A stretch of 64,000 bases of DNA from Thiocapsa rosea. GTDB taxonomy: Bacteria > Pseudomonadota > Gammaproteobacteria > Chromatiales > Chromatiaceae. The position numbers and the translations under genes were made by a program. A model generated the notes under the pieces. It did no database searches. It was given only the letters and a program-made list of their open reading frames with translations, and was not told where the DNA came from. The DNA lies in the NCBI RefSeq assembly GCF_003634315.1, contig NZ_RBXL01000001.1, positions 4,010,501 to 4,074,500 of the forward strand. Reading direction: 5' to 3'. This document shows positions 1-64,000 of the stretch, piece by piece (the first letter of the stretch is position 1; the number at the start of each line of letters is the position of its first letter).

Positions 1-2885
1 GCCGCGCCCTGGGTCGGTCGGTACGGATCGAGGGTGCAGTCGGAGTCGCTTGGTTGCCACGTCCCTCGCTCGTCCTGGTGGATCTCGAGATCGCCGGGGT
101 GGAAGGTTCTGCGGCACCTCGGCCCTGGTATGCCGGGCGCTTGGAGGGCGATCTCGATCTTGCGGCCCTGTTCGACCGGCAGCTTCGGATCGGACGCATC
201 CAGGTTCAGGACGCCGTCATCCATCTCGATCCTGATCAGCTTGCGGACTGGGTTCCGAGCGATCGGCCAAGCAGCCGGGGCGGCTTCCGGGTCACCGTCG
301 ATTCGGTTCGCCTGGTGGAATCGACGCTCGTTCTCCACGCGGCGTCGGATCCTCCCCGGGGCTTTCGGATCGACCGCATTGATCTGTCGGGTCTCGACGG
401 TCCGAACACAGGTTGGAGTCTGGATGTCGAGGGCGAGATCGGCCTGTCGGGTATCCCCGTGGCAATCTCCGTCTCTGCCGGGCCAGCGGGCGAGTCAGGG
501 TCAGCCCACTGGCCCTTCGCTGTCCGAATGCAGGTTGCCGATGCCAGTCTGGAAGCCTCGGGAAGCACGGGCGCACCCTTCGACGTCGCGCAGATCGAGG
601 CCCGGGTCGACCTCGCCGTGCCGGATCTGCAAGCCCTGCAGCCACTGTTCCCTGCGTATGCCCCTCCGGCGGGCGGGTTGCGCATGTCGGGTCGTCTGCT
701 TCGCGGCGATGACGGACTCGCGCTCGATCGGATCGAGGGATCCGTCGACGCACCCGAGCCATTGGGTCGAATCCCCCACGGCGACGCACGACTTGCCGGC
801 GATCTCTCCCTGACGCTGGGCGGGCCGAGGCCGAGCATCCAAGGCAGTCTAAACATCGAGAAGCTGGATCTGCGTGCCCCGGGCAGCTTCAATGGGTCCA
901 CCGCGACAAGCGACGAGGCTCCCACCTGGCTGGATCGCCCCTTCCCGGTCGAGCGTCTGCGCAATCTGGACCTGGATCTCGCGCTGCGGATCGAGGGGCT
1001 GGAGACCAATCCCCTGACGATCGAGCGGCTCGCCACCCGGGTTACCCTCGACGACGGACGCTTGCGCCTGGGGTCGCTCGACGTCGTGCTTCCCGGCGTC
1101 GCCCTCGCGGGCGAGGCAGCGCTCGATGCTCGACAGGCTCGACCGGCCTGGACCGCGGACCTGAAGGCCGAGCGAATCCTCCTGCCCGAGGCACTCGCCT
1201 TCCTACACTCGGCGAAACCGCCCGGCGGGTATCTCGAGCGGGTCTCCCTGACCGCCAAGGCGCAGGGGACGACCGCGCGGGCGCTGATCGCATCCTTGGC
1301 CGGCGAACTCCGCTCCACGCAGGCCCAGCTCCGAGCGCCGGCGGCAAACAAGCCGCAGGCCCCGGCGGCGATCACGCTCACCAAACCCCGCTTGACTCTG
1401 GAGTCCGGCACAGCCGTCAGGCTGCAGACGGCCCTTGCGACGGGAGGCGAGCGGTTCGATCTGGATCTCACCGGTGGCCGACTCGTCGATCTGCTGCCGC
1501 AGGGCAGGGGTTGGCCGAAGATCGATGTCCTGGCGAAGCGGCGCTCCAAGACGAAAGGCGCGGAGATCCGCGGAAGTATCGGGCCACTCGACGCCTTGCT
1601 GGCCGGTCGCGACCTGAACCTGGATCTGTCGCTCGAACAACCCGGGCTCACGATCGGCGTGAAGGGACGGCTCGCCCGGCTCGACGCACTGCGGGGCAGC
1701 ACGCTGGACGTCGAGGCCGCGATCCAAGACCTCTCCGTTCTGGGTGAGCTCGCCGGCAGTCCGTTCGGTCAAGGGCTCGCCTCCGGGTTTCCGGACGGTC
1801 CGCCCCTGACGGCTTCCGCCCGTCTCCAGGGTCTCGACGACGGTTGGGCGCTGCGCGATCTGAAGGCGGCGAGCGGGGACAGCGACCTCGCCGGGAACCT
1901 GACGATCCGCCCCGGTCCCGTGCCACGTATCGAGGCGACGCTCAGCGCGCAGCGACTGGATCTGACGCCTTACCTCGGCATGGGCTTGCCGACAGCGAGT
2001 AACGCCCGCTCGACGCCCGCACAACGCCTACCGCCCGATCTGTTGCGGATGCTCGACGGGACCCTGCGCCTGACGGTCGGCCACCTCAAGGCGGGTGACC
2101 TCGGGTTCGACCTGCTTGAGCTGAACGCAGCCCTGGATGCCGGGCACCTCCAAGCGACGCTCGCCACCGGGGCAGAACGTCTCCGTGCCGAGATGGATCT
2201 GCGCTCGGATCGGGCCGGGTGGCGATTCGACATCCGAGCCAAGGGCAATCTGGACCTGGCTCAGTTGCTCGATGCGAAGGACGCCGACGCGCTGTCCCAT
2301 ATCCAGACCGTACTGGACATGCGACTCACCGGCGTCGCAACCGCGTTGAACGATCTGCTACGGAACGCCGCCGGCCATCTGGAGCTGTCGCTGGGGGCAG
2401 GGCGATTACACAAAAAAGCGGCTGAGGTGCTGCCGCTCGGCGGGCTGCTCTTCACCCTGTTGGACGTGCTCAACCCACTCGCGCTCGACCTGGACAGCCG
2501 CGTGCATTACAACGATCTGGAATGCGCCGTTCTCCAATTCGATCTCGCCGACGGCATTGCCGTGAGCACCCGCGGCTTGGCCGTTCAGACCAAGACGATC
2601 AATGCCATTGGCGGCGGGGCGCTCAACCTTCGTACGGAGGGCATCGACCGCCGTTTCAAGACCGCCAAGCGACGCGGGATCGGGCTCAGCCTCCTCGGCA
2701 TCGCCGACCGATTCGTCTATATCAAGGGCACTCTGAGGAATCCCCGGGCAGGGATCGACCCGGCAGCACTCCTGACCTACGGAGGCGCCGCCTGGGCCAC
2801 GTCCGGAATCAGTCTCCTCGCCGACCAGTTCGTCCGGCGGCTCACCAGCGGGACGAATCCCTGCGATGCCGTCAGGAAAGGTTGA
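1..2885 (+). CDS. AsmA-family protein, 5' end outside window
   Basis: The reading frame is open from the first bases (frame starting at base 3), so the gene begins upstream and only about 960 codons are seen. The first visible residues (VRIEGAVGVAWLPRPSLVL, then a DLEIAG stretch) match the start of the AsmA/TamB-like fold, in which an N-terminal membrane anchor precedes a long periplasmic beta-taco. The body is repetitive: short amphipathic strands with many LDL, DLSL and LRL patterns. The C-terminal region, roughly the last 200 codons, resembles the AsmA C-terminal domain (RLHKKAAEVLPLGG and following). AsmA proteins are inner-membrane-anchored periplasmic proteins implicated in phospholipid or outer-membrane homeostasis; the exact paralogue cannot be assigned. 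An unrelated membrane protein gene follows after 40 nt. Confidence 0.85.
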   Translation, partial: RALGRSVRIEGAVGVAWLPRPSLVLVDLEIAGVEGSAAPRPWYAGRLEGDLDLAALFDRQLRIGRIQVQDAVIHLDPDQLADWVPSDRPSSRGGFRVTVDSVRLVESTLVLHAASDPPRGFRIDRIDLSGLDGPNTGWSLDVEGEIGLSGIPVAISVSAGPAGESGSAHWPFAVRMQVADASLEASGSTGAPFDVAQIEARVDLAVPDLQALQPLFPAYAPPAGGLRMSGRLLRGDDGLALDRIEGSVDAPEPLGRIPHGDARLAGDLSLTLGGPRPSIQGSLNIEKLDLRAPGSFNGSTATSDEAPTWLDRPFPVERLRNLDLDLALRIEGLETNPLTIERLATRVTLDDGRLRLGSLDVVLPGVALAGEAALDARQARPAWTADLKAERILLPEALAFLHSAKPPGGYLERVSLTAKAQGTTARALIASLAGELRSTQAQLRAPAANKPQAPAAITLTKPRLTLESGTAVRLQTALATGGERFDLDLTGGRLVDLLPQGRGWPKIDVLAKRRSKTKGAEIRGSIGPLDALLAGRDLNLDLSLEQPGLTIGVKGRLARLDALRGSTLDVEAAIQDLSVLGELAGSPFGQGLASGFPDGPPLTASARLQGLDDGWALRDLKAASGDSDLAGNLTIRPGPVPRIEATLSAQRLDLTPYLGMGLPTASNARSTPAQRLPPDLLRMLDGTLRLTVGHLKAGDLGFDLLELNAALDAGHLQATLATGAERLRAEMDLRSDRAGWRFDIRAKGNLDLAQLLDAKDADALSHIQTVLDMRLTGVATALNDLLRNAAGHLELSLGAGRLHKKAAEVLPLGGLLFTLLDVLNPLALDLDSRVHYNDLECAVLQFDLADGIAVSTRGLAVQTKTINAIGGGALNLRTEGIDRRFKTAKRRGIGLSLLGIADRFVYIKGTLRNPRAGIDPAALLTYGGAAWATSGISLLADQFVRRLTSGTNPCDAVRKG

Positions 2886-2925
2886 ATCACTCAGTCGGCT
2901 CGGCGCTGACTTCAAGGGGTAGACC

Positions 2926-4416
2926 ATGGGCGAGCCGCAGAAGGGTCGTGATCCGGACCCGGGGGGCACGGTTGCCGCGCGGGTGCTTGCATGGCTGTTC
3001 AATCTGCTGCTGGGTCGCTGGATGTACCTGGTCGGCGCGCCGATGTTGGCGTTCGGCGGTGCCTTTCTCGCGGCGGGCTGGCAAATCGGTCCGGATTACG
3101 CGCTGTTCCAACGGGAGGTCGCGTCGCTGACCGGGCGCGTGGAGGCTCGATCAGTCGAGCCCTTTTGGTGGCTCGATCTGGATGCCGACCGCGCACCGGA
3201 CGGCGATCACTGGTCGGATCATGCCCTGATGAGGCTCTGTATCACCGCGGACTATTCGGTCGCGGGGCAGGGTTATCGGCGTGTGTTCTGCGGCGACGGG
3301 CACGAGCCGCGTCTGCCCGGTGACCTCGGCGTACTGGATGTCGGCGGGATCCTGCCGGGGCTGGATGCGGCCTGGCCCCCCGACTCGGCCGGCAACCCGG
3401 TCATCGCGCTGAGGATGTCTCCGGAGGTCCGGGTGCTCCTGTCGAGCCGCGATGCCGCCTACTGGACGCCGGTCGGGAAGACCGAGGAGGTTCGCGCGGC
3501 GATGCCCCCGCCGGGAACCGAGATGGATGCCCTGCTGCTCGAGCTCGATCGACCGCTCGAGTGGCTGGTTCGGCTGTGGCCGCGGGAGGGCGAGCAGTCG
3601 GTCGGCCTGCGCTATGACGCCGCGCATCCCGAGACGGCCTATCCCGAAACACTGGTCGGCGGTCTCGAAATGTCTTCGGACCGGCTTGGAACCTCGCTCG
3701 TCCTCTTGATGATCGGACTTTTGCTCTGGAGGACCGGGGTCGTCGTCATCCTCTTCGATCAATCGCCCCGAACCCGCCTGATCGTCGGGGTCTTGCCCTT
3801 GGTGTTGGTGCCCTGGTGGTCGGATGCGCTGCTTGGTGCGGCCCGTTGGATCGATCGCGAGAGCTATCACTTGGCGACCGATTTCCTCCCTGATCTCACG
3901 CTGGGCAGACGCCTGCCGATCAGCGTGCACGACCCCGCGGCTTTCGACAGGTTCGAGCATATTCGGTGGCCCGCGATCGGCACGCCCTCCTATTACGTAC
4001 CGTTCCTCGAGCCGATGGGTCTTCGGCGTCCCCGGGTGTATCCCGAGGATGCCGACGCAGCGCTGATGGAGGCCGTCCGTCAGGTCGACGCGGCTGTCGC
4101 CGTGCTTTCCGATGCCGAGCGCGCGACGCTCTTCGATGCGTTGAGCCAGGCCGAGCTGAACGATCGCGGGGAGGTCGCGCTGCTGTTCCTGGTCAGCGCC
4201 CGCGCCACCGCCCTGGATCCAGGGCGATCACCCGCGTCGCGCCGCGCTGCCGAGCGTTTCCTCACCTGGATGACCGTCACGCCCATCGAGCCGCAGCCCG
4301 GGGAGCCTGGTTTTGCCGCCCGTGTGGCGCTGTGGCGCACACTGCTCGACGTTCCGCCTGTGCCGGGTGTGGAGGCCGCTGCACGACGGTTGCTCGAACG
4401 GATACCCGCTCAATAA
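2926..4416 (+). CDS. unknown membrane protein
   Basis: I do not recognise a family. The 496-aa product has a hydrophobic segment at about residues 22-50, a roughly 190-residue hydrophilic, probably periplasmic region rich in Trp, Asp and Pro, then two closely spaced hydrophobic segments near residues 255-275 and 285-305, followed by a soluble C-terminal part with Ala-rich helices. The start ATG lies 40 nt after the AsmA-family stop, so the two genes are probably cotranscribed. The topology (large domain between membrane segments) would fit an envelope protein, but no function can be inferred. Codon use is the same as in the neighbours. Confidence 0.75.
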   Translation: MGEPQKGRDPDPGGTVAARVLAWLFNLLLGRWMYLVGAPMLAFGGAFLAAGWQIGPDYALFQREVASLTGRVEARSVEPFWWLDLDADRAPDGDHWSDHALMRLCITADYSVAGQGYRRVFCGDGHEPRLPGDLGVLDVGGILPGLDAAWPPDSAGNPVIALRMSPEVRVLLSSRDAAYWTPVGKTEEVRAAMPPPGTEMDALLLELDRPLEWLVRLWPREGEQSVGLRYDAAHPETAYPETLVGGLEMSSDRLGTSLVLLMIGLLLWRTGVVVILFDQSPRTRLIVGVLPLVLVPWWSDALLGAARWIDRESYHLATDFLPDLTLGRRLPISVHDPAAFDRFEHIRWPAIGTPSYYVPFLEPMGLRRPRVYPEDADAALMEAVRQVDAAVAVLSDAERATLFDALSQAELNDRGEVALLFLVSARATALDPGRSPASRRAAERFLTWMTVTPIEPQPGEPGFAARVALWRTLLDVPPVPGVEAAARRLLERIPAQ

Positions 4417-4513
4417 TGGTCGGGTCTGATTCAACAACGGCGGCGCGTGGTCGAGCCCAACCTCTCGCTGGATCTCGAACGTCGCACGCGCATAGCAGAC
4501 AGAATGCTTCCGC

Positions 4514-6961
4514 TTAATCGGGCTCCCGCAGCCGATCGAGCAGATCGAAGGTGACGGCGCCCGTCGGTGCGACGCCGCGATCGGTCTGGAAGCGTCTGAT
4601 CGCATCCCGGGTGCGAGGGCCGATCAGGCCGTCGGCCGGGCCGGCGTCGAAGCCGCGCGCGTTGAGATGAGTTTGTATGAGGAGGACCAGTGCGTTCGAT
4701 AGAGGCGGCGCATCGAGACGTTGCGGCGTGCCGTCCACGGAGATGCATCGGTCCAAGACGACCTCGCGATCGCTTGCGGCGTGACGGAAGACATAGGGCT
4801 CATCGGGATCGCACACCAGCTCGGCGGGTTGGGGCTCGAGCGCGGGCGACTCCGACGTTGCGATGTCCGATTCCGTCGGTTCGATGGGCCGACTCGGCGC
4901 ATCGAGCACGGGAGCGTCGGGCTCGGCGCTCGGGTCGAGCGCGTCTGGTCGATCGGTCGGCTCATCCGTCGGTGGTACGCTCGGGTCGTCATCGGTGACG
5001 TCGGGCAGGGGCGCGGGCGCAATCGTGACGGCATCGGGGGCTGCCGGGGAGGGCGTCGGCGGTGCCATGACCGGCCTCGGGTCGTCATGATCGACACGGG
5101 GAAAGGTCGGTTTCTGTGTCGGCACGACCAACGCCAGGACGATCAACAGCGTCATGATTCCCAGCCAGAGACCGCCCGCAAGCGGCCAAGCGGTGAGCCG
5201 ACGGTCAAGATCGGAGGGTGGACGCCGAGCAAGCTCGGTCAAGCGTTCCCGAAGCGGGGCTGCCACGCGAGCATAGGCATTCCGATAGCCGCGGATCGAC
5301 CAGCGCAGGGTCCACCGCGCACTCATCAGGAGGGGGCGGACCAGCCCGAGCAGATCGCCGGGTTTGATGCTGTCGACCAGGGTCGCCAGCGCCGCAGGCC
5401 GCCGCACGGCGAGCACGGAAACGGGGATGGCGAGCAGACCTGCCAGAGCGATCAGCCCGACATCGGTCAGCCAAGCCGTCGGGGAACCGAGAACCAACGG
5501 ATAGAGGATCACCAAGCCGAGCAGCGGAACCCAACCCACGAGCGCCCAAGTGACCCGCGGCATCGAGGGCGATGCCGACCCGCGTCCGGAGCGATCGGTA
5601 TCCGCACTGGACGTCTCGAGCCGCGCGCCGAACCCAAACCATCCCGCGACTCGGCCCCGGTCAAAAAATCGCTTTGAAGCGCGTTCCGCTCGAACCTCGT
5701 TGTTTCTGCCTGGATCGCGTTCCATGAGCACATCGTGACCCGCTACATGAACGCGCTTCAAACTCCAAACGAACCGCACCATCATCCAGGCGGTGGCGAC
5801 GGTGGTCAGTGCGACCGCGACCTGCAGCCATGCCCAATCGGAGTCGACGAAGATCGGCTTGATCCCGTATTTCGCCACGGCGCCGCTGGTGAGGGGAACG
5901 GCGGCCATCGACAAGGCCAGCAGCACGAGCCCGCCGAAGACCAGGCCCTGTAAGCCTGAGGACTTGCGAAGCCCGACGCCGAGAAAGAGGCCGCCTTTGG
6001 TCAGCGCGTGATGCCCGGCGTAAAGCGCCAAGCCGATGGCGGCGACCGGTGCCATCGCGGGCTCGATGAGCATAAGCCCCAAGGTCATCGCCATGAGCCC
6101 CATCTTACCGACGCTCGAGTAGGCCAGCAGGACCTTGGGGTTGGACTGCAGGATCCCGATGGGGGCGGCATACAAGGCCGTCGCCAGGCCGGCAAAGACG
6201 AACAGCAGCCCCCAGCCCGGCAAGGCGACCTCCCCGACCGGAAGGAACCTCAGCCAGCCGAGCAGGGCGACCTTGATCATGGCGCCGCTGAGCACCGCAC
6301 TGGCCGGGATGGGCGCGGCCGGATGTGCGAGCGGAAGCCAGACGTGCAGCGGAATCAGCCCGGCCTTCACCGCGAGACCGAGGATGAGGAGTCCGATCGC
6401 GAGATCGTCGAGCTCGACCAGATCCTCCGGTGTCGGCAGGATCGATCCGGTGATGGAGGCGATCATGACCAGCGCGACGAACAGAGCAAGCTCCGCTCCC
6501 AAAGTCAGAACGAGATAGACCTTGCCGGCCCGCAAGGCGCTGCGGTCGCCTTCGTGGATCACCAGCCCGTAGGAGGAGATCCCCATGACCGCGAAACCGA
6601 CATAGAAGCTGACCAGGTCCTGCCCGACGATCAGCCAGAGGTTGCCGGCCATCGCCAGCAGGAAGAAGGTGTTGAAGCGCCCAACATGCGGGGTACCGCG
6701 CATGCTCGCCACGGCGTGGATTCCGGCCGCGGTCCAGAGGATCGAGGTGAAGATCAGAAAGATCCGTCCGATCTCGTCGAGCCCGAAATGCGCGCCGAGC
6801 AGAAGCCAGGGCAGATCGAGCGACTCCCCGATCGGCACCAGCAGTGCGGCGACGAGCGCCGGCACGGCCGCGACTGCAGGTGTCCACCAGGACAGCCGAT
6901 GCATGGCGAAGGCTGCCGCCAGAAGCGGAAGCGCGGCGACGAGCGGTAGGAGCCAGGTCAT
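4514..6961 (-). CDS. Mrp/NuoL-like antiporter subunit fused to a peptidoglycan-binding domain
   Basis: 815 aa. Residues 1 to about 430 form the multi-pass fold of proton-conducting antiporter subunits (NuoL/M/N, MrpA/D), including the TM7 lysine region (VKAGLIPLHVWLP) and the TM8 SVGKMG region. The TM5 glutamate conserved in this family is missing: the position aligning with E in the two upstream paralogues is Ala124. Further hydrophobic segments lie near 480-540 and 600-620. A Pro/Asp/Glu-rich linker of about 130 residues follows, with two cysteines, and the last ~65 residues are a PG_binding_1 domain (LIQTHLNARGFDAGPADGLIG and following). The frame is also open upstream to 8185, but the ATG at 6961 overlaps the previous stop by 4 nt and begins the hydrophobic protein, so it is the real start. 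Last gene of the operon. The fusion is unusual and may tether the antiporter to the cell wall (inference). Confidence 0.88.
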   Translation of the reverse strand: MTWLLPLVAALPLLAAAFAMHRLSWWTPAVAAVPALVAALLVPIGESLDLPWLLLGAHFGLDEIGRIFLIFTSILWTAAGIHAVASMRGTPHVGRFNTFFLLAMAGNLWLIVGQDLVSFYVGFAVMGISSYGLVIHEGDRSALRAGKVYLVLTLGAELALFVALVMIASITGSILPTPEDLVELDDLAIGLLILGLAVKAGLIPLHVWLPLAHPAAPIPASAVLSGAMIKVALLGWLRFLPVGEVALPGWGLLFVFAGLATALYAAPIGILQSNPKVLLAYSSVGKMGLMAMTLGLMLIEPAMAPVAAIGLALYAGHHALTKGGLFLGVGLRKSSGLQGLVFGGLVLLALSMAAVPLTSGAVAKYGIKPIFVDSDWAWLQVAVALTTVATAWMMVRFVWSLKRVHVAGHDVLMERDPGRNNEVRAERASKRFFDRGRVAGWFGFGARLETSSADTDRSGRGSASPSMPRVTWALVGWVPLLGLVILYPLVLGSPTAWLTDVGLIALAGLLAIPVSVLAVRRPAALATLVDSIKPGDLLGLVRPLLMSARWTLRWSIRGYRNAYARVAAPLRERLTELARRPPSDLDRRLTAWPLAGGLWLGIMTLLIVLALVVPTQKPTFPRVDHDDPRPVMAPPTPSPAAPDAVTIAPAPLPDVTDDDPSVPPTDEPTDRPDALDPSAEPDAPVLDAPSRPIEPTESDIATSESPALEPQPAELVCDPDEPYVFRHAASDREVVLDRCISVDGTPQRLDAPPLSNALVLLIQTHLNARGFDAGPADGLIGPRTRDAIRRFQTDRGVAPTGAVTFDLLDRLREPD

Positions 6962-8457
6962 CGGCCGTACTCCCGCTCGGCGATCAGCGTCGCCCACTCG
7001 AGCGGAGTGAAGGGCGCGGCCGCGAAGAGTCCGGCCCCGAGTGCCAGTGCGGCCGTGATCACCGGCGGCCACAGCAAGGCGCCCGCGATCTCCATTCGCC
7101 CGGCATGGCGGTGCTCCTGCGGCCACTGCTGCGGGGCAGGTCTGAACCAGGCGCGATGCAGGATGGGCAGGAAGTAGGCGGCATTCAACAGGCTGCTTGC
7201 GACCAAGACCGCAATGACCCAGTTCGAGCCGGCGTCCGCAGCACCCAGCCCGAGATACCACTTGCTGACGAAGCCTGCGACCGGCGGGACCCCGATCATG
7301 CCGAGCGCGCCGATCGTGAAGGCGAGACTGGTCCAGGGCATGCGCCGCCCGACGCCATCCATCTCGCTGACGTTGTGAACACCCAGTGACTCGGCATAGT
7401 TCCCGGCGCAGAAAAAGAGCGTGATCTTCATAAGACCTTGATGGACCAGATGGACCATGCCGCCGATGGTCGCGATGGGCCCGAAGATCGAGGCGCCGAG
7501 TGCGATATAGGACACTTGGCTGACGGTCGAGTAGGCCAGCCGTTTTTTGAGATTGTCCTGGGTCAGGGCCATCAGCGACCCGTAGATGATGGTGACGGAG
7601 GCGAGTATACCGAGGACGAGAAGCAGACCGTTGGCATAGGCGAACTCCACGCCATAGACATCGTAGACCACGCGCACAATCCCGAAGGCCCCGGCCTTCA
7701 CCACCGCGACCGCGTGCAGTAGCGCACTGACGGGTGCGGGAGCGACCATCGCCTGCGGCAGCCATCCGTGCAGCGGGACCAGAGCGGCCTTCACGCCCAG
7801 CCCGGCCAACAGCACGAAGAAGATCAGGATGAGCTCCCAGCGGATCTCTTCGGGCGACACGCCCAGGATACCGCCCTGCGTGAACTCCACCGGGCCGACG
7901 AGCGCCTGCAGCCAGATCGCCCCGACCAGGAGCAAGGCCCCGCCGCCGACCGTGTAGGCGAGGTAGACCTTCGCCCCGTGCGCGGCATCGGGGGTGCCTC
8001 GGTGCGCGACCAGGGGATAGGTCGCCAAGGTCAGGATCTCGTAGAAGATCACGAAGGTCAGGAGGTTTCCGGACAGCGCGATGCCGACCGTCGCCGAGAC
8101 ACAGATGCTGAAGAAGCCGAAGAATCGGCTGCGGTTCGGCGAATGCTCCAGGTAACCGATCGCGTAGATCGTCGTCACCAGCCACAGGAGCGTGGACAAG
8201 GCGACGAAGAGCACCGACAAGGCGTCGGCGCTGAGCACCAGGTCAAGACCCGGCGCGAGCGTCCAGCGGGTCTCGTAGTGCTGTCCGTCGTAGACGCCGC
8301 CGATCATCCAGATCACCAGGCCCACCTTGACCAGCGCGCCGGCCATGTTCAGAACGGTGCGCAGGCGATGACTCTCTTCCCGCAAGAGGAAGATCATCAT
8401 GCCCGGTATCATCGAGCTGAGGAGGATCGCGGCCGGCAGCCAGGCGTCGAAGCTCAT
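6958..8457 (-). CDS. Mrp/Mnh-type antiporter subunit D (proton-conducting membrane subunit)
   Basis: 499 aa, 13-14 hydrophobic segments. It belongs to the NuoL/M/N-MrpD family that forms proton or cation channels in complex I and Mrp antiporters. The TM5 glutamate is present (FVIFYEILTLATY), as is the TM7 region (GVKAALVPLHGWLPQAM) with its following VKAGAFG segment. The start was set at the ATG at 8457, which overlaps the upstream stop as ATGA; the open frame to 9750 is only a shadow of the neighbouring gene. It is one of three paralogous large subunits in this operon, and this one looks catalytically complete. Inner membrane. Confidence 0.9.
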   Translation of the reverse strand: MSFDAWLPAAILLSSMIPGMMIFLLREESHRLRTVLNMAGALVKVGLVIWMIGGVYDGQHYETRWTLAPGLDLVLSADALSVLFVALSTLLWLVTTIYAIGYLEHSPNRSRFFGFFSICVSATVGIALSGNLLTFVIFYEILTLATYPLVAHRGTPDAAHGAKVYLAYTVGGGALLLVGAIWLQALVGPVEFTQGGILGVSPEEIRWELILIFFVLLAGLGVKAALVPLHGWLPQAMVAPAPVSALLHAVAVVKAGAFGIVRVVYDVYGVEFAYANGLLLVLGILASVTIIYGSLMALTQDNLKKRLAYSTVSQVSYIALGASIFGPIATIGGMVHLVHQGLMKITLFFCAGNYAESLGVHNVSEMDGVGRRMPWTSLAFTIGALGMIGVPPVAGFVSKWYLGLGAADAGSNWVIAVLVASSLLNAAYFLPILHRAWFRPAPQQWPQEHRHAGRMEIAGALLWPPVITAALALGAGLFAAAPFTPLEWATLIAEREYGR

Positions 8458-9893
8458 CCGAACGCCCCCTGCTCGAGCAAGACCCACAGCGGCTGCGCGG
8501 CGATCCCGAACCCGAAGGTCGCGATCATCCCGAGCAGGAGCGCCGGAAGCTCGGTGCGCGCATCGTTGACGAAGCGATAGGGCGCGGGCTCGCGATTGAA
8601 GGCCCGGCTCAGCACCCGAAAGATGTAGGCGGCCGCGAGCAGCGTACCGATCATCATCACCACCAGCCACCACCAGTGCCCCAGGATCATCGCCTGCTCG
8701 AGCATCATCCACTTGGCCAGAAAGGTCCCGCTCGGGGGCAGGCCGATGAGGGAGACACCGGCCAGGCCGATCGCAAAGGTGGCTGCGGGAAGTGCCTGCG
8801 CGGCACCGCCGAGGTCGTCGATCCGGTCGTGCCCTGCGGTCTTCTGCACCATCCCGGCGGCGAGGAAGAATCCGGCCTTGGCGAAGCCGTGGGTCAGGGC
8901 GAGCAAGACGACCGCAGCCAGTAGATTGTCCCGGGCCAGGCCGGGCGGGGTGGCGACCAGCAGGGGGAAGGCGATGAAGAGATAGCCGACCTGGGCGACG
9001 GTCGAATAGGCCGCGAGCAGCTTGAGCCGCTCGGCGCGCAGTGCCCGCCACGACCCCCACACGACCGCGGCAGCCCCGAGAACACCGAGCAGATTCGCCG
9101 CGGCCTCGTTGAGCACCGGCGCGAAGACGTCGAGCCAAAGGCGCAAGACCAGATAGAAGGCGGCCTTGCAGACCAAGGCGGACAAGGCGGCACTGACCGG
9201 CGCCGGGGCGTTGGCATGGGCGGGCGGGAGCCAGAAGTGCATCGGGAAGAGTGCGACCTTGAGGATCAGGCCGCCGAACATCAGGGTCATCGCCGTCCAG
9301 GCGACCGGTCCGGGCTCGATGGCTTCGGCGACCAGCCCGATATCCAGCACCCCGTAGGCGGCATAGACGAGCGCGACGCCGAGCAGATAGCTCATGGAGC
9401 CGAGGAGCCCCACCAACAGATAGCGCAGATTCGCGGCGACCGCCTCGCGCGTCCCGGTGCGCGCGCCCAAGGCCGCGGCGGAGAGGCCGAGAAGCTCCAG
9501 CGTCACGTAGAGGTTGAACAGATCGGTCGCGAGGAAGAGTCCGTTCAATGCGCTCCACAGCAGCAACCAGAGCGGCCAGAAGTGCAGCGCGGTCTCCTGC
9601 TTGAAGTAGCCGCCGGCGTAGACGCTGATGGCGAGGGCCACCGCGTTGGCCATCGCCAGGAAGGCCGCTGAGAGCCCGTCGGCCTCCAGCGCGATGCCGA
9701 GCGGGGCGCCCCAGCCGCCGAGATCGGCCCTCAGGACGCCGTCGCTCCAAACCGCGGATGTGACCGCCAAACCGCTCGCGGTGGTGAGCACGGCGGTCAA
9801 GAGGCCCAGGCCGCGCGCATGCGCGGGCGAGACGGTGACCGCGAGTGCGCCGAGCAGCGGCAGTGTGACCGATAGGGGTAGGGCGTCGATCAT
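8454..9893 (-). CDS. Mrp/Mnh-type antiporter subunit (second MrpD-like)
   Basis: 479 aa, multi-pass membrane protein of the proton-conducting antiporter family. It has the conserved Glu on TM5 (LYVTLELLGLSAAALG) and the Lys/His/Trp region of TM7 (ILKVALFPMHFWLPPAHA). The ATG at 9893 overlaps the mrpC-like stop (ATGA), and the 3' end overlaps the next MrpD-like gene by 4 nt. Because the operon has no full-length MrpA (its C-terminal modules are separate genes), this subunit or the next may fill the MrpA N-terminal role; sequence inspection alone does not settle which. Confidence 0.9.
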   Translation of the reverse strand: MIDALPLSVTLPLLGALAVTVSPAHARGLGLLTAVLTTASGLAVTSAVWSDGVLRADLGGWGAPLGIALEADGLSAAFLAMANAVALAISVYAGGYFKQETALHFWPLWLLLWSALNGLFLATDLFNLYVTLELLGLSAAALGARTGTREAVAANLRYLLVGLLGSMSYLLGVALVYAAYGVLDIGLVAEAIEPGPVAWTAMTLMFGGLILKVALFPMHFWLPPAHANAPAPVSAALSALVCKAAFYLVLRLWLDVFAPVLNEAAANLLGVLGAAAVVWGSWRALRAERLKLLAAYSTVAQVGYLFIAFPLLVATPPGLARDNLLAAVVLLALTHGFAKAGFFLAAGMVQKTAGHDRIDDLGGAAQALPAATFAIGLAGVSLIGLPPSGTFLAKWMMLEQAMILGHWWWLVVMMIGTLLAAAYIFRVLSRAFNREPAPYRFVNDARTELPALLLGMIATFGFGIAAQPLWVLLEQGAFG

Positions 9894-10189
9894 TCCGGAT
9901 CAGCGTCCTGATCCAGCCGTTTGCCGAACGCCAGGGCCAGTGCGGTGGCGCTCACGGCAACGACGATCCCGGTCAGCACCAGGGCGTGCGGGATGGGATC
10001 CGGCGCGGTGTCGATCCCCCGGTAGGCGATGGCGACCAGGATGAGAAAGACACCGGCCCCCATCACGTTGATCGCGATCAGCTTGCGCAGCAGCGGCGCA
10101 TGCACGAGAAACGACCAGAGACCGAGGAGCACCAAGATGATCCCGGATCCGCCGTAGAGGAGTTGGGCGTAAAGAAGCTGATCGGTCAC
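9890..10189 (-). CDS. mnhC: Mrp/Mnh antiporter subunit C (NuoK-like)
   Basis: 99 aa, three predicted membrane helices, with the NuoK/MnhC pattern (LYGGSGIILVLLGLWSFL, then KLIAINVMGAGVFL, then PIPHALVLTGIVVAVSATAL). The start is a GTG at 10189 that overlaps the upstream stop as GTGA; a longer open frame to 10300 reads backwards through the neighbour and is not credible. MnhC/MrpC is a small core subunit of the Na+/H+ antiporter membrane complex. Length is close to the usual 100-115 aa. Confidence 0.9.
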   Translation of the reverse strand: MTDQLLYAQLLYGGSGIILVLLGLWSFLVHAPLLRKLIAINVMGAGVFLILVAIAYRGIDTAPDPIPHALVLTGIVVAVSATALALAFGKRLDQDADPE

Positions 10190-10869
10190 GCCGTCTCTCC
10201 GGTCGTCGGGTGTGCGGCGGGTCGGCCGCCCAAGTAGGCGGCTGCAAGGGTCGCGCCGATGGCCAGGGTGGCGGCTGTCTCGATAATCAGGATGAGCCAT
10301 TTCGCGAGGCCCGGGGGGTAGGTCAAAAAGCCGTTGCCGAGGACCATGAGCAGCAGCCCCGTCATCGTGAAGACGAAGACCCCGAGCGCAACGAGCAGGC
10401 GCAATCGGCTTTCACACGGAAGCCCGGCGTTGCGATGTCCGGCAAGCGCGAGCATCACGCCGGCCGCGCCCAAGAGCGCCCCGGCCTGAAAGGCGCCGCC
10501 CGGTGCATAGGCGCCGACCCACAGCATGTACCCGGCCGAGAGGATCAGCAGGGGCACGAACCCGGCGACCATACCGTCGAGGATGCTCGCGGCCGGCTGA
10601 AAGCCGGACCCGGCCGCACCCAGAGACCAGATGCCGAGCAGCGCGCTCAAGAGCACCGCAAGCTCCAACAGGGTGTCGTAGGCGCGAAAGTTGAGAAGGA
10701 CCGAGGTCACCGGGTTGGACACGCCGCTGTCGGGCACGCGCGCCAGTGCGACGGAGGCGAGCCGATCCCCCGCCTCACCCGTGACCGCAAGGAAGAAGGA
10801 CCAGCCGAGCAGGCCGCCCACAGCGATGAGCCCGAGCGGGATGAGGATGTGCTCCAAAGGCCGAATCAC
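10186..10869 (-). CDS. mnhB: Mrp/Mnh antiporter subunit B, with MbhE-like N-terminal part
   Basis: 227 aa. The first ~95 residues carry the PVTSVLLNFRAYDTLLELAV motif found in the C-terminal part of MrpA or in MbhE; the rest is MnhB-like with the YAPGGAFQAGALLGAAGVML motif. So two modules that are separate in some Mrp/Mbh complexes are fused here, while DUF4040 is encoded by the preceding gene. The GTG start at 10869 overlaps that gene's stop (GTGA). About six membrane helices. Role: membrane subunit of the multi-subunit cation/proton antiporter. Confidence 0.87.
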   Translation of the reverse strand: MIRPLEHILIPLGLIAVGGLLGWSFFLAVTGEAGDRLASVALARVPDSGVSNPVTSVLLNFRAYDTLLELAVLLSALLGIWSLGAAGSGFQPAASILDGMVAGFVPLLILSAGYMLWVGAYAPGGAFQAGALLGAAGVMLALAGHRNAGLPCESRLRLLVALGVFVFTMTGLLLMVLGNGFLTYPPGLAKWLILIIETAATLAIGATLAAAYLGGRPAAHPTTGETA

Positions 10870-11153
10870 GGCGTGCTCTCTTGGTTGTTGCGTCTGTCCC
10901 GAGCGGTCTTTGCATCCGCGGCCCGTCGGGCCGCGGCGAGCATCAAGGCGCCGCTCAGACCGGCCCCGATCGCAGCCTCCGCAAGGGCCAGATCGGGCGC
11001 TCGAAGTCTCGCCCAGACCAGCGCGAGCAGCAACCCGAAGGCGATGTAGAGAATCACGGCCCGCCGCGGTTCCCGACTCGTCAGCGTGACGACGGCAAGG
11101 CCGAGCAGGGTCAAGGTCAGCAGCACATCGAAAAAGGTGAGGACGACGTTCAT
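10866..11153 (-). CDS. DUF4040 subunit of Mrp-type antiporter (MrpA C-terminal module)
   Basis: 95 aa, three hydrophobic segments. It carries the DUF4040 signature (VILYIAFGLLLALVWARL, then APDLALAEAAIGAGL), a module that normally sits in the C-terminal part of MrpA or is the stand-alone subunit MbhD in membrane hydrogenases. Here it is a free-standing subunit, which shows that the operon has a split-MrpA layout. The ATG at 11153 overlaps the mnhG stop by 4 nt. The charged C-terminal tail (about 20 residues) is predicted to be cytoplasmic. Confidence 0.85.
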   Translation of the reverse strand: MNVVLTFFDVLLTLTLLGLAVVTLTSREPRRAVILYIAFGLLLALVWARLRAPDLALAEAAIGAGLSGALMLAAARRAADAKTARDRRNNQESTP

Positions 11154-11446
11154 CGGACGTCCTCGCCGTCGCCGCGCAGCGCGCGCTTGGCAATGAGGTG
11201 GGCACCTGTCGCGCCCGCGATCACCACGAGCAGCCAGACCAAGACGAGCTTGAGGCCGTAGAAGAGATCGGGCGCCATCGGCATCAGTCCGAGCACGATG
11301 AACCCCAGGCCGACGTTGTCGGCCTTGGTCAGGGCGTGGAGTCGGCTGAAGCGGTCGGGCAGACGGATCAGACCGACCGTCCCGGCCACGAAAAAGAAGC
11401 CGCCGACCAGTAAAAAGGCACCGGAGAGAAGCTGCACCGGATCCAT
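11150..11446 (-). CDS. mnhG: Mrp/Mnh antiporter subunit G
   Basis: 98 aa with three hydrophobic segments and the typical MnhG core: FFFVAGTVGLIRLPDRFSRL followed by HALTKADNVG and the last helix ending in GAHLIAKRAL. Small accessory subunit needed for assembly or activity of Mrp antiporters in characterised systems. ATG at 11446; it lies 4 nt after the mnhF stop, the only junction of the operon without an overlap. Confidence 0.92.
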   Translation of the reverse strand: MDPVQLLSGAFLLVGGFFFVAGTVGLIRLPDRFSRLHALTKADNVGLGFIVLGLMPMAPDLFYGLKLVLVWLLVVIAGATGAHLIAKRALRGDGEDVR

Positions 11447-11450
11447 CGAA

Positions 11451-11714
11451 TCAGTCTCCGTGGTTCGTGAGACGCCGCCGCGTGAAGGCCGTGACGGCGA
11501 CGGCGGCGAGCAGCGAGAAGATAAGCGCGACGTCGATCAGCGCCGGGACGGCGAGCACCGGGGCAAGAAGCAGGATGACGCCGATCCCCGAGGTTCCCAT
11601 CAACTGCGCGGCCATCATGCGGTCCGACGGGGTCGGGCCGATGGCGACGCGGATCAGTCCGGCGGCAATTCCGGCCATCAGAACCAGTGCGACGGTCAAG
11701 AGCAAGGGGCTCAC
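11451..11714 (-). CDS. mnhF: Mrp/Mnh antiporter subunit F
   Basis: 87 aa, three hydrophobic segments, with the MnhF core GPTPSDRMMAAQLMGTSGIG and a final helix PALIDVALIFSLLAAVAVTA. The start codon is a GTG at 11714 whose bases overlap the mnhE stop (GTGA), implying translational coupling. Small membrane subunit of the cation/proton antiporter. Confidence 0.92.
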   Translation of the reverse strand: MSPLLLTVALVLMAGIAAGLIRVAIGPTPSDRMMAAQLMGTSGIGVILLLAPVLAVPALIDVALIFSLLAAVAVTAFTRRRLTNHGD

Positions 11715-12289
11715 GGTCGATCCTCCGGAGGCGCCGGTGCCCCGTCAGCCGGGGAGCGCTCCGCCGTTGTCGGATGCGAAACGGGTGCGAGTGTTTCGCC
11801 GAACAGCTCCGCGACACGCCGCTCGAGCGCGCTCAAGTCCTCCACGATATCCGTGCCGACGTCAAGCGCGTGCACCGTCGCGAGATCCCCGCGCAAATCG
11901 GCGCTGAGCGTGCCGGGCAAGAGGCTGATGGTGTTGATGAAGACCAACCGGGCAGGCGGGCTCTGCAAACGCACCCGGTACGTCTGGTGCCCCGGCTGAA
12001 CCCGTAGCCGCGGGAGCACGACCCGCGCGGCGACGTCCAGACCGCCGCGGAGTGACTCCCGCAGAAAGTAAGGCGCAAAGCGCGCCAAACTCGAAAGCGA
12101 CAGCGTGCTGTTCCGCGGTTTCGACAGCCTTAAGCTTGCCAAAGTCGCCGCGATGACGAAAGGCCCGCCGACGATCCACGACGCGCCGTCCGGACCGACC
12201 AGGATCAACCAGATCAGCGCGAAGCCGATCGCTCGTGAAAGGGCTGCCGGAGGATGGGCGAAGACGGGGTGTCGGTGAAAATGACGCAT
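11711..12289 (-). CDS. mnhE: Mrp/Mnh antiporter subunit E
   Basis: 192 aa; first gene of the operon. Two hydrophobic segments near residues 20-55 precede a cytoplasmic domain with the MnhE pattern (PRNSTLSLSSLARFAPYFL, VFINTISLLPGTLSADL). MnhE is usually 150-170 aa; the extra length is a Pro/Glu-rich tail. I placed the start at the ATG at 12289; a longer frame to 12421 lacks family similarity. This ATG lies inside one end of the dispersed TTAAACCGCG repeat (12277-12310), so the repeat overlaps the ribosome-binding region and first codons; only a weak purine stretch precedes the ATG. Confidence 0.85.
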   Translation of the reverse strand: MRHFHRHPVFAHPPAALSRAIGFALIWLILVGPDGASWIVGGPFVIAATLASLRLSKPRNSTLSLSSLARFAPYFLRESLRGGLDVAARVVLPRLRVQPGHQTYRVRLQSPPARLVFINTISLLPGTLSADLRGDLATVHALDVGTDIVEDLSALERRVAELFGETLAPVSHPTTAERSPADGAPAPPEDRP

Positions 12290-12310
12290 GTCGCCCTGGA
12301 CGCGGTTTAG
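12277..12310 (-). repeat. single end of dispersed TTAAACCGCG repeat
   Basis: Read on the minus strand this is CTAAACCGCGTCCAGGGCGA followed by CATGCGTCATTTTC. The same 34-36 nt block recurs at 41865-41899 (minus) and, more diverged, at 15082-15118 (plus). No matching partner end is seen about 88 bp away, so this is a half-element. It covers the mnhE start codon. Confidence 0.6.
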
Positions 12311-12840
12311 TTTCGAAAATCGATACCCGGATGGTGTTGCGCGGCTCGAGACCGCCCGGCGAATGTCGAAGATCCCCGGCCGGGCCGGGGAGACCGTCAC
12401 GAGGCGTATCCATCGACGCAATGCGAAGTGTGGGGCGTCGTCGGCATCACTCCAATGGGGATTGATTGGAATTGCACAGGCAGACGGATAAAGCGAAGGT
12501 AGATTCCCGAAAAGACGAGTTGTTAATAATATTATGCATGATATCTACATGTTCCCGGTGGCTGTTCGAGGGCAAACCATTTAGACTGTACGGGATGTGC
12601 ATTCGGCGCACGATCGTTACCGCAACGCAGCGACCGGGGCCGCACGGGATGTCTCGCGTTCCCGGATCCCTTGCTCCGGGCTTCGCGAGGAGGATCGTTT
12701 CAATCATGGGATGTCGATGATTGATCAGCGGCCAGCGGCCTGAACGAGAAATCCTGGAAAGTCCGGCTTGATCGGATCTTCAAGGGGTTCGGCCAGTCAA
12801 ACCCAGCGCAACCGTTCGGCAGCGAAAGCATAGGATACAG
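12311..12840. other. intergenic region between divergent mnhE and DUF502 gene
   Basis: About 530 nt without a convincing gene; short frames here have no family likeness or ribosome-binding site. It contains a locally AT-rich patch around 12515-12560 (GTTGTTAATAATATTATGCA) in otherwise GC-rich DNA, a plausible location for promoters of the antiporter operon and/or the DUF502 gene. No clear terminator or operator seen. Confidence 0.5.
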
Positions 12841-13590
12841 ATGACGCATTTCCGGAGAAACTTACTCACCGGGGTGGTGACCGTGATCCCGCTCATGGTG
12901 ACCTCCTTTGTCTTCATGTTTTTTCTCGACCTGCTCTCGGGGATCGGGCGGCCCAAGGTGATCATCCTCGCCAACGCCGTGCGACCGCTGTCGCCGGACA
13001 TGGCCCGCTGGATTTTGGAGGTGCCTTGGCTGTCCTCGGCGCTGGCAATCACCCTTACCCTTTTGATGCTCTACCTTCTGGGATGGGCGGTGACGAATCT
13101 GATCGGGCGCCGGATCCTGTTGAATCTTGAGGATTGGCTCAAGCACATCCCGTTCGTGACCACGATCTACGGAGCGACGAAGAGGCTCGTCGAGGCATTT
13201 CGCAGCGACGGGAACGACGAGGCCGACAGGTCGCGAAAGGTCGTGTTGATCGAATTTCCCCACAGCGAAATGAAGGCCGTCGGCTTTCACACGCACACCA
13301 TGATCGACGAAGAGAGCGGCATCGAGCTGGCGGCCGTCTACGTGCCGACGGCACCGAATCCGACCGGCGGCTACCTTGAGATCGTCCCCAAGGATCGGAT
13401 CATACCTCAGGAGTGGTCGGTCGACGAGGCCATGACGTTTGTCGTTTCCGGCGGCACGACGGCACCTGATACCATTCGATTTACCCGCCCTGGTACGCCC
13501 CGATGCGGAAACCCGGGTACGGCGACAACCGCTGCCTTCTCAGTCGAGGGCGTTGTTTGCCCGCCCGGTGCGCGCGCGGCAAATCGCTGA
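12841..13590 (+). CDS. DUF502 family membrane protein
   Basis: 249 aa. Two membrane helices (about residues 9-33 and 62-90) are followed by a soluble domain with the DUF502 motifs HIPFVTTIYGATKRLVEAF, RKVVLIEFPHSEMKAVGFHT and VYVPTAPNPTGGYLEIVPKD. Family members are about 200-220 aa; the last 45 residues here (after MTFVVSGG) are extra, Gly/Pro/Cys-containing and not conserved in the family as I know it. Function of DUF502 is not established; inner membrane location is clear. A DUF2333 gene follows after 28 nt, probably in the same transcript. Confidence 0.9.
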   Translation: MTHFRRNLLTGVVTVIPLMVTSFVFMFFLDLLSGIGRPKVIILANAVRPLSPDMARWILEVPWLSSALAITLTLLMLYLLGWAVTNLIGRRILLNLEDWLKHIPFVTTIYGATKRLVEAFRSDGNDEADRSRKVVLIEFPHSEMKAVGFHTHTMIDEESGIELAAVYVPTAPNPTGGYLEIVPKDRIIPQEWSVDEAMTFVVSGGTTAPDTIRFTRPGTPRCGNPGTATTAAFSVEGVVCPPGARAANR

Positions 13591-13618
13591 ATTCTTCGCA
13601 ACCTAAAGGAGTTAACGC

Positions 13619-14764
13619 ATGAACGAGAAACCGGCAATGGTGCCGCCGGGCCCCGATGAACGACGGGATTCCCTCGGCAATCAAGCTCACGATTCAAGCA
13701 ATGCGGGTCAGCGCGATCCGTCGGGTGCAGGTTCGAGCGCGCGAACGGGTTCGCGCCCTTCGCCGCTGCGTGTCGTGGGAATCGGGCTTGCCCTCTGCGC
13801 TGTCATCGTGCTCGCACTCGGCATTGTCTGGTCGCGCCAGCCACCCACCTTCGACGTTGCGGCACTCCAGGCGACAGAGCTGGCGGCCATCGAGGGCAGC
13901 AGGCCGGTGCCGGGAACGGCGGTCGTGGCTGCGGCGATCGGCGTCGGAGAGACCCTGTTGGACAAGCCGGGTGGGTTTCTCTTCAACGATATCACTCCGC
14001 CGGGAATCTATCTGGACAACATGCCGAACTGGGAATACGGGGCGCTTAAGGAGCTTCGTGATTCCGTGCGTGCGCTTCGCAACGACTTCAGCCGCTCCCA
14101 AACCCAGTCCATCGAGAACGACCATGCGAAGCGTGCAGACGTGAAGCTCGCGATCGATGCCTCGTCGTGGATGCTCCCCTCCGCCGAGGACGAGTATCGC
14201 CAAGCCATGGATTCGTTGCGACTCTTCCTGCGTGATCTCTCCACCGGTCGGGACCGCAGTGCGCGCTTCTACGCCCGTGCGGACAACCTCGCCGCCTATT
14301 TGTCGGTCGTCGAGAAACGGCTCGGCAGCCTTGCCTTGCGTTTGAGTGCGAGCGTGGGCGACCATGAGCTGGCGGCCGCATTGATCATGAATGTCGGCGA
14401 TCCCAATGCCGAGATGGAGCCAGAGATCGAGTCAATGAAGATCGACGGTGGCGGAGGGGCGACGCCTTGGTACCTGGTCGATGATATCTTCTACGAGGCT
14501 CGTGGCTACACCTGGGCCTTGTTGCACATGATGCGGGCCGTCTCCATCGACTTCGCGGACATTTTGGCCTCCAAGAATGCGGACATCTCGATTCAGCAGA
14601 TCATTCGCGACCTCGAGGGTGCGAGCAAGACGATGGCCAGCCCGATCGTGCTCAACGGGCACGGCTACGGTTTCTTGGCCAATCACTCGCTGGTGATGGC
14701 GTCCTATATCTCGCGCGCCAATGCCGCGGTGCTCGATCTGCGGATCCTGATGCAGCAGGGCTGA
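13619..14764 (+). CDS. DUF2333 family protein
   Basis: 381 aa; strong ribosome-binding site AAAGGAG 7 nt before the ATG. One membrane helix near residues 50-70 after a Pro/Ser-rich cytoplasmic N-terminus, then a large periplasmic alpha-helical domain with the DUF2333 motifs KPGGFLFNDITPPGIYLDNM, NWEYGALKELRDSVRALRND and AIDASSWMLPSAEDEYRQA. Members occur in envelope gene neighbourhoods of gammaproteobacteria, but no function is assigned. The TGA stop (14762-14764) falls inside the left end of a dispersed repeat element. Confidence 0.9.
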   Translation: MNEKPAMVPPGPDERRDSLGNQAHDSSNAGQRDPSGAGSSARTGSRPSPLRVVGIGLALCAVIVLALGIVWSRQPPTFDVAALQATELAAIEGSRPVPGTAVVAAAIGVGETLLDKPGGFLFNDITPPGIYLDNMPNWEYGALKELRDSVRALRNDFSRSQTQSIENDHAKRADVKLAIDASSWMLPSAEDEYRQAMDSLRLFLRDLSTGRDRSARFYARADNLAAYLSVVEKRLGSLALRLSASVGDHELAAALIMNVGDPNAEMEPEIESMKIDGGGGATPWYLVDDIFYEARGYTWALLHMMRAVSIDFADILASKNADISIQQIIRDLEGASKTMASPIVLNGHGYGFLANHSLVMASYISRANAAVLDLRILMQQG

Positions 14765-14849
14765 ACCGCGACCCGGTTCAGACAGGCGTTGTTGTCCTAT
14801 CGGCTCGGCGTCGCGTGAATCAAGCGGCGTCGGAGCCGGCGCGGTTCAG
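14761..14849. repeat. ~88-bp dispersed repeat with terminal inverted repeats, copy 1
   Basis: 89 bp bounded by CTGAACCGCG (14761-14770) and CGCGGTTCAG (14840-14849). No coding capacity. The left end supplies the stop codon of the DUF2333 gene. Same size and ends as six other copies in this window (31705, 31811, 36831, 37079, 37812, 41812). Confidence 0.65.
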
Positions 14850-14863
14850 AAGATCACCGAGGC

Positions 14864-14958
14864 AGGGTGGACAAGGAGAGTAGGGTGGACAAGCGCAGCG
14901 CAGTCCACCCGCGCCGGAGCGGGGTTCGGTGGATTTCGCTCTCGCTCGTCCACCCTAC
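14864..14958. repeat. nested inverted repeats of GGGTGGAC
   Basis: GTAGGGTGGAC at 14880-14890 pairs both with GTCCACCC at 14903-14910 (inner hairpin) and with GTCCACCCTAC at 14948-14958 (outer hairpin); another GGGTGGAC begins at 14865. This is a REP-like intergenic palindrome between convergent genes, unrelated to the TTAAACCGCG element next to it. Confidence 0.6.
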
Positions 14959-15030
14959 CGGCCGATCGTATGAACAAGACCGACTTGCCCCAAACCACGT
15001 CTAGCCCGCCGGAAATCACCGGGACCAACA

Positions 15031-15054
15031 AAAAGGGGCCTTTCGGCCCCTTTA
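15031..15054. terminator. bidirectional rho-independent terminator
   Basis: AAAGGGGCC-TTTC-GGCCCCTTT forms a 9-bp stem with a 4-nt loop, with A-rich sequence on the left and TTTAAAT on the right, so it could terminate both the DUF2333 transcript from the left and the fccAB transcript from the right. Confidence 0.75.
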
Positions 15055-15081
15055 AATCTCATCACGGTGTGATCAACCCAC

Positions 15082-15118
15082 GTTAAACCGCGTCCAGAGC
15101 GAGATGCTGATTTTCGAG
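15082..15118 (+). repeat. single end of dispersed TTAAACCGCG repeat
   Basis: GTTAAACCGCGTCCAGAGCG followed by AGATGCTGATTTTCGAG. It matches the half-elements at 12277-12310 and 41865-41899 on the opposite strand. It lies just downstream of fccB; no partner end is visible within 100 bp. Confidence 0.55.
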
Positions 15119-15141
15119 TGAGGTCGACGTTCGGTCCATCC

Positions 15142-16434
15142 TCAGCCGAAAGAGTCCTCTACGATGTTCTTGTACCAGCTGTAGGCGTATTGCACCTCGC
15201 GGGCCAATGCCCAGTCGGGTGCATCCATCGGTGTGACACCGCCCGAGCCCTCGACGTCCGCGATCGCGCTGCCGTCTTCGGCCATCCGATAGACGCCGGC
15301 GACCGAGATGCCGTAGTCCGTGCCGACGATCGAATAGCAGGTGTTGACGTAGGACGGTGTTCCGGGCTCTTCGCCCTTAAGCATGGCGACGACCGCAGCC
15401 GCAGCGACCTTGGCCTGGCTGTTGGCCGCATAGGCGGATTTCGGCATGGCGCCGGCGATGCAGGCGTCGCCGATGACATGGATGCCGGGTTGGAGCTTGG
15501 ACTCGAAGGATCGGAAGTCCACCGGGCACCAACCGCTGTCGTCGGCCAGACCTGCGGTCTGGGCGATCTCTCCGGCCCGCTGCGGCGGGATGATGTTGAT
15601 GATGTCGGCCTTGATCTCGTCTCCGAAGCCGGTCTCGACCGTCATCTCGTCGACCTTGACCAGGCTGACGGCCGCATCTGGACCCGGGCGCCACTCGATC
15701 AGTGCGTCGTCCGTCCCGAAGCCATAGAGTCTCTCCCAGGCTTGGGTGAAGAGCGCCTGTTTGGAGAACGCCTGCTTGGAGTCAAGGATGATGACCTTCG
15801 ACTTGGGCTTGTTGGCCTTGAAATAATGGGCGATCTGACTGGCGCGCTCGTATGGCCCGGGCGGGCAACGGAAGGGGTTGGCCGGAGCCGAGATGACGAC
15901 CACGCCGCCGTCGGCCATGTCTTCAAGCTGCTTGCGCAGGATCAGGGTCTGCTCGCCGGCCTTCCAGGCGTGCGGCAGCTTCTGCGCAGCGTCTTCGCTG
16001 TAGCCTTCGACCTTGTCGAACAGGATTTGGATACCCGGGGCGACGATGCAGCGATCGTAGCCGAATTCGGTGCCGCCTGCGGTCTTGACGACCTTCTTTT
16101 CGGCATCGATACCCGCCGCAGTGTCATGCACCACGTTGATCCCGTGCGCCTTGAGTCCGTCGTAGCCGACCTTGAGCGTATCGAAAGCGCGGTCTCCGCC
16201 GAGCACTTCGTTGCTCAGATAGCAGGTGATGTATTCCTCGTTGGGCTCGATGACCGTCACGTCGATGCTCGAATCGGCCATCTTGATGTACTTGGCGGCG
16301 GTCGCACCACCGGTGCCGCCGCCGACGATCACGACCTTCTGCGTCGCGCCGAGGGCGAGGTGCGGTGCACCGATCAGGCCGACAGCGGTTGCTGCGCCCG
16401 CGACCTTTACGAAATCACGTCTGTTGATCTTCAT
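15142..16434 (-). CDS. fccB: flavocytochrome c sulfide dehydrogenase, flavoprotein subunit
   Basis: 430 aa. FccB oxidises sulfide in the periplasm with covalently bound FAD and passes electrons to the FccA haem subunit. A Tat signal opens the protein ([17 protein letters not shown]), followed by the dinucleotide-binding motif [10 protein letters not shown]. The cysteine in [15 protein letters not shown] matches the residue that links FAD through an 8-alpha-cysteinyl bond, and CPPGPYER plus the cysteine in [10 protein letters not shown] match the redox disulfide near the flavin. Length is as expected. It follows fccA by 23 nt, and a GGAGG lies about 10 nt before the ATG. It ends just before a terminator. 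Confidence 0.96.
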
Positions 16435-16457
16435 TCCGTTCTATCCTCCGGTGGCGA

Positions 16458-17075
16458 TTACTGCTGGCTCGCGTAGAAAGCAAACACGGCGGCGAGCCCC
16501 GCGTCTCCGTCCTTCTCGAGAAGGTCATCCAGCTTGCTCTTCATCTTCTTGGGAATCTCGCGACGATCCGCCCGGAAGTCCTCCATGGAATAGGCGAGAT
16601 AGGGTGTCCACTGGCCGGCGAGGAGGTAGAAATCCTCGGCATCTTCACCGGTGTCCGGATCACGCAACGGGATGCCGCCCTCGGCATGGCAGTTCTCGCA
16701 GTATTTGTCGTGCAGCTTCGCACCCTGGTCAACCAGCGCCTTGTCGTAATCCTGTTGGGCGGGCTTGAACTCCTGAGTGTTGAAGAACTCTGCCATCTGC
16801 TCGAATTCCTCGTCCGTATAGCCTTTGGCGATCCGGCCCATGATGGTCGAGTAGATGTCGCCGCTCTTGTAGCCCTGCATCATGTCGACGAAGACAACCC
16901 GGTTGATCCCGGCGATGATGGGCGATGCCGGACCCGCACTGTGGCCGAGGGTGCCGTGACAACCGGCGCAGGTGTTGGCAAGCATCGATGCTGTGGCGTC
17001 GGCATTGGCTCCCGAGGACACGCCGAGCGCGAGTGCGCCGGCAAGTAGGGCCAATCTTGGTGATATCGTGGCCAT
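16458..17075 (-). CDS. fccA: flavocytochrome c sulfide dehydrogenase, cytochrome c subunit
   Basis: 205 aa. Sec signal peptide of about 26 residues, then two c-type haem motifs, CAGCH near residue 37 and CENCH near residue 130, the dihaem form known from purple sulfur bacteria (green sulfur bacteria have a monohaem subunit). A GGAGGA lies 3-5 nt before the ATG at 17075. FccA accepts electrons from FccB and reduces soluble cytochromes in the periplasm. Cotranscribed with fccB and possibly with the ankyrin and tetrahaem cytochrome genes upstream. Confidence 0.95.
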
Positions 17076-17207
17076 GCTTCCTCCAAATGGTCGTTAGGTG
17101 GTGTCGGTAACGCGCGGCGCTCGATGCCGCGATGCAGGAGGGGCGTCCTTTTTGCGTCCCTCGGTGCATTTGGTGTCGCCCCGGGCCGCGTCGGTCGCGT
17201 GTCGTCC

Positions 17208-18194
17208 TCAGGGGCTGAGTCGCTGCGCCAAAAGCGCGGCGGCTTCTCGATTGCCTCGTTGCTCCGCCAGATCCCCGGCGGTGCGCCCGTCGCTGTTTGT
17301 CAGGGCAGGGTCGGCGCGATAGGTCAGCAGGGTTTGAATCAACTCGGCGTGGTCCGTGACGACCGCTTCCATCAACGCGGAGGTGCCGTCCTCGTCCTGA
17401 AGATTGGGATTGGCCCCGCGCTCGAGCAGGAGCAGGGTGGCGTCGGGATGTCCCTGGCTGATCGCCAGGATCAGCGGTGTTGCCCCGAGTCCGTCGCGGG
17501 CATTGACGTCAGCGCCCGCGTCGAGCAGGGCCTTGACCACGTGCCAGTGACCGGCGTCGGCCGCAAGCAGCAGCGCCGTCTCGCCCTCCTTGTCCCTGGA
17601 CTCAAGCTCCGCACCGGACTCGATCAAGAGGTCGACGACCTCGACCTGTCCGTGCACGGCGGCGAGCATGAGCGCGGTTCGCCCCTCTCGATCGGATGCC
17701 TTGGGGTCGGCGCCGCGAAAGAGCAGCTGCTCGGCCATGTCGGAAATGCCGTAACGCGAGGCGATCATCAAGGGATCCCAGCCGATGCGGGTTCGGTCGT
17801 GTACGTTCGCGCCGCGCTCGATCAAAACGGCCGTGATGGCGATGTTGCCGTGCTCTGCGGCAAAGGTGAGCGGCGTGCAGCTCGCAACGGTGCGGGCATT
17901 GACGTTGGCCCCACGCGTCAGGAGCAGGGCAACCGTCTCGAGATCGTCGGATTCCACGGCGACCATCAAGGCGGTTTTGCCTAATTCGTTGGCCGCATCA
18001 ACCGGAATCCCTTGGTCGAGCAGGGCGGCGACGGCCTCGGTGTCGCCGATCATGGCGGCGAGGCGAAGCTCTTTGCCGAGGTCGGGGCTCACCGGATCGG
18101 CCGCCTGCACCTCGGTGAGCAGCACGGCACCAACGATCAGCAGGAGTGAGCCGATCGCCCGACGATATTGGCTCGAAAGCTGGATGACACTCAT
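17208..18194 (-). CDS. exported ankyrin-repeat protein
   Basis: 328 aa. Hydrophobic signal peptide (about residues 12-32, cleavage near VQAADP), followed by eight or nine ankyrin repeats; several show the classical [20 protein letters not shown] or [20 protein letters not shown] form, ending in a short capping repeat ([20 protein letters not shown]). Ankyrin repeats mediate protein-protein contacts; the signal peptide places this one in the periplasm, where the neighbouring FccAB and cytochrome also work. It lies 33 nt after the tetrahaem cytochrome gene and 132 nt before fccA, all on the same strand, so a role in assembly or docking of that redox system is plausible but unproven. Confidence 0.9.
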
Positions 18195-18227
18195 GACCGA
18201 CCTCGGCGTGTTCGCTGCATGGCGCGC

Positions 18228-18872
18228 TCAGGCGGCGTCCGGATCCGCGGGAGTGGCTTTACCCCCGGTGCTCCGAGCCGCTTCGGATGTCGCTGCCGTG
18301 TCCTCTGCAGGCGCTTTCGGGGGCTCGTCGGACGGCGGCTCATCGGGGAGATGATGCGCGATCCCTTTGTGACAATCGATGCAGGTTTGTCCGCGATCCT
18401 CGGCCGCGCCGTGTCGGCTGCGTGCGGAGCGGCTCTGTGCCGACAGATCCATGTTGGAGAAGTCGTGACAGCTCCTGCAGGTGCGCGAGTTGTCCGCCTT
18501 CATCCTGTCCCAGACACGATTCGCCATTGCCCAGCGCTGCGCCTCGAACTTCTCCGGGGTGTCGATCGTGCCGATCAATTCGTGATAGACGTCCTTGGCG
18601 GCCATGAGCTTGGCATGGAGCTTGGGGAAAAACTCCCGCGGCACATGACAGTCCGAGCAGGACGCTTGGACACCGGAGGCGTTCTTGTAGTGAACCGTCT
18701 CCTGATACTCGGCGTAGGGGACCTGTAAACTGTGGCAAGAGACACAGAGGTCCATTCGGTTCGAATAGGCCAGACCGCCGGACATGGCAACGGCAAATCC
18801 GATCCCCGCCACGAACACCAGTACCAAGACGACAAGCGATGTCCTGCGTGTGGATTTGCGGGCTTCAGACAT
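18228..18872 (-). CDS. NapC/NirT-type tetrahaem cytochrome c
   Basis: 214 aa. One N-terminal membrane anchor (about residues 14-36) and four haem-binding motifs: CVSCH, CSDCH, CRSCH and CIDCH. This is the NapC/NirT/TorC layout of quinol dehydrogenases that move electrons between the quinone pool and periplasmic partners. The start is set at the second of two close ATGs (18872) because AGAGG lies 6 nt before it but abuts the first ATG (18878); an open frame to 19115 has no support. The tail of about 40 residues is Pro/Glu/Ala-rich. Position upstream of fccAB suggests exchange with sulfide oxidation; direction of electron flow cannot be inferred. Confidence 0.9.
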   Translation of the reverse strand: MSEARKSTRRTSLVVLVLVFVAGIGFAVAMSGGLAYSNRMDLCVSCHSLQVPYAEYQETVHYKNASGVQASCSDCHVPREFFPKLHAKLMAAKDVYHELIGTIDTPEKFEAQRWAMANRVWDRMKADNSRTCRSCHDFSNMDLSAQSRSARSRHGAAEDRGQTCIDCHKGIAHHLPDEPPSDEPPKAPAEDTAATSEAARSTGGKATPADPDAA

Positions 18873-19131
18873 AGACATCCTCTTTACGGCGACGACTGGG
18901 GGACGTCGTTGGCCGTCACGGCTCTTATTCTTGTGAACGCCAGACGGGCGTTTAGTCTTTGACGATTCGCAATCGATGGTACGGCATCCGTGCCCTGCTT
19001 GCCAAGGTGGGCAAGCACTCAAGGAGTCGGTTGTCGGTGATCGGTTATTGCTTCGTCGGTTGGTTGGTGATCGGTGATCGGGGCGAGGGCGCCGGCCAGC
19101 GCAAGGCCGGGCCACGCGGATCGATCGGGTC

Positions 19132-20202
19132 TCAGTCCGCGTCGCGCCGTGCGCCGATCCCGCGCTCGTGCGCGAAGTCGAGCATGCGGCGAATCGGTAC
19201 TAGTGCTCGTCTGCCGAGGGCCGGATCGATCAGGATCTCCTGGTCTCCCTTGAGCAGGACCTGCTCGAGGTTCTGCAATGCATTCATGGCCATCCACGGG
19301 CAATGCGCGCAGCTCTCGCAGGTCGCGCCTTCGCCGGCCGTCGGGGCCGGGATCAGGGTCTTGCCGGGCGCGAGCTGGTGCATCTTCCAGAAGATCCCGG
19401 CGTCGGTCGCGACGATGAACTCACGGTTCGGCATCTCGACCACGGCCTTGATGAGCTGGGTGGTCGAGCCGACCACGTCGGCCTGATCGACGACGTCGTC
19501 CGGAGATTCGGGGTGCACCAACACAGCCGCCTCGGGATGGAGCTTGCGCACACGCTCCAGCGCGAAGGATTTGAACTCTTCGTGAACCACGCAGGCGCCG
19601 TCCCAGAGCAGCATGTCCGCCCCGGTCATGCGCTGGACATAGTGTCCCAGATGCTTATCGGGCGCCCAGAGAACCTTATGGCCCTGCTCGGCAAGATAGG
19701 CGACGATGGGCAGGGCAATGCTGGAGGTCACGACCCAATCGGACCTGGCCTTGACCTCGGCGCTCGTGTTGGCATAGACCACGACGGTGTGGTCCGGGTG
19801 GGCATCGCAGAAGGCGCCGAAGGCGTCCGCCGGACAGCCTTCATCGAGCGAGCAGGTCGCGCGAAGGTCCGGCATCAGGATCCGCTTCTCGGGATTGAGG
19901 ATCTTCGCCGTCTCGCCCATGAAGCGAACGCCGCAGACCACCAGTGTTCGTGCACTGCTGGCGGCGCCGAAGCGCGCCATTTCCAACGAGTCCGAGACGC
20001 AGCCGCCGGTCTCCTCGGCGAGCGCCTGAAGATCGGCATCCGTGTAGTAATGCGCGACCAGGACCGCATCCTGCGCCTTGAGCAGCGCCTTGATCCGGTC
20101 CGTGAGCTGTGCTTTCTCGAGCGTGCTCAGCGTCGGCCATTGCGGATGCGGCGGAACCGCGATGGCGGGTCTCGGCGCGTGCTCGGGTGCTCGGATGCTC
20201 AT
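19132..20202 (-). CDS. nadA: quinolinate synthase
   Basis: 356 aa. NadA condenses iminoaspartate with dihydroxyacetone phosphate to quinolinate in de novo NAD synthesis, using a [4Fe-4S] cluster. Seen here: the [20 protein letters not shown] start of the fold, [20 protein letters not shown], the cysteine in [24 protein letters not shown] and the C-terminal [13 protein letters not shown] that supplies cluster ligands. Start at ATG 20202 (MSIRAPEH); the frame to 20274 runs into the gap before the GTPase gene and lacks similarity. The dynamin-like gene ends 26 nt upstream on the same strand, so cotranscription is possible. Confidence 0.95.
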
Positions 20203-20227
20203 CGTGTCACCAGTGCTTGCGATTCGG

Positions 20228-21745
20228 TCAAGCCGCGGAGTGCTCCGTCCTGCCGAGCACGGCCGCCGGGTCATCGGGGAGGTGCGCCTTGTGCGGCGAC
20301 TCCTTCAGGCCCTTGGGGTTCGTATAGCGTTCGTTGAGCGTCTGCACGAAATTCTCGCAGTTTTGAAGAACCTCGTTGATCTGTGTGCGGGTCTTGCTGC
20401 TCCATCCGATCGGCCGGCCGATGATGACCGGGCGATAGAAGCGGGTGTTCTTTTTGAAGGCAGACATCAGATTTCCCGGCGGGTTCTTGCGTGCGACCTG
20501 CTTTCTCAGCCAGGGCTCGACGCTCATCGCGGCCAGTTTGCGAACCGTGAAATGGGTGCCGATGGCCAGTGCGATCAGCGTCCCGATCAAGGCATCGTGG
20601 CCCCAAGTGTAGTGGCTCGTCAGGACCTCCAGCCAAGCGGGTTCATAGGAGAGCCCCACCCAGTGGCCTGCATTGATACTCCAATAGACGAAAAAGGCAG
20701 CGACAAGCGCGATGAGTGCTGCGTCGACGACCAGGGTGCGGGCGCGCCAGCGCCGCACGGCACTCTGCAGCAGGGGCACGGCCTGGTGTCCGAAGGCGTT
20801 GGCGGTCTCGCGCAAGGCTGCGATGATGCGGTAGGCGCGCTCGATCTCGACACGCTCCATGCGCAGGAAGATCTCACCGAGGTCTTCGTCGCGCTTCTTC
20901 TCGAAGCGCTTGCGCTTGTGCTCGTCCGGGATGGGAATCCCGACTTCCGGATTGTAGATGGTATAGAAGCGGCCCGCGGTCAAGCCCGCTTCGCCGATCG
21001 CGCGCAGCCAGGCCGCGACCACGTCCTCCGGGTTGTCCTCGTTGGCTGCGGTATCCAACTGATTGAGGATGTACAGGAACTTGCCCGAATCGGCACGGTG
21101 GATGGTGTCCTTCACCAGATGCTTGAGGGTGTCGCGCATCGCACCCGGCTCCGGGTGGCGCGCGTCGAAGAACACCAAGACCAGATCGGACAGGCCGATC
21201 ATATGGTCGCTGATGCGCAGGATCCCCGTGCGCTGCGCGTCGGCGTCGAAGCCGGGCGAGTCGATTATGATCTTGCCGCGCAGACGTTCGCTGCAGCTGG
21301 TCTTGAGCTGCAGATAGGCATCGATGCGTTTGCCTTCCCCGCCGGCGACCTGCTCGATGTCGTGCGACATCTGGTAGAAGGGGAAGCGCGGATCCGAGTC
21401 GAGAGAGACGCCCGGAAGCGAATGACTGACCTTCTCCGGACTGTAGACAATCACGGTGAAGCGATCGTCGACGGCTTGATTGCCGGTGCGTTGCAGCTTT
21501 TGTCCGAGAAAGAAATTGATGAAGGTCGACTTGCCCGCCGAGAAGGTGCCCAGGATCGAGATCAGCGGCCACCAGGGGATCTGGGTCGCGAACGATTGGT
21601 TGGTTTCCAGCAGTCCCGTTCCGTACGCAACACGGTCGATCGCCCGAAAGCTCTGCACGGCACTGAGCAGGACCGGGTTCTCTTGCTCCAGATGAGACTC
21701 CAGCTCCTGCATGCGCTGTTGAACGGCCTCGGCGGTAGACGGCAT
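20228..21745 (-). CDS. dynamin-like GTPase with C-terminal membrane segments
   Basis: 505 aa. G1/P-loop GTFSAGKST near residue 70, G3 in IIIDSPGFD near 165, G4 NQLD near 225, consistent with the dynamin family GTPase domain. Residues 310-400 include two hydrophobic segments ([20 protein letters not shown] and a second near [14 protein letters not shown]). AGGAG lies about 9 nt before the ATG at 21745, which decides against the longer frame to 21772. Bacterial dynamin-like proteins remodel or protect membranes; the specific role here is unknown. Confidence 0.88.
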
Positions 21746-22282
21746 AGGGTCAGCTCCTCGATCTGGATACAACGCTTCGCTTCAGTTGCAAGACAAGCGT
21801 CAAGGTTATGGGGGCAGCGGCGTCCGAGGCGCTCGGCGTCATTGACCGGCAGGCGACATCCGTCGCGGCGGCCAAGCCGATCCGGCCCCGACCGCAATGG
21901 CGCACGATGTTACACTGAAGTTCGGCGGGATGGATAGCCGGTCACGGACTAGGGGTACTCGGATCGGGCTCGGCTTGCGGGCACGGCGACGGCGGTGTCT
22001 TTTGTCGGTGTCGAAGCCCTCGCTGCCGCGACCGTCGCGTCGAGCCGGCGTTTGTCGGCTTGAATGTCGAGCGGCGTCGAAGGCATACTGGGATACTGCG
22101 CCGTCCGGAGAATGAAAAGACAACGCGGCACTGAGCAGGCCAAAGGTGCCAGGCTCGGATGCTGCGGATCCGCAACGGATGAGCGCCGGACCCGCGAGGC
22201 TGTCCGGTGTCCACGGCAGGTCCGAACGCCATAGCGCCGCTCGGACGTGCGACAAAAAACCCAGCGTTTGGTGTGCGATCCG
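21746..22282. other. intergenic region between divergent GTPase and RND genes
   Basis: About 540 nt. Several short frames exist on both strands, none with a recognisable product or ribosome-binding site. It must hold the promoters of the dynamin-like gene (minus) and the RND operon (plus). I see no repeat element or terminator. Confidence 0.45.
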
Positions 22283-23449
22283 ATGTCAATACAGTTTCGA
22301 ACCGCCCGTTTTGCGTGCACGCTCGCCGTTGCCGCTGTCGTCTCGTCGGGCTCGGTCCAGGCCCAGGTGCAGGCCGATATCGGCGATACCTTCGTCGTTC
22401 AGCAGGCGCAAGGTGCACCCACCGTCTCCTTGGGCGGCAGTGTGGTCCCTTATAAGGAGGTGACGCTCGCCGCGCAGCTGCCGGGACGCATCACCTTCAT
22501 CGCCGGACGCGAGGGCGATACCTTCAAGGAAAAGGATTTGCTCGTCGCGATCGGCGACGAAGAGCTGCTCGCGAATCGGCGCGCGCTGCTCGCGCAGATG
22601 GCGAGCGCCGATGCCCAACTGCGCAATGCGGGCGTTCAGTACTCAAGGGAGATCTACTCGCCGCAGTCGCGTTCCGCGATGGGCGGGATGGGTCTGCCGA
22701 ATCTGTTCGATCAGATGTTCACGCGCCCGGCCGAGAGCTTCATCGGGGAACGCGACCGCACGGCCGAGCGCTCGGCCGATCTCTTCGCCTCCGGGATTCA
22801 GATCCAAGAGGCGCAAAACGCCATGCTGCGCCTCCAGGCGGAGCTTCAGGCGCTCGACTCCAAGATTCGCGATGCCCGCAGCATCGCGCCCTTCGACGGG
22901 GTGATCGTGCGCAAACTCATCGAGGTCGGGGACACCATTCAGCCCGGGCAGCCCATGCTCAACTACGCCGACGTGGAGTACCTTCAGATCGAGGTCGATG
23001 TCCCGGCGCGCCTGCGTCCGGGGCTGCGCGACGGCATGATGGTCCAAGCCGAGCTGGACCCGGACAATCGGCGCGTGCCTGTCCGGGTGGCTCAGATCTT
23101 CCCGATGGCCGATCCGCAACGTCACACCGTCAAGATCAAGTTCGATCTCCCGCAGGGCGTGTCCGAGCCCGGGATGTACGCCAAGGTGCTGGTGCCGGAC
23201 CTCAACGCCCCGGCGCGTGCCAATCCGGTCATCCCGAGCAGCGCGGTGCGCTACAACGGCAGCTTGCCCGGGGTCTATGTCTTGAGCGAGCGGGGCGAGC
23301 CCCAGCTGCGCCTCATCCGCGTCGGCGAGGAGCTTCCCGGCGCGATGGTCACCGTTCTGAGCGGGCTTCGTGCCGGCGAGAGGGTCCTGACGAATCCCGG
23401 TCCCCGCGTCACGGCCGGCTGGGCGAGCGGATCACCCGCGGATCGCTGA
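22283..23449 (+). CDS. RND efflux periplasmic adaptor (membrane fusion protein)
   Basis: 388 aa. Signal peptide of about 27 residues (cleavage near VQAQVQ), lipoyl/barrel-sandwich half-motifs (GSVVPYKEVTLAAQLPGRI and ARSIAPFDGVIVRKLIEVGD) around an alpha-hairpin of about 130 residues, then beta-barrel and membrane-proximal domains ending in GLRAGERVLTNPG. The start is the ATG at 22283; 12 earlier codons add no similarity and would put charge before the signal. Adaptor for the RND permease 97 nt downstream; an outer-membrane TolC-type partner is not in this window. Substrate unknown. Confidence 0.92.
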   Translation: MSIQFRTARFACTLAVAAVVSSGSVQAQVQADIGDTFVVQQAQGAPTVSLGGSVVPYKEVTLAAQLPGRITFIAGREGDTFKEKDLLVAIGDEELLANRRALLAQMASADAQLRNAGVQYSREIYSPQSRSAMGGMGLPNLFDQMFTRPAESFIGERDRTAERSADLFASGIQIQEAQNAMLRLQAELQALDSKIRDARSIAPFDGVIVRKLIEVGDTIQPGQPMLNYADVEYLQIEVDVPARLRPGLRDGMMVQAELDPDNRRVPVRVAQIFPMADPQRHTVKIKFDLPQGVSEPGMYAKVLVPDLNAPARANPVIPSSAVRYNGSLPGVYVLSERGEPQLRLIRVGEELPGAMVTVLSGLRAGERVLTNPGPRVTAGWASGSPADR

Positions 23450-23546
23450 CGACCGCTCCCTTCAGCCCCGGCGATCGCGCACCGCGATCGCCTGCGCAAT
23501 CCATGTCGCAGCGATGCGGCGCAGGCCCGGTTAATCTGGATTCGAC

Positions 23547-26500
23547 ATGAGCCAAGACGTCACATCCCCTCCGCAGGATCGCAAGGAGCCTGCTTACGAC
23601 GAGGACAATCTCGGAATTGCCGGGCGCACCGCCCGATTCTTCATCCGCTCGCCGCTCTCGCCGCTCTTCTACGTCGCCATGCTGATGATGGGCCTGCTCG
23701 GTCTCATCATGACGCCGCGTCAGGAAGACCCCCAGATCTCGGTGCCCATGATCGACATCATGGTGCAGTATCCAGGCGCCTCGGCCCAGCAGGTCGCCAA
23801 TATGGCGATGCAGCCGCTCGAACGGATGATGAGCGAGATCCCCGGGGTCAAGCACGTGTACTCCGCGTCTCAACGCGGCCAGGGGATCGTGACCGTCGAG
23901 TTCGTGGTCGGGGAGAAGATGGGTCCCTCCTTGCTCAAGGTGAACGACAAGGTCGCCTCGAACATGGACAAGATCCCGCCCGGGGTCATGCCGCCGCTGA
24001 TCAAGACCAAGGGGATCGACGACGTTCCGATCGTCACGCTCACGCTTTGGTCCAAGGACCTGGACGGGGACGGAATACCCGATGTCGACGACGGTCAGTT
24101 ACGTCTGCTTGCCCAGGATGTGCTGCAGGCGGTCAAGCAGGTCAAGGATACGGGCAACGCCTTCATTGTCGGCGGGCGCCGCGAGGTCGTGACCGTCGAT
24201 GTCCTTCCGGAGCGCCTTTCCGGGTATCAAATCAGTCTGGACCAAGTTGCTCAAACCCTCGTCAGCGCCAACGCCGAGCAGGTCGCAGGCGGTCTCGAGG
24301 CGAGCGGTGCACGCTTCTCGGTCACCACCGGCGCCTTTTTGACGGGTGTGGAGGACATCAACCGTTTGGTGGTCGGCACCTTCAACAACCTGCCGATCTA
24401 TATCCACGATGTGGCGCGCGTGACCCAGGGTCCCGAGGACGCCTCGGAGCTGGTCGCGTTCTACACCGGGCCGGCATCCGAGGTCGAGGACGCCGCGGAC
24501 GGCCGCCCGGCCGTCACGATCGCTGTCGCCAAGAAGGAGCTGACCAACGGCGTGACGGTGGCGAACGCCATCATGGATCGCGTCGAGGAGCTCAAGGGCT
24601 CGCGAATCCCGGCCAACGTCGAGGTCAGCATCACGCGCAACTACGGCCAGTCCGCCGACCAAAAGGTCTCGGAGCTGATCGGCAAGCTGATCAAGGCGAC
24701 CCTGTTCGTCGTCATCCTGGTGCTGCTGGCCTTCCGTGCGGTGCGTCCGGCCATCGTTGTTATGCTGGTCATCCCGGTCGTGCTCTTCATGACCGTCTTC
24801 GTGGCTTGGGTCACCAACTACACGATCGACCGCGTGAGTTTGTTCGCGTTGATCTTCTCGATCGGCATCCTGGTCGACGACGCCATCGTGGTGGTCGAGA
24901 ACATCTATCGGCGCTGGCTCGAAGAGGGACGCACCGACGAGGACACGGCCATCGACGCCGTGCGCGAGGTCGGCAACCCGACCATCCTCGCCACCTTCAC
25001 CGTCATCGCGGCCTTGCTGCCGATGGGGTTCGTCAGCGGCATGATGGGTCCCTACATGGCGCCGATCCCGGTGTTGGGCTCGGTGGCGATGTTCATCTCT
25101 CTGTTCGCGGCCTTCGTCTTCACGCCCTATCTGGCGATCTCCAAGTGGCTGCGACCCTCGATGAAATATCTCGAGGCCGCGGAGAAGCGCGAGCACAAGG
25201 AGGCCGAGGGGCTCGAAAAGCTCTATCGACGGATCCTGACACCCTTGATCGAGCACCGCAGCAAGCGCTTGATCTTCAAGCTGGCCCTCTGGGGCACCTT
25301 CCTCGTCACCCTGTCGTTCTTCTATTTCAACCTGGTGGCGGTCAAGATGCTGCCGCTGGACAACAAGCCCGAGTTCTCGGTCGTGCTCGACATGCCCGAG
25401 GGTACGGCTCTGCCGGTGACGGCGAACCTCGCGCACCGCATGGCCGACAAGCTGCGCAGCATGCCCGAGGTGACCGCCATCCAGCTCTATGCCGGGACTG
25501 CGCGACCCTTCGACTTCAACGGCATGGTGCGTCATTACTATCTGCGCTCGGATCCCTGGCACAGTGAGCTTCAGGTCCAGTTGACGGATAAGCACGACCG
25601 GGATCGCACCAGTCACGAGATCGCGGTCGAGGCGCGCGAGCTGCTCGCCAAGCTGGTCGAAGGCACGGGCGCATCGCTTGCGGTGGTGGAGATGCCGCCG
25701 GGTCCGCCGGTGCTGCAGTCGGTCGTCGCGGAGGTCTACGGACCCACGCCGGAGCTGAGGCGTCAGTTCGCACGCGACCTCACCGACATCTTCGGCAAGG
25801 CCGAGAGCACCCGCGATGTCGACAACTATCTCAGAGGCGCCTTCGACTACTGGCGCTTCAACGTGGACACCGAGAAGGCGGTGCGTCGCGGGATCTCGGT
25901 CGACACCATCAACCGCAATCTGGCAATGGCCCTCGGCGGCTCGCCGATCGGCGACATCAAGCCGCAGGCGGGGCGCCAGATGGGCCACGAGCCCGTGCAG
26001 ATCGTGCTGCAGGTGCCGCTGGCGGAGCGCTCCCAGGTCGATCGCCTCGGCGATCTTCCGATCCAATCCAATCAGGGATACACGGTCCCGCTGCGCGAAC
26101 TCGGTGAGTTCCAGTTGACGCCGGAAGAGGACATCATCTACCACAAGGACTTGCGTCCGGTGGAGTATGTGGTGGCCGATGTCGGCGGGCGGCTTGCGGC
26201 ACCCGTGTACGCCATGTTCCAGATCGAGCGCATCCTCGATCAGCAGGACTACACGGCACCGGACGGCACCAAGCCGCAAGGCAGCGAAGAGATGGACGAC
26301 GCCATCTTCTGGCTGGGTGCGCCGCCCGACAGCAGTCGCTTGGCCTGGACGTGGGCGGGCGAGTGGACCGTCACCTACGAGACCTTCCGCGACATGGGCG
26401 CCGCCTTCGGTGTTGCGCTGATCCTGATCTACATCCTGGTGGTTTGGGAGTTCGGCAACTTCCGCATCCCGCTCGTCATCATGGCGCCGATTCCGCTCAC

Positions 26501-27383
26501 CTTGCTCGGCATCATTCCGGCGCACGCGATCATGTTCAGCCTCGGTTTCGGCGGGGAGTTCACGGCCACCTCGATGATCGGCTGGATCGCGCTGGCCGGC
26601 ATCATCGTACGAAACTCGATCCTGCTCGTGGATTTCGCGATCCACGAGATCCAGAAGGGCGTGCCGGTCGCCGAGGCGATGATCCGCTCCTGCAAGATCC
26701 GCACGCGCCCGATCGTGATCACGGCCTTGGCCTTGGTCGCGGGCTCGAGCGTGATCATTACCGACCCGATCTTCCAGGGCATGGCGATCTCGTTGCTGTC
26801 AGGCGTGCTGGTCTCGACCGTCCTGACGCTGATCGTCATCCCGCTCGGCTGCGTGGCCGCGGGCGACGACATGTGCCGGGTGGCTCTGGCAACGGCCCCG
26901 CCCGGAACCAGCCTCCCGTGCATGACGGATGCCGAGCCGCGGAAGGCATCGCACACGAGCTCCGGCGGCGGTGTCAGCCGGTTCTTCGGCAAGGTCGTGG
27001 AGTTCTTCATTCTTGCACTCTATGCGGTGCGCGGAATCTTCCTGCTGCTCTTCGAAGCGGCGAAGAGCGCGCTCAAGACCAAGACGAAAACGAAGTCCGT
27101 TCGCCGGCCGGCCGTACGCTCTGAGGCGACGACTGCGGCAGCCGATACGCCCGTGGAGAAGGATGTGCCCTCGGTCAAAGGCGAGAGCGCCGCGTCCGAG
27201 CCCGCTCGGACGGTGACCAAGAAGCGCGCGACAACGGCGTCGAAGGCGAAACCGACGACGCGTAAGACGGCGGCGAAGAAGTCCGCAGCGGCCGACACAT
27301 CGAGTCAGGCGGTTCAGAAGAAGGCCCCGCGGCGCGGTATTCGCTTGAAGATCGACGACGAAAACGATACAGGCGATCGTTAG
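23547..27383 (+). CDS. RND efflux permease with EF-hand-like loop and Lys-rich C-terminal tail
   Basis: 1278 aa, longer than the usual 1020-1080. Proton-driven inner-membrane RND transporter: TM1 near residue 45, GILVDDAIVVVENIYRRW with the TM4 Asp pair, the second half repeat with GIIVRNSILLVDFAIHEI, and two large periplasmic loops. Two additions stand out. Residues 171-182 (DLDGDGIPDVDD) in the first periplasmic loop look like a calcium-binding EF-hand or type-3 repeat loop. After TM12 there is a ~45-residue linker, an extra hydrophobic segment (about 1150-1170) and ~105 residues rich in Lys, Ala, Thr and Arg (KKRATTASKAKPTTRKTAAK), resembling histone H1-like tails. Operon with the adaptor upstream. 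Substrate unknown. Confidence 0.92.
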   Translation: MSQDVTSPPQDRKEPAYDEDNLGIAGRTARFFIRSPLSPLFYVAMLMMGLLGLIMTPRQEDPQISVPMIDIMVQYPGASAQQVANMAMQPLERMMSEIPGVKHVYSASQRGQGIVTVEFVVGEKMGPSLLKVNDKVASNMDKIPPGVMPPLIKTKGIDDVPIVTLTLWSKDLDGDGIPDVDDGQLRLLAQDVLQAVKQVKDTGNAFIVGGRREVVTVDVLPERLSGYQISLDQVAQTLVSANAEQVAGGLEASGARFSVTTGAFLTGVEDINRLVVGTFNNLPIYIHDVARVTQGPEDASELVAFYTGPASEVEDAADGRPAVTIAVAKKELTNGVTVANAIMDRVEELKGSRIPANVEVSITRNYGQSADQKVSELIGKLIKATLFVVILVLLAFRAVRPAIVVMLVIPVVLFMTVFVAWVTNYTIDRVSLFALIFSIGILVDDAIVVVENIYRRWLEEGRTDEDTAIDAVREVGNPTILATFTVIAALLPMGFVSGMMGPYMAPIPVLGSVAMFISLFAAFVFTPYLAISKWLRPSMKYLEAAEKREHKEAEGLEKLYRRILTPLIEHRSKRLIFKLALWGTFLVTLSFFYFNLVAVKMLPLDNKPEFSVVLDMPEGTALPVTANLAHRMADKLRSMPEVTAIQLYAGTARPFDFNGMVRHYYLRSDPWHSELQVQLTDKHDRDRTSHEIAVEARELLAKLVEGTGASLAVVEMPPGPPVLQSVVAEVYGPTPELRRQFARDLTDIFGKAESTRDVDNYLRGAFDYWRFNVDTEKAVRRGISVDTINRNLAMALGGSPIGDIKPQAGRQMGHEPVQIVLQVPLAERSQVDRLGDLPIQSNQGYTVPLRELGEFQLTPEEDIIYHKDLRPVEYVVADVGGRLAAPVYAMFQIERILDQQDYTAPDGTKPQGSEEMDDAIFWLGAPPDSSRLAWTWAGEWTVTYETFRDMGAAFGVALILIYILVVWEFGNFRIPLVIMAPIPLTLLGIIPAHAIMFSLGFGGEFTATSMIGWIALAGIIVRNSILLVDFAIHEIQKGVPVAEAMIRSCKIRTRPIVITALALVAGSSVIITDPIFQGMAISLLSGVLVSTVLTLIVIPLGCVAAGDDMCRVALATAPPGTSLPCMTDAEPRKASHTSSGGGVSRFFGKVVEFFILALYAVRGIFLLLFEAAKSALKTKTKTKSVRRPAVRSEATTAAADTPVEKDVPSVKGESAASEPARTVTKKRATTASKAKPTTRKTAAKKSAAADTSSQAVQKKAPRRGIRLKIDDENDTGDR

Positions 27384-27543
27384 TGTATCGGCGGCGAGGG
27401 GCGCGATGCGTGCAACCGGACGCGGGGCCGGGCTCGGACTCCGATAGGGTGCGATCCGTGCTGCATGAGCGATGCTCGGGGTCCATCGGAAGACCTGCCG
27501 CGATGCAGGGGATATCGCCTGAGAACGGATTAAAGGTCGCGCT

Positions 27544-28149
27544 ATGACGCCTGTCCTGCTCGTCACCGGGCTGCTGCTCGGCTTGGCCTCCGTAACGGCA
27601 AGTCAGTGGGTATTTGCGGCGGAGTCTTGGGGGCAGGCTCGACAATCGACATGGGCCGATGCACCGGATTATTCCGGCGGATACGAGATGCCGCGCTCGG
27701 AGTTCGATCGCGGCGCGCACGATCCGCGCATGTACGGCGACGACCCCGATTCCTCCGCGAGAGGCCGATATCCCGACGCGGCCTCGACCCCCGAGGTTTG
27801 GGGCGCGCCCGATGATCGCGCAGGGTACGGAGGTTGGCGTGAATCCTCGCCGGGTCCGTCGCCGTGGGGCGCGGGTGCCGGCTCGGCCGCCCCGCAGCCG
27901 GAGTATCGGTTTCGCGGTGATCCGCAGCCGTGGTCGGGTCGCTGGGACGGCCAGGAGGAGGCGCCGGGATACGGATTCCGACCGCTGACGGGGCGGGAGG
28001 CGGAGCAGCGCGTGCAAACGCCGGGCTGGCGTCCGCTGGAGCCGGGGCGAGACGACCGCGGCGGGCGGACTCGGGCTCCCGCGGGACTGATGGACGCGCT
28101 GACGCCCCCGCCTCGGACGTTCGGCTTCGAGCCGACGCCTTGGCCTTGA
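27544..28149 (+). CDS. exported Gly/Pro/Trp-rich protein of unknown function
   Basis: 201 aa. Signal peptide of about 26 residues (cleavage near VFAAES). The mature part is low-complexity, rich in Gly, Pro, Tyr, Trp, Arg and Asp, with repeated short patterns such as GYGGW, PEYRFRGDPQPW and APGYGFRPL. No domain recognised. Such sequences are probably disordered and exported; possible roles as an envelope or surface protein are guesswork. Codon use is like the neighbours. Confidence 0.65.
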   Translation: MTPVLLVTGLLLGLASVTASQWVFAAESWGQARQSTWADAPDYSGGYEMPRSEFDRGAHDPRMYGDDPDSSARGRYPDAASTPEVWGAPDDRAGYGGWRESSPGPSPWGAGAGSAAPQPEYRFRGDPQPWSGRWDGQEEAPGYGFRPLTGREAEQRVQTPGWRPLEPGRDDRGGRTRAPAGLMDALTPPPRTFGFEPTPWP

Positions 28150-28319
28150 GTCGGCGTCGGCTCGCCCGAAGCCCGACTGCCGATCCCGCCGCTTGCGACC
28201 GGATTGCGAACACGGCAATCGGCAGCGGAGGTGCGATGCGGCGGGCGCCGCAAATGACCCCGATCGAGGCGCGGGGTGTCGTCGTGACTGATCACCGATC
28301 GATGGGAGGAGAAGACAAG

Positions 28320-29084
28320 ATGAGCACGCAAACGCAGGCTGTGTTGGGTATCGCGCTCGCATCCGCCTTGGCGGCCACGGCGCACGCGGAGATCTCGGGT
28401 GTCCAGTTCTCCGCCGACATGATCAGTCAAGGCCCGGACGGGCAGGCCGAAACCGTCAAGATGTTCGTGGGCGACGGCCGGATGCGCAAGGAGATGACGC
28501 AGCAGGGACAAGAAGTGATTCAGATCATCGATCAGAATCGCGGGATGATGTGGGTCCTCTTCCCCGATCGACAGACCTATATGGAACAAGGAGGGGCGCC
28601 GGGCGAGGGCGCGCCGGAGCCGACGCCGACCGCGGAGACCGATCCCTGCGCCGGTATGCCCGGCCTGACCTGTCGACGTGCCGGCGAGGAGACCGTCGGA
28701 GGGCGGGCCGCGGTGAAATGGGACATGGTCATGACCCATGAAGGCCAGTCCATGAACGGGACCCTCTGGATCGACGCGGAGCGCGCGATTCCGTTGAAAC
28801 ACGAGATGTCCAATGGCGAGACGATGGAACTCGTGATGGTCGGTTCCGAAACCATGGATGGCCGCCAAGTCGAGAAATGGGAGATGACCACGACCGCGCC
28901 CGATCAGCCGCCGACCCGGGTTCTGCAATGGTACGATCCGGAGTTGAAGCTGTCGGTGCGCGAGGAGTTTCCGGGCGGCGGTGTGCGCGAACTCAAATCG
29001 ATTCGGATCGGTGCACAGCCGGACCATCTGTTTGCGGTGCCTGCCGGGTACACGCGCATGGAGATGCCCCAGCCCGGACAATAG
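28320..29084 (+). CDS. exported DUF4412-type protein
   Basis: 254 aa. Strong ribosome-binding site (GGAGGAGA) about 8 nt before the ATG at 28320 decides the start against a frame open from 27930. Signal peptide of about 23 residues (cleavage near AHAEIS). The mature protein has the DUF4412 pattern: a beta-rich domain measuring out an exported LolA-like fold, with FSADMISQGPDGQAETVKMF, GRMRKEMTQQGQEVIQIID, MMWVLFPDRQTYMEQ, and later WDMVMTHEGQSMNGTLWID and DHLFAVPAGYTRMEMP. Function of the family is not established; periplasmic location is clear. The ParA-type gene follows after 46 nt. Confidence 0.82.
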   Translation: MSTQTQAVLGIALASALAATAHAEISGVQFSADMISQGPDGQAETVKMFVGDGRMRKEMTQQGQEVIQIIDQNRGMMWVLFPDRQTYMEQGGAPGEGAPEPTPTAETDPCAGMPGLTCRRAGEETVGGRAAVKWDMVMTHEGQSMNGTLWIDAERAIPLKHEMSNGETMELVMVGSETMDGRQVEKWEMTTTAPDQPPTRVLQWYDPELKLSVREEFPGGGVRELKSIRIGAQPDHLFAVPAGYTRMEMPQPGQ

Positions 29085-29130
29085 TCGCTCGGGGCGGCAT
29101 CGGGGATGAACGCGGACGCGGAAGCACGGC

Positions 29131-29763
29131 ATGATCACGATCGTCGGAAGTCTTAAGGGCGGTTCGGGCAAGAGCACCTTGACCTTTAATCTCGGGGTGT
29201 GGCTCTCGATGGCGGGGGTGAAGGTCCAACTGATCGACGCGGACCCTCAGGCGACCCTGACCGACGTCATCGACGTGCGCAAGGAAGAGGGGTTCGATCC
29301 TGTCCTGAAGGCGTACGACAAGCGCGCCCTGACCCCCGAGCAATTGAAAGCCGCCGACGAGACCCTGATCGACGTCGGGACCTCGGACATGGAGAGCCTG
29401 CGCACCGCGCTTGCGCGGTGCGACCGCGTCGTCGTGCCGGTCCCGCCGTCGCAGGCCGATATCTGGTCGACCCAGCGTTTCATCCAACTGATTGCCTCGG
29501 TCGAACGGGAGACGCCTCCCGACATCATCGGGTTCATCAATCGGGGCGACACCCACCACGCGGTTCGCGAGACCAACGAGGCTGCCGCCGCGCTGGTCTC
29601 GCTCCCGGGTATCCGCTTCATCAAGCCGAGGCTGTCGCAACGCACCGTCTTTCGGCGCTCGTTCAGCGAGGGCTTGGCGGTGTTCGAGCTGGAGTCCCGC
29701 GGCAAGGCGGCGCGGGAGTTTCTCGGGCTGGCCGCGACGCTCTATCCGCATCTCGTCAGTTGA
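29131..29763 (+). CDS. ParA/MinD-type ATPase
   Basis: 210 aa. Deviant Walker A motif KGGSGKST at residues 9-16, DADPQ near residue 38 and a switch region ETLIDVGTSDMESLRTAL. Compact length typical of orphan ParA proteins (ParC, PpfA, VirC1-like) that position cargo rather than segregate plasmids. No ParB gene or parS-like repeat is nearby, so chromosome partitioning is unlikely; neighbours are exported and membrane proteins. The cargo is unknown. Confidence 0.9.
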   Translation: MITIVGSLKGGSGKSTLTFNLGVWLSMAGVKVQLIDADPQATLTDVIDVRKEEGFDPVLKAYDKRALTPEQLKAADETLIDVGTSDMESLRTALARCDRVVVPVPPSQADIWSTQRFIQLIASVERETPPDIIGFINRGDTHHAVRETNEAAAALVSLPGIRFIKPRLSQRTVFRRSFSEGLAVFELESRGKAAREFLGLAATLYPHLVS

Positions 29764-30149
29764 TCCGTCGACAAGAGGCCCGTCGCGTCATGCCTGCCTG
29801 CTTGGCTGTCGGTGACGCTGCGGGACCGATTCGTCCGCGGCCGGTGTTGTGATCAAGGCCGCCTTGTTGCATGCTGCAATTCTGTTAAGCTCTTGAGGAA
29901 ACGGGACGGAAGGCGGCTTCTTCGTCGTCTACCCGCAACAATGGCTACGCTAATAGCCTTGTTTTAAAAGCGGTTTAAATCGCTTGGTTTTCATCCCAAA
30001 CTGGGCATTCAAGACAGACCCGTTTGTTGCAACAGTGCCTTTCGCTTTGGGGAAGGCCATCTTCGCGAAAAGAGTGCATGTGATGCCGCGCGGTAACTCG
30101 CCGACCATGTTGACTTTTTTCATCAACTGATCGAGAGCCGGCCCGACTC
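29764..30149. other. intergenic region with lower G+C
   Basis: 386 nt without a credible gene. It is clearly less GC-rich than the surroundings (for example GCTAATAGCCTTGTTTTAAA near 29950) and contains a small inverted repeat GTTGA/TCAAC around a T-run near 30110-30129, close upstream of the next gene. Possible promoter and leader of the gene at 30150. Confidence 0.4.
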
Positions 30150-30695
30150 ATGGCGCACAACGAGACCCCGAAGACCGATGCCTTCCCGGACAACGGAGTA
30201 TCCAACGAGCAAGCGGAAGCCGATGCGCGTAACTCAGGCGTCACCGAGACCCAACTCCATGCCTTTGCGATCGATCGCCTATCTCAGGCCTTCGAAAACA
30301 GTGCAAAGCGCTGGGAGTTGATCGTCTACCCCAGCCTGTTCGCCTTCATCATCCTTGCGGCCTACGGCTTCTATCTGGTCTTCAGTCTCGCCAAAGACGT
30401 CCATTATCTGGCCATCAGTGTAGACACCAACATGACGGTCCTGGCGAGCAACATGCAGTCGATCTCGGACAACATGGGTCAGATGAGTGCGAATGTGCGA
30501 ACCATGGCGGTGAGCGTAGACTCGATGGCGCGTGACGTGAATACACTCGAGCCCATGCTCACGAGCATTCAGACCATGGATCGCTCGATGCAGGCGATGA
30601 CCATGTCGACGTCCGCGATGCGCAGCGATGTGGCGGGCATGAATCAAAGCATCGGTCGCCCGATGCAGTTCATGAATTGGTTCATGCCTTGGTGA
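30150..30695 (+). CDS. membrane-anchored coiled-coil protein, unknown function
   Basis: 181 aa. Hydrophilic N-terminus of about 50 residues, one membrane helix at about 56-80 (IVYPSLFAFIILAAYGFYLV), then about 100 residues of heptad-like sequence with Met, Ser, Asp and Asn at regular spacing (SNMQSISDNMGQMSANVRTM), predicted to be a periplasmic coiled coil, ending in MNWFMPW. The layout recalls signalling-helix segments of chemoreceptors but no signalling domain follows. The downstream gene begins 53 nt later. No family recognised. Confidence 0.75.
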   Translation: MAHNETPKTDAFPDNGVSNEQAEADARNSGVTETQLHAFAIDRLSQAFENSAKRWELIVYPSLFAFIILAAYGFYLVFSLAKDVHYLAISVDTNMTVLASNMQSISDNMGQMSANVRTMAVSVDSMARDVNTLEPMLTSIQTMDRSMQAMTMSTSAMRSDVAGMNQSIGRPMQFMNWFMPW

Positions 30696-30748
30696 TCGAT
30701 CGCAATCCCTGCGCGGTTGCTTAGAGCCGCAACGGGTTGGAGTTGACG

Positions 30749-31708
30749 GTGCACCCGGGTCTCCCCGAATCCGTGCGTCTGATCGTCGCGATCTCCTCGC
30801 GCGCGCTCTTCGATCTGAGCGAGTCTCACCAGGTGTTCGAGACGCAGGGTGTCGATGCCTATCGCAACTTTCAGGTCGCCCACGAGAACGATATCCTCGA
30901 GCCCGGCGTTGCCTTCGCGCTCGCCAAAAAGCTCATGAGCCTCAATACGGCCCTCGGTGACCGCGGGCGCGTCGAGGTTATCCTGATTTCACGCAACAGC
31001 TCGGATACCGGGCTGCGCGTCCTGACCTCCGCCCATCACCACGGCCTGGATATCGCACGCGCCGCCTTTACGGGCGGGGCAAGTCCTTACCGTTATGTGT
31101 CCGCCTTCGGTGCGCATCTGTTTTTGTCCGCGGATCCGAGGGACGTTCGCTCGGCCTTGACTGCAGGGTGTGCCGCAGCGACCGTCCTGCCGGCAGCGTT
31201 TCCGGCGGATCCGGAGGAGGATGAGCAGGTTCGCATCGCGTTCGACGGCGATGCGGTGTTGTTCTCCGACGACGCGGAAAGACTCTTCCGTCGCGAGGGG
31301 CTCGAGGTCTTCAACGCGACCGAGCTGGCCTCCGCGCATGAGCCGCTACCCGGCGGACCTTTCAAAGGCTTGCTGGTCGCGATCCATCAACTTCAGGCAC
31401 TCTTCCCGCCCGAAGCATCGCCCCTGCGCACGGCGCTCGTCACCTCGCGCGGCACGCCATCCCATGAGCGGGTGATCCGCACCTTGCGTGCTTGGGATAT
31501 CCGCATCGACGAGGCACTTTTTCTCGGCGGGCTCGACAAGGGGCGCTTTCTCGCGGCCTTCGACGCGGACATCTTCTTCGATGATCAGCGTGTCCATTGC
31601 GATGCCGCGAGCCGTCATGTGGCAACCGGCCATGTTCCGCACGGTGTCGCCAATCCAGAGGGTGACCCGCCGATCCGAATGGCCGAGTCCGCAGATAACC
31701 CCGGCTGA
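30749..31708 (+). CDS. 5'-nucleotidase (cytosolic type I-like)
   Basis: About 319 aa. Matches the cytosolic 5'-nucleotidase family (PF06189): LIVAISSRALFDLSESHQVF at the start, EVILISRNSSDTGLRVLTS, SADPRDVRSAL, RIAFDGDAVLFSDDAE (aspartates of the HAD-like active site) and DEALFLGGLDKGRFLAAFDADIFFDD. Hydrolyses nucleoside monophosphates. I prefer the GTG at 30749 because GGAG lies 6 nt before it; TTG codons at 30737 and 30743 are alternatives. The TGA stop sits in the left end of a dispersed repeat. Confidence 0.88.
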   Translation: MHPGLPESVRLIVAISSRALFDLSESHQVFETQGVDAYRNFQVAHENDILEPGVAFALAKKLMSLNTALGDRGRVEVILISRNSSDTGLRVLTSAHHHGLDIARAAFTGGASPYRYVSAFGAHLFLSADPRDVRSALTAGCAAATVLPAAFPADPEEDEQVRIAFDGDAVLFSDDAERLFRREGLEVFNATELASAHEPLPGGPFKGLLVAIHQLQALFPPEASPLRTALVTSRGTPSHERVIRTLRAWDIRIDEALFLGGLDKGRFLAAFDADIFFDDQRVHCDAASRHVATGHVPHGVANPEGDPPIRMAESADNPG

Positions 31709-31790
31709 ACCGCGTCCGGACCGCCATGTTCGGTTTCGAGCGAGTTCAACGGTTCGTGCGCCCCGGCCTCTCGGCGGTGACGCGGTTTAG
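31705..31790. repeat. ~88-bp dispersed repeat, copy 2
   Basis: 86 bp with ends CTGAACCGCGTCC (31705-31717) and GTGACGCGGTTTAG (31777-31790). Left end contains the stop codon of the 5'-nucleotidase gene (31706-31708). A second copy follows 20 bp further on, so two units stand in tandem between convergent genes. Confidence 0.65.
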
Positions 31791-31810
31791 AATCTCATCT
31801 TGTTCAATTT

Positions 31811-31900
31811 CCTAAACTGCGCCGACTCCCACAGTGGCCGATCGCTCGAAGGCCGATCCAATCCTCCAAACATCGCATATCGTAACGGGCGCAGTTTAGG
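31811..31900. repeat. ~88-bp dispersed repeat, copy 3
   Basis: 90 bp bounded by a perfect 13-bp inverted repeat, CCTAAACTGCGCC (31811-31823) and GGCGCAGTTTAGG (31888-31900). Read on the minus strand the right end continues CGTTACGATATGCGATG, which aligns with the CGATATGCGTCAT part of the half-element at 41865-41899. It overlaps the last codon and stop of the FimX-like gene (31896-31898). Confidence 0.65.
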
Positions 31901-33974
31901 GCTGAATGTCGAGCGTCGGCGAAGGACGCTGCAGGAAATTGCCCTGGACATAATCGACCCCCGCCGTCCAGAGAACGGTGAGAGCACGCGCGTCCTCCAC
32001 CCCTGTCACGACGCTCTTCACGTTGAACTCGCGTGCGAGATTCGCGATGCTCATGAGGCGTTGTTGCTTGACCGGGTCTTCGGCCAGTGCACGGGCGAAA
32101 TCCGGCATCAGAACGACGAAATCGACCGGAAGCGCCTGCAGGATCATCTCGGAGCGGTTGGTTGCGCCGAAACGGTTGATCGCGACCCGGCACTTGATCT
32201 GCTTTAAGGCATCGATCAGCTTGCCGAGACTGGCCAGATTCTCCGCAACCAGCTCTTCCTGAAACTGGAAGGCGAGCCAGTTGCCGCGCACGTCGAACTC
32301 ACGCAGACAGTCGCAGATGTGCAGGATGATGCTCGGGTTGCGGAAGGTGTCTTCCGCCAGATTGATCAAGAAACGCAGGTTATGGCCTGCTTTGCGCTGC
32401 TCGGCGAGCACGCGGACTGCGTCGCGGATCGCCCATTTGTCGATCTCCTCGATCAGCCCGCGTCGGATCGCCGCGCCGATGAAGTCCTTGGCCTCCAGCA
32501 ACTCGCCGTTCTCGTCGAGCAGGCGCACCAGAACACTGTAATTCTCCTGGTTGTCGCCCATGAGGCTGATGATGGGTTGATAGACGAGCTTGAACTGCTC
32601 GTTGCCGAGCGCGGTCGCAATCTTGTCCGCGACCTCGGTGTCGCCGTCCACCGCGGTTTGTTTGGTTCGTGCAGCCAGCGATGTCGGGGTCTGCATCCCG
32701 CCGGCACAGTCACCGGGCGATGCCGCGCTGTAGACACAGAGTCTGTGCGCGGCATTGAGGATGTCTTGCGCGGCGGCTGCACGTCCCTTCACCAAGTAGT
32801 ATCCGATATCGCAGTCCGGCGCGATGTGTCCCGTGGTTGCAAGGCGCTGCGGCAGGCGGGCGTGCTCACGGATGTGCTCGGCGAGTGCCTCGGCTTCTTT
32901 TTCGTCTAAGCCGTCGATGATCATCGCGAAACCGTCGTCGCTGATCCGGGTGAGGGCGCAGGCTTGGACGGCAACCGAGGCCAAGACCGGGCCGAAGCCG
33001 TCGACGATGTCCAGGCCGTGGGTGAGACCCAGATCGCGCAGAAGCTCCGAATGGCGTCTCAAGCGGATGAAGAAGACCGCAAAGGGCAGCGGGACCGATC
33101 GATCCGGACCGAGCCGCGTTTCGATCTCCTCGAAGAAGGCCGTACGAGCGGCGGCGATATCGGACGCCATGTCGCCACCCTTGACCCGCTCGCCGCACTG
33201 TTGCACGGGATCCAAGATCAACCGCAGACACGGCTCGTCGTCCAGGACAGCATGTGCCGCGGACAGGCGCGCCTCGAACCCTCTGCCCCGGCTCGAACGC
33301 AGGCGTGTCGTGATCTCGACCGGCTCGGTCTGAGCCGTGCGCTCGGCGCTCTGCAGCAGATCGCGCACAGCGTCGCGCTGGCTCGGATCGACAAGGTCAA
33401 GAAGGGCAATCGCCTGGATCTCATCCAGGCTCGGATAGCCGAGAAGCGCAAGATAGGTGCTGTTGGCGTAAAGGTGGAGACCCTGCTGCACGAAGGCGAT
33501 CGCGGCGCCGGTATGGTCGATCAACTCACGGGAGCGTCTTTCGCACTGTTTGAGCCGAATCGCCAACTCACGGGCGCGGCGACGTTGACGCAGATCGCCT
33601 GCTTCGCGTCGGATGGCCCAGAGAAGCTGCTCCTCTTCGCCGAGGGCGAGCAGGCCGCGTGCGCCGAAGCGCTGCGCTTCGAGCACATCCTCCGGGCTCG
33701 GCCCGCCTGCGGCGATCATGATGAGCGGGGTCTCGGCCGCGCGCTCGCCGCGACGTCGAATCGCATCCGCCAACTCCAGGTCCTCGTCGTGGCGCCACCA
33801 GAGGATCATGTCGAAGGCGCGACGCGCGAGCAGATCGTTCAATCGATCCGATCGCGCGGTGACCAGCGCACGGGCCGCGAGCCCGGCTGCACGCAGGCGC
33901 TCCACCAAGCGCTCCGCGGCGACGGTGTCGGTGGTGAGCAGGAGCAAGGCCAGCAGTTGGGGTTGCGCGGACAT
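31896..33974 (-). CDS. fimX: FimX-like protein: REC-like, PAS, degenerate GGDEF and EAL domains
   Basis: 692 aa from ATG 33974 (a GTG at 34013 would add 13 residues). In order: a receiver-like domain without a clear phospho-acceptor Asp (LLLLTTDTVAAERLVERLRA), a PAS domain (~150-270), a degenerate GGDEF domain (LTRISDDGFAMII in place of GGDEF) and a degenerate EAL domain. EAL is replaced by SVL (ENYSVLVRLLDENGE), and catalytic acidic residues are lost (QFQEE, VVLMPDFA). This is the architecture and length of FimX, which binds c-di-GMP without hydrolysing it and controls type IV pilus assembly and twitching. Orphan location; pil genes are not in the window. Confidence 0.85.
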   Translation of the reverse strand: MSAQPQLLALLLLTTDTVAAERLVERLRAAGLAARALVTARSDRLNDLLARRAFDMILWWRHDEDLELADAIRRRGERAAETPLIMIAAGGPSPEDVLEAQRFGARGLLALGEEEQLLWAIRREAGDLRQRRRARELAIRLKQCERRSRELIDHTGAAIAFVQQGLHLYANSTYLALLGYPSLDEIQAIALLDLVDPSQRDAVRDLLQSAERTAQTEPVEITTRLRSSRGRGFEARLSAAHAVLDDEPCLRLILDPVQQCGERVKGGDMASDIAAARTAFFEEIETRLGPDRSVPLPFAVFFIRLRRHSELLRDLGLTHGLDIVDGFGPVLASVAVQACALTRISDDGFAMIIDGLDEKEAEALAEHIREHARLPQRLATTGHIAPDCDIGYYLVKGRAAAAQDILNAAHRLCVYSAASPGDCAGGMQTPTSLAARTKQTAVDGDTEVADKIATALGNEQFKLVYQPIISLMGDNQENYSVLVRLLDENGELLEAKDFIGAAIRRGLIEEIDKWAIRDAVRVLAEQRKAGHNLRFLINLAEDTFRNPSIILHICDCLREFDVRGNWLAFQFQEELVAENLASLGKLIDALKQIKCRVAINRFGATNRSEMILQALPVDFVVLMPDFARALAEDPVKQQRLMSIANLAREFNVKSVVTGVEDARALTVLWTAGVDYVQGNFLQRPSPTLDIQP

Positions 33975-34065
33975 GATGCGGTCTGGTGGTGGACCCACGA
34001 GGTTTCGGGACACTGTTGTCTCGGCGATTATCGGACTTCGCGGACCATTAGGGAAACGAACGCGA

Positions 34066-35139
34066 TCACAAGAACGGAGATCCGATTGGAGCGGCGTCGG
34101 TTAAGGGGGTCTTGGATCCGACGCCCGGAACCTCGCGGACCAAGCGCGGGACCAGATAGCCGGGCAGGCGTTCCCGCAACGCCTCGCCGAGTCGCAGTGC
34201 TTGCGCGTCGGAGACCGCGAAGTGAGCAGCGCCTTCCACCGGGTCGAGCTGGTGGAGGTAATAGGGCAGGACCCCGCATTCGAAAAGCCGCTCACTGAGG
34301 GCACCGAGTATCGGGGCCGCGTCGTTGACCCCGCGCAGCAAGACGCTTTGGTTGAGCAAGGTCAGATCGGCGCGACGCAATCGCTGCAATGCCTCCTCGG
34401 CCTGCGCGCCGAGTTCGTTCGGATGATTGGCATGGACGACGAGGATCGTGGCGAGACGGGAGTTCGCCAAGCCTCGACAGAGTGCATGGGTGACCCGAGA
34501 TGGCAGAACGACGGGGAGGCGTGTATGGATCCGCAGGCGTTTCAGGTGCGGGATCTCGTGCAGGCGTTCAAGCAGTACACCGAGGCGATCGTCGTCCAGC
34601 ATCAAGGGATCCCCGCCGCTGAGGATGACCTCGGAGATCTCCGGGTCCGCGGCGATGGCGGCCACCGCAACGGCCGTGCGATCCGGCGTTTGGCCGAGCG
34701 CGGCATATGGAAAATGCCTTCTGAAGCAATAGCGGCAGTGCACTGCGCACCCCCCCGTGACGATCAGGAGGGCGCGGCCCGCATATTTTCGCAGCAACCC
34801 CTGACCGAGATCGGCCGACGCATCTCCAACCGGGTCGCGGGTGAAGCCGGCGACGGGCAAGCGTTCCGCTCCGAGCGGCAGGACCTGTCTGAGCAGTGGG
34901 TCGCCAGGGTCGCCCGGTGTCATCAAGGCGGCAAAGGCGCGCGGAACCAGCATCCGGAATCCAGGTGCAGCGGGGTCGAGATCCGGGATCGCCTCCGGAC
35001 TCAGGCCGAGTGAGGCGAGGAGCTCCTCGGCCTGCCGGTAGGCATCGGCGAGGTCGTGTTTCCAGGCCGGCTCCCGCGCGGGCGTGCGGAACAGATCCGG
35101 CGTCGCGGTCTGACAAGCGGCGATGCTTCGCGGTACCAT
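34066..35139 (-). CDS. epmB: EF-P-specific lysine 2,3-aminomutase
   Basis: 357 aa, radical SAM enzyme. [15 protein letters not shown] carries the CxxxCxxC cluster motif; [15 protein letters not shown] and the PLP-region [18 protein letters not shown] are typical of the KamA/EpmB group. The protein lacks the C-terminal extension of clostridial KamA and starts with EpmB-like helices ([20 protein letters not shown]). EpmB makes (R)-beta-lysine, which EpmA attaches to EF-P. The gene is divergent from efp with 34 nt between start codons, and epmA follows efp, so the functional assignment is firm. Confidence 0.95.
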
Positions 35140-35140
35140 T

Positions 35141-35151
35141 GCGCGGTTTAG
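35141..35151. repeat. single end of dispersed repeat in epmB-efp promoter region
   Basis: GCGCGGTTTAG, matching the inward end of the TTAAACCGCG elements, in the 34-nt gap between the divergent start codons of epmB and efp. Too short to be conclusive on its own. Confidence 0.35.
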
Positions 35152-35173
35152 CTCCACAGTCAACGAGGACGAT

Positions 35174-35746
35174 ATGGCCTTTTACAGTACCAGCGAGTTC
35201 AAGGGTGGACTCAAGATCATGTTGGACGGCGATCCTTACAACATCGTCGAGAACGAGTTCGTCAAGCCAGGCAAGGGCCAGGCCTTCAACCGAGTGCGGG
35301 TGCGCAACCTCAAGACCGGACGAACCGTGGAGAAGACCTTCAAGTCGGGCGACACGGTGGAAGCGGCCGATGTGCATGATACCGACATGCAGTATCTCTA
35401 CAACGACGGTGAAGAGTGGCACTTCATGGACCCAGCCAGCTTCGAGCAGATGACCGCCGACGCGAACGCCATGGGCGAAGCGGCCAAATGGATCAAAGAG
35501 GAAGACATCTGCCGGGTGACGCTCTGGAACGGGGTGCCGCTGATCGTCGAGGCACCCAACTTCGTGGTGCTGGCGATCACCGAGACCGACCCCGGTCTGA
35601 AGGGCGACACCTCGGGCGGCGGTGGCAAGCCGGCGACACTGGAGACGGGCGCAGTGGTCCGTGTGCCCTTGTTCGTTCAGTCCGGCGAGCTTGTGAAGGT
35701 CGACACCCGCACCGGCGAGTATGTCTCGCGCGCCAAAGAGGCATGA
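35174..35746 (+). CDS. efp: translation elongation factor P
   Basis: 190 aa (family 185-190). Three-domain EF-P with the [20 protein letters not shown] loop; Lys34 in PGKGQ is the residue that receives beta-lysine in gammaproteobacteria. EF-P relieves ribosome stalling at proline stretches, relevant because many proteins here are proline-rich. ATG at 35174 preceded by AACGAGGACG. Flanked by both modification enzymes. Confidence 0.97.
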
Positions 35747-35821
35747 CGACGAGACGCGGTCGCGCGATGCCGGCTTGACCGGCGCCGTCCGCTCGCCTTT
35801 GCCGTCGAACTGCCGATCCTG

Positions 35822-36826
35822 ATGCCTGCTTCCGATGACTGGTCGGCGTGCGCAACGACCGCCGTCCTACAGGCCCGTGCCGAGATGCTGGCGCGGATTC
35901 GCGCCTTTTTTGCCTCTGCCGGCGTGATGGAGGTCGAGACACCGATCCTCTCGCACGCCGGTGCGACGGATCCGGCGCTCGCGAGTCTCTCGCTCTCGGT
36001 TGGCCGATCGGGTGGCGTGTCCGACGCCGATCGGAGGCTCTTCCTGCAGACCTCGCCCGAGTTTCCGATGAAACGTCTGCTCGCCTCGGGGAGTGGTCCT
36101 ATCTATCAGATCTGCAAAGTCTTTCGCGGCGAGGAGCGCGGGCGACGGCACCACCCCGAGTTCAGTTTGCTGGAGTGGTATCGACCGGGCCTGGACGACG
36201 GACAGCTCATGGACGAGGTGGCCGAATTGGTGCGCGCCGCGCTGCAACGCCCCGGGCTGCCGATGGAGCGCATCCGCTATCGCGACCTGTTTTGCGAGGT
36301 GTTGGACGTGGATCCCTTCACCGCGTCTGCGAAAACCCTGCGTGCGGCCGCGATCAGAGCCGAGATTCCCGATGCCGATCGGCTGGAACTCGAGCGCGAC
36401 GCCTGGCTCGATCTCCTGCTCACCCAGTGTCTCGAGCCGCGTCTCGGGCGTGCCGGCATGAGTTTTCTCTGCGACTACCCGCCGAGCCAGGCCGCCTTGG
36501 CGCGGATTCGGCCCGCCGGAGAGCCGCCCGACGATCAGGCGGTTGCCGAGCGTTTCGAGCTGTATATCGACGGCGTCGAGCTGGCGAATGGTTTTCACGA
36601 GCTGACCGATGCCGCGGAGCAGTGTGCGCGTTTTGCGCACGATTGCGCCGAGCGTCGCCGTCTCGGCTTGGCTGAAATCCCGCCCGACACCCGTCTGCTT
36701 GCTGCACTTCAGGCCGGCATGCCGGTGTCGAGCGGGGTCGCGCTCGGACTCGACCGCTTGTTGATGATCGCCGTTGGCGCCACGCACATCGATCAGGTTC
36801 TGGCCTTCCCCATCGAGCGGGCCTGA
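35822..36826 (+). CDS. epmA: EF-P--(R)-beta-lysine ligase
   Basis: 334 aa. A truncated class II lysyl-tRNA synthetase without the anticodon-binding domain (PoxA/GenX/YjeA). Visible are the class II motifs: VMEVETPILSHAGATDPALA (motif 1), FRGEERGRRHHPEFSLLEWY (motif 2) and SSGVALGLDRLLMIAVGA (motif 3). It activates (R)-beta-lysine made by EpmB and links it to Lys34 of EF-P. It lies 75 nt after efp. Length is close to E. coli EpmA (325 aa). Confidence 0.96.
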   Translation: MPASDDWSACATTAVLQARAEMLARIRAFFASAGVMEVETPILSHAGATDPALASLSLSVGRSGGVSDADRRLFLQTSPEFPMKRLLASGSGPIYQICKVFRGEERGRRHHPEFSLLEWYRPGLDDGQLMDEVAELVRAALQRPGLPMERIRYRDLFCEVLDVDPFTASAKTLRAAAIRAEIPDADRLELERDAWLDLLLTQCLEPRLGRAGMSFLCDYPPSQAALARIRPAGEPPDDQAVAERFELYIDGVELANGFHELTDAAEQCARFAHDCAERRRLGLAEIPPDTRLLAALQAGMPVSSGVALGLDRLLMIAVGATHIDQVLAFPIERA

Positions 36827-36830
36827 CGTG

Positions 36831-36919
36831 TGAAACCGCGTCCCTCTGCGCTATGGGCCGTCGGCGTTCGGGATTGATCTTGGAGGGTGTCTGCGGGCCT
36901 TTGCGCCGACGCGGTTTCA
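36831..36919. repeat. ~88-bp dispersed repeat, copy 4
   Basis: 89 bp bounded by a perfect 12-bp inverted repeat, TGAAACCGCGTC (36831-36842) and GACGCGGTTTCA (36908-36919). It begins 4 nt after the epmA stop. No reading frame inside. Confidence 0.65.
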
Positions 36920-37005
36920 GAGATTGAACGCCGAAAGAAGGATTCAAACACAACCGAAACCCTGTCTTTTCCGCGCCGCGACCCGGATTGGGCGTTTCAG
37001 CTGTG

Positions 37006-37036
37006 AGGATGGGTTTCGCGGTGCTCTACCCATCCT
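37006..37036. repeat. REP-like hairpin AGGATGGGT...ACCCATCCT
   Basis: Nine-base perfect inverted arms (37006-37014 and 37028-37036) around a 13-nt loop, in the gap between two ~88-bp repeat copies. It resembles common intergenic palindromes of gammaproteobacteria; no T-run follows, so it is probably not a terminator. Confidence 0.5.
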
Positions 37037-37078
37037 ACGCATTCGCGGTGTGGTTGGATCTCTCGTTGTTGAAATCTC

Positions 37079-37162
37079 CTGAACCGCGTCCTGCCGAGGG
37101 CATGTGTCGAAGCGACTCATCGTTACCCAGCAACGCTGCATGTCGCTCCGGACGCGGTTCAG
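37079..37162. repeat. ~88-bp dispersed repeat, copy 5
   Basis: 84 bp bounded by a perfect 13-bp inverted repeat, CTGAACCGCGTCC (37079-37091) and GGACGCGGTTCAG (37150-37162). The right end contains the stop codon of the minus-strand gene 37159-37770. Confidence 0.65.
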
Positions 37163-37770
37163 TCGGCCAAGGCGTTTTGGATGGCCACCAGGTCCAGCGC
37201 CTCCAGGTATTGCTCCAACGGGGCGGAATCTGCCAGGCCGGAGCCTTCGCCCTGCACCAAGAGTCGGTTCCCGACCATGAGGGTGACTTTGTAGGTCTGG
37301 CTGCCGGGGGTGTGCTCCATCATGCCGCGCTCGCCTTTGAGCGAGTAGGTCTTCAGATCCTCGTTGGCCTGCATCATGAACGGCATCGAGATGGCCATGG
37401 TCAGCATCGGCATCATCGGCGAGTCGGCCATCAGGGTCAGGCTCACCTCGGCGTTGTCTTCTCGGACATAGCGCCGACTGAGGTGAGTCCCGGTCAACAT
37501 GGACGCGAGGCCGCCCGATTGGGACTGCGCCTCGTCTGCGACCCATCCGTCCAGAGGCGGCGGAAACAGTGTCAGAAGGCTGGCGGTAATCTGCGCCCGA
37601 ATCGCCTCGGCGGCGGCGTTCAAGGTCTCCGCGGCCGTTCTGAGCTCGCCGGCCGCGTACGCCTGCTTGGCCGCGTCCATTTGATCCGTCACCTCGTCCG
37701 CGGCGGCTGTGCCGAGCGTCAGAGCGAGTCCGGCGGCCAGGGCCAGGGTGCCCGTGATCTTTGCGTGCAT
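37159..37770 (-). CDS. exported protein of unknown function
   Basis: 203 aa. Signal peptide of about 24 residues (cleavage near AAADEV), then a helical segment (QMDAAKQAYAAGELRTAAETLNAA), a region with PPPLDGWVADEAQSQSG and a Met-rich stretch around MMPMLTMAISMPFMMQANED, ending VQGEGSGLADSAPLEQYLEA. The pattern (N-terminal helix, then a beta-rich domain reporting variance of a small molecule or polymer) is common in uncharacterised periplasmic proteins; I do not recognise a named family. It is bracketed by two copies of the ~88-bp repeat, one of which provides its stop codon. Confidence 0.7.
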   Translation of the reverse strand: MHAKITGTLALAAGLALTLGTAAADEVTDQMDAAKQAYAAGELRTAAETLNAAAEAIRAQITASLLTLFPPPLDGWVADEAQSQSGGLASMLTGTHLSRRYVREDNAEVSLTLMADSPMMPMLTMAISMPFMMQANEDLKTYSLKGERGMMEHTPGSQTYKVTLMVGNRLLVQGEGSGLADSAPLEQYLEALDLVAIQNALAD

Positions 37771-37811
37771 CTGTTTCTCCGTTTGCGCGTTATCGAGACG
37801 GCATGAAGGGT

Positions 37812-37901
37812 GTTAAACCGCGCCAGGTGCGGTATGCGTCATGTGTTGGAATGGCTTGGTCGCGCCAGCTCCGACGGCTGTCGGAGCTGGCGCGGTTTAA
37901 C
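37812..37901. repeat. ~88-bp dispersed repeat, copy 6, with internal perfect hairpin
   Basis: 90 bp bounded by GTTAAACCGCG (37812-37822) and CGCGGTTTAAC (37891-37901). The left part continues CCAGGTGCGGTATGCGTCAT, matching other copies. The right half is a perfect 15-bp stem with a 4-nt loop: CGCGCCAGCTCCGAC (37861-37875) and GTCGGAGCTGGCGCG (37880-37894). It lies 5 nt downstream of bioB and could act as its transcription end, though no T-run follows. Confidence 0.65.
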
Positions 37902-37906
37902 GTCCG

Positions 37907-38953
37907 TCAGTGCTCGACAATCGCATCCAATGCCTGTTTGGCCTTGTGGCAGGCGCCGGGTTCGGTGCGTTCGGGGTCCATCTCTTCGAAGGCCAGGCCC
38001 AAGCGCGCGAACAAGGCGCGATCTCGGTCGGACTCGGCATTCGGCGTGGTCAGCAAGCGATCGCCGTAGAAGATGGAGTTGGCGCCTGCGAGGTAGCAGA
38101 GTGCCTGCAGCTCGTCGCTCATCTCGCTGCGTCCGGCGGACAGGCGTACATAGGAGGCCGGCATCAGGATGCGCGCGGTCGCAACCACCCGGACGAACTC
38201 GAACGGATCCAGAGCCGCGCTTTCCTGAAGCGGTGTACCCTCGACCCGAACGAGCAGATTGATCGGGACGGACTCGGGATGCGCCGGAAGGTTGGCGAGT
38301 TGCCGCAACATGGACGCGCGGTCGCGCCGCGACTCGCCCATGCCGAGGATACCGCCGCTGCAGGTCTTCAGACCCACGTCGCGGATATGCTCGAGGGTGT
38401 CGAGCCGGTCCTGGAAGGTGCGTGTCGTGATGACTTGACCGTAGAATTCGGGGGAGGTGTCGAGGTTGTGGTTGTAATAATCGAGCCCGGCGTCCTTGAG
38501 GCGGCGCGCTTGGGCTCCGGTGAGCATCCCCAAGGTGACGCAGGTCTCCAGCCCGAGCGCATGGACGCCCTCCACCATGGCGATGACCTGCTCCAGGTTC
38601 TTGTCGGTTGGATTGCGCCAGGCCGCGCCCATGCAGAAGCGGGTTGCCCCCTGCTCGCGGGCGATTCGCGCGGCGTCCAGGACCTCGTCGATCGGCATCA
38701 GAGACTCGCGCTCGAGCCCGGTCTCGTGACGTGCGCTTTGGGCGCAATAGCCGCAGTCCTCGGGGCAGGCGCCGGTCTTGATGCTGATGAGTGTGCTGAC
38801 CTGGACGCGGTTGGGGTCGAAGTAGAGTCGATGCGCCGTCTGGGCGCGAAACATCAGATCGGTGAAGGGGAGGTCGAGGATGGATTGGATCTCCTCGACC
38901 GACCAATCGTGGCGCAGGATGGACACATGGAGCGGGGAAGGCTTGGGTGACAT
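37907..38953 (-). CDS. bioB: biotin synthase
   Basis: 348 aa. Radical SAM enzyme inserting sulfur into dethiobiotin. Cluster motif [11 protein letters not shown] near residue 55; other conserved parts are [35 protein letters not shown] and the arginine region [13 protein letters not shown] that binds the auxiliary [2Fe-2S] cluster. I took the ATG at 38953 (MSPKPSPL); the frame to 39025 adds residues not seen in BioB. Divergent from comF. No other bio genes are in the window. Confidence 0.96.
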
Positions 38954-39024
38954 GGGCGTGATGGGCCGATTTCCGGGTGCGGAAAAACCACTTATGCTAG
39001 TGGGCTTGGGTCGGTTGTCAACCA

Positions 39025-39759
39025 ATGTTCGGTGATCCGGTCGAAACGGGCGGCGTCATTTCCCGGCTCGCCTCGGTGTTGTTCCCGCCGACCTGCGTCC
39101 TCTGCGGTGCGCCGGGCCTCATGAGCGGAGGAGGGCGCGACCTCTGTTCCGGCTGCGCGGCCGAGTTGCCGCACAACCGCGATTGCTGTTTCCAATGCGC
39201 CGTGCCCTTCGACAGCCCGATGCCCGCGGGGACGCGGTGTGCCGCCTGTCAGCGGCACCCGCCGCCGTTCGAGACCAGCCTTGCGGCCTTTCGCTACGAG
39301 GCGGCGATCCCGACGCTGGTCGGCGGCGCGAAGTTTCGCGGACGGCTCAATCTGGTGCGGTTGCTCGGCCAATGTCTCGCCGATCGGGTCCGAGAGGTCG
39401 ATCCGCCCCGACCGCAGGTGCTGTTGCCGGTCCCGCTGCATGCGTCTCGGCTGCGCACCCGCGGCTACAACCAAGCGCTGGAGATCGCCCGCGTCGTCGC
39501 CCGTGATCTGGCCCTGCCGATCGATCACGCCTCCTGCATCCGCACTGCGCCGACCCCGCCGCAGGCCGGCCTCGACGAGCGCGCACGCCATCGCAATATT
39601 CGAGGTGCATTCCTGGCCCCCGGCTTGCTGCCTTGGAGCCACGTCGCCATCCTCGACGATGTCGTCACAACCGGCAGCACCGTCGCCGAGCTGAGCCGGG
39701 TGCTGCGCAAAGCCGGGGTTCAATGGATCCAGGTCTGGGCGGTGGCGCGTACGCCCTGA
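39025..39759 (+). CDS. comF: ComF family protein (phosphoribosyltransferase-like)
   Basis: 244 aa. N-terminal zinc-finger-like cysteines ([35 protein letters not shown]), then a phosphoribosyltransferase domain ending with the PRPP loop [19 protein letters not shown]. ComF/GntX proteins are linked to DNA uptake in competent bacteria; the biochemical role is not settled. The divergent position next to bioB is a common gammaproteobacterial arrangement. Length typical. Confidence 0.92.
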
Positions 39760-39829
39760 TCCCTGCCGGCTCGGCTTAAGAAGTGAGCCGTTACGACGCC
39801 GTCGGTTGTGCTGACGCGCGCTGGAGGCA

Positions 39830-41662
39830 TCAGGCGAGTTGTTGGATGAGCTGGGTGTCGCGCTCGATCTTGTTTGCGAAGTGGCTCGCCATACTCATCA
39901 GCATCTTCACATGAAGCGATTCGGGGATGGCGTCGAAGCGCAGCTCCAGGCAGCGGGTATCGGTGACCGCCGATACGTTGGCCGTGCGGCGCTTCCGGTT
40001 CACCAAGGCAACCTCGCCGAAGACCATTCCCGGGCCGAGGCTGGTGAGTCTCAAGCGGTGTCCCGCGCCGGCATCGACCCAGACCTCGACCTCGCCGCTG
40101 AAGATGAAGAACATGGACTCGGCACAATCCCCGGCGTCGAAGATGCGGGAGCCGGTCTTGAACGCGCACTCCCGGCCCGCTTGCCGGAGCGCTTCAAGCT
40201 CGTCGCCCGTCATCGCGGCGCACAGATACTGGTGGCTGAGATCCGCGACCGGGGTGTCGGCACCGGTTGTCTCCGCCTCGGCGATCAGTTGATTCTCGCA
40301 CCACTCCACCGCGTGATCGGTGTCCTCGAAGTGCAGCGGACCCGGCTCCTGCCCGCGATAGGCACTTCCCTGGAGGTGCTTTCGGAAGCGATAGAGGTTC
40401 TTGCTGTCCGTGAAGAAGAGCCTCTTGCCCTCGTCGGCAATCCGCATGCAAAGTTCGCTCAAGACCAGAATCGATGCCTGGTCCGTCCCGATCACCCGTT
40501 TGAGATCGATGACCAGGTAATCGACCCGCGCCAGCTCCGAGAGGATCTCCACGCCCACCGATTCGGCACTGCCGAACAACAGCTCTCCCTGCAGCTCGTA
40601 GACGCGGATGCGATGCCCTTGCTCCGCGAGTACGGCAAGCTCCGCCTCGCTGCGACGGCGGCGCGAGGTCCGCTTGGCGCAGTCGTAGACCTGACGCATA
40701 ACGGTGGCGGAGGTCGAGCGTGCGACATGGAAGAGGTGCAGACTGAAATCCTTGGAGAGCCGCTTACAGGCCTCGATGCCGCGCACACTGTTGCCCTTGG
40801 CGTCGAGGCGCGGCGAGAAGACGCCGAGTCCGAACTGTCCGGGCAGCACGGCCATGATCCCGCCGCCCACGCCGCTCTTCGCCGGCATCCCGACGTTGTA
40901 GATCCAACCGCCCGAAAAGTCGTACATTCCGCAGGTGCTCATGACGCTCAGCACCTTCTCGACGTAACGCGACTGCAGCGCGACGACCCCGGTGACCGGA
41001 TTCACCCCGTTGTTGGCCAGACAGGCCCCGATCATCGCCAGATCTCGCGCGGTCACCAGGATGGAGCACTGCTGAAAATACAGATCGACCACCTCCTCGG
41101 GAGCGCGATCGAGGATCCCGTAACCGAGCAGGAGGTGCGCGATCGCCCGATTGCGGTGGCCGGTGTCGCTTTCGGAGCGATACACCCTCTCGTCGATCTC
41201 CATCGGCCGGCCGGTATAACGCCCGAAGGCTTCGAGAATCCGCTGCATCGGCGGGGCGTTCGGGTTGCCCTCGATCAAGCCCGTGGTCGCGATGGCGCCC
41301 GCATTGATCATTGGGTTCATGGGACGCCCGGTGCCGGGCTCCAGGCTGATGGAGTTGAACGCCTCGCCCGAAGGCTCGACACCGACCTTGCTCAGCACTT
41401 GGTCGAGCCCGCGATCTTCCAGCGCCAGACCGTAGGTAATCGCCTTTGAAATTGATTGAATGGTAAAGCTCTGACGCGAGTCGCCGACCTGGTAGACATG
41501 CCCGTCGACAGTGACCATCGCGATCCCGAGCCAGGTCGGATCGGCGCGCGTCAGCTCCGGGATATAATCGGCGACGTTGCCGTCGTTCAGGTCGAGCAAC
41601 TCTTCATGGATACGGTCGAGGTAACGCTGGACCGGAGAGAACTGGAAGGCCCGCTTGTCCAT
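39830..41662 (-). CDS. glsA: glutaminase A fused to STAS and cyclic-nucleotide-binding domains
   Basis: 610 aa; glutaminase alone is about 305. Residues 1-310 are glutaminase with the beta-lactamase-like Ser70-x-x-Lys73 pair (TIQSISKAITYG), PMINAGAIAT and GGWIYNVGMPAKSGVGGGI; it converts glutamine to glutamate and ammonia. Residues about 350-455 form a STAS domain (YLVIDLKRVIGTDQASI); the usual phospho-acceptor Ser position is not clearly kept. Residues ~485-605 are a cNMP-binding domain with a good phosphate-binding cassette (VFGEVALVNRKRRTANV). AGGAG lies 6 nt before the ATG at 41662. The fusion suggests control of glutamine breakdown by cAMP or cGMP and by a partner-switching network. Confidence 0.93.
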   Translation of the reverse strand: MDKRAFQFSPVQRYLDRIHEELLDLNDGNVADYIPELTRADPTWLGIAMVTVDGHVYQVGDSRQSFTIQSISKAITYGLALEDRGLDQVLSKVGVEPSGEAFNSISLEPGTGRPMNPMINAGAIATTGLIEGNPNAPPMQRILEAFGRYTGRPMEIDERVYRSESDTGHRNRAIAHLLLGYGILDRAPEEVVDLYFQQCSILVTARDLAMIGACLANNGVNPVTGVVALQSRYVEKVLSVMSTCGMYDFSGGWIYNVGMPAKSGVGGGIMAVLPGQFGLGVFSPRLDAKGNSVRGIEACKRLSKDFSLHLFHVARSTSATVMRQVYDCAKRTSRRRRSEAELAVLAEQGHRIRVYELQGELLFGSAESVGVEILSELARVDYLVIDLKRVIGTDQASILVLSELCMRIADEGKRLFFTDSKNLYRFRKHLQGSAYRGQEPGPLHFEDTDHAVEWCENQLIAEAETTGADTPVADLSHQYLCAAMTGDELEALRQAGRECAFKTGSRIFDAGDCAESMFFIFSGEVEVWVDAGAGHRLRLTSLGPGMVFGEVALVNRKRRTANVSAVTDTRCLELRFDAIPESLHVKMLMSMASHFANKIERDTQLIQQLA

Positions 41663-41811
41663 TGAGACTCCTGAGAGATGTTCAGAAACAGAGTGTCCGA
41701 TCGAGGCCCGGTCGGTGGGGACACCGACGTATGTCGAGGGGTCGGATGGGCGACTGCGCTGAACCCTCATCGCGCCGAAATCGATCGCCCGACCCGAGTA
41801 AATCGGTCACC

Positions 41812-41899
41812 GTTAAACCGCGTCTCACCGAGATCGAGGACATCTCCGAAGCCTAACGCAAAATGAAAATGACGCATATCGCTCTAGCCGTGGTTTAAG
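41812..41899. repeat. ~88-bp dispersed repeat, copy 7
   Basis: 88 bp, ends GTTAAACCGCGTC (41812-41824) and CCGTGGTTTAAG (41888-41899). Read from the right on the minus strand: CTTAAACCACGGCTAGAGCG then ATATGCGTCATTTTC, the best match to the half-element at 12277-12310. Upstream of the glutaminase gene, in a gene-free stretch. Confidence 0.65.
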
Positions 41900-42337
41900 C
41901 AAAAGCCGTGCGCAGGTCCTGGTGGTCGCGACTGGAAGGCGATCTGTCCGAGTTGGCGCGCCTTGATTTTCCGGTATAGGGAATGATCTCCAAGCTTGAA
42001 AGACGCAGTGAACGACCTGCGAATATCCTGACCTGTTGCTTCCGCGGTCTTTTTGTTTTTGCTGCGGATCGACAGGTGGCTCGGGGGGTTCGCTATTGTA
42101 GTCACCGATGTGTCGGTTTGGTGCAGCCGAGATCCAGGACGCACCGCCGATGAACCACTCGTTGTCGCGACGCCCATTCAGGCGGGAGTTTTTCTGCCTT
42201 TGTCATGACTCCGGCGTTGGCTCCACGGCATGTGTGACCTCGATGACGGCGGAAATCCTTGATGGTCCGCGCGTCAGGGTATGACCTTTGCTGCAATCAA
42301 AGCGTAACCAGGGCTTTCAATCCGCAGAAGAACTGAT
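41900..42337. other. intergenic region between divergent glsA and HD-hydrolase gene
   Basis: About 440 nt with no supported gene. Short frames on the minus strand (for example 41884-42177) have no recognisable product. No terminator or further repeat seen; promoter elements for the downstream gene are probably here but I cannot define them. Confidence 0.4.
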
Positions 42338-43120
42338 ATGGACATGTCGACGGCGAGGTCTTTGAGCCAAACAATGACGACAGCTACGGCCGATGGCGTC
42401 CGTAAAGCGTCCGATGAGGGTACTTGGACGGACGATCAGCTGCGCGACCGTTTCATGCAACTCTGGCATCGTCGCGCGCTTCCGAGATCTTCGTGTGATC
42501 CGGGCATTGCCTGGAGCAGCCTTGATGGTCGTTACGCCGAATCGCATCGGCATTATCACGATAAGCGCCATCTCGCGCACTGCTTGGCCGAATTCGATCT
42601 GGCTGCCGAGCTGATCGTCCAGCCGGACCAGGTGGAGATGGCGATTTGGTTCCACGACATCATCAATGAGCCCGGACGTTCCGACAACGAGGCACTCAGT
42701 GCCGAGCTCTTTCGTAATCTGGCCGGCGGCAGCATGGCGGATGCCTTTGTCGACGACGTCGTCGATCTGATTCTGATCACCACGCATCGACAGGAACCGG
42801 TCGACCCCGACCAAAGGATCCTGTGCGACATCGATCTCGCCAGTCTCGGTTGTCCCTGGGAATGCTATCTGCGCGACACCGGACATCTGCGCGCCGAGTT
42901 CCGGGGCTCGGACCAAGACTACTGCCGCATCAAACGTGTCTTTTTGGAGTCGATGCTGCGTCGGCCTCGGATCTTCGTCACCGATTTTTTTTATGCGCGA
43001 TACGAGCATCTTGCCCGTGAGAACCTTCGTCGTTTCCTGGACCTGATCGACGTCTGGGAGGCGGCGGGTTCCGACGGTCGCAAGGTTCCTTTGCTGAGAA
43101 CCTCCGGGATCGATGCCTGA
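42338..43120 (+). CDS. predicted HD-superfamily metal-dependent phosphohydrolase
   Basis: 260 aa (an ATG 36 nt later is also possible, as related proteins are about 200-220 aa). Metal-binding pattern of the COG4339 group: RHYHDKRHLAHCL, AIWFHDIIN, ILITTHR and CDIDLASLG, supplying the His and Asp ligands of the HD fold. Substrate unknown; family members are annotated as predicted phosphohydrolases. It lies between the glutaminase fusion and a partner-switching pair, but is transcribed in the opposite direction. Confidence 0.82.
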   Translation: MDMSTARSLSQTMTTATADGVRKASDEGTWTDDQLRDRFMQLWHRRALPRSSCDPGIAWSSLDGRYAESHRHYHDKRHLAHCLAEFDLAAELIVQPDQVEMAIWFHDIINEPGRSDNEALSAELFRNLAGGSMADAFVDDVVDLILITTHRQEPVDPDQRILCDIDLASLGCPWECYLRDTGHLRAEFRGSDQDYCRIKRVFLESMLRRPRIFVTDFFYARYEHLARENLRRFLDLIDVWEAAGSDGRKVPLLRTSGIDA

Positions 43121-43304
43121 ACGCCATTCGGTCGGATCGGCAGACTGTGTGCGGCAACGACGCGAGGACGGCCTTGTACGACGGCATCGGGAACCCGGGA
43201 GATCGAACAGGACCCGGGAGATCGAAGAAGTAAGGAGCGCAAGCCGATCAGACCTGCGGGTATCCGGTCTCGGTTGCCGGTCCCGGGTTCCGTTGCACAC
43301 GCGG

Positions 43305-44975
43305 CTAGGATCCGCGGTATCTGAGGACAACCAGCGTCAAGTCATCCGACTGCCGAGCGCCCGCCGCGAAAGCTTTGACTGCGTCCTTGACCCGGTCAGC
43401 AAGCGCGCTCGCCGAGCGAGCAGGTTGCTCCGAGAGGCATTCCAAGAGTCGGTCGAGCGTAAACAGGCGGCTGTCCGTGCTCATCGCCTCGGTGACACCG
43501 TCGGTATAGAGCACCAGGACGTCCCCCGGTCGAAGCCCCACGTGCGCGACCTCGTAGGTCGCCTCCTCGGAGGCGCCGACCAAGATCCCGCGCGGCGGAG
43601 GCAGGATCCGGTACGCGACGCCCCGATCTCCCAACAGGATCGGATCATGGCCGGCATTGACGTAACGCAGGACCCCGGTCCGCTTGTCGATCAGGGCGAT
43701 CACCAAGGTCGCGAACATGGACGTCGGGTTCTCGGCGCAGAGCCTGCAGTTGATGCGCTTTAGGGCCTCGTCGATCGGTTGATCGAGCAAGAGTTCGCTG
43801 CGCAGCATGGTCAGGGTGCGCACCATGAAGAGCGCCGCCGGCATTCCTTTGCCGGAGATGTCCCCGATGGCGATGCAGTACTCGTCCGAGCCGACCGGAA
43901 AGACGTCGTAGAAGTCCCCGCCGACCTCCTGTGCCGCCGTCATCCCGGCATCGATCTCGATTTCGGGTCCGAGGTCCAAGCGACGCGGCAGCATGCCGAG
44001 TTGGATCTCGCGTGCGACGTCCCACTCGCGCTGCAGATGCTCGTATCTCAGCCGCTGTTCCAACGCCTGCTGCATCACCTGCGTGCGTGCACGCATGCGG
44101 TCGGCAAAGAGACGCATGAAGTTCCTCGATATTCGAGGAATCCGCAGTAGCTCGTCCCAGAGGATGGCTTCGGGCAGGAGCAGGAGGCGACTCGGCATGC
44201 TTGCGACCACGAAGGCGCTGGCCGGTCGGCAATCGACGACGGAGATCTCCCCGGTGCACTCGCCGGCCTCGATCGCGAAGCCTTCGCCCGAGTCGAGACG
44301 ATCGAGATGAACCTCCAGACGGCCTTCCAGGACGAGGTGCAGATGCCGGTTGATCTGACCGGGTTCCAGGATGATCTCGCCGACCCGCACGCTGCGGACC
44401 TCGCAGCGTGCCAAGAGCGGCTCCAAGATGGTCGGTTCGATGCCCGCGAACAGGGCATGGCGGACGATCAGATCCAGATCATCGCGCAACGGGGGTTTTG
44501 CAATACGCACTCGCAGGCGGTTTCGTCCCGCCACACGCTCGTAGTGCTGATCGGTGCTGAAGCGCTTGATCAGGGGAATGCCGCGCCCGCCGATATCGGC
44601 GTGATCCAGATCGGCGGCGGGCGCGACCTCGAGACGGGTCATGGGGTCGAAGGCGACCCCGTCGTCCGTGACCTCGATCTCGACGGCGTCATCACCGTTG
44701 CGGAGAAGGATCCGGATCGCATGCCGCTCCGAGTCGCGAAAGGCATGATTGATGACATTGGTCACCGCCTCGTTGATCACGAGGTCGACCGCAAAGGCGA
44801 CCTGATCCGGCAGAGCCCAAGCGCTCGTGATCTGGCTCAGCCAAGTCTCGACGAGACGCATCTCGGCGAGCCGATTTGCGATCACGAGCGCCTCGACCTG
44901 CGTCTCCTTGCGCCCCTCGGGGTCGGTCACCTCAAGCGCCGTCGAGGGTTCCGAGTGCCGTCTCTGCATCGGCAT
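43305..44975 (-). CDS. partner-switching phosphatase: HATPase, cNMP-like and PP2C (RsbU/SpoIIE) domains
   Basis: 556 aa. Residues about 25-160: an RsbW/SpoIIAB-like kinase domain (INEAVTNVINHAF N-box, GGRGIPLIKRF). Residues ~175-290: cyclic-nucleotide-binding-like domain, but the cassette reads GEISVVDCRPASAFVV with Ala where the phosphate-binding Arg normally sits, so cAMP binding is doubtful. Residues ~335-556: PP2C-type phosphatase with GGDFYDVF, IGDISGKGMPAALFM, LYTDGVTEAM and SDDLTLVVLR. So antagonist kinase and phosphatase activities are on one chain. Its start overlaps the upstream STAS gene by 44 nt; that STAS protein is the likely substrate. Confidence 0.9.
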   Translation of the reverse strand: MPMQRRHSEPSTALEVTDPEGRKETQVEALVIANRLAEMRLVETWLSQITSAWALPDQVAFAVDLVINEAVTNVINHAFRDSERHAIRILLRNGDDAVEIEVTDDGVAFDPMTRLEVAPAADLDHADIGGRGIPLIKRFSTDQHYERVAGRNRLRVRIAKPPLRDDLDLIVRHALFAGIEPTILEPLLARCEVRSVRVGEIILEPGQINRHLHLVLEGRLEVHLDRLDSGEGFAIEAGECTGEISVVDCRPASAFVVASMPSRLLLLPEAILWDELLRIPRISRNFMRLFADRMRARTQVMQQALEQRLRYEHLQREWDVAREIQLGMLPRRLDLGPEIEIDAGMTAAQEVGGDFYDVFPVGSDEYCIAIGDISGKGMPAALFMVRTLTMLRSELLLDQPIDEALKRINCRLCAENPTSMFATLVIALIDKRTGVLRYVNAGHDPILLGDRGVAYRILPPPRGILVGASEEATYEVAHVGLRPGDVLVLYTDGVTEAMSTDSRLFTLDRLLECLSEQPARSASALADRVKDAVKAFAAGARQSDDLTLVVLRYRGS

Positions 44976-45276
44976 AGACCGGGATTAGGGACGAAACGCC
45001 CGAGCGATCCAGAACCGCGCGAACCATCGGCTGGGGGTTGACCAGAAGCATCTTCCCGCCGCGTTTCGACGTCGTCTTGGCGCAGGTCAAGAGTGTCCTG
45101 ATCCCGATGGAGGCCAGGAAGTCGACTTGACTCAGATCGACGAGTACCGCCTTGCGGCTCGTCGCCGTCAGGGTCGTGAGTTTGAGATCGATGGCTTGCG
45201 TCCCCTCGACGTCGAGGCGTCCTTCCAGGGTGACTTTGAGGATGTTGTCGTCCAACAGCTCGGAGTGGATCTGCAT
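44932..45276 (-). CDS. STAS-domain anti-sigma-factor antagonist
   Basis: 114 aa. SpoIIAA/RsbV-like STAS domain: ILKVTLEGRLDVEGTQAID, then AVLVDLSQVDFLASIGIRTL with a Ser at the usual phospho-acceptor region. Start at ATG 45276 (MQIHSELL); 16 further upstream codons are not needed. Translationally linked to the kinase/phosphatase gene by a 44-nt overlap, giving a compact partner-switching module. The downstream target (sigma factor, cyclase or other enzyme) is not adjacent. Confidence 0.9.
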   Translation of the reverse strand: MQIHSELLDDNILKVTLEGRLDVEGTQAIDLKLTTLTATSRKAVLVDLSQVDFLASIGIRTLLTCAKTTSKRGGKMLLVNPQPMVRAVLDRSGVSSLIPVYADAETALGTLDGA

Positions 45277-45423
45277 CGGCCGTGTCCGTTTAACGAGAAG
45301 AATTGCGCCCAGAGACGGGGTCATCCGGATGTCCGGGCGGGCCTCTGCGCGCCTGTTCCAAGGGCACGGGGCTCCGCCCGAGCTCCGCTTGCGATGCCGG
45401 ATCGCTCGATGAGTGCCTTGAGC

Positions 45424-46458
45424 TTACCGACAGGTTGTATAGGTGTACTGTCGGCCGTTAAGCCAGGTCGTTGTCGTTGTGCAGGGATTGTACGACTGGA
45501 CCTCGAACGAGGTACCCCCGATGCTCGGGTGCGGCAGGATCGTTCCCGGAGTCCGAGGTATCTCGGTTCCGGCGATGACTTCAGTGCCGGGCGCGGTCGG
45601 GTACGTCAACGGATTCAACGGAGGGTTCCTCACCACGCTGCTTGCATACTCCCAGCAATAAAACAGCGGATTGCCATCTTTGTCGAAAGCCGGCGGTGAT
45701 GTTGGATCCGCAAGGTCGCACGGTCGACATGCATCCAGATCCTTCTGTCCGTCCCCCAACTGGCGCTGGAGGTTCGCCTGAGCACAGGCTTCCGTATCCC
45801 CTCTGGGTTCGAAATTCTCGCACCGGTTGACGCATTGAAACTGTTCCGATCCGGGCGCGGCGCACACCGCAACGGTCTTGCCGTCCAGACTCACGCCTGA
45901 GACGACCGCGAGATCGCCCACCGCGTCTACGCCCGCGAATACCACGCCCTCACAGGCATCGGCAGCGGTGGAGATCGGCTCGATCACCTCGGGCGGAGAC
46001 GTACCGACACCGTCCGAGCAGACGGTGACATCCGAGGCTTTGAAATGTGCGCCGCCGATCCGCAAACCCGTGGCCGATTCCGAATAGTTCGAGAAGCTGT
46101 AGACGCAGCGACCTCCGTTGCCTTGAGTACGAATGTATACGGCGTCGATTTCATTTCCCGGCAAACCGTTCGAGACCTGGATGTCGACTTGCGTCCCATT
46201 CGTTACGGTGGCTCCCCAATCGTCCTTGACAACCAAGGTTACGGAACCGTTGATTTTATGCATGGATCCTCCGTCCGGGCCCGGAGACATGCTTGAGCAG
46301 GAAAAGCCGCCGTCGCCAACTGCTCTGAGAACAGCCGTCGCACCCGTGCCCTGTAGACTCTCGATGCAGGGTGTTCCCCCGCCGGTTCCCCATGCCGATC
46401 CCGATGCGCCTAATAGAGCCAATGCCCCCAGAAGGACCCCTTGCTGCTGCGTCGTCAT
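45424..46458 (-). CDS. exported Cys-containing protein of unknown function
   Basis: 344 aa. Signal peptide of about 24 residues (cleavage near SAWGTGG). The mature protein holds about 16 cysteines, an N-terminal beta-rich part (GSVTLVVKDDWGATVTNGTQ; GNGGRCVYSFSNYSES), a central VTVCSDGVG segment and a Cys-rich, Pro-rich C-terminus with SYNPCTTTTTWLNGRQYTYT. No family recognised. It begins 13 nt after the FecR-TPR-barrel gene and is surely cotranscribed with it, so it may be a secreted or surface partner of that outer-membrane protein. Confidence 0.72.
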   Translation of the reverse strand: MTTQQQGVLLGALALLGASGSAWGTGGGTPCIESLQGTGATAVLRAVGDGGFSCSSMSPGPDGGSMHKINGSVTLVVKDDWGATVTNGTQVDIQVSNGLPGNEIDAVYIRTQGNGGRCVYSFSNYSESATGLRIGGAHFKASDVTVCSDGVGTSPPEVIEPISTAADACEGVVFAGVDAVGDLAVVSGVSLDGKTVAVCAAPGSEQFQCVNRCENFEPRGDTEACAQANLQRQLGDGQKDLDACRPCDLADPTSPPAFDKDGNPLFYCWEYASSVVRNPPLNPLTYPTAPGTEVIAGTEIPRTPGTILPHPSIGGTSFEVQSYNPCTTTTTWLNGRQYTYTTCR

Positions 46459-46471
46459 GCCTATTCTCCGA

Positions 46472-49400
46472 TTAGAAATTCAGTGTCATCTGCGCCGTGA
46501 TAGCCATGCCCGGGCTGTAGGGGCCGATCATCGGCTCGTCCTGGAAGCTGCGATAGCTGTTGTCCAGGAAGTCAAACTGCTCGTCGAGCAGATTCTGAAC
46601 GGACAGACTCAAGATGCCCCAACGCTTCGGGAGGCGGTACCCGACGCCTATATCCACGACGGCGAAGTCGCTGTTTCCTGTTTGGTACGCATAGACCTCC
46701 TCGCCGGTCACCTCCTGATCCACGTAGGTGACACCGACACTCGCGAAAAAGCCGTTCGGATGGAAGTAGCGCGCAATCAACGGAATGCTCAGCGTCGTGA
46801 CGGTCGCCGGAACGCCGAATGCCAAGACCGATTCGGTTTGGTTCTCGAACTTGTCGTAGGTGACCTCGGCGCTGAGTGCCCATCGTTCCGACGGGGTCCA
46901 GTAGGCGTAAAAACGATTCAGCCATTCTTCTCTGTTCTCGAAGATTCCTTCGCCGATGACCTCGCTGATCACCGGCGATTCCAAATCGCGTCGGGTCACT
47001 TCTGCCCCGAAGAAGAGACTCCGGCTCACCTTCAAATCGGCTCCGATGCCGTAGCGATCGAATTTGGTCCCGTTGGCGTCATCGAAATACTGGTTGAAAC
47101 CGGCGATTTGAGTCGGCTCAAGCGTTCGATTGCTCGAGAGTACCGGTTTCACGCCCTGAAAATAGGCTCCTCGCAGTACGAGCGCTTCGGTTGCCTGCCA
47201 CTGAACGCCGAGCTTTGGGCTGGTCTCGTCGAAATCAAAAACCCCGCCTTCCGTATAGTCCTGATAGCTGAGTCCGAGCGTCCAGATCAAACCTTCAATG
47301 AGGTGAAGATTACCGTAGGCGTATGCGCGCTTGTCGCGCACGGTGAATTCGGTCTCGAGCTCGATCGGCGGATCTTCTCCGAAAGGCGTTTCAACGACGA
47401 GCGCCAGCGTATCCCGACGGTTTAGATCCGCATAGGTACCGCCGAGGGTCAGGTTGAAGGCATCACCCTGAAAGAGATATTGGATGTCGTACTGGTCCGT
47501 GACATCTTCCGATTCCACGTCGGTGCGCAGATCGAAGCTCCCCAGCTCGGGTATGAAGAACAGCTCGTCCTTTTCCGTGCCCTCGATCGTCCGATCCGCG
47601 GCGATCACGGAGAAGAGGATGTTGGAGTTCGGAGCGGGCGTGAAACGAGCGCCGAGTCTCCAGAGATCCGCATCCAGGCTGCGCCGGTAGGTTGGATCGA
47701 CATCCGCCGGATCGAACTTCATCGCGATGTCGCCCCACTCAGAGTGGCGTGTTCCGTACTCGGCTTGGAGATTAACCGTTTCGGAAAGCGCGGCTTGACC
47801 GTAGACGGTCGCGACCTGATGCGATAGATCTCCGTTCTCCCGGAAGCCGTCGGTATCGTATTGGAATCCGCCGGCGCTGAAGGAGACGCGGTCATAAATG
47901 CCGGACAGAACACCTTCGATTGACGATGTCCCGTTGCTGCCGGCAAGCGCGCTGAAGTTCGGTTGGATCTGGTTTCGCTCGAACAGCGGCGTGAACTCGT
48001 TGAAGCCGGCTGCCGCCGGGCCGCCGCGGGCGACGATGTTCAGGTTGGTTGCCGCCACGCTGGGCTGAATCGGGTTGATATTGATGTCCTGGAGGAGCTG
48101 AGCCTGGAGCAGGTCGCTGACCCGCGAGACCTCGGCCCTCGGACTTGTTCGGTAGATGTCGGACAGAAAGCGATGGGCCGACGCATTCGACGGATCGATG
48201 GCCAGGGACATCGCTGCCTGGTTGATGCCCAGCTGGGTGAATCCCAAGTCGTTATAGATGCGGGCCTGACTCGTTCCTCTGGCCGCTCGATCCTGGTCAA
48301 GGAGTAGGCGCCCGCGATAGATCGCCCGGTTGTCGTTGAGTTCGATCGAGCGTTCGATCTGCTCCAACGCCCGCACCGGCTGGTTTTCCGTCTGCAGACG
48401 AATGGCGTCGTAGAGATAGGGTGTCGGGTCGAGGGGGTCGAGTTCCTTGGCGATGGCGAATTGCTGGGCATCCAAGGGTGGGCGCTTTTCCTCGAAATAG
48501 GTCTTGCCCAGATAGGATCGCAGCAGGCTATTGTTCGAATCCAGAGCCACTGCGGTCTCGATCTCGCGCCCGCCTTCGGCAAGGTTGCCCCGGCGGATCT
48601 CGGCCAGACCGAGACCCAGGCGGGGCAGGGGGTCGGCGGAGTCCAGGGCGATCGCCTGCTCGAAGGCCGCCCGGGCCTCGGCGATACGGATCTCGGTGAG
48701 CGCCGCGAATCCCAGGACGATCTGGGTGCGGCTCAATTCGGGTTGCAGCGCGACGGCGCGTTGGGCGGCCTCTAGCGCCGCTGGCCGTTCGCCCAGCATC
48801 AATCGGAGCTCGCCCAAGCGCGCCCAGGCCAAGGCGTCGTTCGGGTGCTGCTCGACAGCACGCAGTAACGTATCGCGGGCGGCTTCGAGCCGCAGGTTCG
48901 CCTGAAGTGCGTAGGATAGGGCAATCTTCGCGGCGGCTGCATCGGTCAAGCTCACGGCCTGCTCGGCGTCGGAGAGAGCCGACGCCCGATCGTTCTGACT
49001 GACCTTGATCACAGCCCTCAACGCAAACGCAAGACCGGCGTCAGAGCCGTCCGCGATGGCCTTTTCCGCGAGGGCCCGGGCCTCCTCGACCCGTCCCACG
49101 GCGAGTAGGTCAGCCGCCTCGCGTAGCGATGGGTTGCCCGCGGCGTCTCTTGCTCCACCTACCGCAACAATCGGCGGATAGTAGAGCGACCACTGAACCG
49201 TGTCGCGCGGGCGCACGAGGATTCGTGGTTGCGGTGCTCCGCCTTTCGCGGCGATCGCCGTCCCGCCACCCGATACGGACAGCGAACCCTCGGCATTGGA
49301 GGTGACTACAGTCCCCTCGAAGACGGTAATCTGCGCTGTATCGTTCCGAATTCGAGCCACGAACTCGGTCCCTTCGATCGACCCGTTAAGGTACGGCGTG

Positions 49401-49780
49401 CTGACCTTGAGCAGCTTGGGCTTGCGGCTGAAAGACATGATGGCGCCCTCGACGAGGTCCAGCCAGGACTGTTCCGAATCCAGGCCGGTGACGGCCAACA
49501 GCCGCATTGTGGTGTTCTCGTCGATCCGCAGAACGGCATCGTTGATAAGTGCGACCGCGGCTCGACTGCGCATCCCGACCCGGATGGTATCGCCTTGGCA
49601 GAGCCGGTCTTCAAGCGCGGCCTCTCGCCATTCGCCGCCTGCGGCGGATTGCACCTCGACGGCGCCCTGCACCGAGACCAGCCGACCGGCTTCCGAGTTG
49701 CAGGCCGCGTCGGGGCGAGCGTTGTTCCAGAACGCCGCCGAACAGAGGGCCACGATGCCGAGTGAAGCCTTGATGTTCAT
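46472..49780 (-). CDS. outer-membrane protein with FecR, TPR and beta-barrel domains
   Basis: 1102 aa. Signal peptide (~26 residues), FecR domain at about 30-180 (GRLVSVQGAVEVQSAAGGEW, LCQGDTIRVGMRSRAAVALI, TEFVARI, ITVFEGTVV), TPR repeats at about 215-560 (LAWARLGELRLMLGERPAAL, DPLPRLGLGLAEIRRGNLAE), then about 500 residues of alternating beta strands ending in the C-terminal Phe (ITAQMTLNF) typical of outer-membrane barrels. The barrel has TonB-receptor-like features (YRLPKRWGILSLSVQNLLDE) but no plug domain. So a periplasmic sensor/scaffold half is joined to a pore or receptor half. Divergent from a winged-helix/AAA regulator and a CHASE2 cyclase. Confidence 0.85.
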   Translation of the reverse strand: MNIKASLGIVALCSAAFWNNARPDAACNSEAGRLVSVQGAVEVQSAAGGEWREAALEDRLCQGDTIRVGMRSRAAVALINDAVLRIDENTTMRLLAVTGLDSEQSWLDLVEGAIMSFSRKPKLLKVSTPYLNGSIEGTEFVARIRNDTAQITVFEGTVVTSNAEGSLSVSGGGTAIAAKGGAPQPRILVRPRDTVQWSLYYPPIVAVGGARDAAGNPSLREAADLLAVGRVEEARALAEKAIADGSDAGLAFALRAVIKVSQNDRASALSDAEQAVSLTDAAAAKIALSYALQANLRLEAARDTLLRAVEQHPNDALAWARLGELRLMLGERPAALEAAQRAVALQPELSRTQIVLGFAALTEIRIAEARAAFEQAIALDSADPLPRLGLGLAEIRRGNLAEGGREIETAVALDSNNSLLRSYLGKTYFEEKRPPLDAQQFAIAKELDPLDPTPYLYDAIRLQTENQPVRALEQIERSIELNDNRAIYRGRLLLDQDRAARGTSQARIYNDLGFTQLGINQAAMSLAIDPSNASAHRFLSDIYRTSPRAEVSRVSDLLQAQLLQDININPIQPSVAATNLNIVARGGPAAAGFNEFTPLFERNQIQPNFSALAGSNGTSSIEGVLSGIYDRVSFSAGGFQYDTDGFRENGDLSHQVATVYGQAALSETVNLQAEYGTRHSEWGDIAMKFDPADVDPTYRRSLDADLWRLGARFTPAPNSNILFSVIAADRTIEGTEKDELFFIPELGSFDLRTDVESEDVTDQYDIQYLFQGDAFNLTLGGTYADLNRRDTLALVVETPFGEDPPIELETEFTVRDKRAYAYGNLHLIEGLIWTLGLSYQDYTEGGVFDFDETSPKLGVQWQATEALVLRGAYFQGVKPVLSSNRTLEPTQIAGFNQYFDDANGTKFDRYGIGADLKVSRSLFFGAEVTRRDLESPVISEVIGEGIFENREEWLNRFYAYWTPSERWALSAEVTYDKFENQTESVLAFGVPATVTTLSIPLIARYFHPNGFFASVGVTYVDQEVTGEEVYAYQTGNSDFAVVDIGVGYRLPKRWGILSLSVQNLLDEQFDFLDNSYRSFQDEPMIGPYSPGMAITAQMTLNF

Positions 49781-50151
49781 TCGGACCTCATGGAAGCTTC
49801 AAGCGAGGGTTTCGAATCGAAGAGCAGCCATCGTGACGGCGAGGGCAGGGGCAGTGGTGTGGTCGTTCATACGATTGCTTTTGTCCTAGCCTGGTTGTTG
49901 GACTTAGGCTACCTGCCGCGCGCCTCGGGAGTCCTTAAAGATCTCTTAAATTTCGATTTAATTTCCGTGTGATTCCTGCTATGAAACGCTCGGCGTCCGC
50001 CTGAAATGCGCTTGGTCGGCCGCTGCCCGTCATGGCGCGACGCTCGCCGACCGGAGTGTGTTGGTTCTGAATCAGGTCCCTTCGAATCCATCGGCGGGGC
50101 CTTTGTGTACAGGGAATGGTCTGACGGCCTTATCTGGAGCACAGCAACGCG
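49781..50151. promoter_or_regulatory. divergent intergenic region of FecR and regulator genes
   Basis: 371 nt between the starts of the FecR-TPR-barrel gene (minus) and the winged-helix regulator gene (plus). It includes an AT-rich stretch at about 49931-49968 (TTAAAGATCTCTTAAATTTC), a good candidate for promoters in both directions. No defined operator recognised. Confidence 0.45.
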
Positions 50152-53085
50152 ATGACACCGCCGCCCGCAGTCTGCTTCGGGCCCTATCGTTTGGCCGGAC
50201 CCCGTGGACCCTTGTGGCGGGAGGAGGCTGAGATTCCGCTGCGTGCCAAGACGCTCGAAGTGCTTTGGTATTTGGCCAAGCATTCCGGTGAAGTCGTGGA
50301 GCACGACCGTCTCTTGGCGGAGGTATGGCGCAAGACGGTCGTCGGCGTGGGTACGTTGGCGGTTTCCATCGGCGAACTGCGGCGGATTTTGGGGGACGAT
50401 CCCAAGGCGCCGACCTATATCCAGACCTTACACCGACGCGGCTATCGTTTCATTGCGCCGGTCGGCTCGGCGGTCGCCGGCGACGCGACGCTCCCCTCGT
50501 ACGCTGCTCCCGTGGTTCTGGGCCGCGACGCTGAGCTTGCACAGCTTCGGGATTGCTACGAGGACGTCTGCCGGGGCCTACGTCGCATCCTATTCGTAAC
50601 CGGCGAGGCCGGCATCGGCAAGAGCACGCTGGTGGACGCCTGGATCCGGTCGTTGATCGATCCGTCGGTCTCCCGTTCGCTATCCCATCCGCTCTCCCCT
50701 CCGCTTCCTACAGCCGAGATCTGGCTCGGACGTGGACAGTGTGTCGAGCACAGCGGAGCGGGCGAGCCCTATCTGGCAATGCTCGAGGCTTTGAATCGCC
50801 TGTGTCGGGGACCGCGGGGCGAGACGGTCATCGCTCATCTTCGCCAGCAAGCGCCGGGCTGGCTCGCCCAGTTGTCGGGCGTGCTGACGCCGCCCGAGCG
50901 CGAGGCTATGGAACACCGTCAGGCCCCGGTCAATGCGCACCACTATCAGCGGGAGCTGGCCGATGCATTGGAGGCAATCGCAGCCACCCGGCCGCTGATC
51001 CTCTTCCTGGAGGATCTTCAGTGGTGCGACCAGGCCACCGTCGAGGCCCTTGCGGTGCTGGCGCGTCGGCCGGAGGCGGCGCGCATCCTGGTGATCGGCA
51101 CCTGTCGGCCGATCGAGCTGACCAGGAAGGAGCATCCGCTCAAGACCCTCAAGGACGAGCTGCAGTGGCACGGTCAGAGCCGGGAGATCGCCTTGCGCGG
51201 ACTGGACGAAACGTCGGTACGAACCTATGTCGCAAGCCGATTGCCGCCCGAGACTGCGGGATCCGCTGCGATCTTGGTGCATCGTCGCTCGGCTGGGCAA
51301 CCGCTCTTTATGGTCAAGCTGACCGAATACCTGAAAGAATATCCGGAGCTGGCGGGCACAGGCGGCGGGCTCGATACGGCGGCGGCGAATCTGCCGACCG
51401 ACCTGCAGCAGTTCATCGAGGTGCAGGTCGAGCGCCTGAAACCGGCTGAGCAGCAGGTGCTGGAGGCCGCCAGCGTTGCGGGGCCGGTGTTCGCGATCGC
51501 GGCGGTGGCAGCGGCGCTCGACCTATCGGAGGCCGCGGTCGAGGCGGTGTGCGAGGGACTTGCGCGACGCGAGCAGCTTGTGACCGTGAGGGATCCGGTC
51601 GAGTGGCCTGATGGGACCCTCACAGAGGTCTACGCGTTTCGCCACGCGCTCTACCAGGAGGTGCTTTACCGGCGCATCGGGCACGGCCGGCGCGTTCGCC
51701 TGCACCGCGCGATCGGCGCGCGGCTGGAAGCCGGACACGGGACCGAGGGAGCGTCCATTGCGGTCGAGCTGGCCGAGCACTTCGAGCAGGGGCACGAGGA
51801 TCGCCGAGCGGCCCGCTATCACCGCCTGGCCGGGGAGACCGCTCTGACGCGGTTTGCCGCCGCGGCGGCCCAGGTCCATCTTCGTCGGGGACTCGCGCTG
51901 CTCGCACGTTGGCCGCAGGATACCGAGCGGGGACGCGAGGAGCTGAAGCTGCAGATCGCGCTCGGGGGCGCCGCGATCGCGACCGATGGGTTCGGTGCGC
52001 CGGCCGTCGCCTATGCTTACGGGCGTGCTCACGCCTTGTGCCGACAGTTTCCGAAGACGCCGACCCTGCTGCCGGTACTTTGCGGCCTTTGGAACTACTT
52101 CGTGACCCGGGCCGATCTGCAGCAAGCACGGAGTTTGGCTCGGGAATTGGCGGAGGTCATCGAAGGAGCTCAGGCGTCGGAGTGCCTCCTGCCGGCGCGC
52201 AACGCAGTCGGCCAGACCGACCTCTTCACGGGCGAGCTCGCTCGGGCACGGGTCCAGGTCGATGCCGAGCAACTCGCACTCAACGTTCCGACGCGTCAGC
52301 ATTTGATCGCTCAATACGGAGAAGATCCGGTCGTGGTGCGCGAGATGTATGGCGCTTTGCTGTACTGGCTCCTCGGGTTCCCCGAGCAGGCATCGATCCG
52401 TATCGAGACGGGTCTGCGGCTCGCCCTGGAGCTGGCGCAGCCCTTCGGGGTCGCGCAGATCCTCTGGGCTCGCATGCTCCTTGCTCACGGGGTCGGGGAC
52501 CCGGCCCGCGTACAGTCGGAGGCTCAGGGGCTGATCGAGCACTGCGAGCAGGAGCAGATCGCTGTTTGGCTGGCCGGCGGGCGCATCCTTCGGGGATGGG
52601 CGTTGGCCGAGCAGGGGAAGCCGGCGGCCGGGATCGTCTCGATTCGCTTGGGTCTCGAGGAGTGGGGCGCGACCGGAGCGGCCTTGATCCGGCCCTACTA
52701 TCTTGCTCGGCTGGCCGAGGCTTTTTCCAGATCGGGACACTTGGATTATGCGCTCGATACGGTAGCCGAGGCGTTGGCGACGGTCGAGCGCACGGAGGAG
52801 CGTTGGTACGAGGCCGAGCTCCACCGGCTACAGGCCGAGCTGCGATGGCAGCAAGGCGATGCGGCCACCGATGAGGTGGAGGCTGGGTTATGCCGAGCCC
52901 TGACGCTCGCGCGCGAGCAGCAGGCGAGGGCGCTGGAGCTGGGTGCCGTGGAGACGCTGTCGCGGTTCTTGACCGATCAGGGCAGGCCGCAGGATGCGGC
53001 CCGAGTCTTGACGTCCTCATCCGACGACTGCCCCGGGTGTCGCCGCCGAACACAAGCCCGGGCCAAGCAAACAACCAATCGGTGA
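50152..53085 (+). CDS. winged-helix (Trans_reg_C) AAA-ATPase TPR regulator
   Basis: 977 aa. An OmpR/CadC-type winged-helix DNA-binding domain at residues 8-105 (LEVLWYLAKHSGEVVEHDRL; THRRGYRF-type wing: LHRRGYRFIAPVG), then an AAA ATPase with Walker A GEAGIGKSTL near residue 160 and Walker B LILFLEDLQWCD near 285, then winged-helix and TPR-like helices to the C-terminus. This is the architecture of large STAND-like transcriptional activators often paired with adenylate cyclases. The cyclase gene follows after 139 nt and the outer-membrane FecR protein is divergent, suggesting it controls that locus (inference). Confidence 0.9.
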   Translation: MTPPPAVCFGPYRLAGPRGPLWREEAEIPLRAKTLEVLWYLAKHSGEVVEHDRLLAEVWRKTVVGVGTLAVSIGELRRILGDDPKAPTYIQTLHRRGYRFIAPVGSAVAGDATLPSYAAPVVLGRDAELAQLRDCYEDVCRGLRRILFVTGEAGIGKSTLVDAWIRSLIDPSVSRSLSHPLSPPLPTAEIWLGRGQCVEHSGAGEPYLAMLEALNRLCRGPRGETVIAHLRQQAPGWLAQLSGVLTPPEREAMEHRQAPVNAHHYQRELADALEAIAATRPLILFLEDLQWCDQATVEALAVLARRPEAARILVIGTCRPIELTRKEHPLKTLKDELQWHGQSREIALRGLDETSVRTYVASRLPPETAGSAAILVHRRSAGQPLFMVKLTEYLKEYPELAGTGGGLDTAAANLPTDLQQFIEVQVERLKPAEQQVLEAASVAGPVFAIAAVAAALDLSEAAVEAVCEGLARREQLVTVRDPVEWPDGTLTEVYAFRHALYQEVLYRRIGHGRRVRLHRAIGARLEAGHGTEGASIAVELAEHFEQGHEDRRAARYHRLAGETALTRFAAAAAQVHLRRGLALLARWPQDTERGREELKLQIALGGAAIATDGFGAPAVAYAYGRAHALCRQFPKTPTLLPVLCGLWNYFVTRADLQQARSLARELAEVIEGAQASECLLPARNAVGQTDLFTGELARARVQVDAEQLALNVPTRQHLIAQYGEDPVVVREMYGALLYWLLGFPEQASIRIETGLRLALELAQPFGVAQILWARMLLAHGVGDPARVQSEAQGLIEHCEQEQIAVWLAGGRILRGWALAEQGKPAAGIVSIRLGLEEWGATGAALIRPYYLARLAEAFSRSGHLDYALDTVAEALATVERTEERWYEAELHRLQAELRWQQGDAATDEVEAGLCRALTLAREQQARALELGAVETLSRFLTDQGRPQDAARVLTSSSDDCPGCRRRTQARAKQTTNR

Positions 53086-53224
53086 CCGGAGGCCGGACCG
53101 ACCCCCTGATGGAAGAGGTCCGAGATCGGCCGGTTCCGGTGAGCCGATCGTCAGGCGGGTCATCAGTGCGATGATCGGTGTTCCGATCGTTGCTCTTCAT
53201 CTCTGATCGCGGTGGGACCATTTC

Positions 53225-55444
53225 ATGCGGCGATGGCTGATCGGTCTTCTGGTGGGTCTGGCGGTCGGATCGGCGGGCCTCGTCTTGGAGGCGTTGCCGC
53301 CCGGGATCGCGTTGGAACAGTCCGTTGGACTGAATTTCTTATTCAAAGCCCGCGGCACACTCATGCCGCCCGATGAGGTAGTCGTTGTCGCCATCGACGG
53401 CCGTTCCGGCGAGCAGCTCGGGCTGCCGAGTCTGCCGCGCGAGTGGCCTAGATCCGTACATGGCGAGCTGGTCGACGCCTTGGTGCGACGCGGCGCGTCG
53501 GTCATCGCCTTCGACGTGCATTTCGGGATTGCCAAAGACCCGCTGTCCGATCAAGCCTTCGTTGACGCCGTGGTCCGGGCGGGCAATGTCGTTCTGGTGG
53601 AACTGCTCACCGGCAAGCGGCGACCCATCTCCGATCAGTCCGGACGCCACGTCGGGATGGTCTGGGAGGAGGACGCCGTCCCGCCATTCTCGGCGCTCGC
53701 CGAGTCCGCCGCGGCCGTCGCGAGCTTTCCTCTGCCCAAGGAAGGCGCCTCGGTCCAGCACTTCTGGGTGTTCAAAGAGAGTGCCGACGCCTCGCCGACG
53801 CTGCCGGCGGTGGTCTTGCAGATTCATGAGCGAGACGCGTTTCCCGCACTCATCGACCGAATCCGCGCCGTCGATCCGTATGCATTGGACGGACTGCCGA
53901 ATCCGGACGAAGCCTTCGCGGACTCGGTGCAGCTGCGTCTGCTGATGCGCGGGTTACGGGCGATCTTTGAAGCGTCGCCTGAGCTGCAGGGGGCCGTTGC
54001 GACGACAGACACGGGCCCGGTTGCCGCACTTGCGGCCCTCTATGCGGACGACGCCCAACGCTTCATCAATTTCTACGGTCCTCCGGGCACCATTACGACG
54101 GTGCCTTATCATGCGGTCATGGGGATCGAGGATCCGAACGTGCCGCCCGAGGCGCTGAACCTTGCCGGCAAGGTGGTTTTCGTCGGCTATTCCGACCTGT
54201 TCGATCCGGGACAGCCGGACCGCTTTCACACCGTCTTCACGCGCGAGGACGGAGTGGACCTGAGCGGTGTCGAGATCGCGGCAACAACCTTCGCCAACCT
54301 GCTGACCAATCGGTCACTGACACAGCTTGACCACCTCGGTGCCGCGGCGCTCCTGTTGGTATTCGGTCTCGTCCTCGGCGTTCTCGCCTATGCGCTGCCC
54401 GTTTACATCGGCGTACCCGCGGCCTTGGTCTTGATCGCCGGCTATGGCGGGGCGGCGCACTGGATGTTCGTCGAGCGTGCCTTGATCCTGCCGGTTGCGA
54501 CGCCCCTCCTGGTCATGGCGCCGATTGGCCTCTTCGTCGGCCTGCTCGGTCAGTACCTGATCGAGCGCCGTCGCGGTCTGCGCATCAGCGCGGCGATCAA
54601 CTACTACCTGCCCGACGAGCTCGTGCGGGATCTGGTCCAGAATCGGCTGGAGCCGGGGAAACTCAACCAGGTCGTTTACGGCACCTGTCTCGCCACCGAC
54701 ATGGCCGGCTTTTCCACCATCGCCGAGACCTTACCGCCGGCCGAGCTTGCAGAGTTTCTGAACGATTACTTCGAAACACTTGCCGCGCCATTGAAAAAGC
54801 ACGGCGTCCATGTCACCGAGTTCCGTGCGGATGCCATCATGTGCGCATGGATCGCCGACAAGCCATTGCCCGACCCGCGCCGTAAGGCCCTGCTGGCTGC
54901 CTTGGATGCCGGGGAGGCGATCAAAGACTTCAGGAAGCGCCACAACATGCCCGGTGCGCGTCTGCGCATCGGATTGGAGGCGGGCTATGTCTATGTCGGC
55001 CACGCGGGCGGAGGCGGGCGCTTCGTCTACAGCATCGTCGGCGACTCGGCCAATACCGCCTCGCGCGTCGAGGGGCTCAACAAGCACGTCGGGACCCAGA
55101 TCCTGGCCACGGGCGAGGTGGTGGCGGGATTCGAGAACCTGGTGATGCGCTCGCTCGGCGCCTTCCAATTCGTCGGCAAGACCGACGCGATCCCGGTCTA
55201 CGAGGTCTTGGCCAAACGGGAGACCGCCACCGAAGCGCAGATGCACCTGTGCGAGGTCTTCGAGTCGGCGCTGGCCTTGTATCAGCAGGCGCACTGGTCC
55301 GTTGCCGCCGAGCGGTTCCAGACGATCCTGGACGATTACCCGGACGACGGTCCATCTCGGTTCTATCTGGAGCGATGCCGTCGCATGCCGAGCGAGCCGG
55401 GGCAGGGCGAGGACCCGCGCGTGATCCGGATGGATGCCAAATAG
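53225..55444 (+). CDS. CHASE2-domain class III nucleotide cyclase
   Basis: 739 aa. N-terminal membrane helix, a periplasmic CHASE2 sensor (~30-355; EVVVVAIDGRSGEQLGLPSL, VIAFDVHFGI), three membrane helices (~375-450) and a C-terminal class III cyclase. Metal-binding Asp lie in DMAGFST (~491) and FRADAIM (~536), and the Asn/Arg transition-state pair in NTASR. The base-specifying Lys of adenylate cyclases is replaced by Glu (VTEFRAD) and the Asp/Thr by Ser (YSIVGD), so guanylate cyclase or unusual specificity is possible. A TPR-like helix pair ends the protein. Likely senses a periplasmic signal together with the FecR protein nearby. Confidence 0.92.
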   Translation: MRRWLIGLLVGLAVGSAGLVLEALPPGIALEQSVGLNFLFKARGTLMPPDEVVVVAIDGRSGEQLGLPSLPREWPRSVHGELVDALVRRGASVIAFDVHFGIAKDPLSDQAFVDAVVRAGNVVLVELLTGKRRPISDQSGRHVGMVWEEDAVPPFSALAESAAAVASFPLPKEGASVQHFWVFKESADASPTLPAVVLQIHERDAFPALIDRIRAVDPYALDGLPNPDEAFADSVQLRLLMRGLRAIFEASPELQGAVATTDTGPVAALAALYADDAQRFINFYGPPGTITTVPYHAVMGIEDPNVPPEALNLAGKVVFVGYSDLFDPGQPDRFHTVFTREDGVDLSGVEIAATTFANLLTNRSLTQLDHLGAAALLLVFGLVLGVLAYALPVYIGVPAALVLIAGYGGAAHWMFVERALILPVATPLLVMAPIGLFVGLLGQYLIERRRGLRISAAINYYLPDELVRDLVQNRLEPGKLNQVVYGTCLATDMAGFSTIAETLPPAELAEFLNDYFETLAAPLKKHGVHVTEFRADAIMCAWIADKPLPDPRRKALLAALDAGEAIKDFRKRHNMPGARLRIGLEAGYVYVGHAGGGGRFVYSIVGDSANTASRVEGLNKHVGTQILATGEVVAGFENLVMRSLGAFQFVGKTDAIPVYEVLAKRETATEAQMHLCEVFESALALYQQAHWSVAAERFQTILDDYPDDGPSRFYLERCRRMPSEPGQGEDPRVIRMDAK

Positions 55445-55691
55445 CGCCCGACCTGGAAGGCCGACCCTGGTTGCCCGACGAACGCGTCTCCATATCACCG
55501 AGCCGGACCAAATCATGACCCTCCCGGCGCGCATTGACCGCATACCGGGGTGGTCTTGCGTTTCCCAATGCCGGATTTAGGGTCACTGATCCCTTTACAC
55601 TCAGTCCTCGAGACAACCGCCACCGCCGCAGATCGCCCGAGTTCCGGTCAACGCCGGACTTCGTACCCCTTTCTCACCGAGGTCACACCAG

Positions 55692-56162
55692 ATGCCGACA
55701 TCCTTGCTCATCATTCCGCTTCTCCTTCCCGCCTTTGTGTCCGCTGCCTCGTTCGAGACCGGCGCACCCATGCCCGTCCTGACGCTGCAGGACCAACACG
55801 ACACCACCCAAACCATCGACGCGAACACCCGCCTGCTGATCTTCAGCGCAGAGCGCGACGTCTCCGCCCTCGTCGAGACCGCACTCGCGGATCAGACGAC
55901 CGAGTCGCTCTCCGCCGCCGGCATCCAATACGTCTCCGACATCAGCGCCATGCCCGGTATGGTGACCTCGATGATCGCTCTGCCCAAGATGCGCAAGCGG
56001 CCCTATCCCATGCTGCTGGGGCGCGAAGCAGAGGAGACCGCCATGTTCCCGCGCGAGCCCGGGAAGGCGACCCTGATCGAATCCGAAGGGGGCAGCATCA
56101 CGAGCGTGGAATTCATCGGCGACGCGGCGGGCTTGCGGGCGGCGCTGGGGTTTGCGCCCTAA
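55692..56162 (+). CDS. exported small protein, possibly thioredoxin-like fold
   Basis: 156 aa. GAGGT lies 8 nt before the ATG at 55692. Signal peptide of about 18 residues (cleavage near VSAASF). The mature part (GAPMPVLTLQDQHDTTQTID, RLLIFSAERDVSALVETAL) recalls the core strands of thioredoxin-fold proteins but has no CxxC motif. Periplasmic; function unknown. It is the last chromosomal gene before the integron. Confidence 0.7.
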   Translation: MPTSLLIIPLLLPAFVSAASFETGAPMPVLTLQDQHDTTQTIDANTRLLIFSAERDVSALVETALADQTTESLSAAGIQYVSDISAMPGMVTSMIALPKMRKRPYPMLLGREAEETAMFPREPGKATLIESEGGSITSVEFIGDAAGLRAALGFAP

Positions 56163-56272
56163 CGGAGCCGTTCTGACTGAATCGGCTGGGCGCGGGACGG
56201 AAGGATAGGCGCCTGCGGGTTGCGACGCGTGGCTGCCGGCATGGACCCAGGAGGACGCGGAGCGGTTTCCCT

Positions 56273-57679
56273 CTAGATCGCGTCCACCGGGCTCTTCACC
56301 GGCAGCACCCCCGGCCGATTCAGCACATGGGTGTAGATCATGGTCGTCGACACATCTGCATGCCCGAGCAGCTCCTGCACCGTGCGGATGTCATATCCGG
56401 CTTCCAGAAGGTGGGTTGCGAACGAGTGCCTCAAGGCATGGGAGTTCACGCGCTTCGCGATCCGCGCCGCCTGACCCGCGGCCTTGACCGCTCGCTGCAA
56501 CGAGGATTCGTGCAGATGATGCCGGCGCACCTGACCCGAGTCGGGATCCTGCGACAGCCGCGCGCTGGGAAACACGAACTGCCAAATCCAGTCGCGTTGC
56601 GCGCTCGGGTACTTGCGCGCCAGCGCGGGCGCCAGGTACACGGCTCCACCACCGGCCGCCAAGTCGTTTCGATGCTGTGCCTCGACCCGCGCAAGATGGG
56701 CCTGCAACGGCTCGCGCAGCCGCTGCGGCAAGGGCACCGCCCGGTCCTTGCCGCCCTTGCCGTTGCGCACCAGGATCAAGCCGTTGTCGAAGTCGACATC
56801 CAGCACCCGCAGCCGTACGCACTCCATCAATCGCATGCCGGTGCCGTACATCAGCCGAGCCATCAGTCCGAACGTGCCGTCCATGTGCGCCAGCAGTGCC
56901 CGCATCTCGTCGCGACTCAAGACCACGGGGAGCCGTGCCTGCCTCCTGGTCTTCGAGAACTTCACGTCCTCCAGCGGACGCTCCAGGAGGTGCTTGAACA
57001 GAAACGCCACCGCGTTGTACGCCAGGCTCTGCGTCTTGGCCGAGACCGAGCGCTCCACCGCCAGGTGACTCAAGAACCGCTGCACATCGGGGACGCCCAA
57101 AGCATCCAGCGGCTTGCTCCCGCAGAAGAGCAAGAAGCGATGACACCAATCGACGTAGGATTGCTCGGTACGGATCGCGTACTGCATGGCACGAATGGTT
57201 CGCGCCAAGTCTTCCAGGATCGGAAACGTCTGTGCCGAGCGGCTGAATCGCGGGACACCGATGGCCCGTGGACCGGCGCGGTCATCGGCACTTATGGCCG
57301 TACTTCGCGCGATCGTCGCGTGCTCGGGGGGCAGGGTCCGCTGACCCTCCCACCAATAGTCCCAATCGACCCCTTTCCCGGCGGGAACCTGCGCTAGGTC
57401 AACCAACAGCAAGCGCAAGGAATCGACGATTTGACGCATCTGCCAGTCGGCCAGATCGGAGCGGGCCGACATGCGTCGCAGGTAGTCCGTGACCTGCTCG
57501 GCCGTCAACGCCGACAAAGTCGTCGGCTTGAGGTCCTTCAGGAAATCCTCGACCCGTCGGACGTACCATTGACGGAACTTCGCCGGAACCTGACGACGGA
57601 TCAGGAGATCCAGGTAACGATCCCAGTTCGACGGCGAACCGTCCTCACGGCGTGGCCTGGCGGGGTTGACTAGTGGCAT
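56273..57679 (-). CDS. intI: integron integrase with extra N-terminal domain
   Basis: 468 aa; typical IntI is 320-340. Residues ~150-468 are a clear IntI: catalytic Arg283, His414, Arg417, His440 and Tyr449 ([36 protein letters not shown]) plus the integron-specific insertion around residues 345-395 ([29 protein letters not shown]). The first ~145 residues form an additional helical domain resembling a second SAM-like core-binding domain ([40 protein letters not shown]). It recombines attI and attC sites. Divergent from the cassettes, as in classical integrons. A palindrome and direct repeats precede the ATG. Confidence 0.95.
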
Positions 57680-57697
57680 CCTTAGGCTACTCTTGCG

Positions 57698-57748
57698 CTA
57701 GACTGCATGCAGTCTAGTACACATAACGACGCATGCAACCTAGAACAC
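57698..57748. promoter_or_regulatory. palindrome and direct repeats upstream of intI
   Basis: CTAGACTGCATGCAGTCTAG (57698-57717) is a perfect 20-bp palindrome 18 bp upstream of the intI start. A direct repeat GCATGCAnnCTAGnACAC occurs at 57705-57722 and 57731-57748, spaced 26 bp. This is a good candidate operator for intI control; it does not match the usual gammaproteobacterial LexA box CTGT-N8-ACAG. Confidence 0.6.
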
Positions 57749-57842
57749 GCTGGTTTCACGGAACGTGATAGGCATGGAGCAATACACAGGCGTTTATTGC
57801 GGCGAAACCGAAAGAAGCTGACAAATCTCAAGATCCGTGCTA

Positions 57843-57906
57843 TTCAGAGAACCAAAAACGTTTCAGTATAACGAAGTTGATACTGAAACGTTTTTGGTTC
57901 TCTGAA
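57843..57906. repeat. perfect 27-bp inverted repeat in integron leader
   Basis: Left arm 57843-57869 (starts TTCAGAGAACC, ends GTTTCAGTAT) and right arm 57880-57906 are exactly complementary, with a 10-nt loop AACGAAGTTG. There is no T-run after the right arm, so it is not a standard terminator. Its position between intI and the first cassette is where attI and the cassette promoter would lie. Confidence 0.8.
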
Positions 57907-57994
57907 CGGAAAGAGCTTTCTCCGCTGCTCTTGGGCGCCGCAAACCGGTATGCAGCCATTGGAGCGGCCTGACAGACCTCGAAACCAGCGGGTC

Positions 57995-58055
57995 GCTGAA
58001 GCGGAAATCAGCCTCGCTACCGCTCGGCTGATTCCGCTTAGCTCCAACGTTGGGC
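57995..58055 (+). other. attC/attI-like recombination site ahead of first coding cassette
   Basis: Arms 57995-58013 and 58026-58042 pair except for two unpaired bases in the left arm (GCT-G-AAGCGG-A-AATCAGCC against GGCTGATTCCGCTTAGC), as in attC stems with extrahelical bases. It ends in the core GTTGGGC at 58049-58055. The opposite outer box is poor, so it may be attI or the end of a non-coding first cassette. Confidence 0.55.
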
Positions 58056-58084
58056 GATTAAGGCCCTGACGAAACTACCTCAGC

Positions 58085-58339
58085 ATGCCTGAAATCTGCC
58101 GTTTCTACGGAATCGTCATCAGGATGTTCCTCATAGACAAGGAGCATCCACCGCAGCACATCCATATCAAGTATGGCGAGCATCTGGCGGTGATGGAATT
58201 AGAGAATTTGAACATCGTTGAAGGTCGTATTCCCAAGCGTTGCCGACAACTTGTCCGAGAATGGGCCGAAGTACACCAGCAGGAACTGATCGAAATGTGG
58301 GACACGCAAAACTTCCACCGCATTGAACCGCTGGAGTAA
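58085..58339 (+). CDS. DUF4160 protein, cassette copy 1
   Basis: 84 aa. Clear DUF4160 pattern: PEICRFYGIVIRMFLIDKEH, then PPQHIHIKYGEHLAVMELEN and LVREWAEVHQQELIEMWDTQ. DUF4160 genes are nearly always followed by DUF2442 genes, as here (2 nt gap), and the pair is discussed as toxin-antitoxin-like, without proof for this family member. First coding cassette after the leader, hence closest to any cassette promoter. An almost identical copy starts at 63078, differing at three residues. Confidence 0.9.
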   Translation: MPEICRFYGIVIRMFLIDKEHPPQHIHIKYGEHLAVMELENLNIVEGRIPKRCRQLVREWAEVHQQELIEMWDTQNFHRIEPLE

Positions 58340-58341
58340 GA

Positions 58342-58644
58342 ATGAAGCTCGCCACCTTTGAACAACGCGTTGGGTTCAAGTTTGCCCTTACCTTCGCCAA
58401 CGGTGACCGCGCTACGGTTGACTTAGAGCCGCTAATCGGCAGCCATATCTCGGTTGACGAACTTGGATCAGCGGAAATCGATCCCGACTGGGGTTGCCTG
58501 CAATTTCAAGGCGGGAGCGTCGATATCGAGCCAACAACCTTGTACCGTTATGCCATGCATCCCCCAGCCGAGACCGCGGTGCGCGCACCAGCAGTCGCCC
58601 AACCAGCACACCAGCCCGACCGCTTGCCGGCCGGCCGCCGCTGA
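58342..58644 (+). CDS. DUF2442 protein, cassette copy 1, tail read from attC
   Basis: 100 aa. DUF2442 core: MKLATFEQRVGFKFALTFAN, RATVDLEPLIGSHISVDEL, SAEIDPDWGCLQFQGGSVDI. The family is usually about 80-85 aa; the last ~16 residues (AQPAHQPDRLPAGRR) are translated from the attC site (58597-58689), whose stem contains the stop codon. Partner of the DUF4160 gene 2 nt upstream. The protein of the second copy (63335) is identical. Confidence 0.88.
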   Translation: MKLATFEQRVGFKFALTFANGDRATVDLEPLIGSHISVDELGSAEIDPDWGCLQFQGGSVDIEPTTLYRYAMHPPAETAVRAPAVAQPAHQPDRLPAGRR

Positions 58645-58689
58645 TGCGGCGGCCGGCCGGCAAGCAGCGGGCTGTGTTCAACGTTAGGC
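58597..58689 (+). other. attC site of DUF4160/DUF2442 cassette, copy 1
   Basis: 93 nt from GCCCAAC (58597-58603) to GTTAGGC (58683-58689). The interior is a strong stem: GCTTGCCGGCCGGCCGCCGC around a 4-nt loop TGAT. Outer boxes fit the R'' and R' consensus. Confidence 0.85.
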
Positions 58690-58765
58690 AACCAAATATT
58701 GTTTTCGCATAACTGTTTCCACCTGAGCGTTGAGCCATCGGACAGGATCCGGTACCGGAGCAAAA

Positions 58766-59179
58766 ATGGCGCAAAAAGACGAATATGGTAAAGATCGAAT
58801 AATTAACCTTTCTGCTCGCAAAACTGAAGATGAGTGGTCTTATTCCATACAAGGTTTTTTTGAAAAATATACGCCTTTGTGGTTTAACTGGATGAGCTGG
58901 ATGTTTGCGACAGGAGGAATATCATACTTGGCCAAGAAAGCAGATAGTCTTGCTTTAACGGGTCTCGAAGTCATTTCCTACATCGCGATGTATATGTATT
59001 TCCAGCATTTCTTCTTCTCTATTCGCGTGGAGCCTTATCATTCATGGGCTTTGTCTCGCTCCACCAAAGTCAAGCAGTTCTTAGCTTTCATTCCATTTTT
59101 CCTGCTCGCGCTTGGAACTGTTTTTGGCGCACGAATGATAATTCAAGATGTCATTGTAAATGTCGGCACCAACAAATAA
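58766..59179 (+). CDS. small membrane protein in cassette, unknown function
   Basis: 137 aa from ATG 58766 (the frame is open 12 codons further upstream, but those lie in the cassette leader). Three hydrophobic segments: about residues 38-60, 66-90 and 108-132 (LAFIPFFLLALGTVFGARMI). Aromatic-rich (FNWMSWMF; YMYFQHFFF). Much lower G+C than the host genes. No family recognised; likely an inner-membrane cassette product. Confidence 0.7.
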   Translation: MAQKDEYGKDRIINLSARKTEDEWSYSIQGFFEKYTPLWFNWMSWMFATGGISYLAKKADSLALTGLEVISYIAMYMYFQHFFFSIRVEPYHSWALSRSTKVKQFLAFIPFFLLALGTVFGARMIIQDVIVNVGTNK

Positions 59180-59220
59180 CCGGATGCCTTGGTAGATGCG
59201 TGATATGCAATGTAAAAAAA

Positions 59221-59325
59221 GCCTAACACGCACCTAAAGCCGACCCCATACTGCGCACGTAGCTTCGTACTTGGATTCGGCCTCATCGCAGCGCAGTATG
59301 GGTCGGCTTAGGTGTGACGTTATGT
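59221..59325 (+). other. attC site of membrane-protein cassette
   Basis: 105 nt from GCCTAAC (59221-59227) to GTTATGT (59319-59325). Arms CACCTAAAGCCGACCCCATA and TATGGGTCGGCTTAGGTG pair with one extrahelical base, and the stem continues as CTGCGC/GCGCAG. Confidence 0.85.
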
Positions 59326-59362
59326 CTAAATGCTCCTTTTGACTTGAGTATGGGTAGGAAAA

Positions 59363-60286
59363 ATGACTGAAATTTCCCGTCGGGAAAAGCGTTCTATGAT
59401 TGTTGCCATGATTGGCAGTGTAGTAATGGGTGTGGCTGGAGTTGCTGCAGGCCTCTTTGGTAACTCAGCCGCTATCATGATGGATGGGCTTTTTTCCACG
59501 ATATCATTTATTTTTGCTTTTCTTGGTTTGCGAGTTAGTCAAAGGCTTAAAAACAGTCCTGACAATATGCGGCCGATGGGGTATGCAGCTGAGGAATCCT
59601 TGTTTACGACATTTAGATCTCTGACAATTCTCGGCTTAATAATTTTCGCTGCAGGCTCTGCTGCCATCTCCATACATGCCTATTTCGCCTATGGAGAGGT
59701 TTCCGGGTTGGTTTTTGGCCCTATCTTAATATATTTCTTCATCATTGGTATTTTATGTGCCTTCCTTTGGGCATTTCATTACCGAAACTGGATATCAAGT
59801 GGACGACGCAGTGACATCTTGCGCCTGGAAGCCAAAGCAGCCGCATTTGATGGATTACTCACCGGTATTGTTGCCGTAGGCTTTGTTGGAGTTTACCTGT
59901 TCCAAGATAGCATTATTGCTCCAATTGTACCCATTGCAGATTCTTTGATTGTGTTGATTCTTTGTCTGGCTGTCATCGGCGAGTTTTGGAATGATTTCAA
60001 GGTTGGTGTCGGTGAGCTGGTTGGGTCTACTGCTCGACCAAGTGAAGTTGCTGCTGCTCGGCGAGCTGCCCGTCCTGTCCTGCAAGAATCGGCTGGTCAG
60101 GTACAGGATTTTACTGTTATTAAGATGGGGCGAACCTATGTGGTCACCGTCTACTATAACCCTATGAGTAAAGTATTGGCATCTGAGGTAGATGCACTTC
60201 AAGATAAGTTGACTCAGGCTATCCATCGTGTTTTGGAAGGCGCTGAGGTGTTCGTGCTGATTTCTGAACGATCGCGGGCCGGTTAA
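59363..60286 (+). CDS. cation diffusion facilitator family transporter
   Basis: 307 aa. Six membrane helices: first pair MIVAMIGSVVMGVAGVAAG and SAAIMMDGLFSTISFIFAF, then near 88-108, 118-140, 165-185 and 195-213, followed by a cytoplasmic domain of about 90 residues, the CDF/COG0053 layout. Acidic residues expected for metal transport are present in TM2 (MMDG) and TM5/TM6 (AAAFDGLL, PIADSLI). Substrate metal cannot be told. Low G+C, entire cassette intact with its own attC, so probably functional when expressed. Confidence 0.85.
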   Translation: MTEISRREKRSMIVAMIGSVVMGVAGVAAGLFGNSAAIMMDGLFSTISFIFAFLGLRVSQRLKNSPDNMRPMGYAAEESLFTTFRSLTILGLIIFAAGSAAISIHAYFAYGEVSGLVFGPILIYFFIIGILCAFLWAFHYRNWISSGRRSDILRLEAKAAAFDGLLTGIVAVGFVGVYLFQDSIIAPIVPIADSLIVLILCLAVIGEFWNDFKVGVGELVGSTARPSEVAAARRAARPVLQESAGQVQDFTVIKMGRTYVVTVYYNPMSKVLASEVDALQDKLTQAIHRVLEGAEVFVLISERSRAG

Positions 60287-60337
60287 AGTGTTTGCTCTTA
60301 TAAACCCTACGAAGAGGAAAAATGGCTCCAGAGACAG

Positions 60338-60415
60338 ACATAACAATCGGCTGCACGGCGACCGATTTTCCGCCGCTTTGCGGCTCCAAACAGGCGCGTG
60401 AGCCGGGCGTTAGCT
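60338..60415 (+). other. attC site of cation-efflux cassette
   Basis: 78 nt, ACATAAC (60338-60344) to GTTAGCT (60409-60415). Inner arms CGGCTGCAC and GTGAGCCG, and CGCCGC/GCGG around the centre, form the imperfect stem expected of attC. Confidence 0.75.
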
Positions 60416-60421
60416 GAACAA

Positions 60422-61507
60422 ATGTCAGACCTCCGATTCAACAGAACAAAAACCAGAGGGCAGCGCATCTATCTCGACGCGTTCGAGCGCTCACAGAGGA
60501 AGTTCGGCGACCAACGCTACACTGGATTCGTGAAGTGCAAGCTGGTGCATGGGAAAGGGTATTCGTTAGTCATACCAGACCAAATTTATTCAGAGATCGG
60601 AGGAGAGTTGAGCTGGATTCAACCTCTATTCTTCGCTGGAAGCGTGATATCCAGGTTCGATCATGGCGATGTCTGTGATCTTGCCGTTGATATTTCGCAC
60701 GGAAATCTATTGAAGCTTCGCTTTGAGACTTCCGATCTAGTATCTCGCCTGAAAGACGGGAGCTTCCTTTATAGGTGTTCGATACTTGCTCCCAAATTTC
60801 TTCACCGCTACACAACGGGCGCAGCAAGGCTAGAAAACGACAGGCCGCTGATAGAGCTGTTTCATCACACGAAAGCAGAGTTCAAGAAATCCATTCTAGA
60901 AGGACAGCATTTCCGGACGTCCGCATGGAATATTCAAGGAAATAAGAAGTGCACCAATATCGCTTTCCTCTACATGACAAGTTTGCCGAAGATCGACGAC
61001 GTCACGGACCTTCAACAAATCGCCATGTCGAACTTCGGGAAAATGGGGTTCCGCTTGGACACGAACTACACCGACACTCCCGATCTTATATTAGATGTAT
61101 ATCGAGAGTCGACGAACAATCGAACCCATAGCATCGAGGCATGGGTTTACGCAGATGATCTTGCTCCCCAGCCCTGCTTTCGTCACTTACCACCATCGGA
61201 GCCTGGGTATCATGAAGTCGTCTCGCCGTTCATTCATCGAATCCCCTCCCGTCCCGGCGGCATTGTGAGCATTCAGGGCGGACGGCTCCGACCGGAAGAG
61301 ATTATGCCGCTAAATCATGCCGTGGTGGGGGACGCAACGACTATCAGCGGTCTTGGGGCGCCCTACGACGAGGAGCACACTAGTGAACTCCTGAAAACAG
61401 AGCAGATAGCAGAACCCTGTGACGTCATGTCGTTTTGGATGGAACATCCGAACATGAATCACTACGACGGCAAGAATATCGAAACACTTGCTTTCGAGAA
61501 CAGCTAA
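60422..61507 (+). CDS. cassette protein of unknown function
   Basis: 361 aa from ATG 60422. No named family recognised. The N-terminal ~125 residues are basic and beta-rich; the middle contains LIELFHHTKAEFKKSILEGQ (His148, His149, Thr150) and later HSIEAWVYADDL, a pattern loosely reminiscent of ADP-ribosyltransferase-fold proteins in which an H-x-T near the start of the domain contacts NAD. That reading is speculative. The stop codon TAA lies inside the R'' box of the attC (AGCTAAC), a fit typical of cassette genes. Confidence 0.72.
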   Translation: MSDLRFNRTKTRGQRIYLDAFERSQRKFGDQRYTGFVKCKLVHGKGYSLVIPDQIYSEIGGELSWIQPLFFAGSVISRFDHGDVCDLAVDISHGNLLKLRFETSDLVSRLKDGSFLYRCSILAPKFLHRYTTGAARLENDRPLIELFHHTKAEFKKSILEGQHFRTSAWNIQGNKKCTNIAFLYMTSLPKIDDVTDLQQIAMSNFGKMGFRLDTNYTDTPDLILDVYRESTNNRTHSIEAWVYADDLAPQPCFRHLPPSEPGYHEVVSPFIHRIPSRPGGIVSIQGGRLRPEEIMPLNHAVVGDATTISGLGAPYDEEHTSELLKTEQIAEPCDVMSFWMEHPNMNHYDGKNIETLAFENS

Positions 61508-61593
61508 CAATTGCGGCACCTCCGACGCCCACTTGCCTGCCGGCGCCTTAGCGCCGGCAGGCAAGTGGGCGCGGGGTCCGCAAAACGTTAGCC
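61502..61593 (+). other. attC site of 361-aa protein cassette
   Basis: 92 nt, AGCTAAC (61502-61508) to GTTAGCC (61587-61593), with a long stem CGCCCACTTGCCTGCCGGCG against CGCCGGCAGGCAAGTGGGCG around a short CTTA loop. Confidence 0.85.
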
Positions 61594-61628
61594 CAAAACA
61601 GACTGACCTGCCAAAACCGAGAAATGTA

Positions 61629-61844
61629 ATGAACAAGAATTTTAACGTAGTAATCGAGCGGGACACGGAAGGATACCTAATTGCGTCTGTTCCGTCGCTT
61701 CCTGGCTGCCATACTCAAGCTAAATCGCTCGACATTCTAATGGAAAGAATTCGCGAGGCGATTGAGCTTTACCTTGAAGTGCAACAAGATGAATTTGACG
61801 AGCTTGATTTTGTTGGAATTCAAAAGATAACTGTTGCCGCATGA
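61629..61844 (+). CDS. hicB: HicB-type antitoxin
   Basis: 71 aa. HicB N-terminal (UPF0150) domain: FNVVIERDTEGYLIASVPSL, PGCHTQAKSLDILMERIREA. It lacks a C-terminal DNA-binding domain, as in the short HicB type. It is followed by hicA with an ATGA overlap, an order (hicB-hicA) also known for other members. HicB neutralises the HicA mRNA interferase. Confidence 0.88.
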   Translation: MNKNFNVVIERDTEGYLIASVPSLPGCHTQAKSLDILMERIREAIELYLEVQQDEFDELDFVGIQKITVAA

Positions 61845-62067
61845 GCAAGCTGCCATCACTCAGCGGGAAACAAGTCGTCGATGCTTTGGGTCAGGCAGAT
61901 TTTCGAATTGTCAGAATAAAGGGAAGTCATCATTTCCTGCGTCATGCAGACGGTCGAACAACTGTCGTTCCGGTGCATTCTGGAGAGTCAATCGGACCTG
62001 GATATTTGCAAAAATTCTCCGTGATTGTGAGATGTCAAGAGAGCAATTCCAATTGCTAGTCGGCTAA
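61841..62067 (+). pseudogene. hicA: HicA toxin with single-base frameshift
   Basis: The frame from ATG 61841 gives a normal HicA start (SKLPSLSGKQVVDALGQADF, GSHHFLRHADGRTTVVPVHS with the catalytic His in SHHF) but ends abnormally as LQKFSVIVRCQESNSNC at 62059. The other frame continues AKILRDCEMSREQFQLLVG to a stop at 62067, which is the canonical HicA ending, and that stop lies in the attC box GGCTAAC, as expected. A single missing base at about 62008-62009 explains both. The toxin's last helix is therefore replaced; a sequencing error is the alternative. Confidence 0.8.
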
Positions 62068-62154
62068 CAAGTCGCTCCAGCCGAGCCGCGCAGACGCGGC
62101 GTAGTTAATCTGAGAGCTCAACGCAGCGCGGCCGGCTGAGCTTGATCGCTGCTG
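62062..62154 (+). other. degenerate attC site of hicBA cassette
   Basis: Starts with a good R'' box GGCTAAC (62062-62068), and CCAGCCGAGCCGCGC pairs with GCGCGGCCGGCTGAGC, but the expected R' core GTTRRRY is replaced by GCTGCTG (62148-62154). The cleavage site is thus probably lost, linking this cassette to the next one. Confidence 0.6.
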
Positions 62155-62163
62155 AAAGATCAA

Positions 62164-62236
62164 TGGGGGTAGCACAATATGGCTAGTGCATTCGCCTCGG
62201 CGGATTATGTGGGTTCGATTCCCATCCCACCCACCT
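62164..62236 (+). other. tRNA-like sequence in cassette
   Basis: It shows a D-arm (GCAC 62172-62175 with GTGC 62186-62189), a 5-bp anticodon-type stem (ATTCG 62190-62194 with CGGAT 62201-62205) but only a 6-nt loop CCTCGG, and a T-arm (GTGGG-TTCGATT-CCCAT, 62209-62225). The acceptor arm is mostly pairable (TGGGGG with CACCCA, one mismatch) and followed by CCT rather than CCA. Likely a decayed tRNA gene or tRNA 3' fragment. Confidence 0.5.
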
Positions 62237-62252
62237 ATTTTGCAAGCTCGCC

Positions 62253-62957
62253 ATGACGGATCAGGAGATTTTCGAGCTATACATGGCTCAAAGCGAAAAC
62301 GTACGTGAGCTTTGGAAAATCAGAGGGAGTTTATTAAAAGACATTAATTTCTATACCAGAAGAGGAGATGAGTATCAGGTTACGGTTAAGACAAAGTTTT
62401 TTTCGCTGCTTTACTCTGCTTGGTCGGAAGCTCAATTTATTCAGATCTTGTTCACGCGAAGCGGCTTCAGCTATTCAGAGATTAGTCATATTCTGAACAT
62501 CAAGAAAAAAAACGGGATTGCTCAGGCATGGGATTTGATGCTGACCGACGCAATGCGTAAAGTAGGTAATGCGCAAACAAGGCAGGATCTGAACAATAGG
62601 CTTAAGAAGCTGAAGTCGCTCACAAAAGTTTACATCGCTGAACCAAGTGAACTGCGAAACAAGATTGCACATGGAGAATGGATCAACGCGATAAATAATA
62701 AGGCAAATAGGGTGAATCCAGACATTGCAAAGGAACTCGCGCTTTTGGACCCCGTGGAAATTCAGAAGCGATTCGAGGTTCACCGTTTTTTTGGCTATAT
62801 TGTTAGAGATCTCGTACAGTCTCCCAAAAATAGCTTTCACCAACACTACTGGACTAATGTCGTAGCTTTGGAAAAATATCTAAGAAAGACGGCGGGTTGG
62901 AACATTCAAAGCAAGAAACAACATCTTTCCCGAAAGCCCGTCATGAAGAACAGCTAA
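62253..62957 (+). CDS. HEPN-like cassette protein
   Basis: 234 aa, helical, low G+C. ELRNKIAHGEW (Arg135 to His140) fits the R-x4-6-H motif of HEPN-domain RNases, placed near the end of a helix after several others, as in that fold. The surrounding sequence (SLLYSAWSEAQFIQILF; SGFSYSEISHIL) fits the long helices of HEPN proteins. HEPN proteins are frequent RNases in toxin-antitoxin and defence systems; no partner antitoxin is present in this cassette. The stop TAA lies in the attC box AGCTAAC. Function is inferred from the motif only. Confidence 0.72.
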   Translation: MTDQEIFELYMAQSENVRELWKIRGSLLKDINFYTRRGDEYQVTVKTKFFSLLYSAWSEAQFIQILFTRSGFSYSEISHILNIKKKNGIAQAWDLMLTDAMRKVGNAQTRQDLNNRLKKLKSLTKVYIAEPSELRNKIAHGEWINAINNKANRVNPDIAKELALLDPVEIQKRFEVHRFFGYIVRDLVQSPKNSFHQHYWTNVVALEKYLRKTAGWNIQSKKQHLSRKPVMKNS

Positions 62958-63048
62958 CATACGCCTTAATAGCGAGCGCTCGCCACGGGCGTCGTGTTAA
63001 CTCGCAAGGTCATCAGTGGCGCGCGCCGCTTTAGGCGTAACGTTGGGC
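62952..63048 (+). other. attC site of HEPN-like cassette
   Basis: 97 nt, AGCTAAC (62952-62958) to GTTGGGC (63042-63048). Arms TACGCCTTAA and TTTAGGCGTA near the ends, with inner GCGAGCGC/GGCGCGC pairing. Confidence 0.8.
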
Positions 63049-63077
63049 GATGAAGGCCCTGACGAAACTACCTCAGC

Positions 63078-63332
63078 ATGCCTGAAATTTGCCGTTTCTA
63101 CGGAATCGTCATCAGGATGTTCCTCATAGACAATGAGCATCCACCGCGGCACATCCATATCAAGTATGGCGAGCATCTGGCAGTGATGGAATTAGAGAAT
63201 TTGAACATCGTTGAAGGTCGTATTCCCAAGCGTTGCCGACAACTTGTCCGAGAATGGGCCGAAGCACACCAGCAGGAACTGATCGAAATGTGGGACACGC
63301 AAAACTTCCACCGCATTGAACCGCTGGAGTAA
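63078..63332 (+). CDS. DUF4160 protein, cassette copy 2
   Basis: 84 aa, differing from copy 1 (58085) at three residues (Lys to Asn and Gln to Arg in the DKEHPPQH region, Val to Ala in WAEVHQQ). The whole cassette (63042-63676) differs from copy 1 at eight positions that I can see. The frame is intact, so the second copy is either recent or maintained. Confidence 0.9.
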   Translation: MPEICRFYGIVIRMFLIDNEHPPRHIHIKYGEHLAVMELENLNIVEGRIPKRCRQLVREWAEAHQQELIEMWDTQNFHRIEPLE

Positions 63333-63334
63333 GA

Positions 63335-63637
63335 ATGAAGCTCGCCACCTTTGAACAACGCGTTGGGTTCAAGTTTGCCCTTACCTTCGCCAACGGTGAC
63401 CGCGCTACGGTTGACTTAGAGCCGCTAATCGGCAGCCATATCTCGGTTGACGAACTCGGATCAGCGGAAATCGATCCCGACTGGGGTTGCCTGCAATTTC
63501 AAGGCGGGAGCGTCGATATCGAGCCAACAACCTTGTACCGTTATGCCATGCATCCCCCAGCCGAGACCGCGGTGCGCGCACCAGCAGTCGCCCAACCAGC
63601 ACACCAGCCTGACCGCTTGCCGGCCGGCCGCCGCTGA
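63335..63637 (+). CDS. DUF2442 protein, cassette copy 2
   Basis: 100 aa, identical in sequence to copy 1 (58342); the nucleotide changes in it are silent. As in copy 1, the C-terminal ~16 residues are read from the attC. Partner of the DUF4160 gene 2 nt upstream. Confidence 0.88.
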   Translation: MKLATFEQRVGFKFALTFANGDRATVDLEPLIGSHISVDELGSAEIDPDWGCLQFQGGSVDIEPTTLYRYAMHPPAETAVRAPAVAQPAHQPDRLPAGRR

Positions 63638-63682
63638 TGCGGCGGCCGGCCGGCAAGCAGCGGGCTGTGTTCAACGTTAGAC
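63590..63682 (+). other. attC site of DUF4160/DUF2442 cassette, copy 2
   Basis: 93 nt, GCCCAAC (63590-63596) to GTTAGAC (63676-63682); same stem as copy 1. The last bases differ from copy 1 (GTTAGAC against GTTAGGC), as expected because the distal part of R' belongs to the following cassette. Confidence 0.85.
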
Positions 63683-63723
63683 GCCTTCCGCTGATGCGCG
63701 AATCGGTTTGTTCGGAGGAAAAA

Positions 63724-64000
63724 ATGAAAGTCGTTCATATTCTATTTCTGTCTTGCGCCACGTTTTTATCTTCATCTTTCCCGCAAATATCTTTAGCCTC
63801 CCCTTCCGGGCAGAAGATTGTTACGGCAGCTCAAGTGAACGGAACTTGGCGAGACAGGAGCAGCACATTCAAAGTCTGGGCACTAGGAAAGCAGAGGCTT
63901 CAGGTAGAGTTTCTTGGAATATATGAATACAGGACGGCGGCAGGACCAGACGCCAACACGGGATACGGTAGCGGAATAGCATTCATAGAGGAGGATACAG
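63724..64000 (+). CDS. exported cassette protein, 3' end outside window
   Basis: At least 92 codons, open to the window end. GGAGG lies 5 nt before the ATG at 63724. Signal peptide of about 25 residues (HILFLSCATFLSSSFPQISL), then beta-rich sequence (VTAAQVNGTWRDRSSTFKVW, RLQVEFLGIYEYRTAAGPD). The VNGTWRDRSSTFKV and GYGSGIAFIEEDT segments look like a small secreted beta-barrel domain; family not named with confidence. Confidence 0.72.
   Translation, partial: MKVVHILFLSCATFLSSSFPQISLASPSGQKIVTAAQVNGTWRDRSSTFKVWALGKQRLQVEFLGIYEYRTAAGPDANTGYGSGIAFIEEDT

Follow-up and report, generated by a model that had tools for sequence, protein, structure and literature searches.

The genome of Thiocapsa rosea, a member of the Chromatiaceae, harbors a dense family of short elements with inverted ends, and we consider it probable (approximately 70%) that they are a TA-targeting MITE of the Chromatiaceae whose old copies are kept as stem-loops at the 3' ends of genes. 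The family is a MITE, and empty sites in relatives show its insertion with duplication of TA and hence its mobility; a retained function of old copies as 3'-end signals is what we infer.

The elements were noticed in a window of 64,000 nucleotides. A sequence-only reading of this window had listed seven units of uniform size between genes and had suggested a family of MITE or REP type. We confirmed that the seven units are real: none is displaced by more than two bases from the coordinates given, and their inverted ends were verified. A whole-genome search for two facing ends yielded 593 strict copies in 6.1 Mb (approximately one per 10 kb), compared with none for a reversed-pattern control, and 72 of the 76 perfect end pairs in 864 kb spanned 84–87 bp although 50–130 bp was permitted. 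Thus, the ends are neither at chance level nor randomly spaced. The facing-end pairs, not the single ends, are decisive for the reality of the family: single ends with at most one mismatch are mildly enriched in the window (27 versus 13.1 expected), and at least 27 were reached in one of 100 shuffles of the window. As had also been claimed, the units lie between genes (175 of 177 in the own genome). Gene positions for this and for the stop-codon, inverted-pair, strand-wobble, and spacer T-run counts came from our own simple codon-usage caller, not from annotation. The family pattern is present in 28 of the 210 genomes of the order examined, 12 of these carriers having only one to three copies. 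No description of the family was found in the literature searched (Thiocapsa miniature inverted elements; Chromatiaceae repetitive or MITE elements), a text query with the end sequences returned no such repeat by title among the matches listed, and Rfam 15 at the gathering score gave no match to the units and a single tRNA in the whole window.

Each unit has terminal inverted repeats of 11–12 bp with the end sequence AACCGCG(T/C)C inside flanking TA. The length is 84–86 bp in 237 of the 273 units from four genomes and drifts by 1–3 bp between species; the ends pair across an interior of approximately 62 nt, and a unit is too short to encode a transposase. Four subfamilies (A, B, C, and D) are recognizable, two of which begin, by eye, with a shared CGATATGCGTCAT-like block. 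A composite of approximately 190 bp consists of two units in inverted orientation that flank a short AT-rich spacer, in the order B- or D-type unit, spacer, and inverted A- or C-type unit; inverted pairs number 72 among the 273 units. The units of the window are listed in Table 1. By eye, the unit at 36831 is whole in five relatives and cut short in two, and that at 37079 is present in seven relatives. Two truncated units, the pairing into composites, and the placement on stop codons had been absent from the sequence-only reading.

Table 1. Units of the repeat family and associated features in the window.
Feature	Position	Strand	Remarks
Single unit, TG..CA type ends	14762..14848	.	Opens with the TGA that terminates the upstream DUF2333 gene (13619-14764)
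Old composite, left unit	31706..31789	.	Opens with the TGA that terminates the 5'-nucleotidase gene (30737-31708); shared at this site by 6 relatives
AT-rich spacer of the old composite, 23 bp	31790..31812	.	
Old composite, right unit	31813..31898	.	Final bases double as stop codon for the minus-strand EAL/GGDEF gene (31896-34013); shared at this site by 7 relatives
Single unit, variant ends GAAACCGCGTC..GACGCGGTTTC	36832..36918	.	5 bp past the stop of the tRNA-synt_2 gene (35822-36826)
Single unit, TG..CA type	37080..37161	.	Final bases double as stop codon for a minus-strand gene (37159-37770)
Young single unit, subfamily A	37814..37899	+	Empty site in 7/7 relatives compared
Young single unit, subfamily B	41814..41897	-	Empty site in all 3 relatives for which the site could be aligned
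Truncated unit retaining one end and some B-type interior	12275..12309	.	Boundary by eye
Truncated D-type unit without right end	15084..15148	+	Boundary by eye

Comparison with relatives revealed empty sites at nine loci of region C. The five single units were all absent as the unit length minus 2, within 1 bp (5/5), and the four composites were absent as a single block of 189–195 bp; the composite therefore also moves, as a block of approximately 190 bp. When read letter by letter, five of the nine empty sites show a single TA, and at the other four, the junction in the relatives lacks TA. Of the 63 comparisons made at these loci, many show other length differences.

In 93 of the 273 units, one end coincides precisely with a stop codon, whereas 310 of the 2546 YTAR sites in the stop-plus-intergenic background lie on stop codons. 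Judging from this placement, genes may tolerate insertion into the stop codon because TA is part of both TAA and TAG and A is the first base of the element, so that TAA would be rebuilt.

The evidence for retention of old copies comes from sites at which as many as eight genomes of one genus carry the same unit. Between non-reference pairs, i.e., relatives not used in locus choice, the ends diverge by 5.4% (149 of 2754 positions) and the interiors by 20.8% (1519 of 7305), with 1733 of 11,179 differing positions in the flanks. After the flank filter, sites 36831 and 37079 kept two and one relatives in this comparison and hence contributed one and zero pairs; at 31705, G005 was left out because it no longer has the unit. 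Reference-based values (50 of 667 for ends, 443 of 1733 for interiors, and 302 of 2179 for flanks) are biased, the reference having been chosen by its ends. In addition, both arms changed together between genomes at a few shared sites: TA..TA alternates with TG..CA among the eight genomes at one locus, where in G000 the changed arm serves as the stop codon of the gene; the same alternation separates G000 from G009 at another locus; and the site orthologous to 31706 provides a third case, in G003. Of 25 double differences, 17 are between two standard pairs (from two loci) and 8 are not; species pairs are not independent, and the independent both-arm changes number approximately three.

The leading alternative, which we regard as unlikely, is a purely selfish MITE whose old copies are mere remnants, with ends that appear conserved as the search criterion and variants that were born matched in each subfamily. 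The search did select the units by their ends, subfamily and target symmetry partly account for the covariation at positions 10 and -1, and the both-arm changes come from few loci. However, the difference in divergence between ends and interiors persists in the relatives that played no part in locus choice, and the both-arm changes occurred at one and the same site. Less probable still is that mutation keeps the ends identical: template switching, or the correction of imperfect palindromes from a hairpin template as DNA is replicated, could give two-arm changes without selection, and the ends form strong stems. Against this, the end consensus is nearly fixed across genera, and correction across a loop of approximately 62 nt is expected to be inefficient.

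Whole diverged units fold better than shuffles (mean z of -2.5 and -3.3), whereas their interiors do not (mean z of -0.03 for 54 units and -0.16 for 26 units), and a conserved interior fold was rejected for the diverged units; for 40 young units sampled from 193, the mean z was -0.63 on one strand and -1.36 on the other. Two results count against the favored reading: strand-specific wobble pairing was rejected, the test for RNA-level pairing being flat in 159 oriented units with position -1 excluded (31 G-U, 24 A-C, and 33 other mismatches), and a terminator scan of 31000-42500 flagged no unit. The spacer carries a sense T run in three of six old tandem composites, and in 29 young composites its T runs show no strand bias (16 versus 12).

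The sequence-only reading had called the family MITE- or REP-type and had advised a search for a REP-associated tyrosine transposase. The MITE part stands, given the inverted ends, the TA duplication, the insertion polymorphism with empty sites, and the copy number. The REP part does not: the family is not REP, because none of the nine RAYT-like loci (PF01797, Y1_Tnp) in the genome is bracketed by a matching pair of ends, and a unit is not one short palindrome. At L041, a family unit lies 1.3 kb away, and at L045, two end-like motifs are 1.28 kb apart, with only 9 of their 30 outer bases in agreement. A REP/BIME-like family mobilized by RAYT and copied as single-stranded hairpins is thus very improbable; inverted pairs with a linker resemble BIME-1 and the genome does have Y1_Tnp matches, but TA duplication is not expected of Y1 transposition. 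Equally remote is a pair of protein-binding sites at a constant helical distance (approximately seven turns between end centers), which would suit the near-constant length and unstructured interior, but binding sites need not covary and the own genome shows no second length peak at +10 bp, one turn longer; many of the 18 hits at 93–123 bp look by eye like fused units or contain nested partial ends.

Neither a full-length element nor a transposase with family ends was found in the loci searched (RAYT, PF13358, DDE_Tnp_1, and solo ends). An IS630 partner was rejected: TA-flanked repeats at 14 of 32 PF13358 loci in eight genomes differ from the family ends, the outer end of the family was flagged in none of the 32, and the own-genome PF13358 loci have no bracketing end pair. 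Among 21 DDE_Tnp_1 matches, only L351 is bracketed by family ends; it is an IS of approximately 1.93 kb inside a C-type unit, with copies in L358 and L359 that have no family ends, so that this partner was also dismissed. PF13340 had no match in the own genome. Solo outer ends account for 18 of 483, and the open frames beside six of these 18 include no transposase as judged by eye. The best pair of solo ends 600–3200 bp apart (region C, 379857-380990) is a unit that encloses approximately 1 kb of other sequence, again with no transposase by eye.

For the TA-targeting MITE with retained old copies, we envisage the following course. A transposase acting on the 11–12 bp ends would insert either one unit or the whole composite at TA, mostly within YTAR; insertion and duplication of the TA are seen directly at the empty sites. 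After insertion the interior would drift, whereas the ends, as a few loci show, long stay paired at a site that several species share, occasionally because both arms have changed. Such copies would be kept because a transcript running past the stop codon folds so that a GC-rich closing stem shields or terminates the mRNA, a role that the AT-rich spacer perhaps aids in composites. More tentatively, and with doubt, the transposon may have spread stop codons and 3' stem-loops, on which the cell now depends, over hundreds of gene ends; a TAA/TGA change in the stop-codon arm would be matched by the other arm, approximately 80 bp downstream in non-coding DNA, and paired units with their spacer would constitute a modular mobile 3'-end signal across several Chromatiaceae. 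Bacterial MITEs are commonly regarded as passengers in decay. A family that is dense, polymorphic, and partly old therefore offers a direct test of whether mobile hairpins become regulatory 3' ends, and the stop-codon arm provides a natural experiment in which one can ask, over many loci, whether the distal arm compensates for stop-codon changes.

The family shares features with several known repeats, which we compared on the basis of excerpts of the cited papers. Like REP/BIME, it has inverted pairs around a linker and palindromes kept through complementary changes (PMC2817692); however, REP is a short single palindrome tied to the RAYT gene that it delimits, and neither trait applies to the Thiocapsa family. 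CIR of Caulobacter likewise consists of two stem-loop arms and a linker (PMC2229807), but its mobility mechanism is unclear and it has no 5'-3' end stem, whereas the Thiocapsa unit is mobile with TA duplication. ERIC/IRU of enterobacteria is also a TA-ended intergenic repeat (PMC2229807), with up to 711 copies reported in one species (PMC10969869); it differs in its length of 127 bp (PMC2759123), and the composite form is not described in the excerpts of these three papers. RUP of Streptococcus pneumoniae (107 bp, with IS630-Spn1 as the proposed mover) is similarly short, with inverted ends, TA at the insertion target, and many copies (PMC2229807), but RUP ends resemble a resident IS630, whereas the Thiocapsa family had no such partner in the loci searched, and the two-unit composite of the Thiocapsa family is not described for RUP in the excerpt. 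Correia/NEMIS of Neisseria has TA at its ends, and its transcripts fold into stem-loops for which RNase III processing has been proposed (PMC2229807); its forms are 107 and 155 bp with a 24 bp inverted end, whereas the Thiocapsa family joins two unit types by an AT-rich spacer, and its units also occur alone.

All seven units claimed by the sequence-only reading were found in the window, with inverted ends. Facing-end pairs at 62–92 bp numbered 593 in the 6.11-Mb Thiocapsa rosea genome vs. 0 with the reversed pattern, showing that the ends occur beyond chance, while lone ends in the window were only slightly in excess (27 vs. 13.1 expected). The uniform spacing also held: with 50–130 bp permitted, 864 kb contained 76 perfect pairs, 72 of which measured 84–87 bp, and 237 of 273 units (2.4 Mb from four genomes, up to two mismatches in the ends) were 84, 85, or 86 bp long. 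A unit consists of TA-AACCGCG(T/C)C, about 62 bp, and the complement of the first end. The outer end of about 24 bp is similar across four subfamilies, A–D, and divergence precluded subfamily assignment of 84 of the 273 units. Among the 121 units of the first 864 kb, 35 inverted pairs were joined by an AT-rich spacer of 20–33 bp (22–23 bp in 24 pairs); such pairs, designated as composites, total 72 across all six regions. Judged by eye, the spacer has one constant reading direction from the B or D unit to the A or C unit in nearly all of the 62 subfamily-orientable pairs, the exceptions including one D–B pair and some pairs holding an unassigned unit. All four combinations of B or D with A or C occur.

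Comparison of 62 units from the 400 kb around the window (region C) with three relatives gave 63 comparisons. A single unit was missing from relatives at five loci, the gap being the unit length minus 2 (±1 bp), and a whole composite was missing as a single 189–195-bp block at four loci; seven units had orthologs whose length agreed to within 3 bp, and the remaining comparisons exhibited other length differences. Letter-by-letter reading revealed one TA at five of the nine empty sites, with TA on both sides when filled, and no TA at the junction in relatives at the other four. These empty-site lengths and TA junctions demonstrate mobility of the unit as well as of the composite, with insertion duplicating TA, mostly in YTAR.

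Coordinates of features in the window and elsewhere in the T. rosea genome
Feature	Location	Observation
Unit	window 37814-37899	absent from 7 of 7 relatives compared
Unit	window 41814-41897	absent from 3 of 3 relatives compared
SpoIIE-type phosphatase with HATPase and cNMP-binding domains	window 43305-44975	signalling gene
AAA_16 regulator with Trans_reg_C domain	window 50152-53085	signalling gene
CHASE2 protein with nucleotide cyclase domain	window 53225-55444	signalling gene
IS of ~1.93 kb with DDE_Tnp_1 transposase	L351:1253-3276, near C1:4825361	inserted inside a C-type unit
Interrupted A-type unit	C1:4239857-4240990	other sequence, about 1 kb, lies inside; no transposase seen by eye
Truncated A-type unit	about C1:4193300-4194000	open frame of the preceding row recurs beside it

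The IS inside the C-type unit, which has near-identical copies at two other loci (L358 and L359), indicates that units themselves serve as IS targets. Fragments of unit ends directly abut intact units in several genomes (e.g., G000:C1:2400716-2400811), and similar arrangements occur in two or more species (e.g., G008:C66:20434 and G001:C1:4184585), as though an earlier event had left an end in place. The ortholog of the space between window positions 36918 and 37080 (L089) is about 200 bp longer in G001, where it holds a further inverted repeat, GTAGGATGGGT..ACCCATCCTAC, which looks REP-like.

RAYT-like (PF01797, Y1_Tnp) loci, suggested as a check by the sequence-only reading, exist, and none of those examined was bracketed by the ends of the family. 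The same was true of transposases at the IS630-type (PF13358) and DDE_Tnp_1 loci examined, and the solo ends examined revealed no transposase bracketed by them. A transposase partner may exist, given that the solo-end search covered about 1.2 of 6.1 Mb of the T. rosea genome.

The pattern was present in 8 of 10 same-genus genomes, with 1 to 489 copies, and absent from two. Of the 210 genomes searched of the order, all of which belong to the family of T. rosea, 28 (T. rosea counted) carry a narrower pattern; they span 10 of 61 genera, and only 1–3 copies are present in 12 of them. A scan of named genomes gave at least 120 matching stretches; the 80 listed are all from Chromatiaceae, including Thiocapsa, Thiobaca, Lamprocystis, and Thiocystis.

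With gene positions from our own gene caller, 175 of 177 units in T. rosea were intergenic, lying between tandem (96), convergent (51), and divergent (28) genes; the corresponding intergenic space, units included, was 128.5, 47.3, and 55.2 kb. One end fell exactly on a stop codon in 93 of the 273 units, and a stop codon lay within one end of four of the seven window units. YTAR sites at stops accounted for 310 of 2546 stop-or-intergenic sites, with another 1110 in coding DNA. Since insertion into TAA or TAG rebuilds TAA, tolerance explains this placement in part; these data do not separate insertion preference from selection. Among single A–D units at stop codons in the six regions, the outer end lay on the stop in 21 and the inner end in 4.

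At old loci, differing positions numbered 149 of 2754 in the ends, 1519 of 7305 in the interiors, and 1733 of 11179 in the flanks (eight loci, seven yielding pairs, using only relatives not used in locus choice). Interiors of diverged units displayed no fold beyond shuffles. Both-side vs. one-side changes among the 121 units were 17 vs. 8 at position 2 and 42 vs. 17 at position 10; subfamily descent and target symmetry contribute to this matching. At C1:294353 of G000, the two arms read TG..CA in five genomes and TA..TA in three; in G000, one of these arms coincides with the stop codon of the gene upstream. The same two states distinguish G000 and G009 at region C 272620. In G003, both partners of one pair were changed in the ortholog of window unit 31706. 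Evidence on the other side comes from the 25 double differences at old loci, of which 17 were between standard pairs, all from two loci, and 8 were not. Maintenance of the closing stem is supported, with few independent events behind it.

The closing stem may act as a 3′-end signal. A sense-strand T run was present in the spacer of three of six old tandem composites, and no such bias was seen in young ones. A terminator scan flagged no unit in 31000-42500, and wobble pairs exhibited no clear strand preference (31 G-U vs. 24 A-C).

Of the MITE- or REP-type nature proposed from the sequence, the MITE part is borne out by the mobile units and composites and the TA duplication, whereas the REP part is not, RAYT association being a REP feature that the family lacks. 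In its behaviour the family resembles bacterial MITEs such as RUP, Correia, and ERIC (PMC2229807 and PMC10969869), and its arrangement is somewhat like that of BIMEs (PMC2817692); it has no known IS partner. Distinctive in this family is that its units move singly as well as in a two-unit composite, and that the ends of old copies are still paired.
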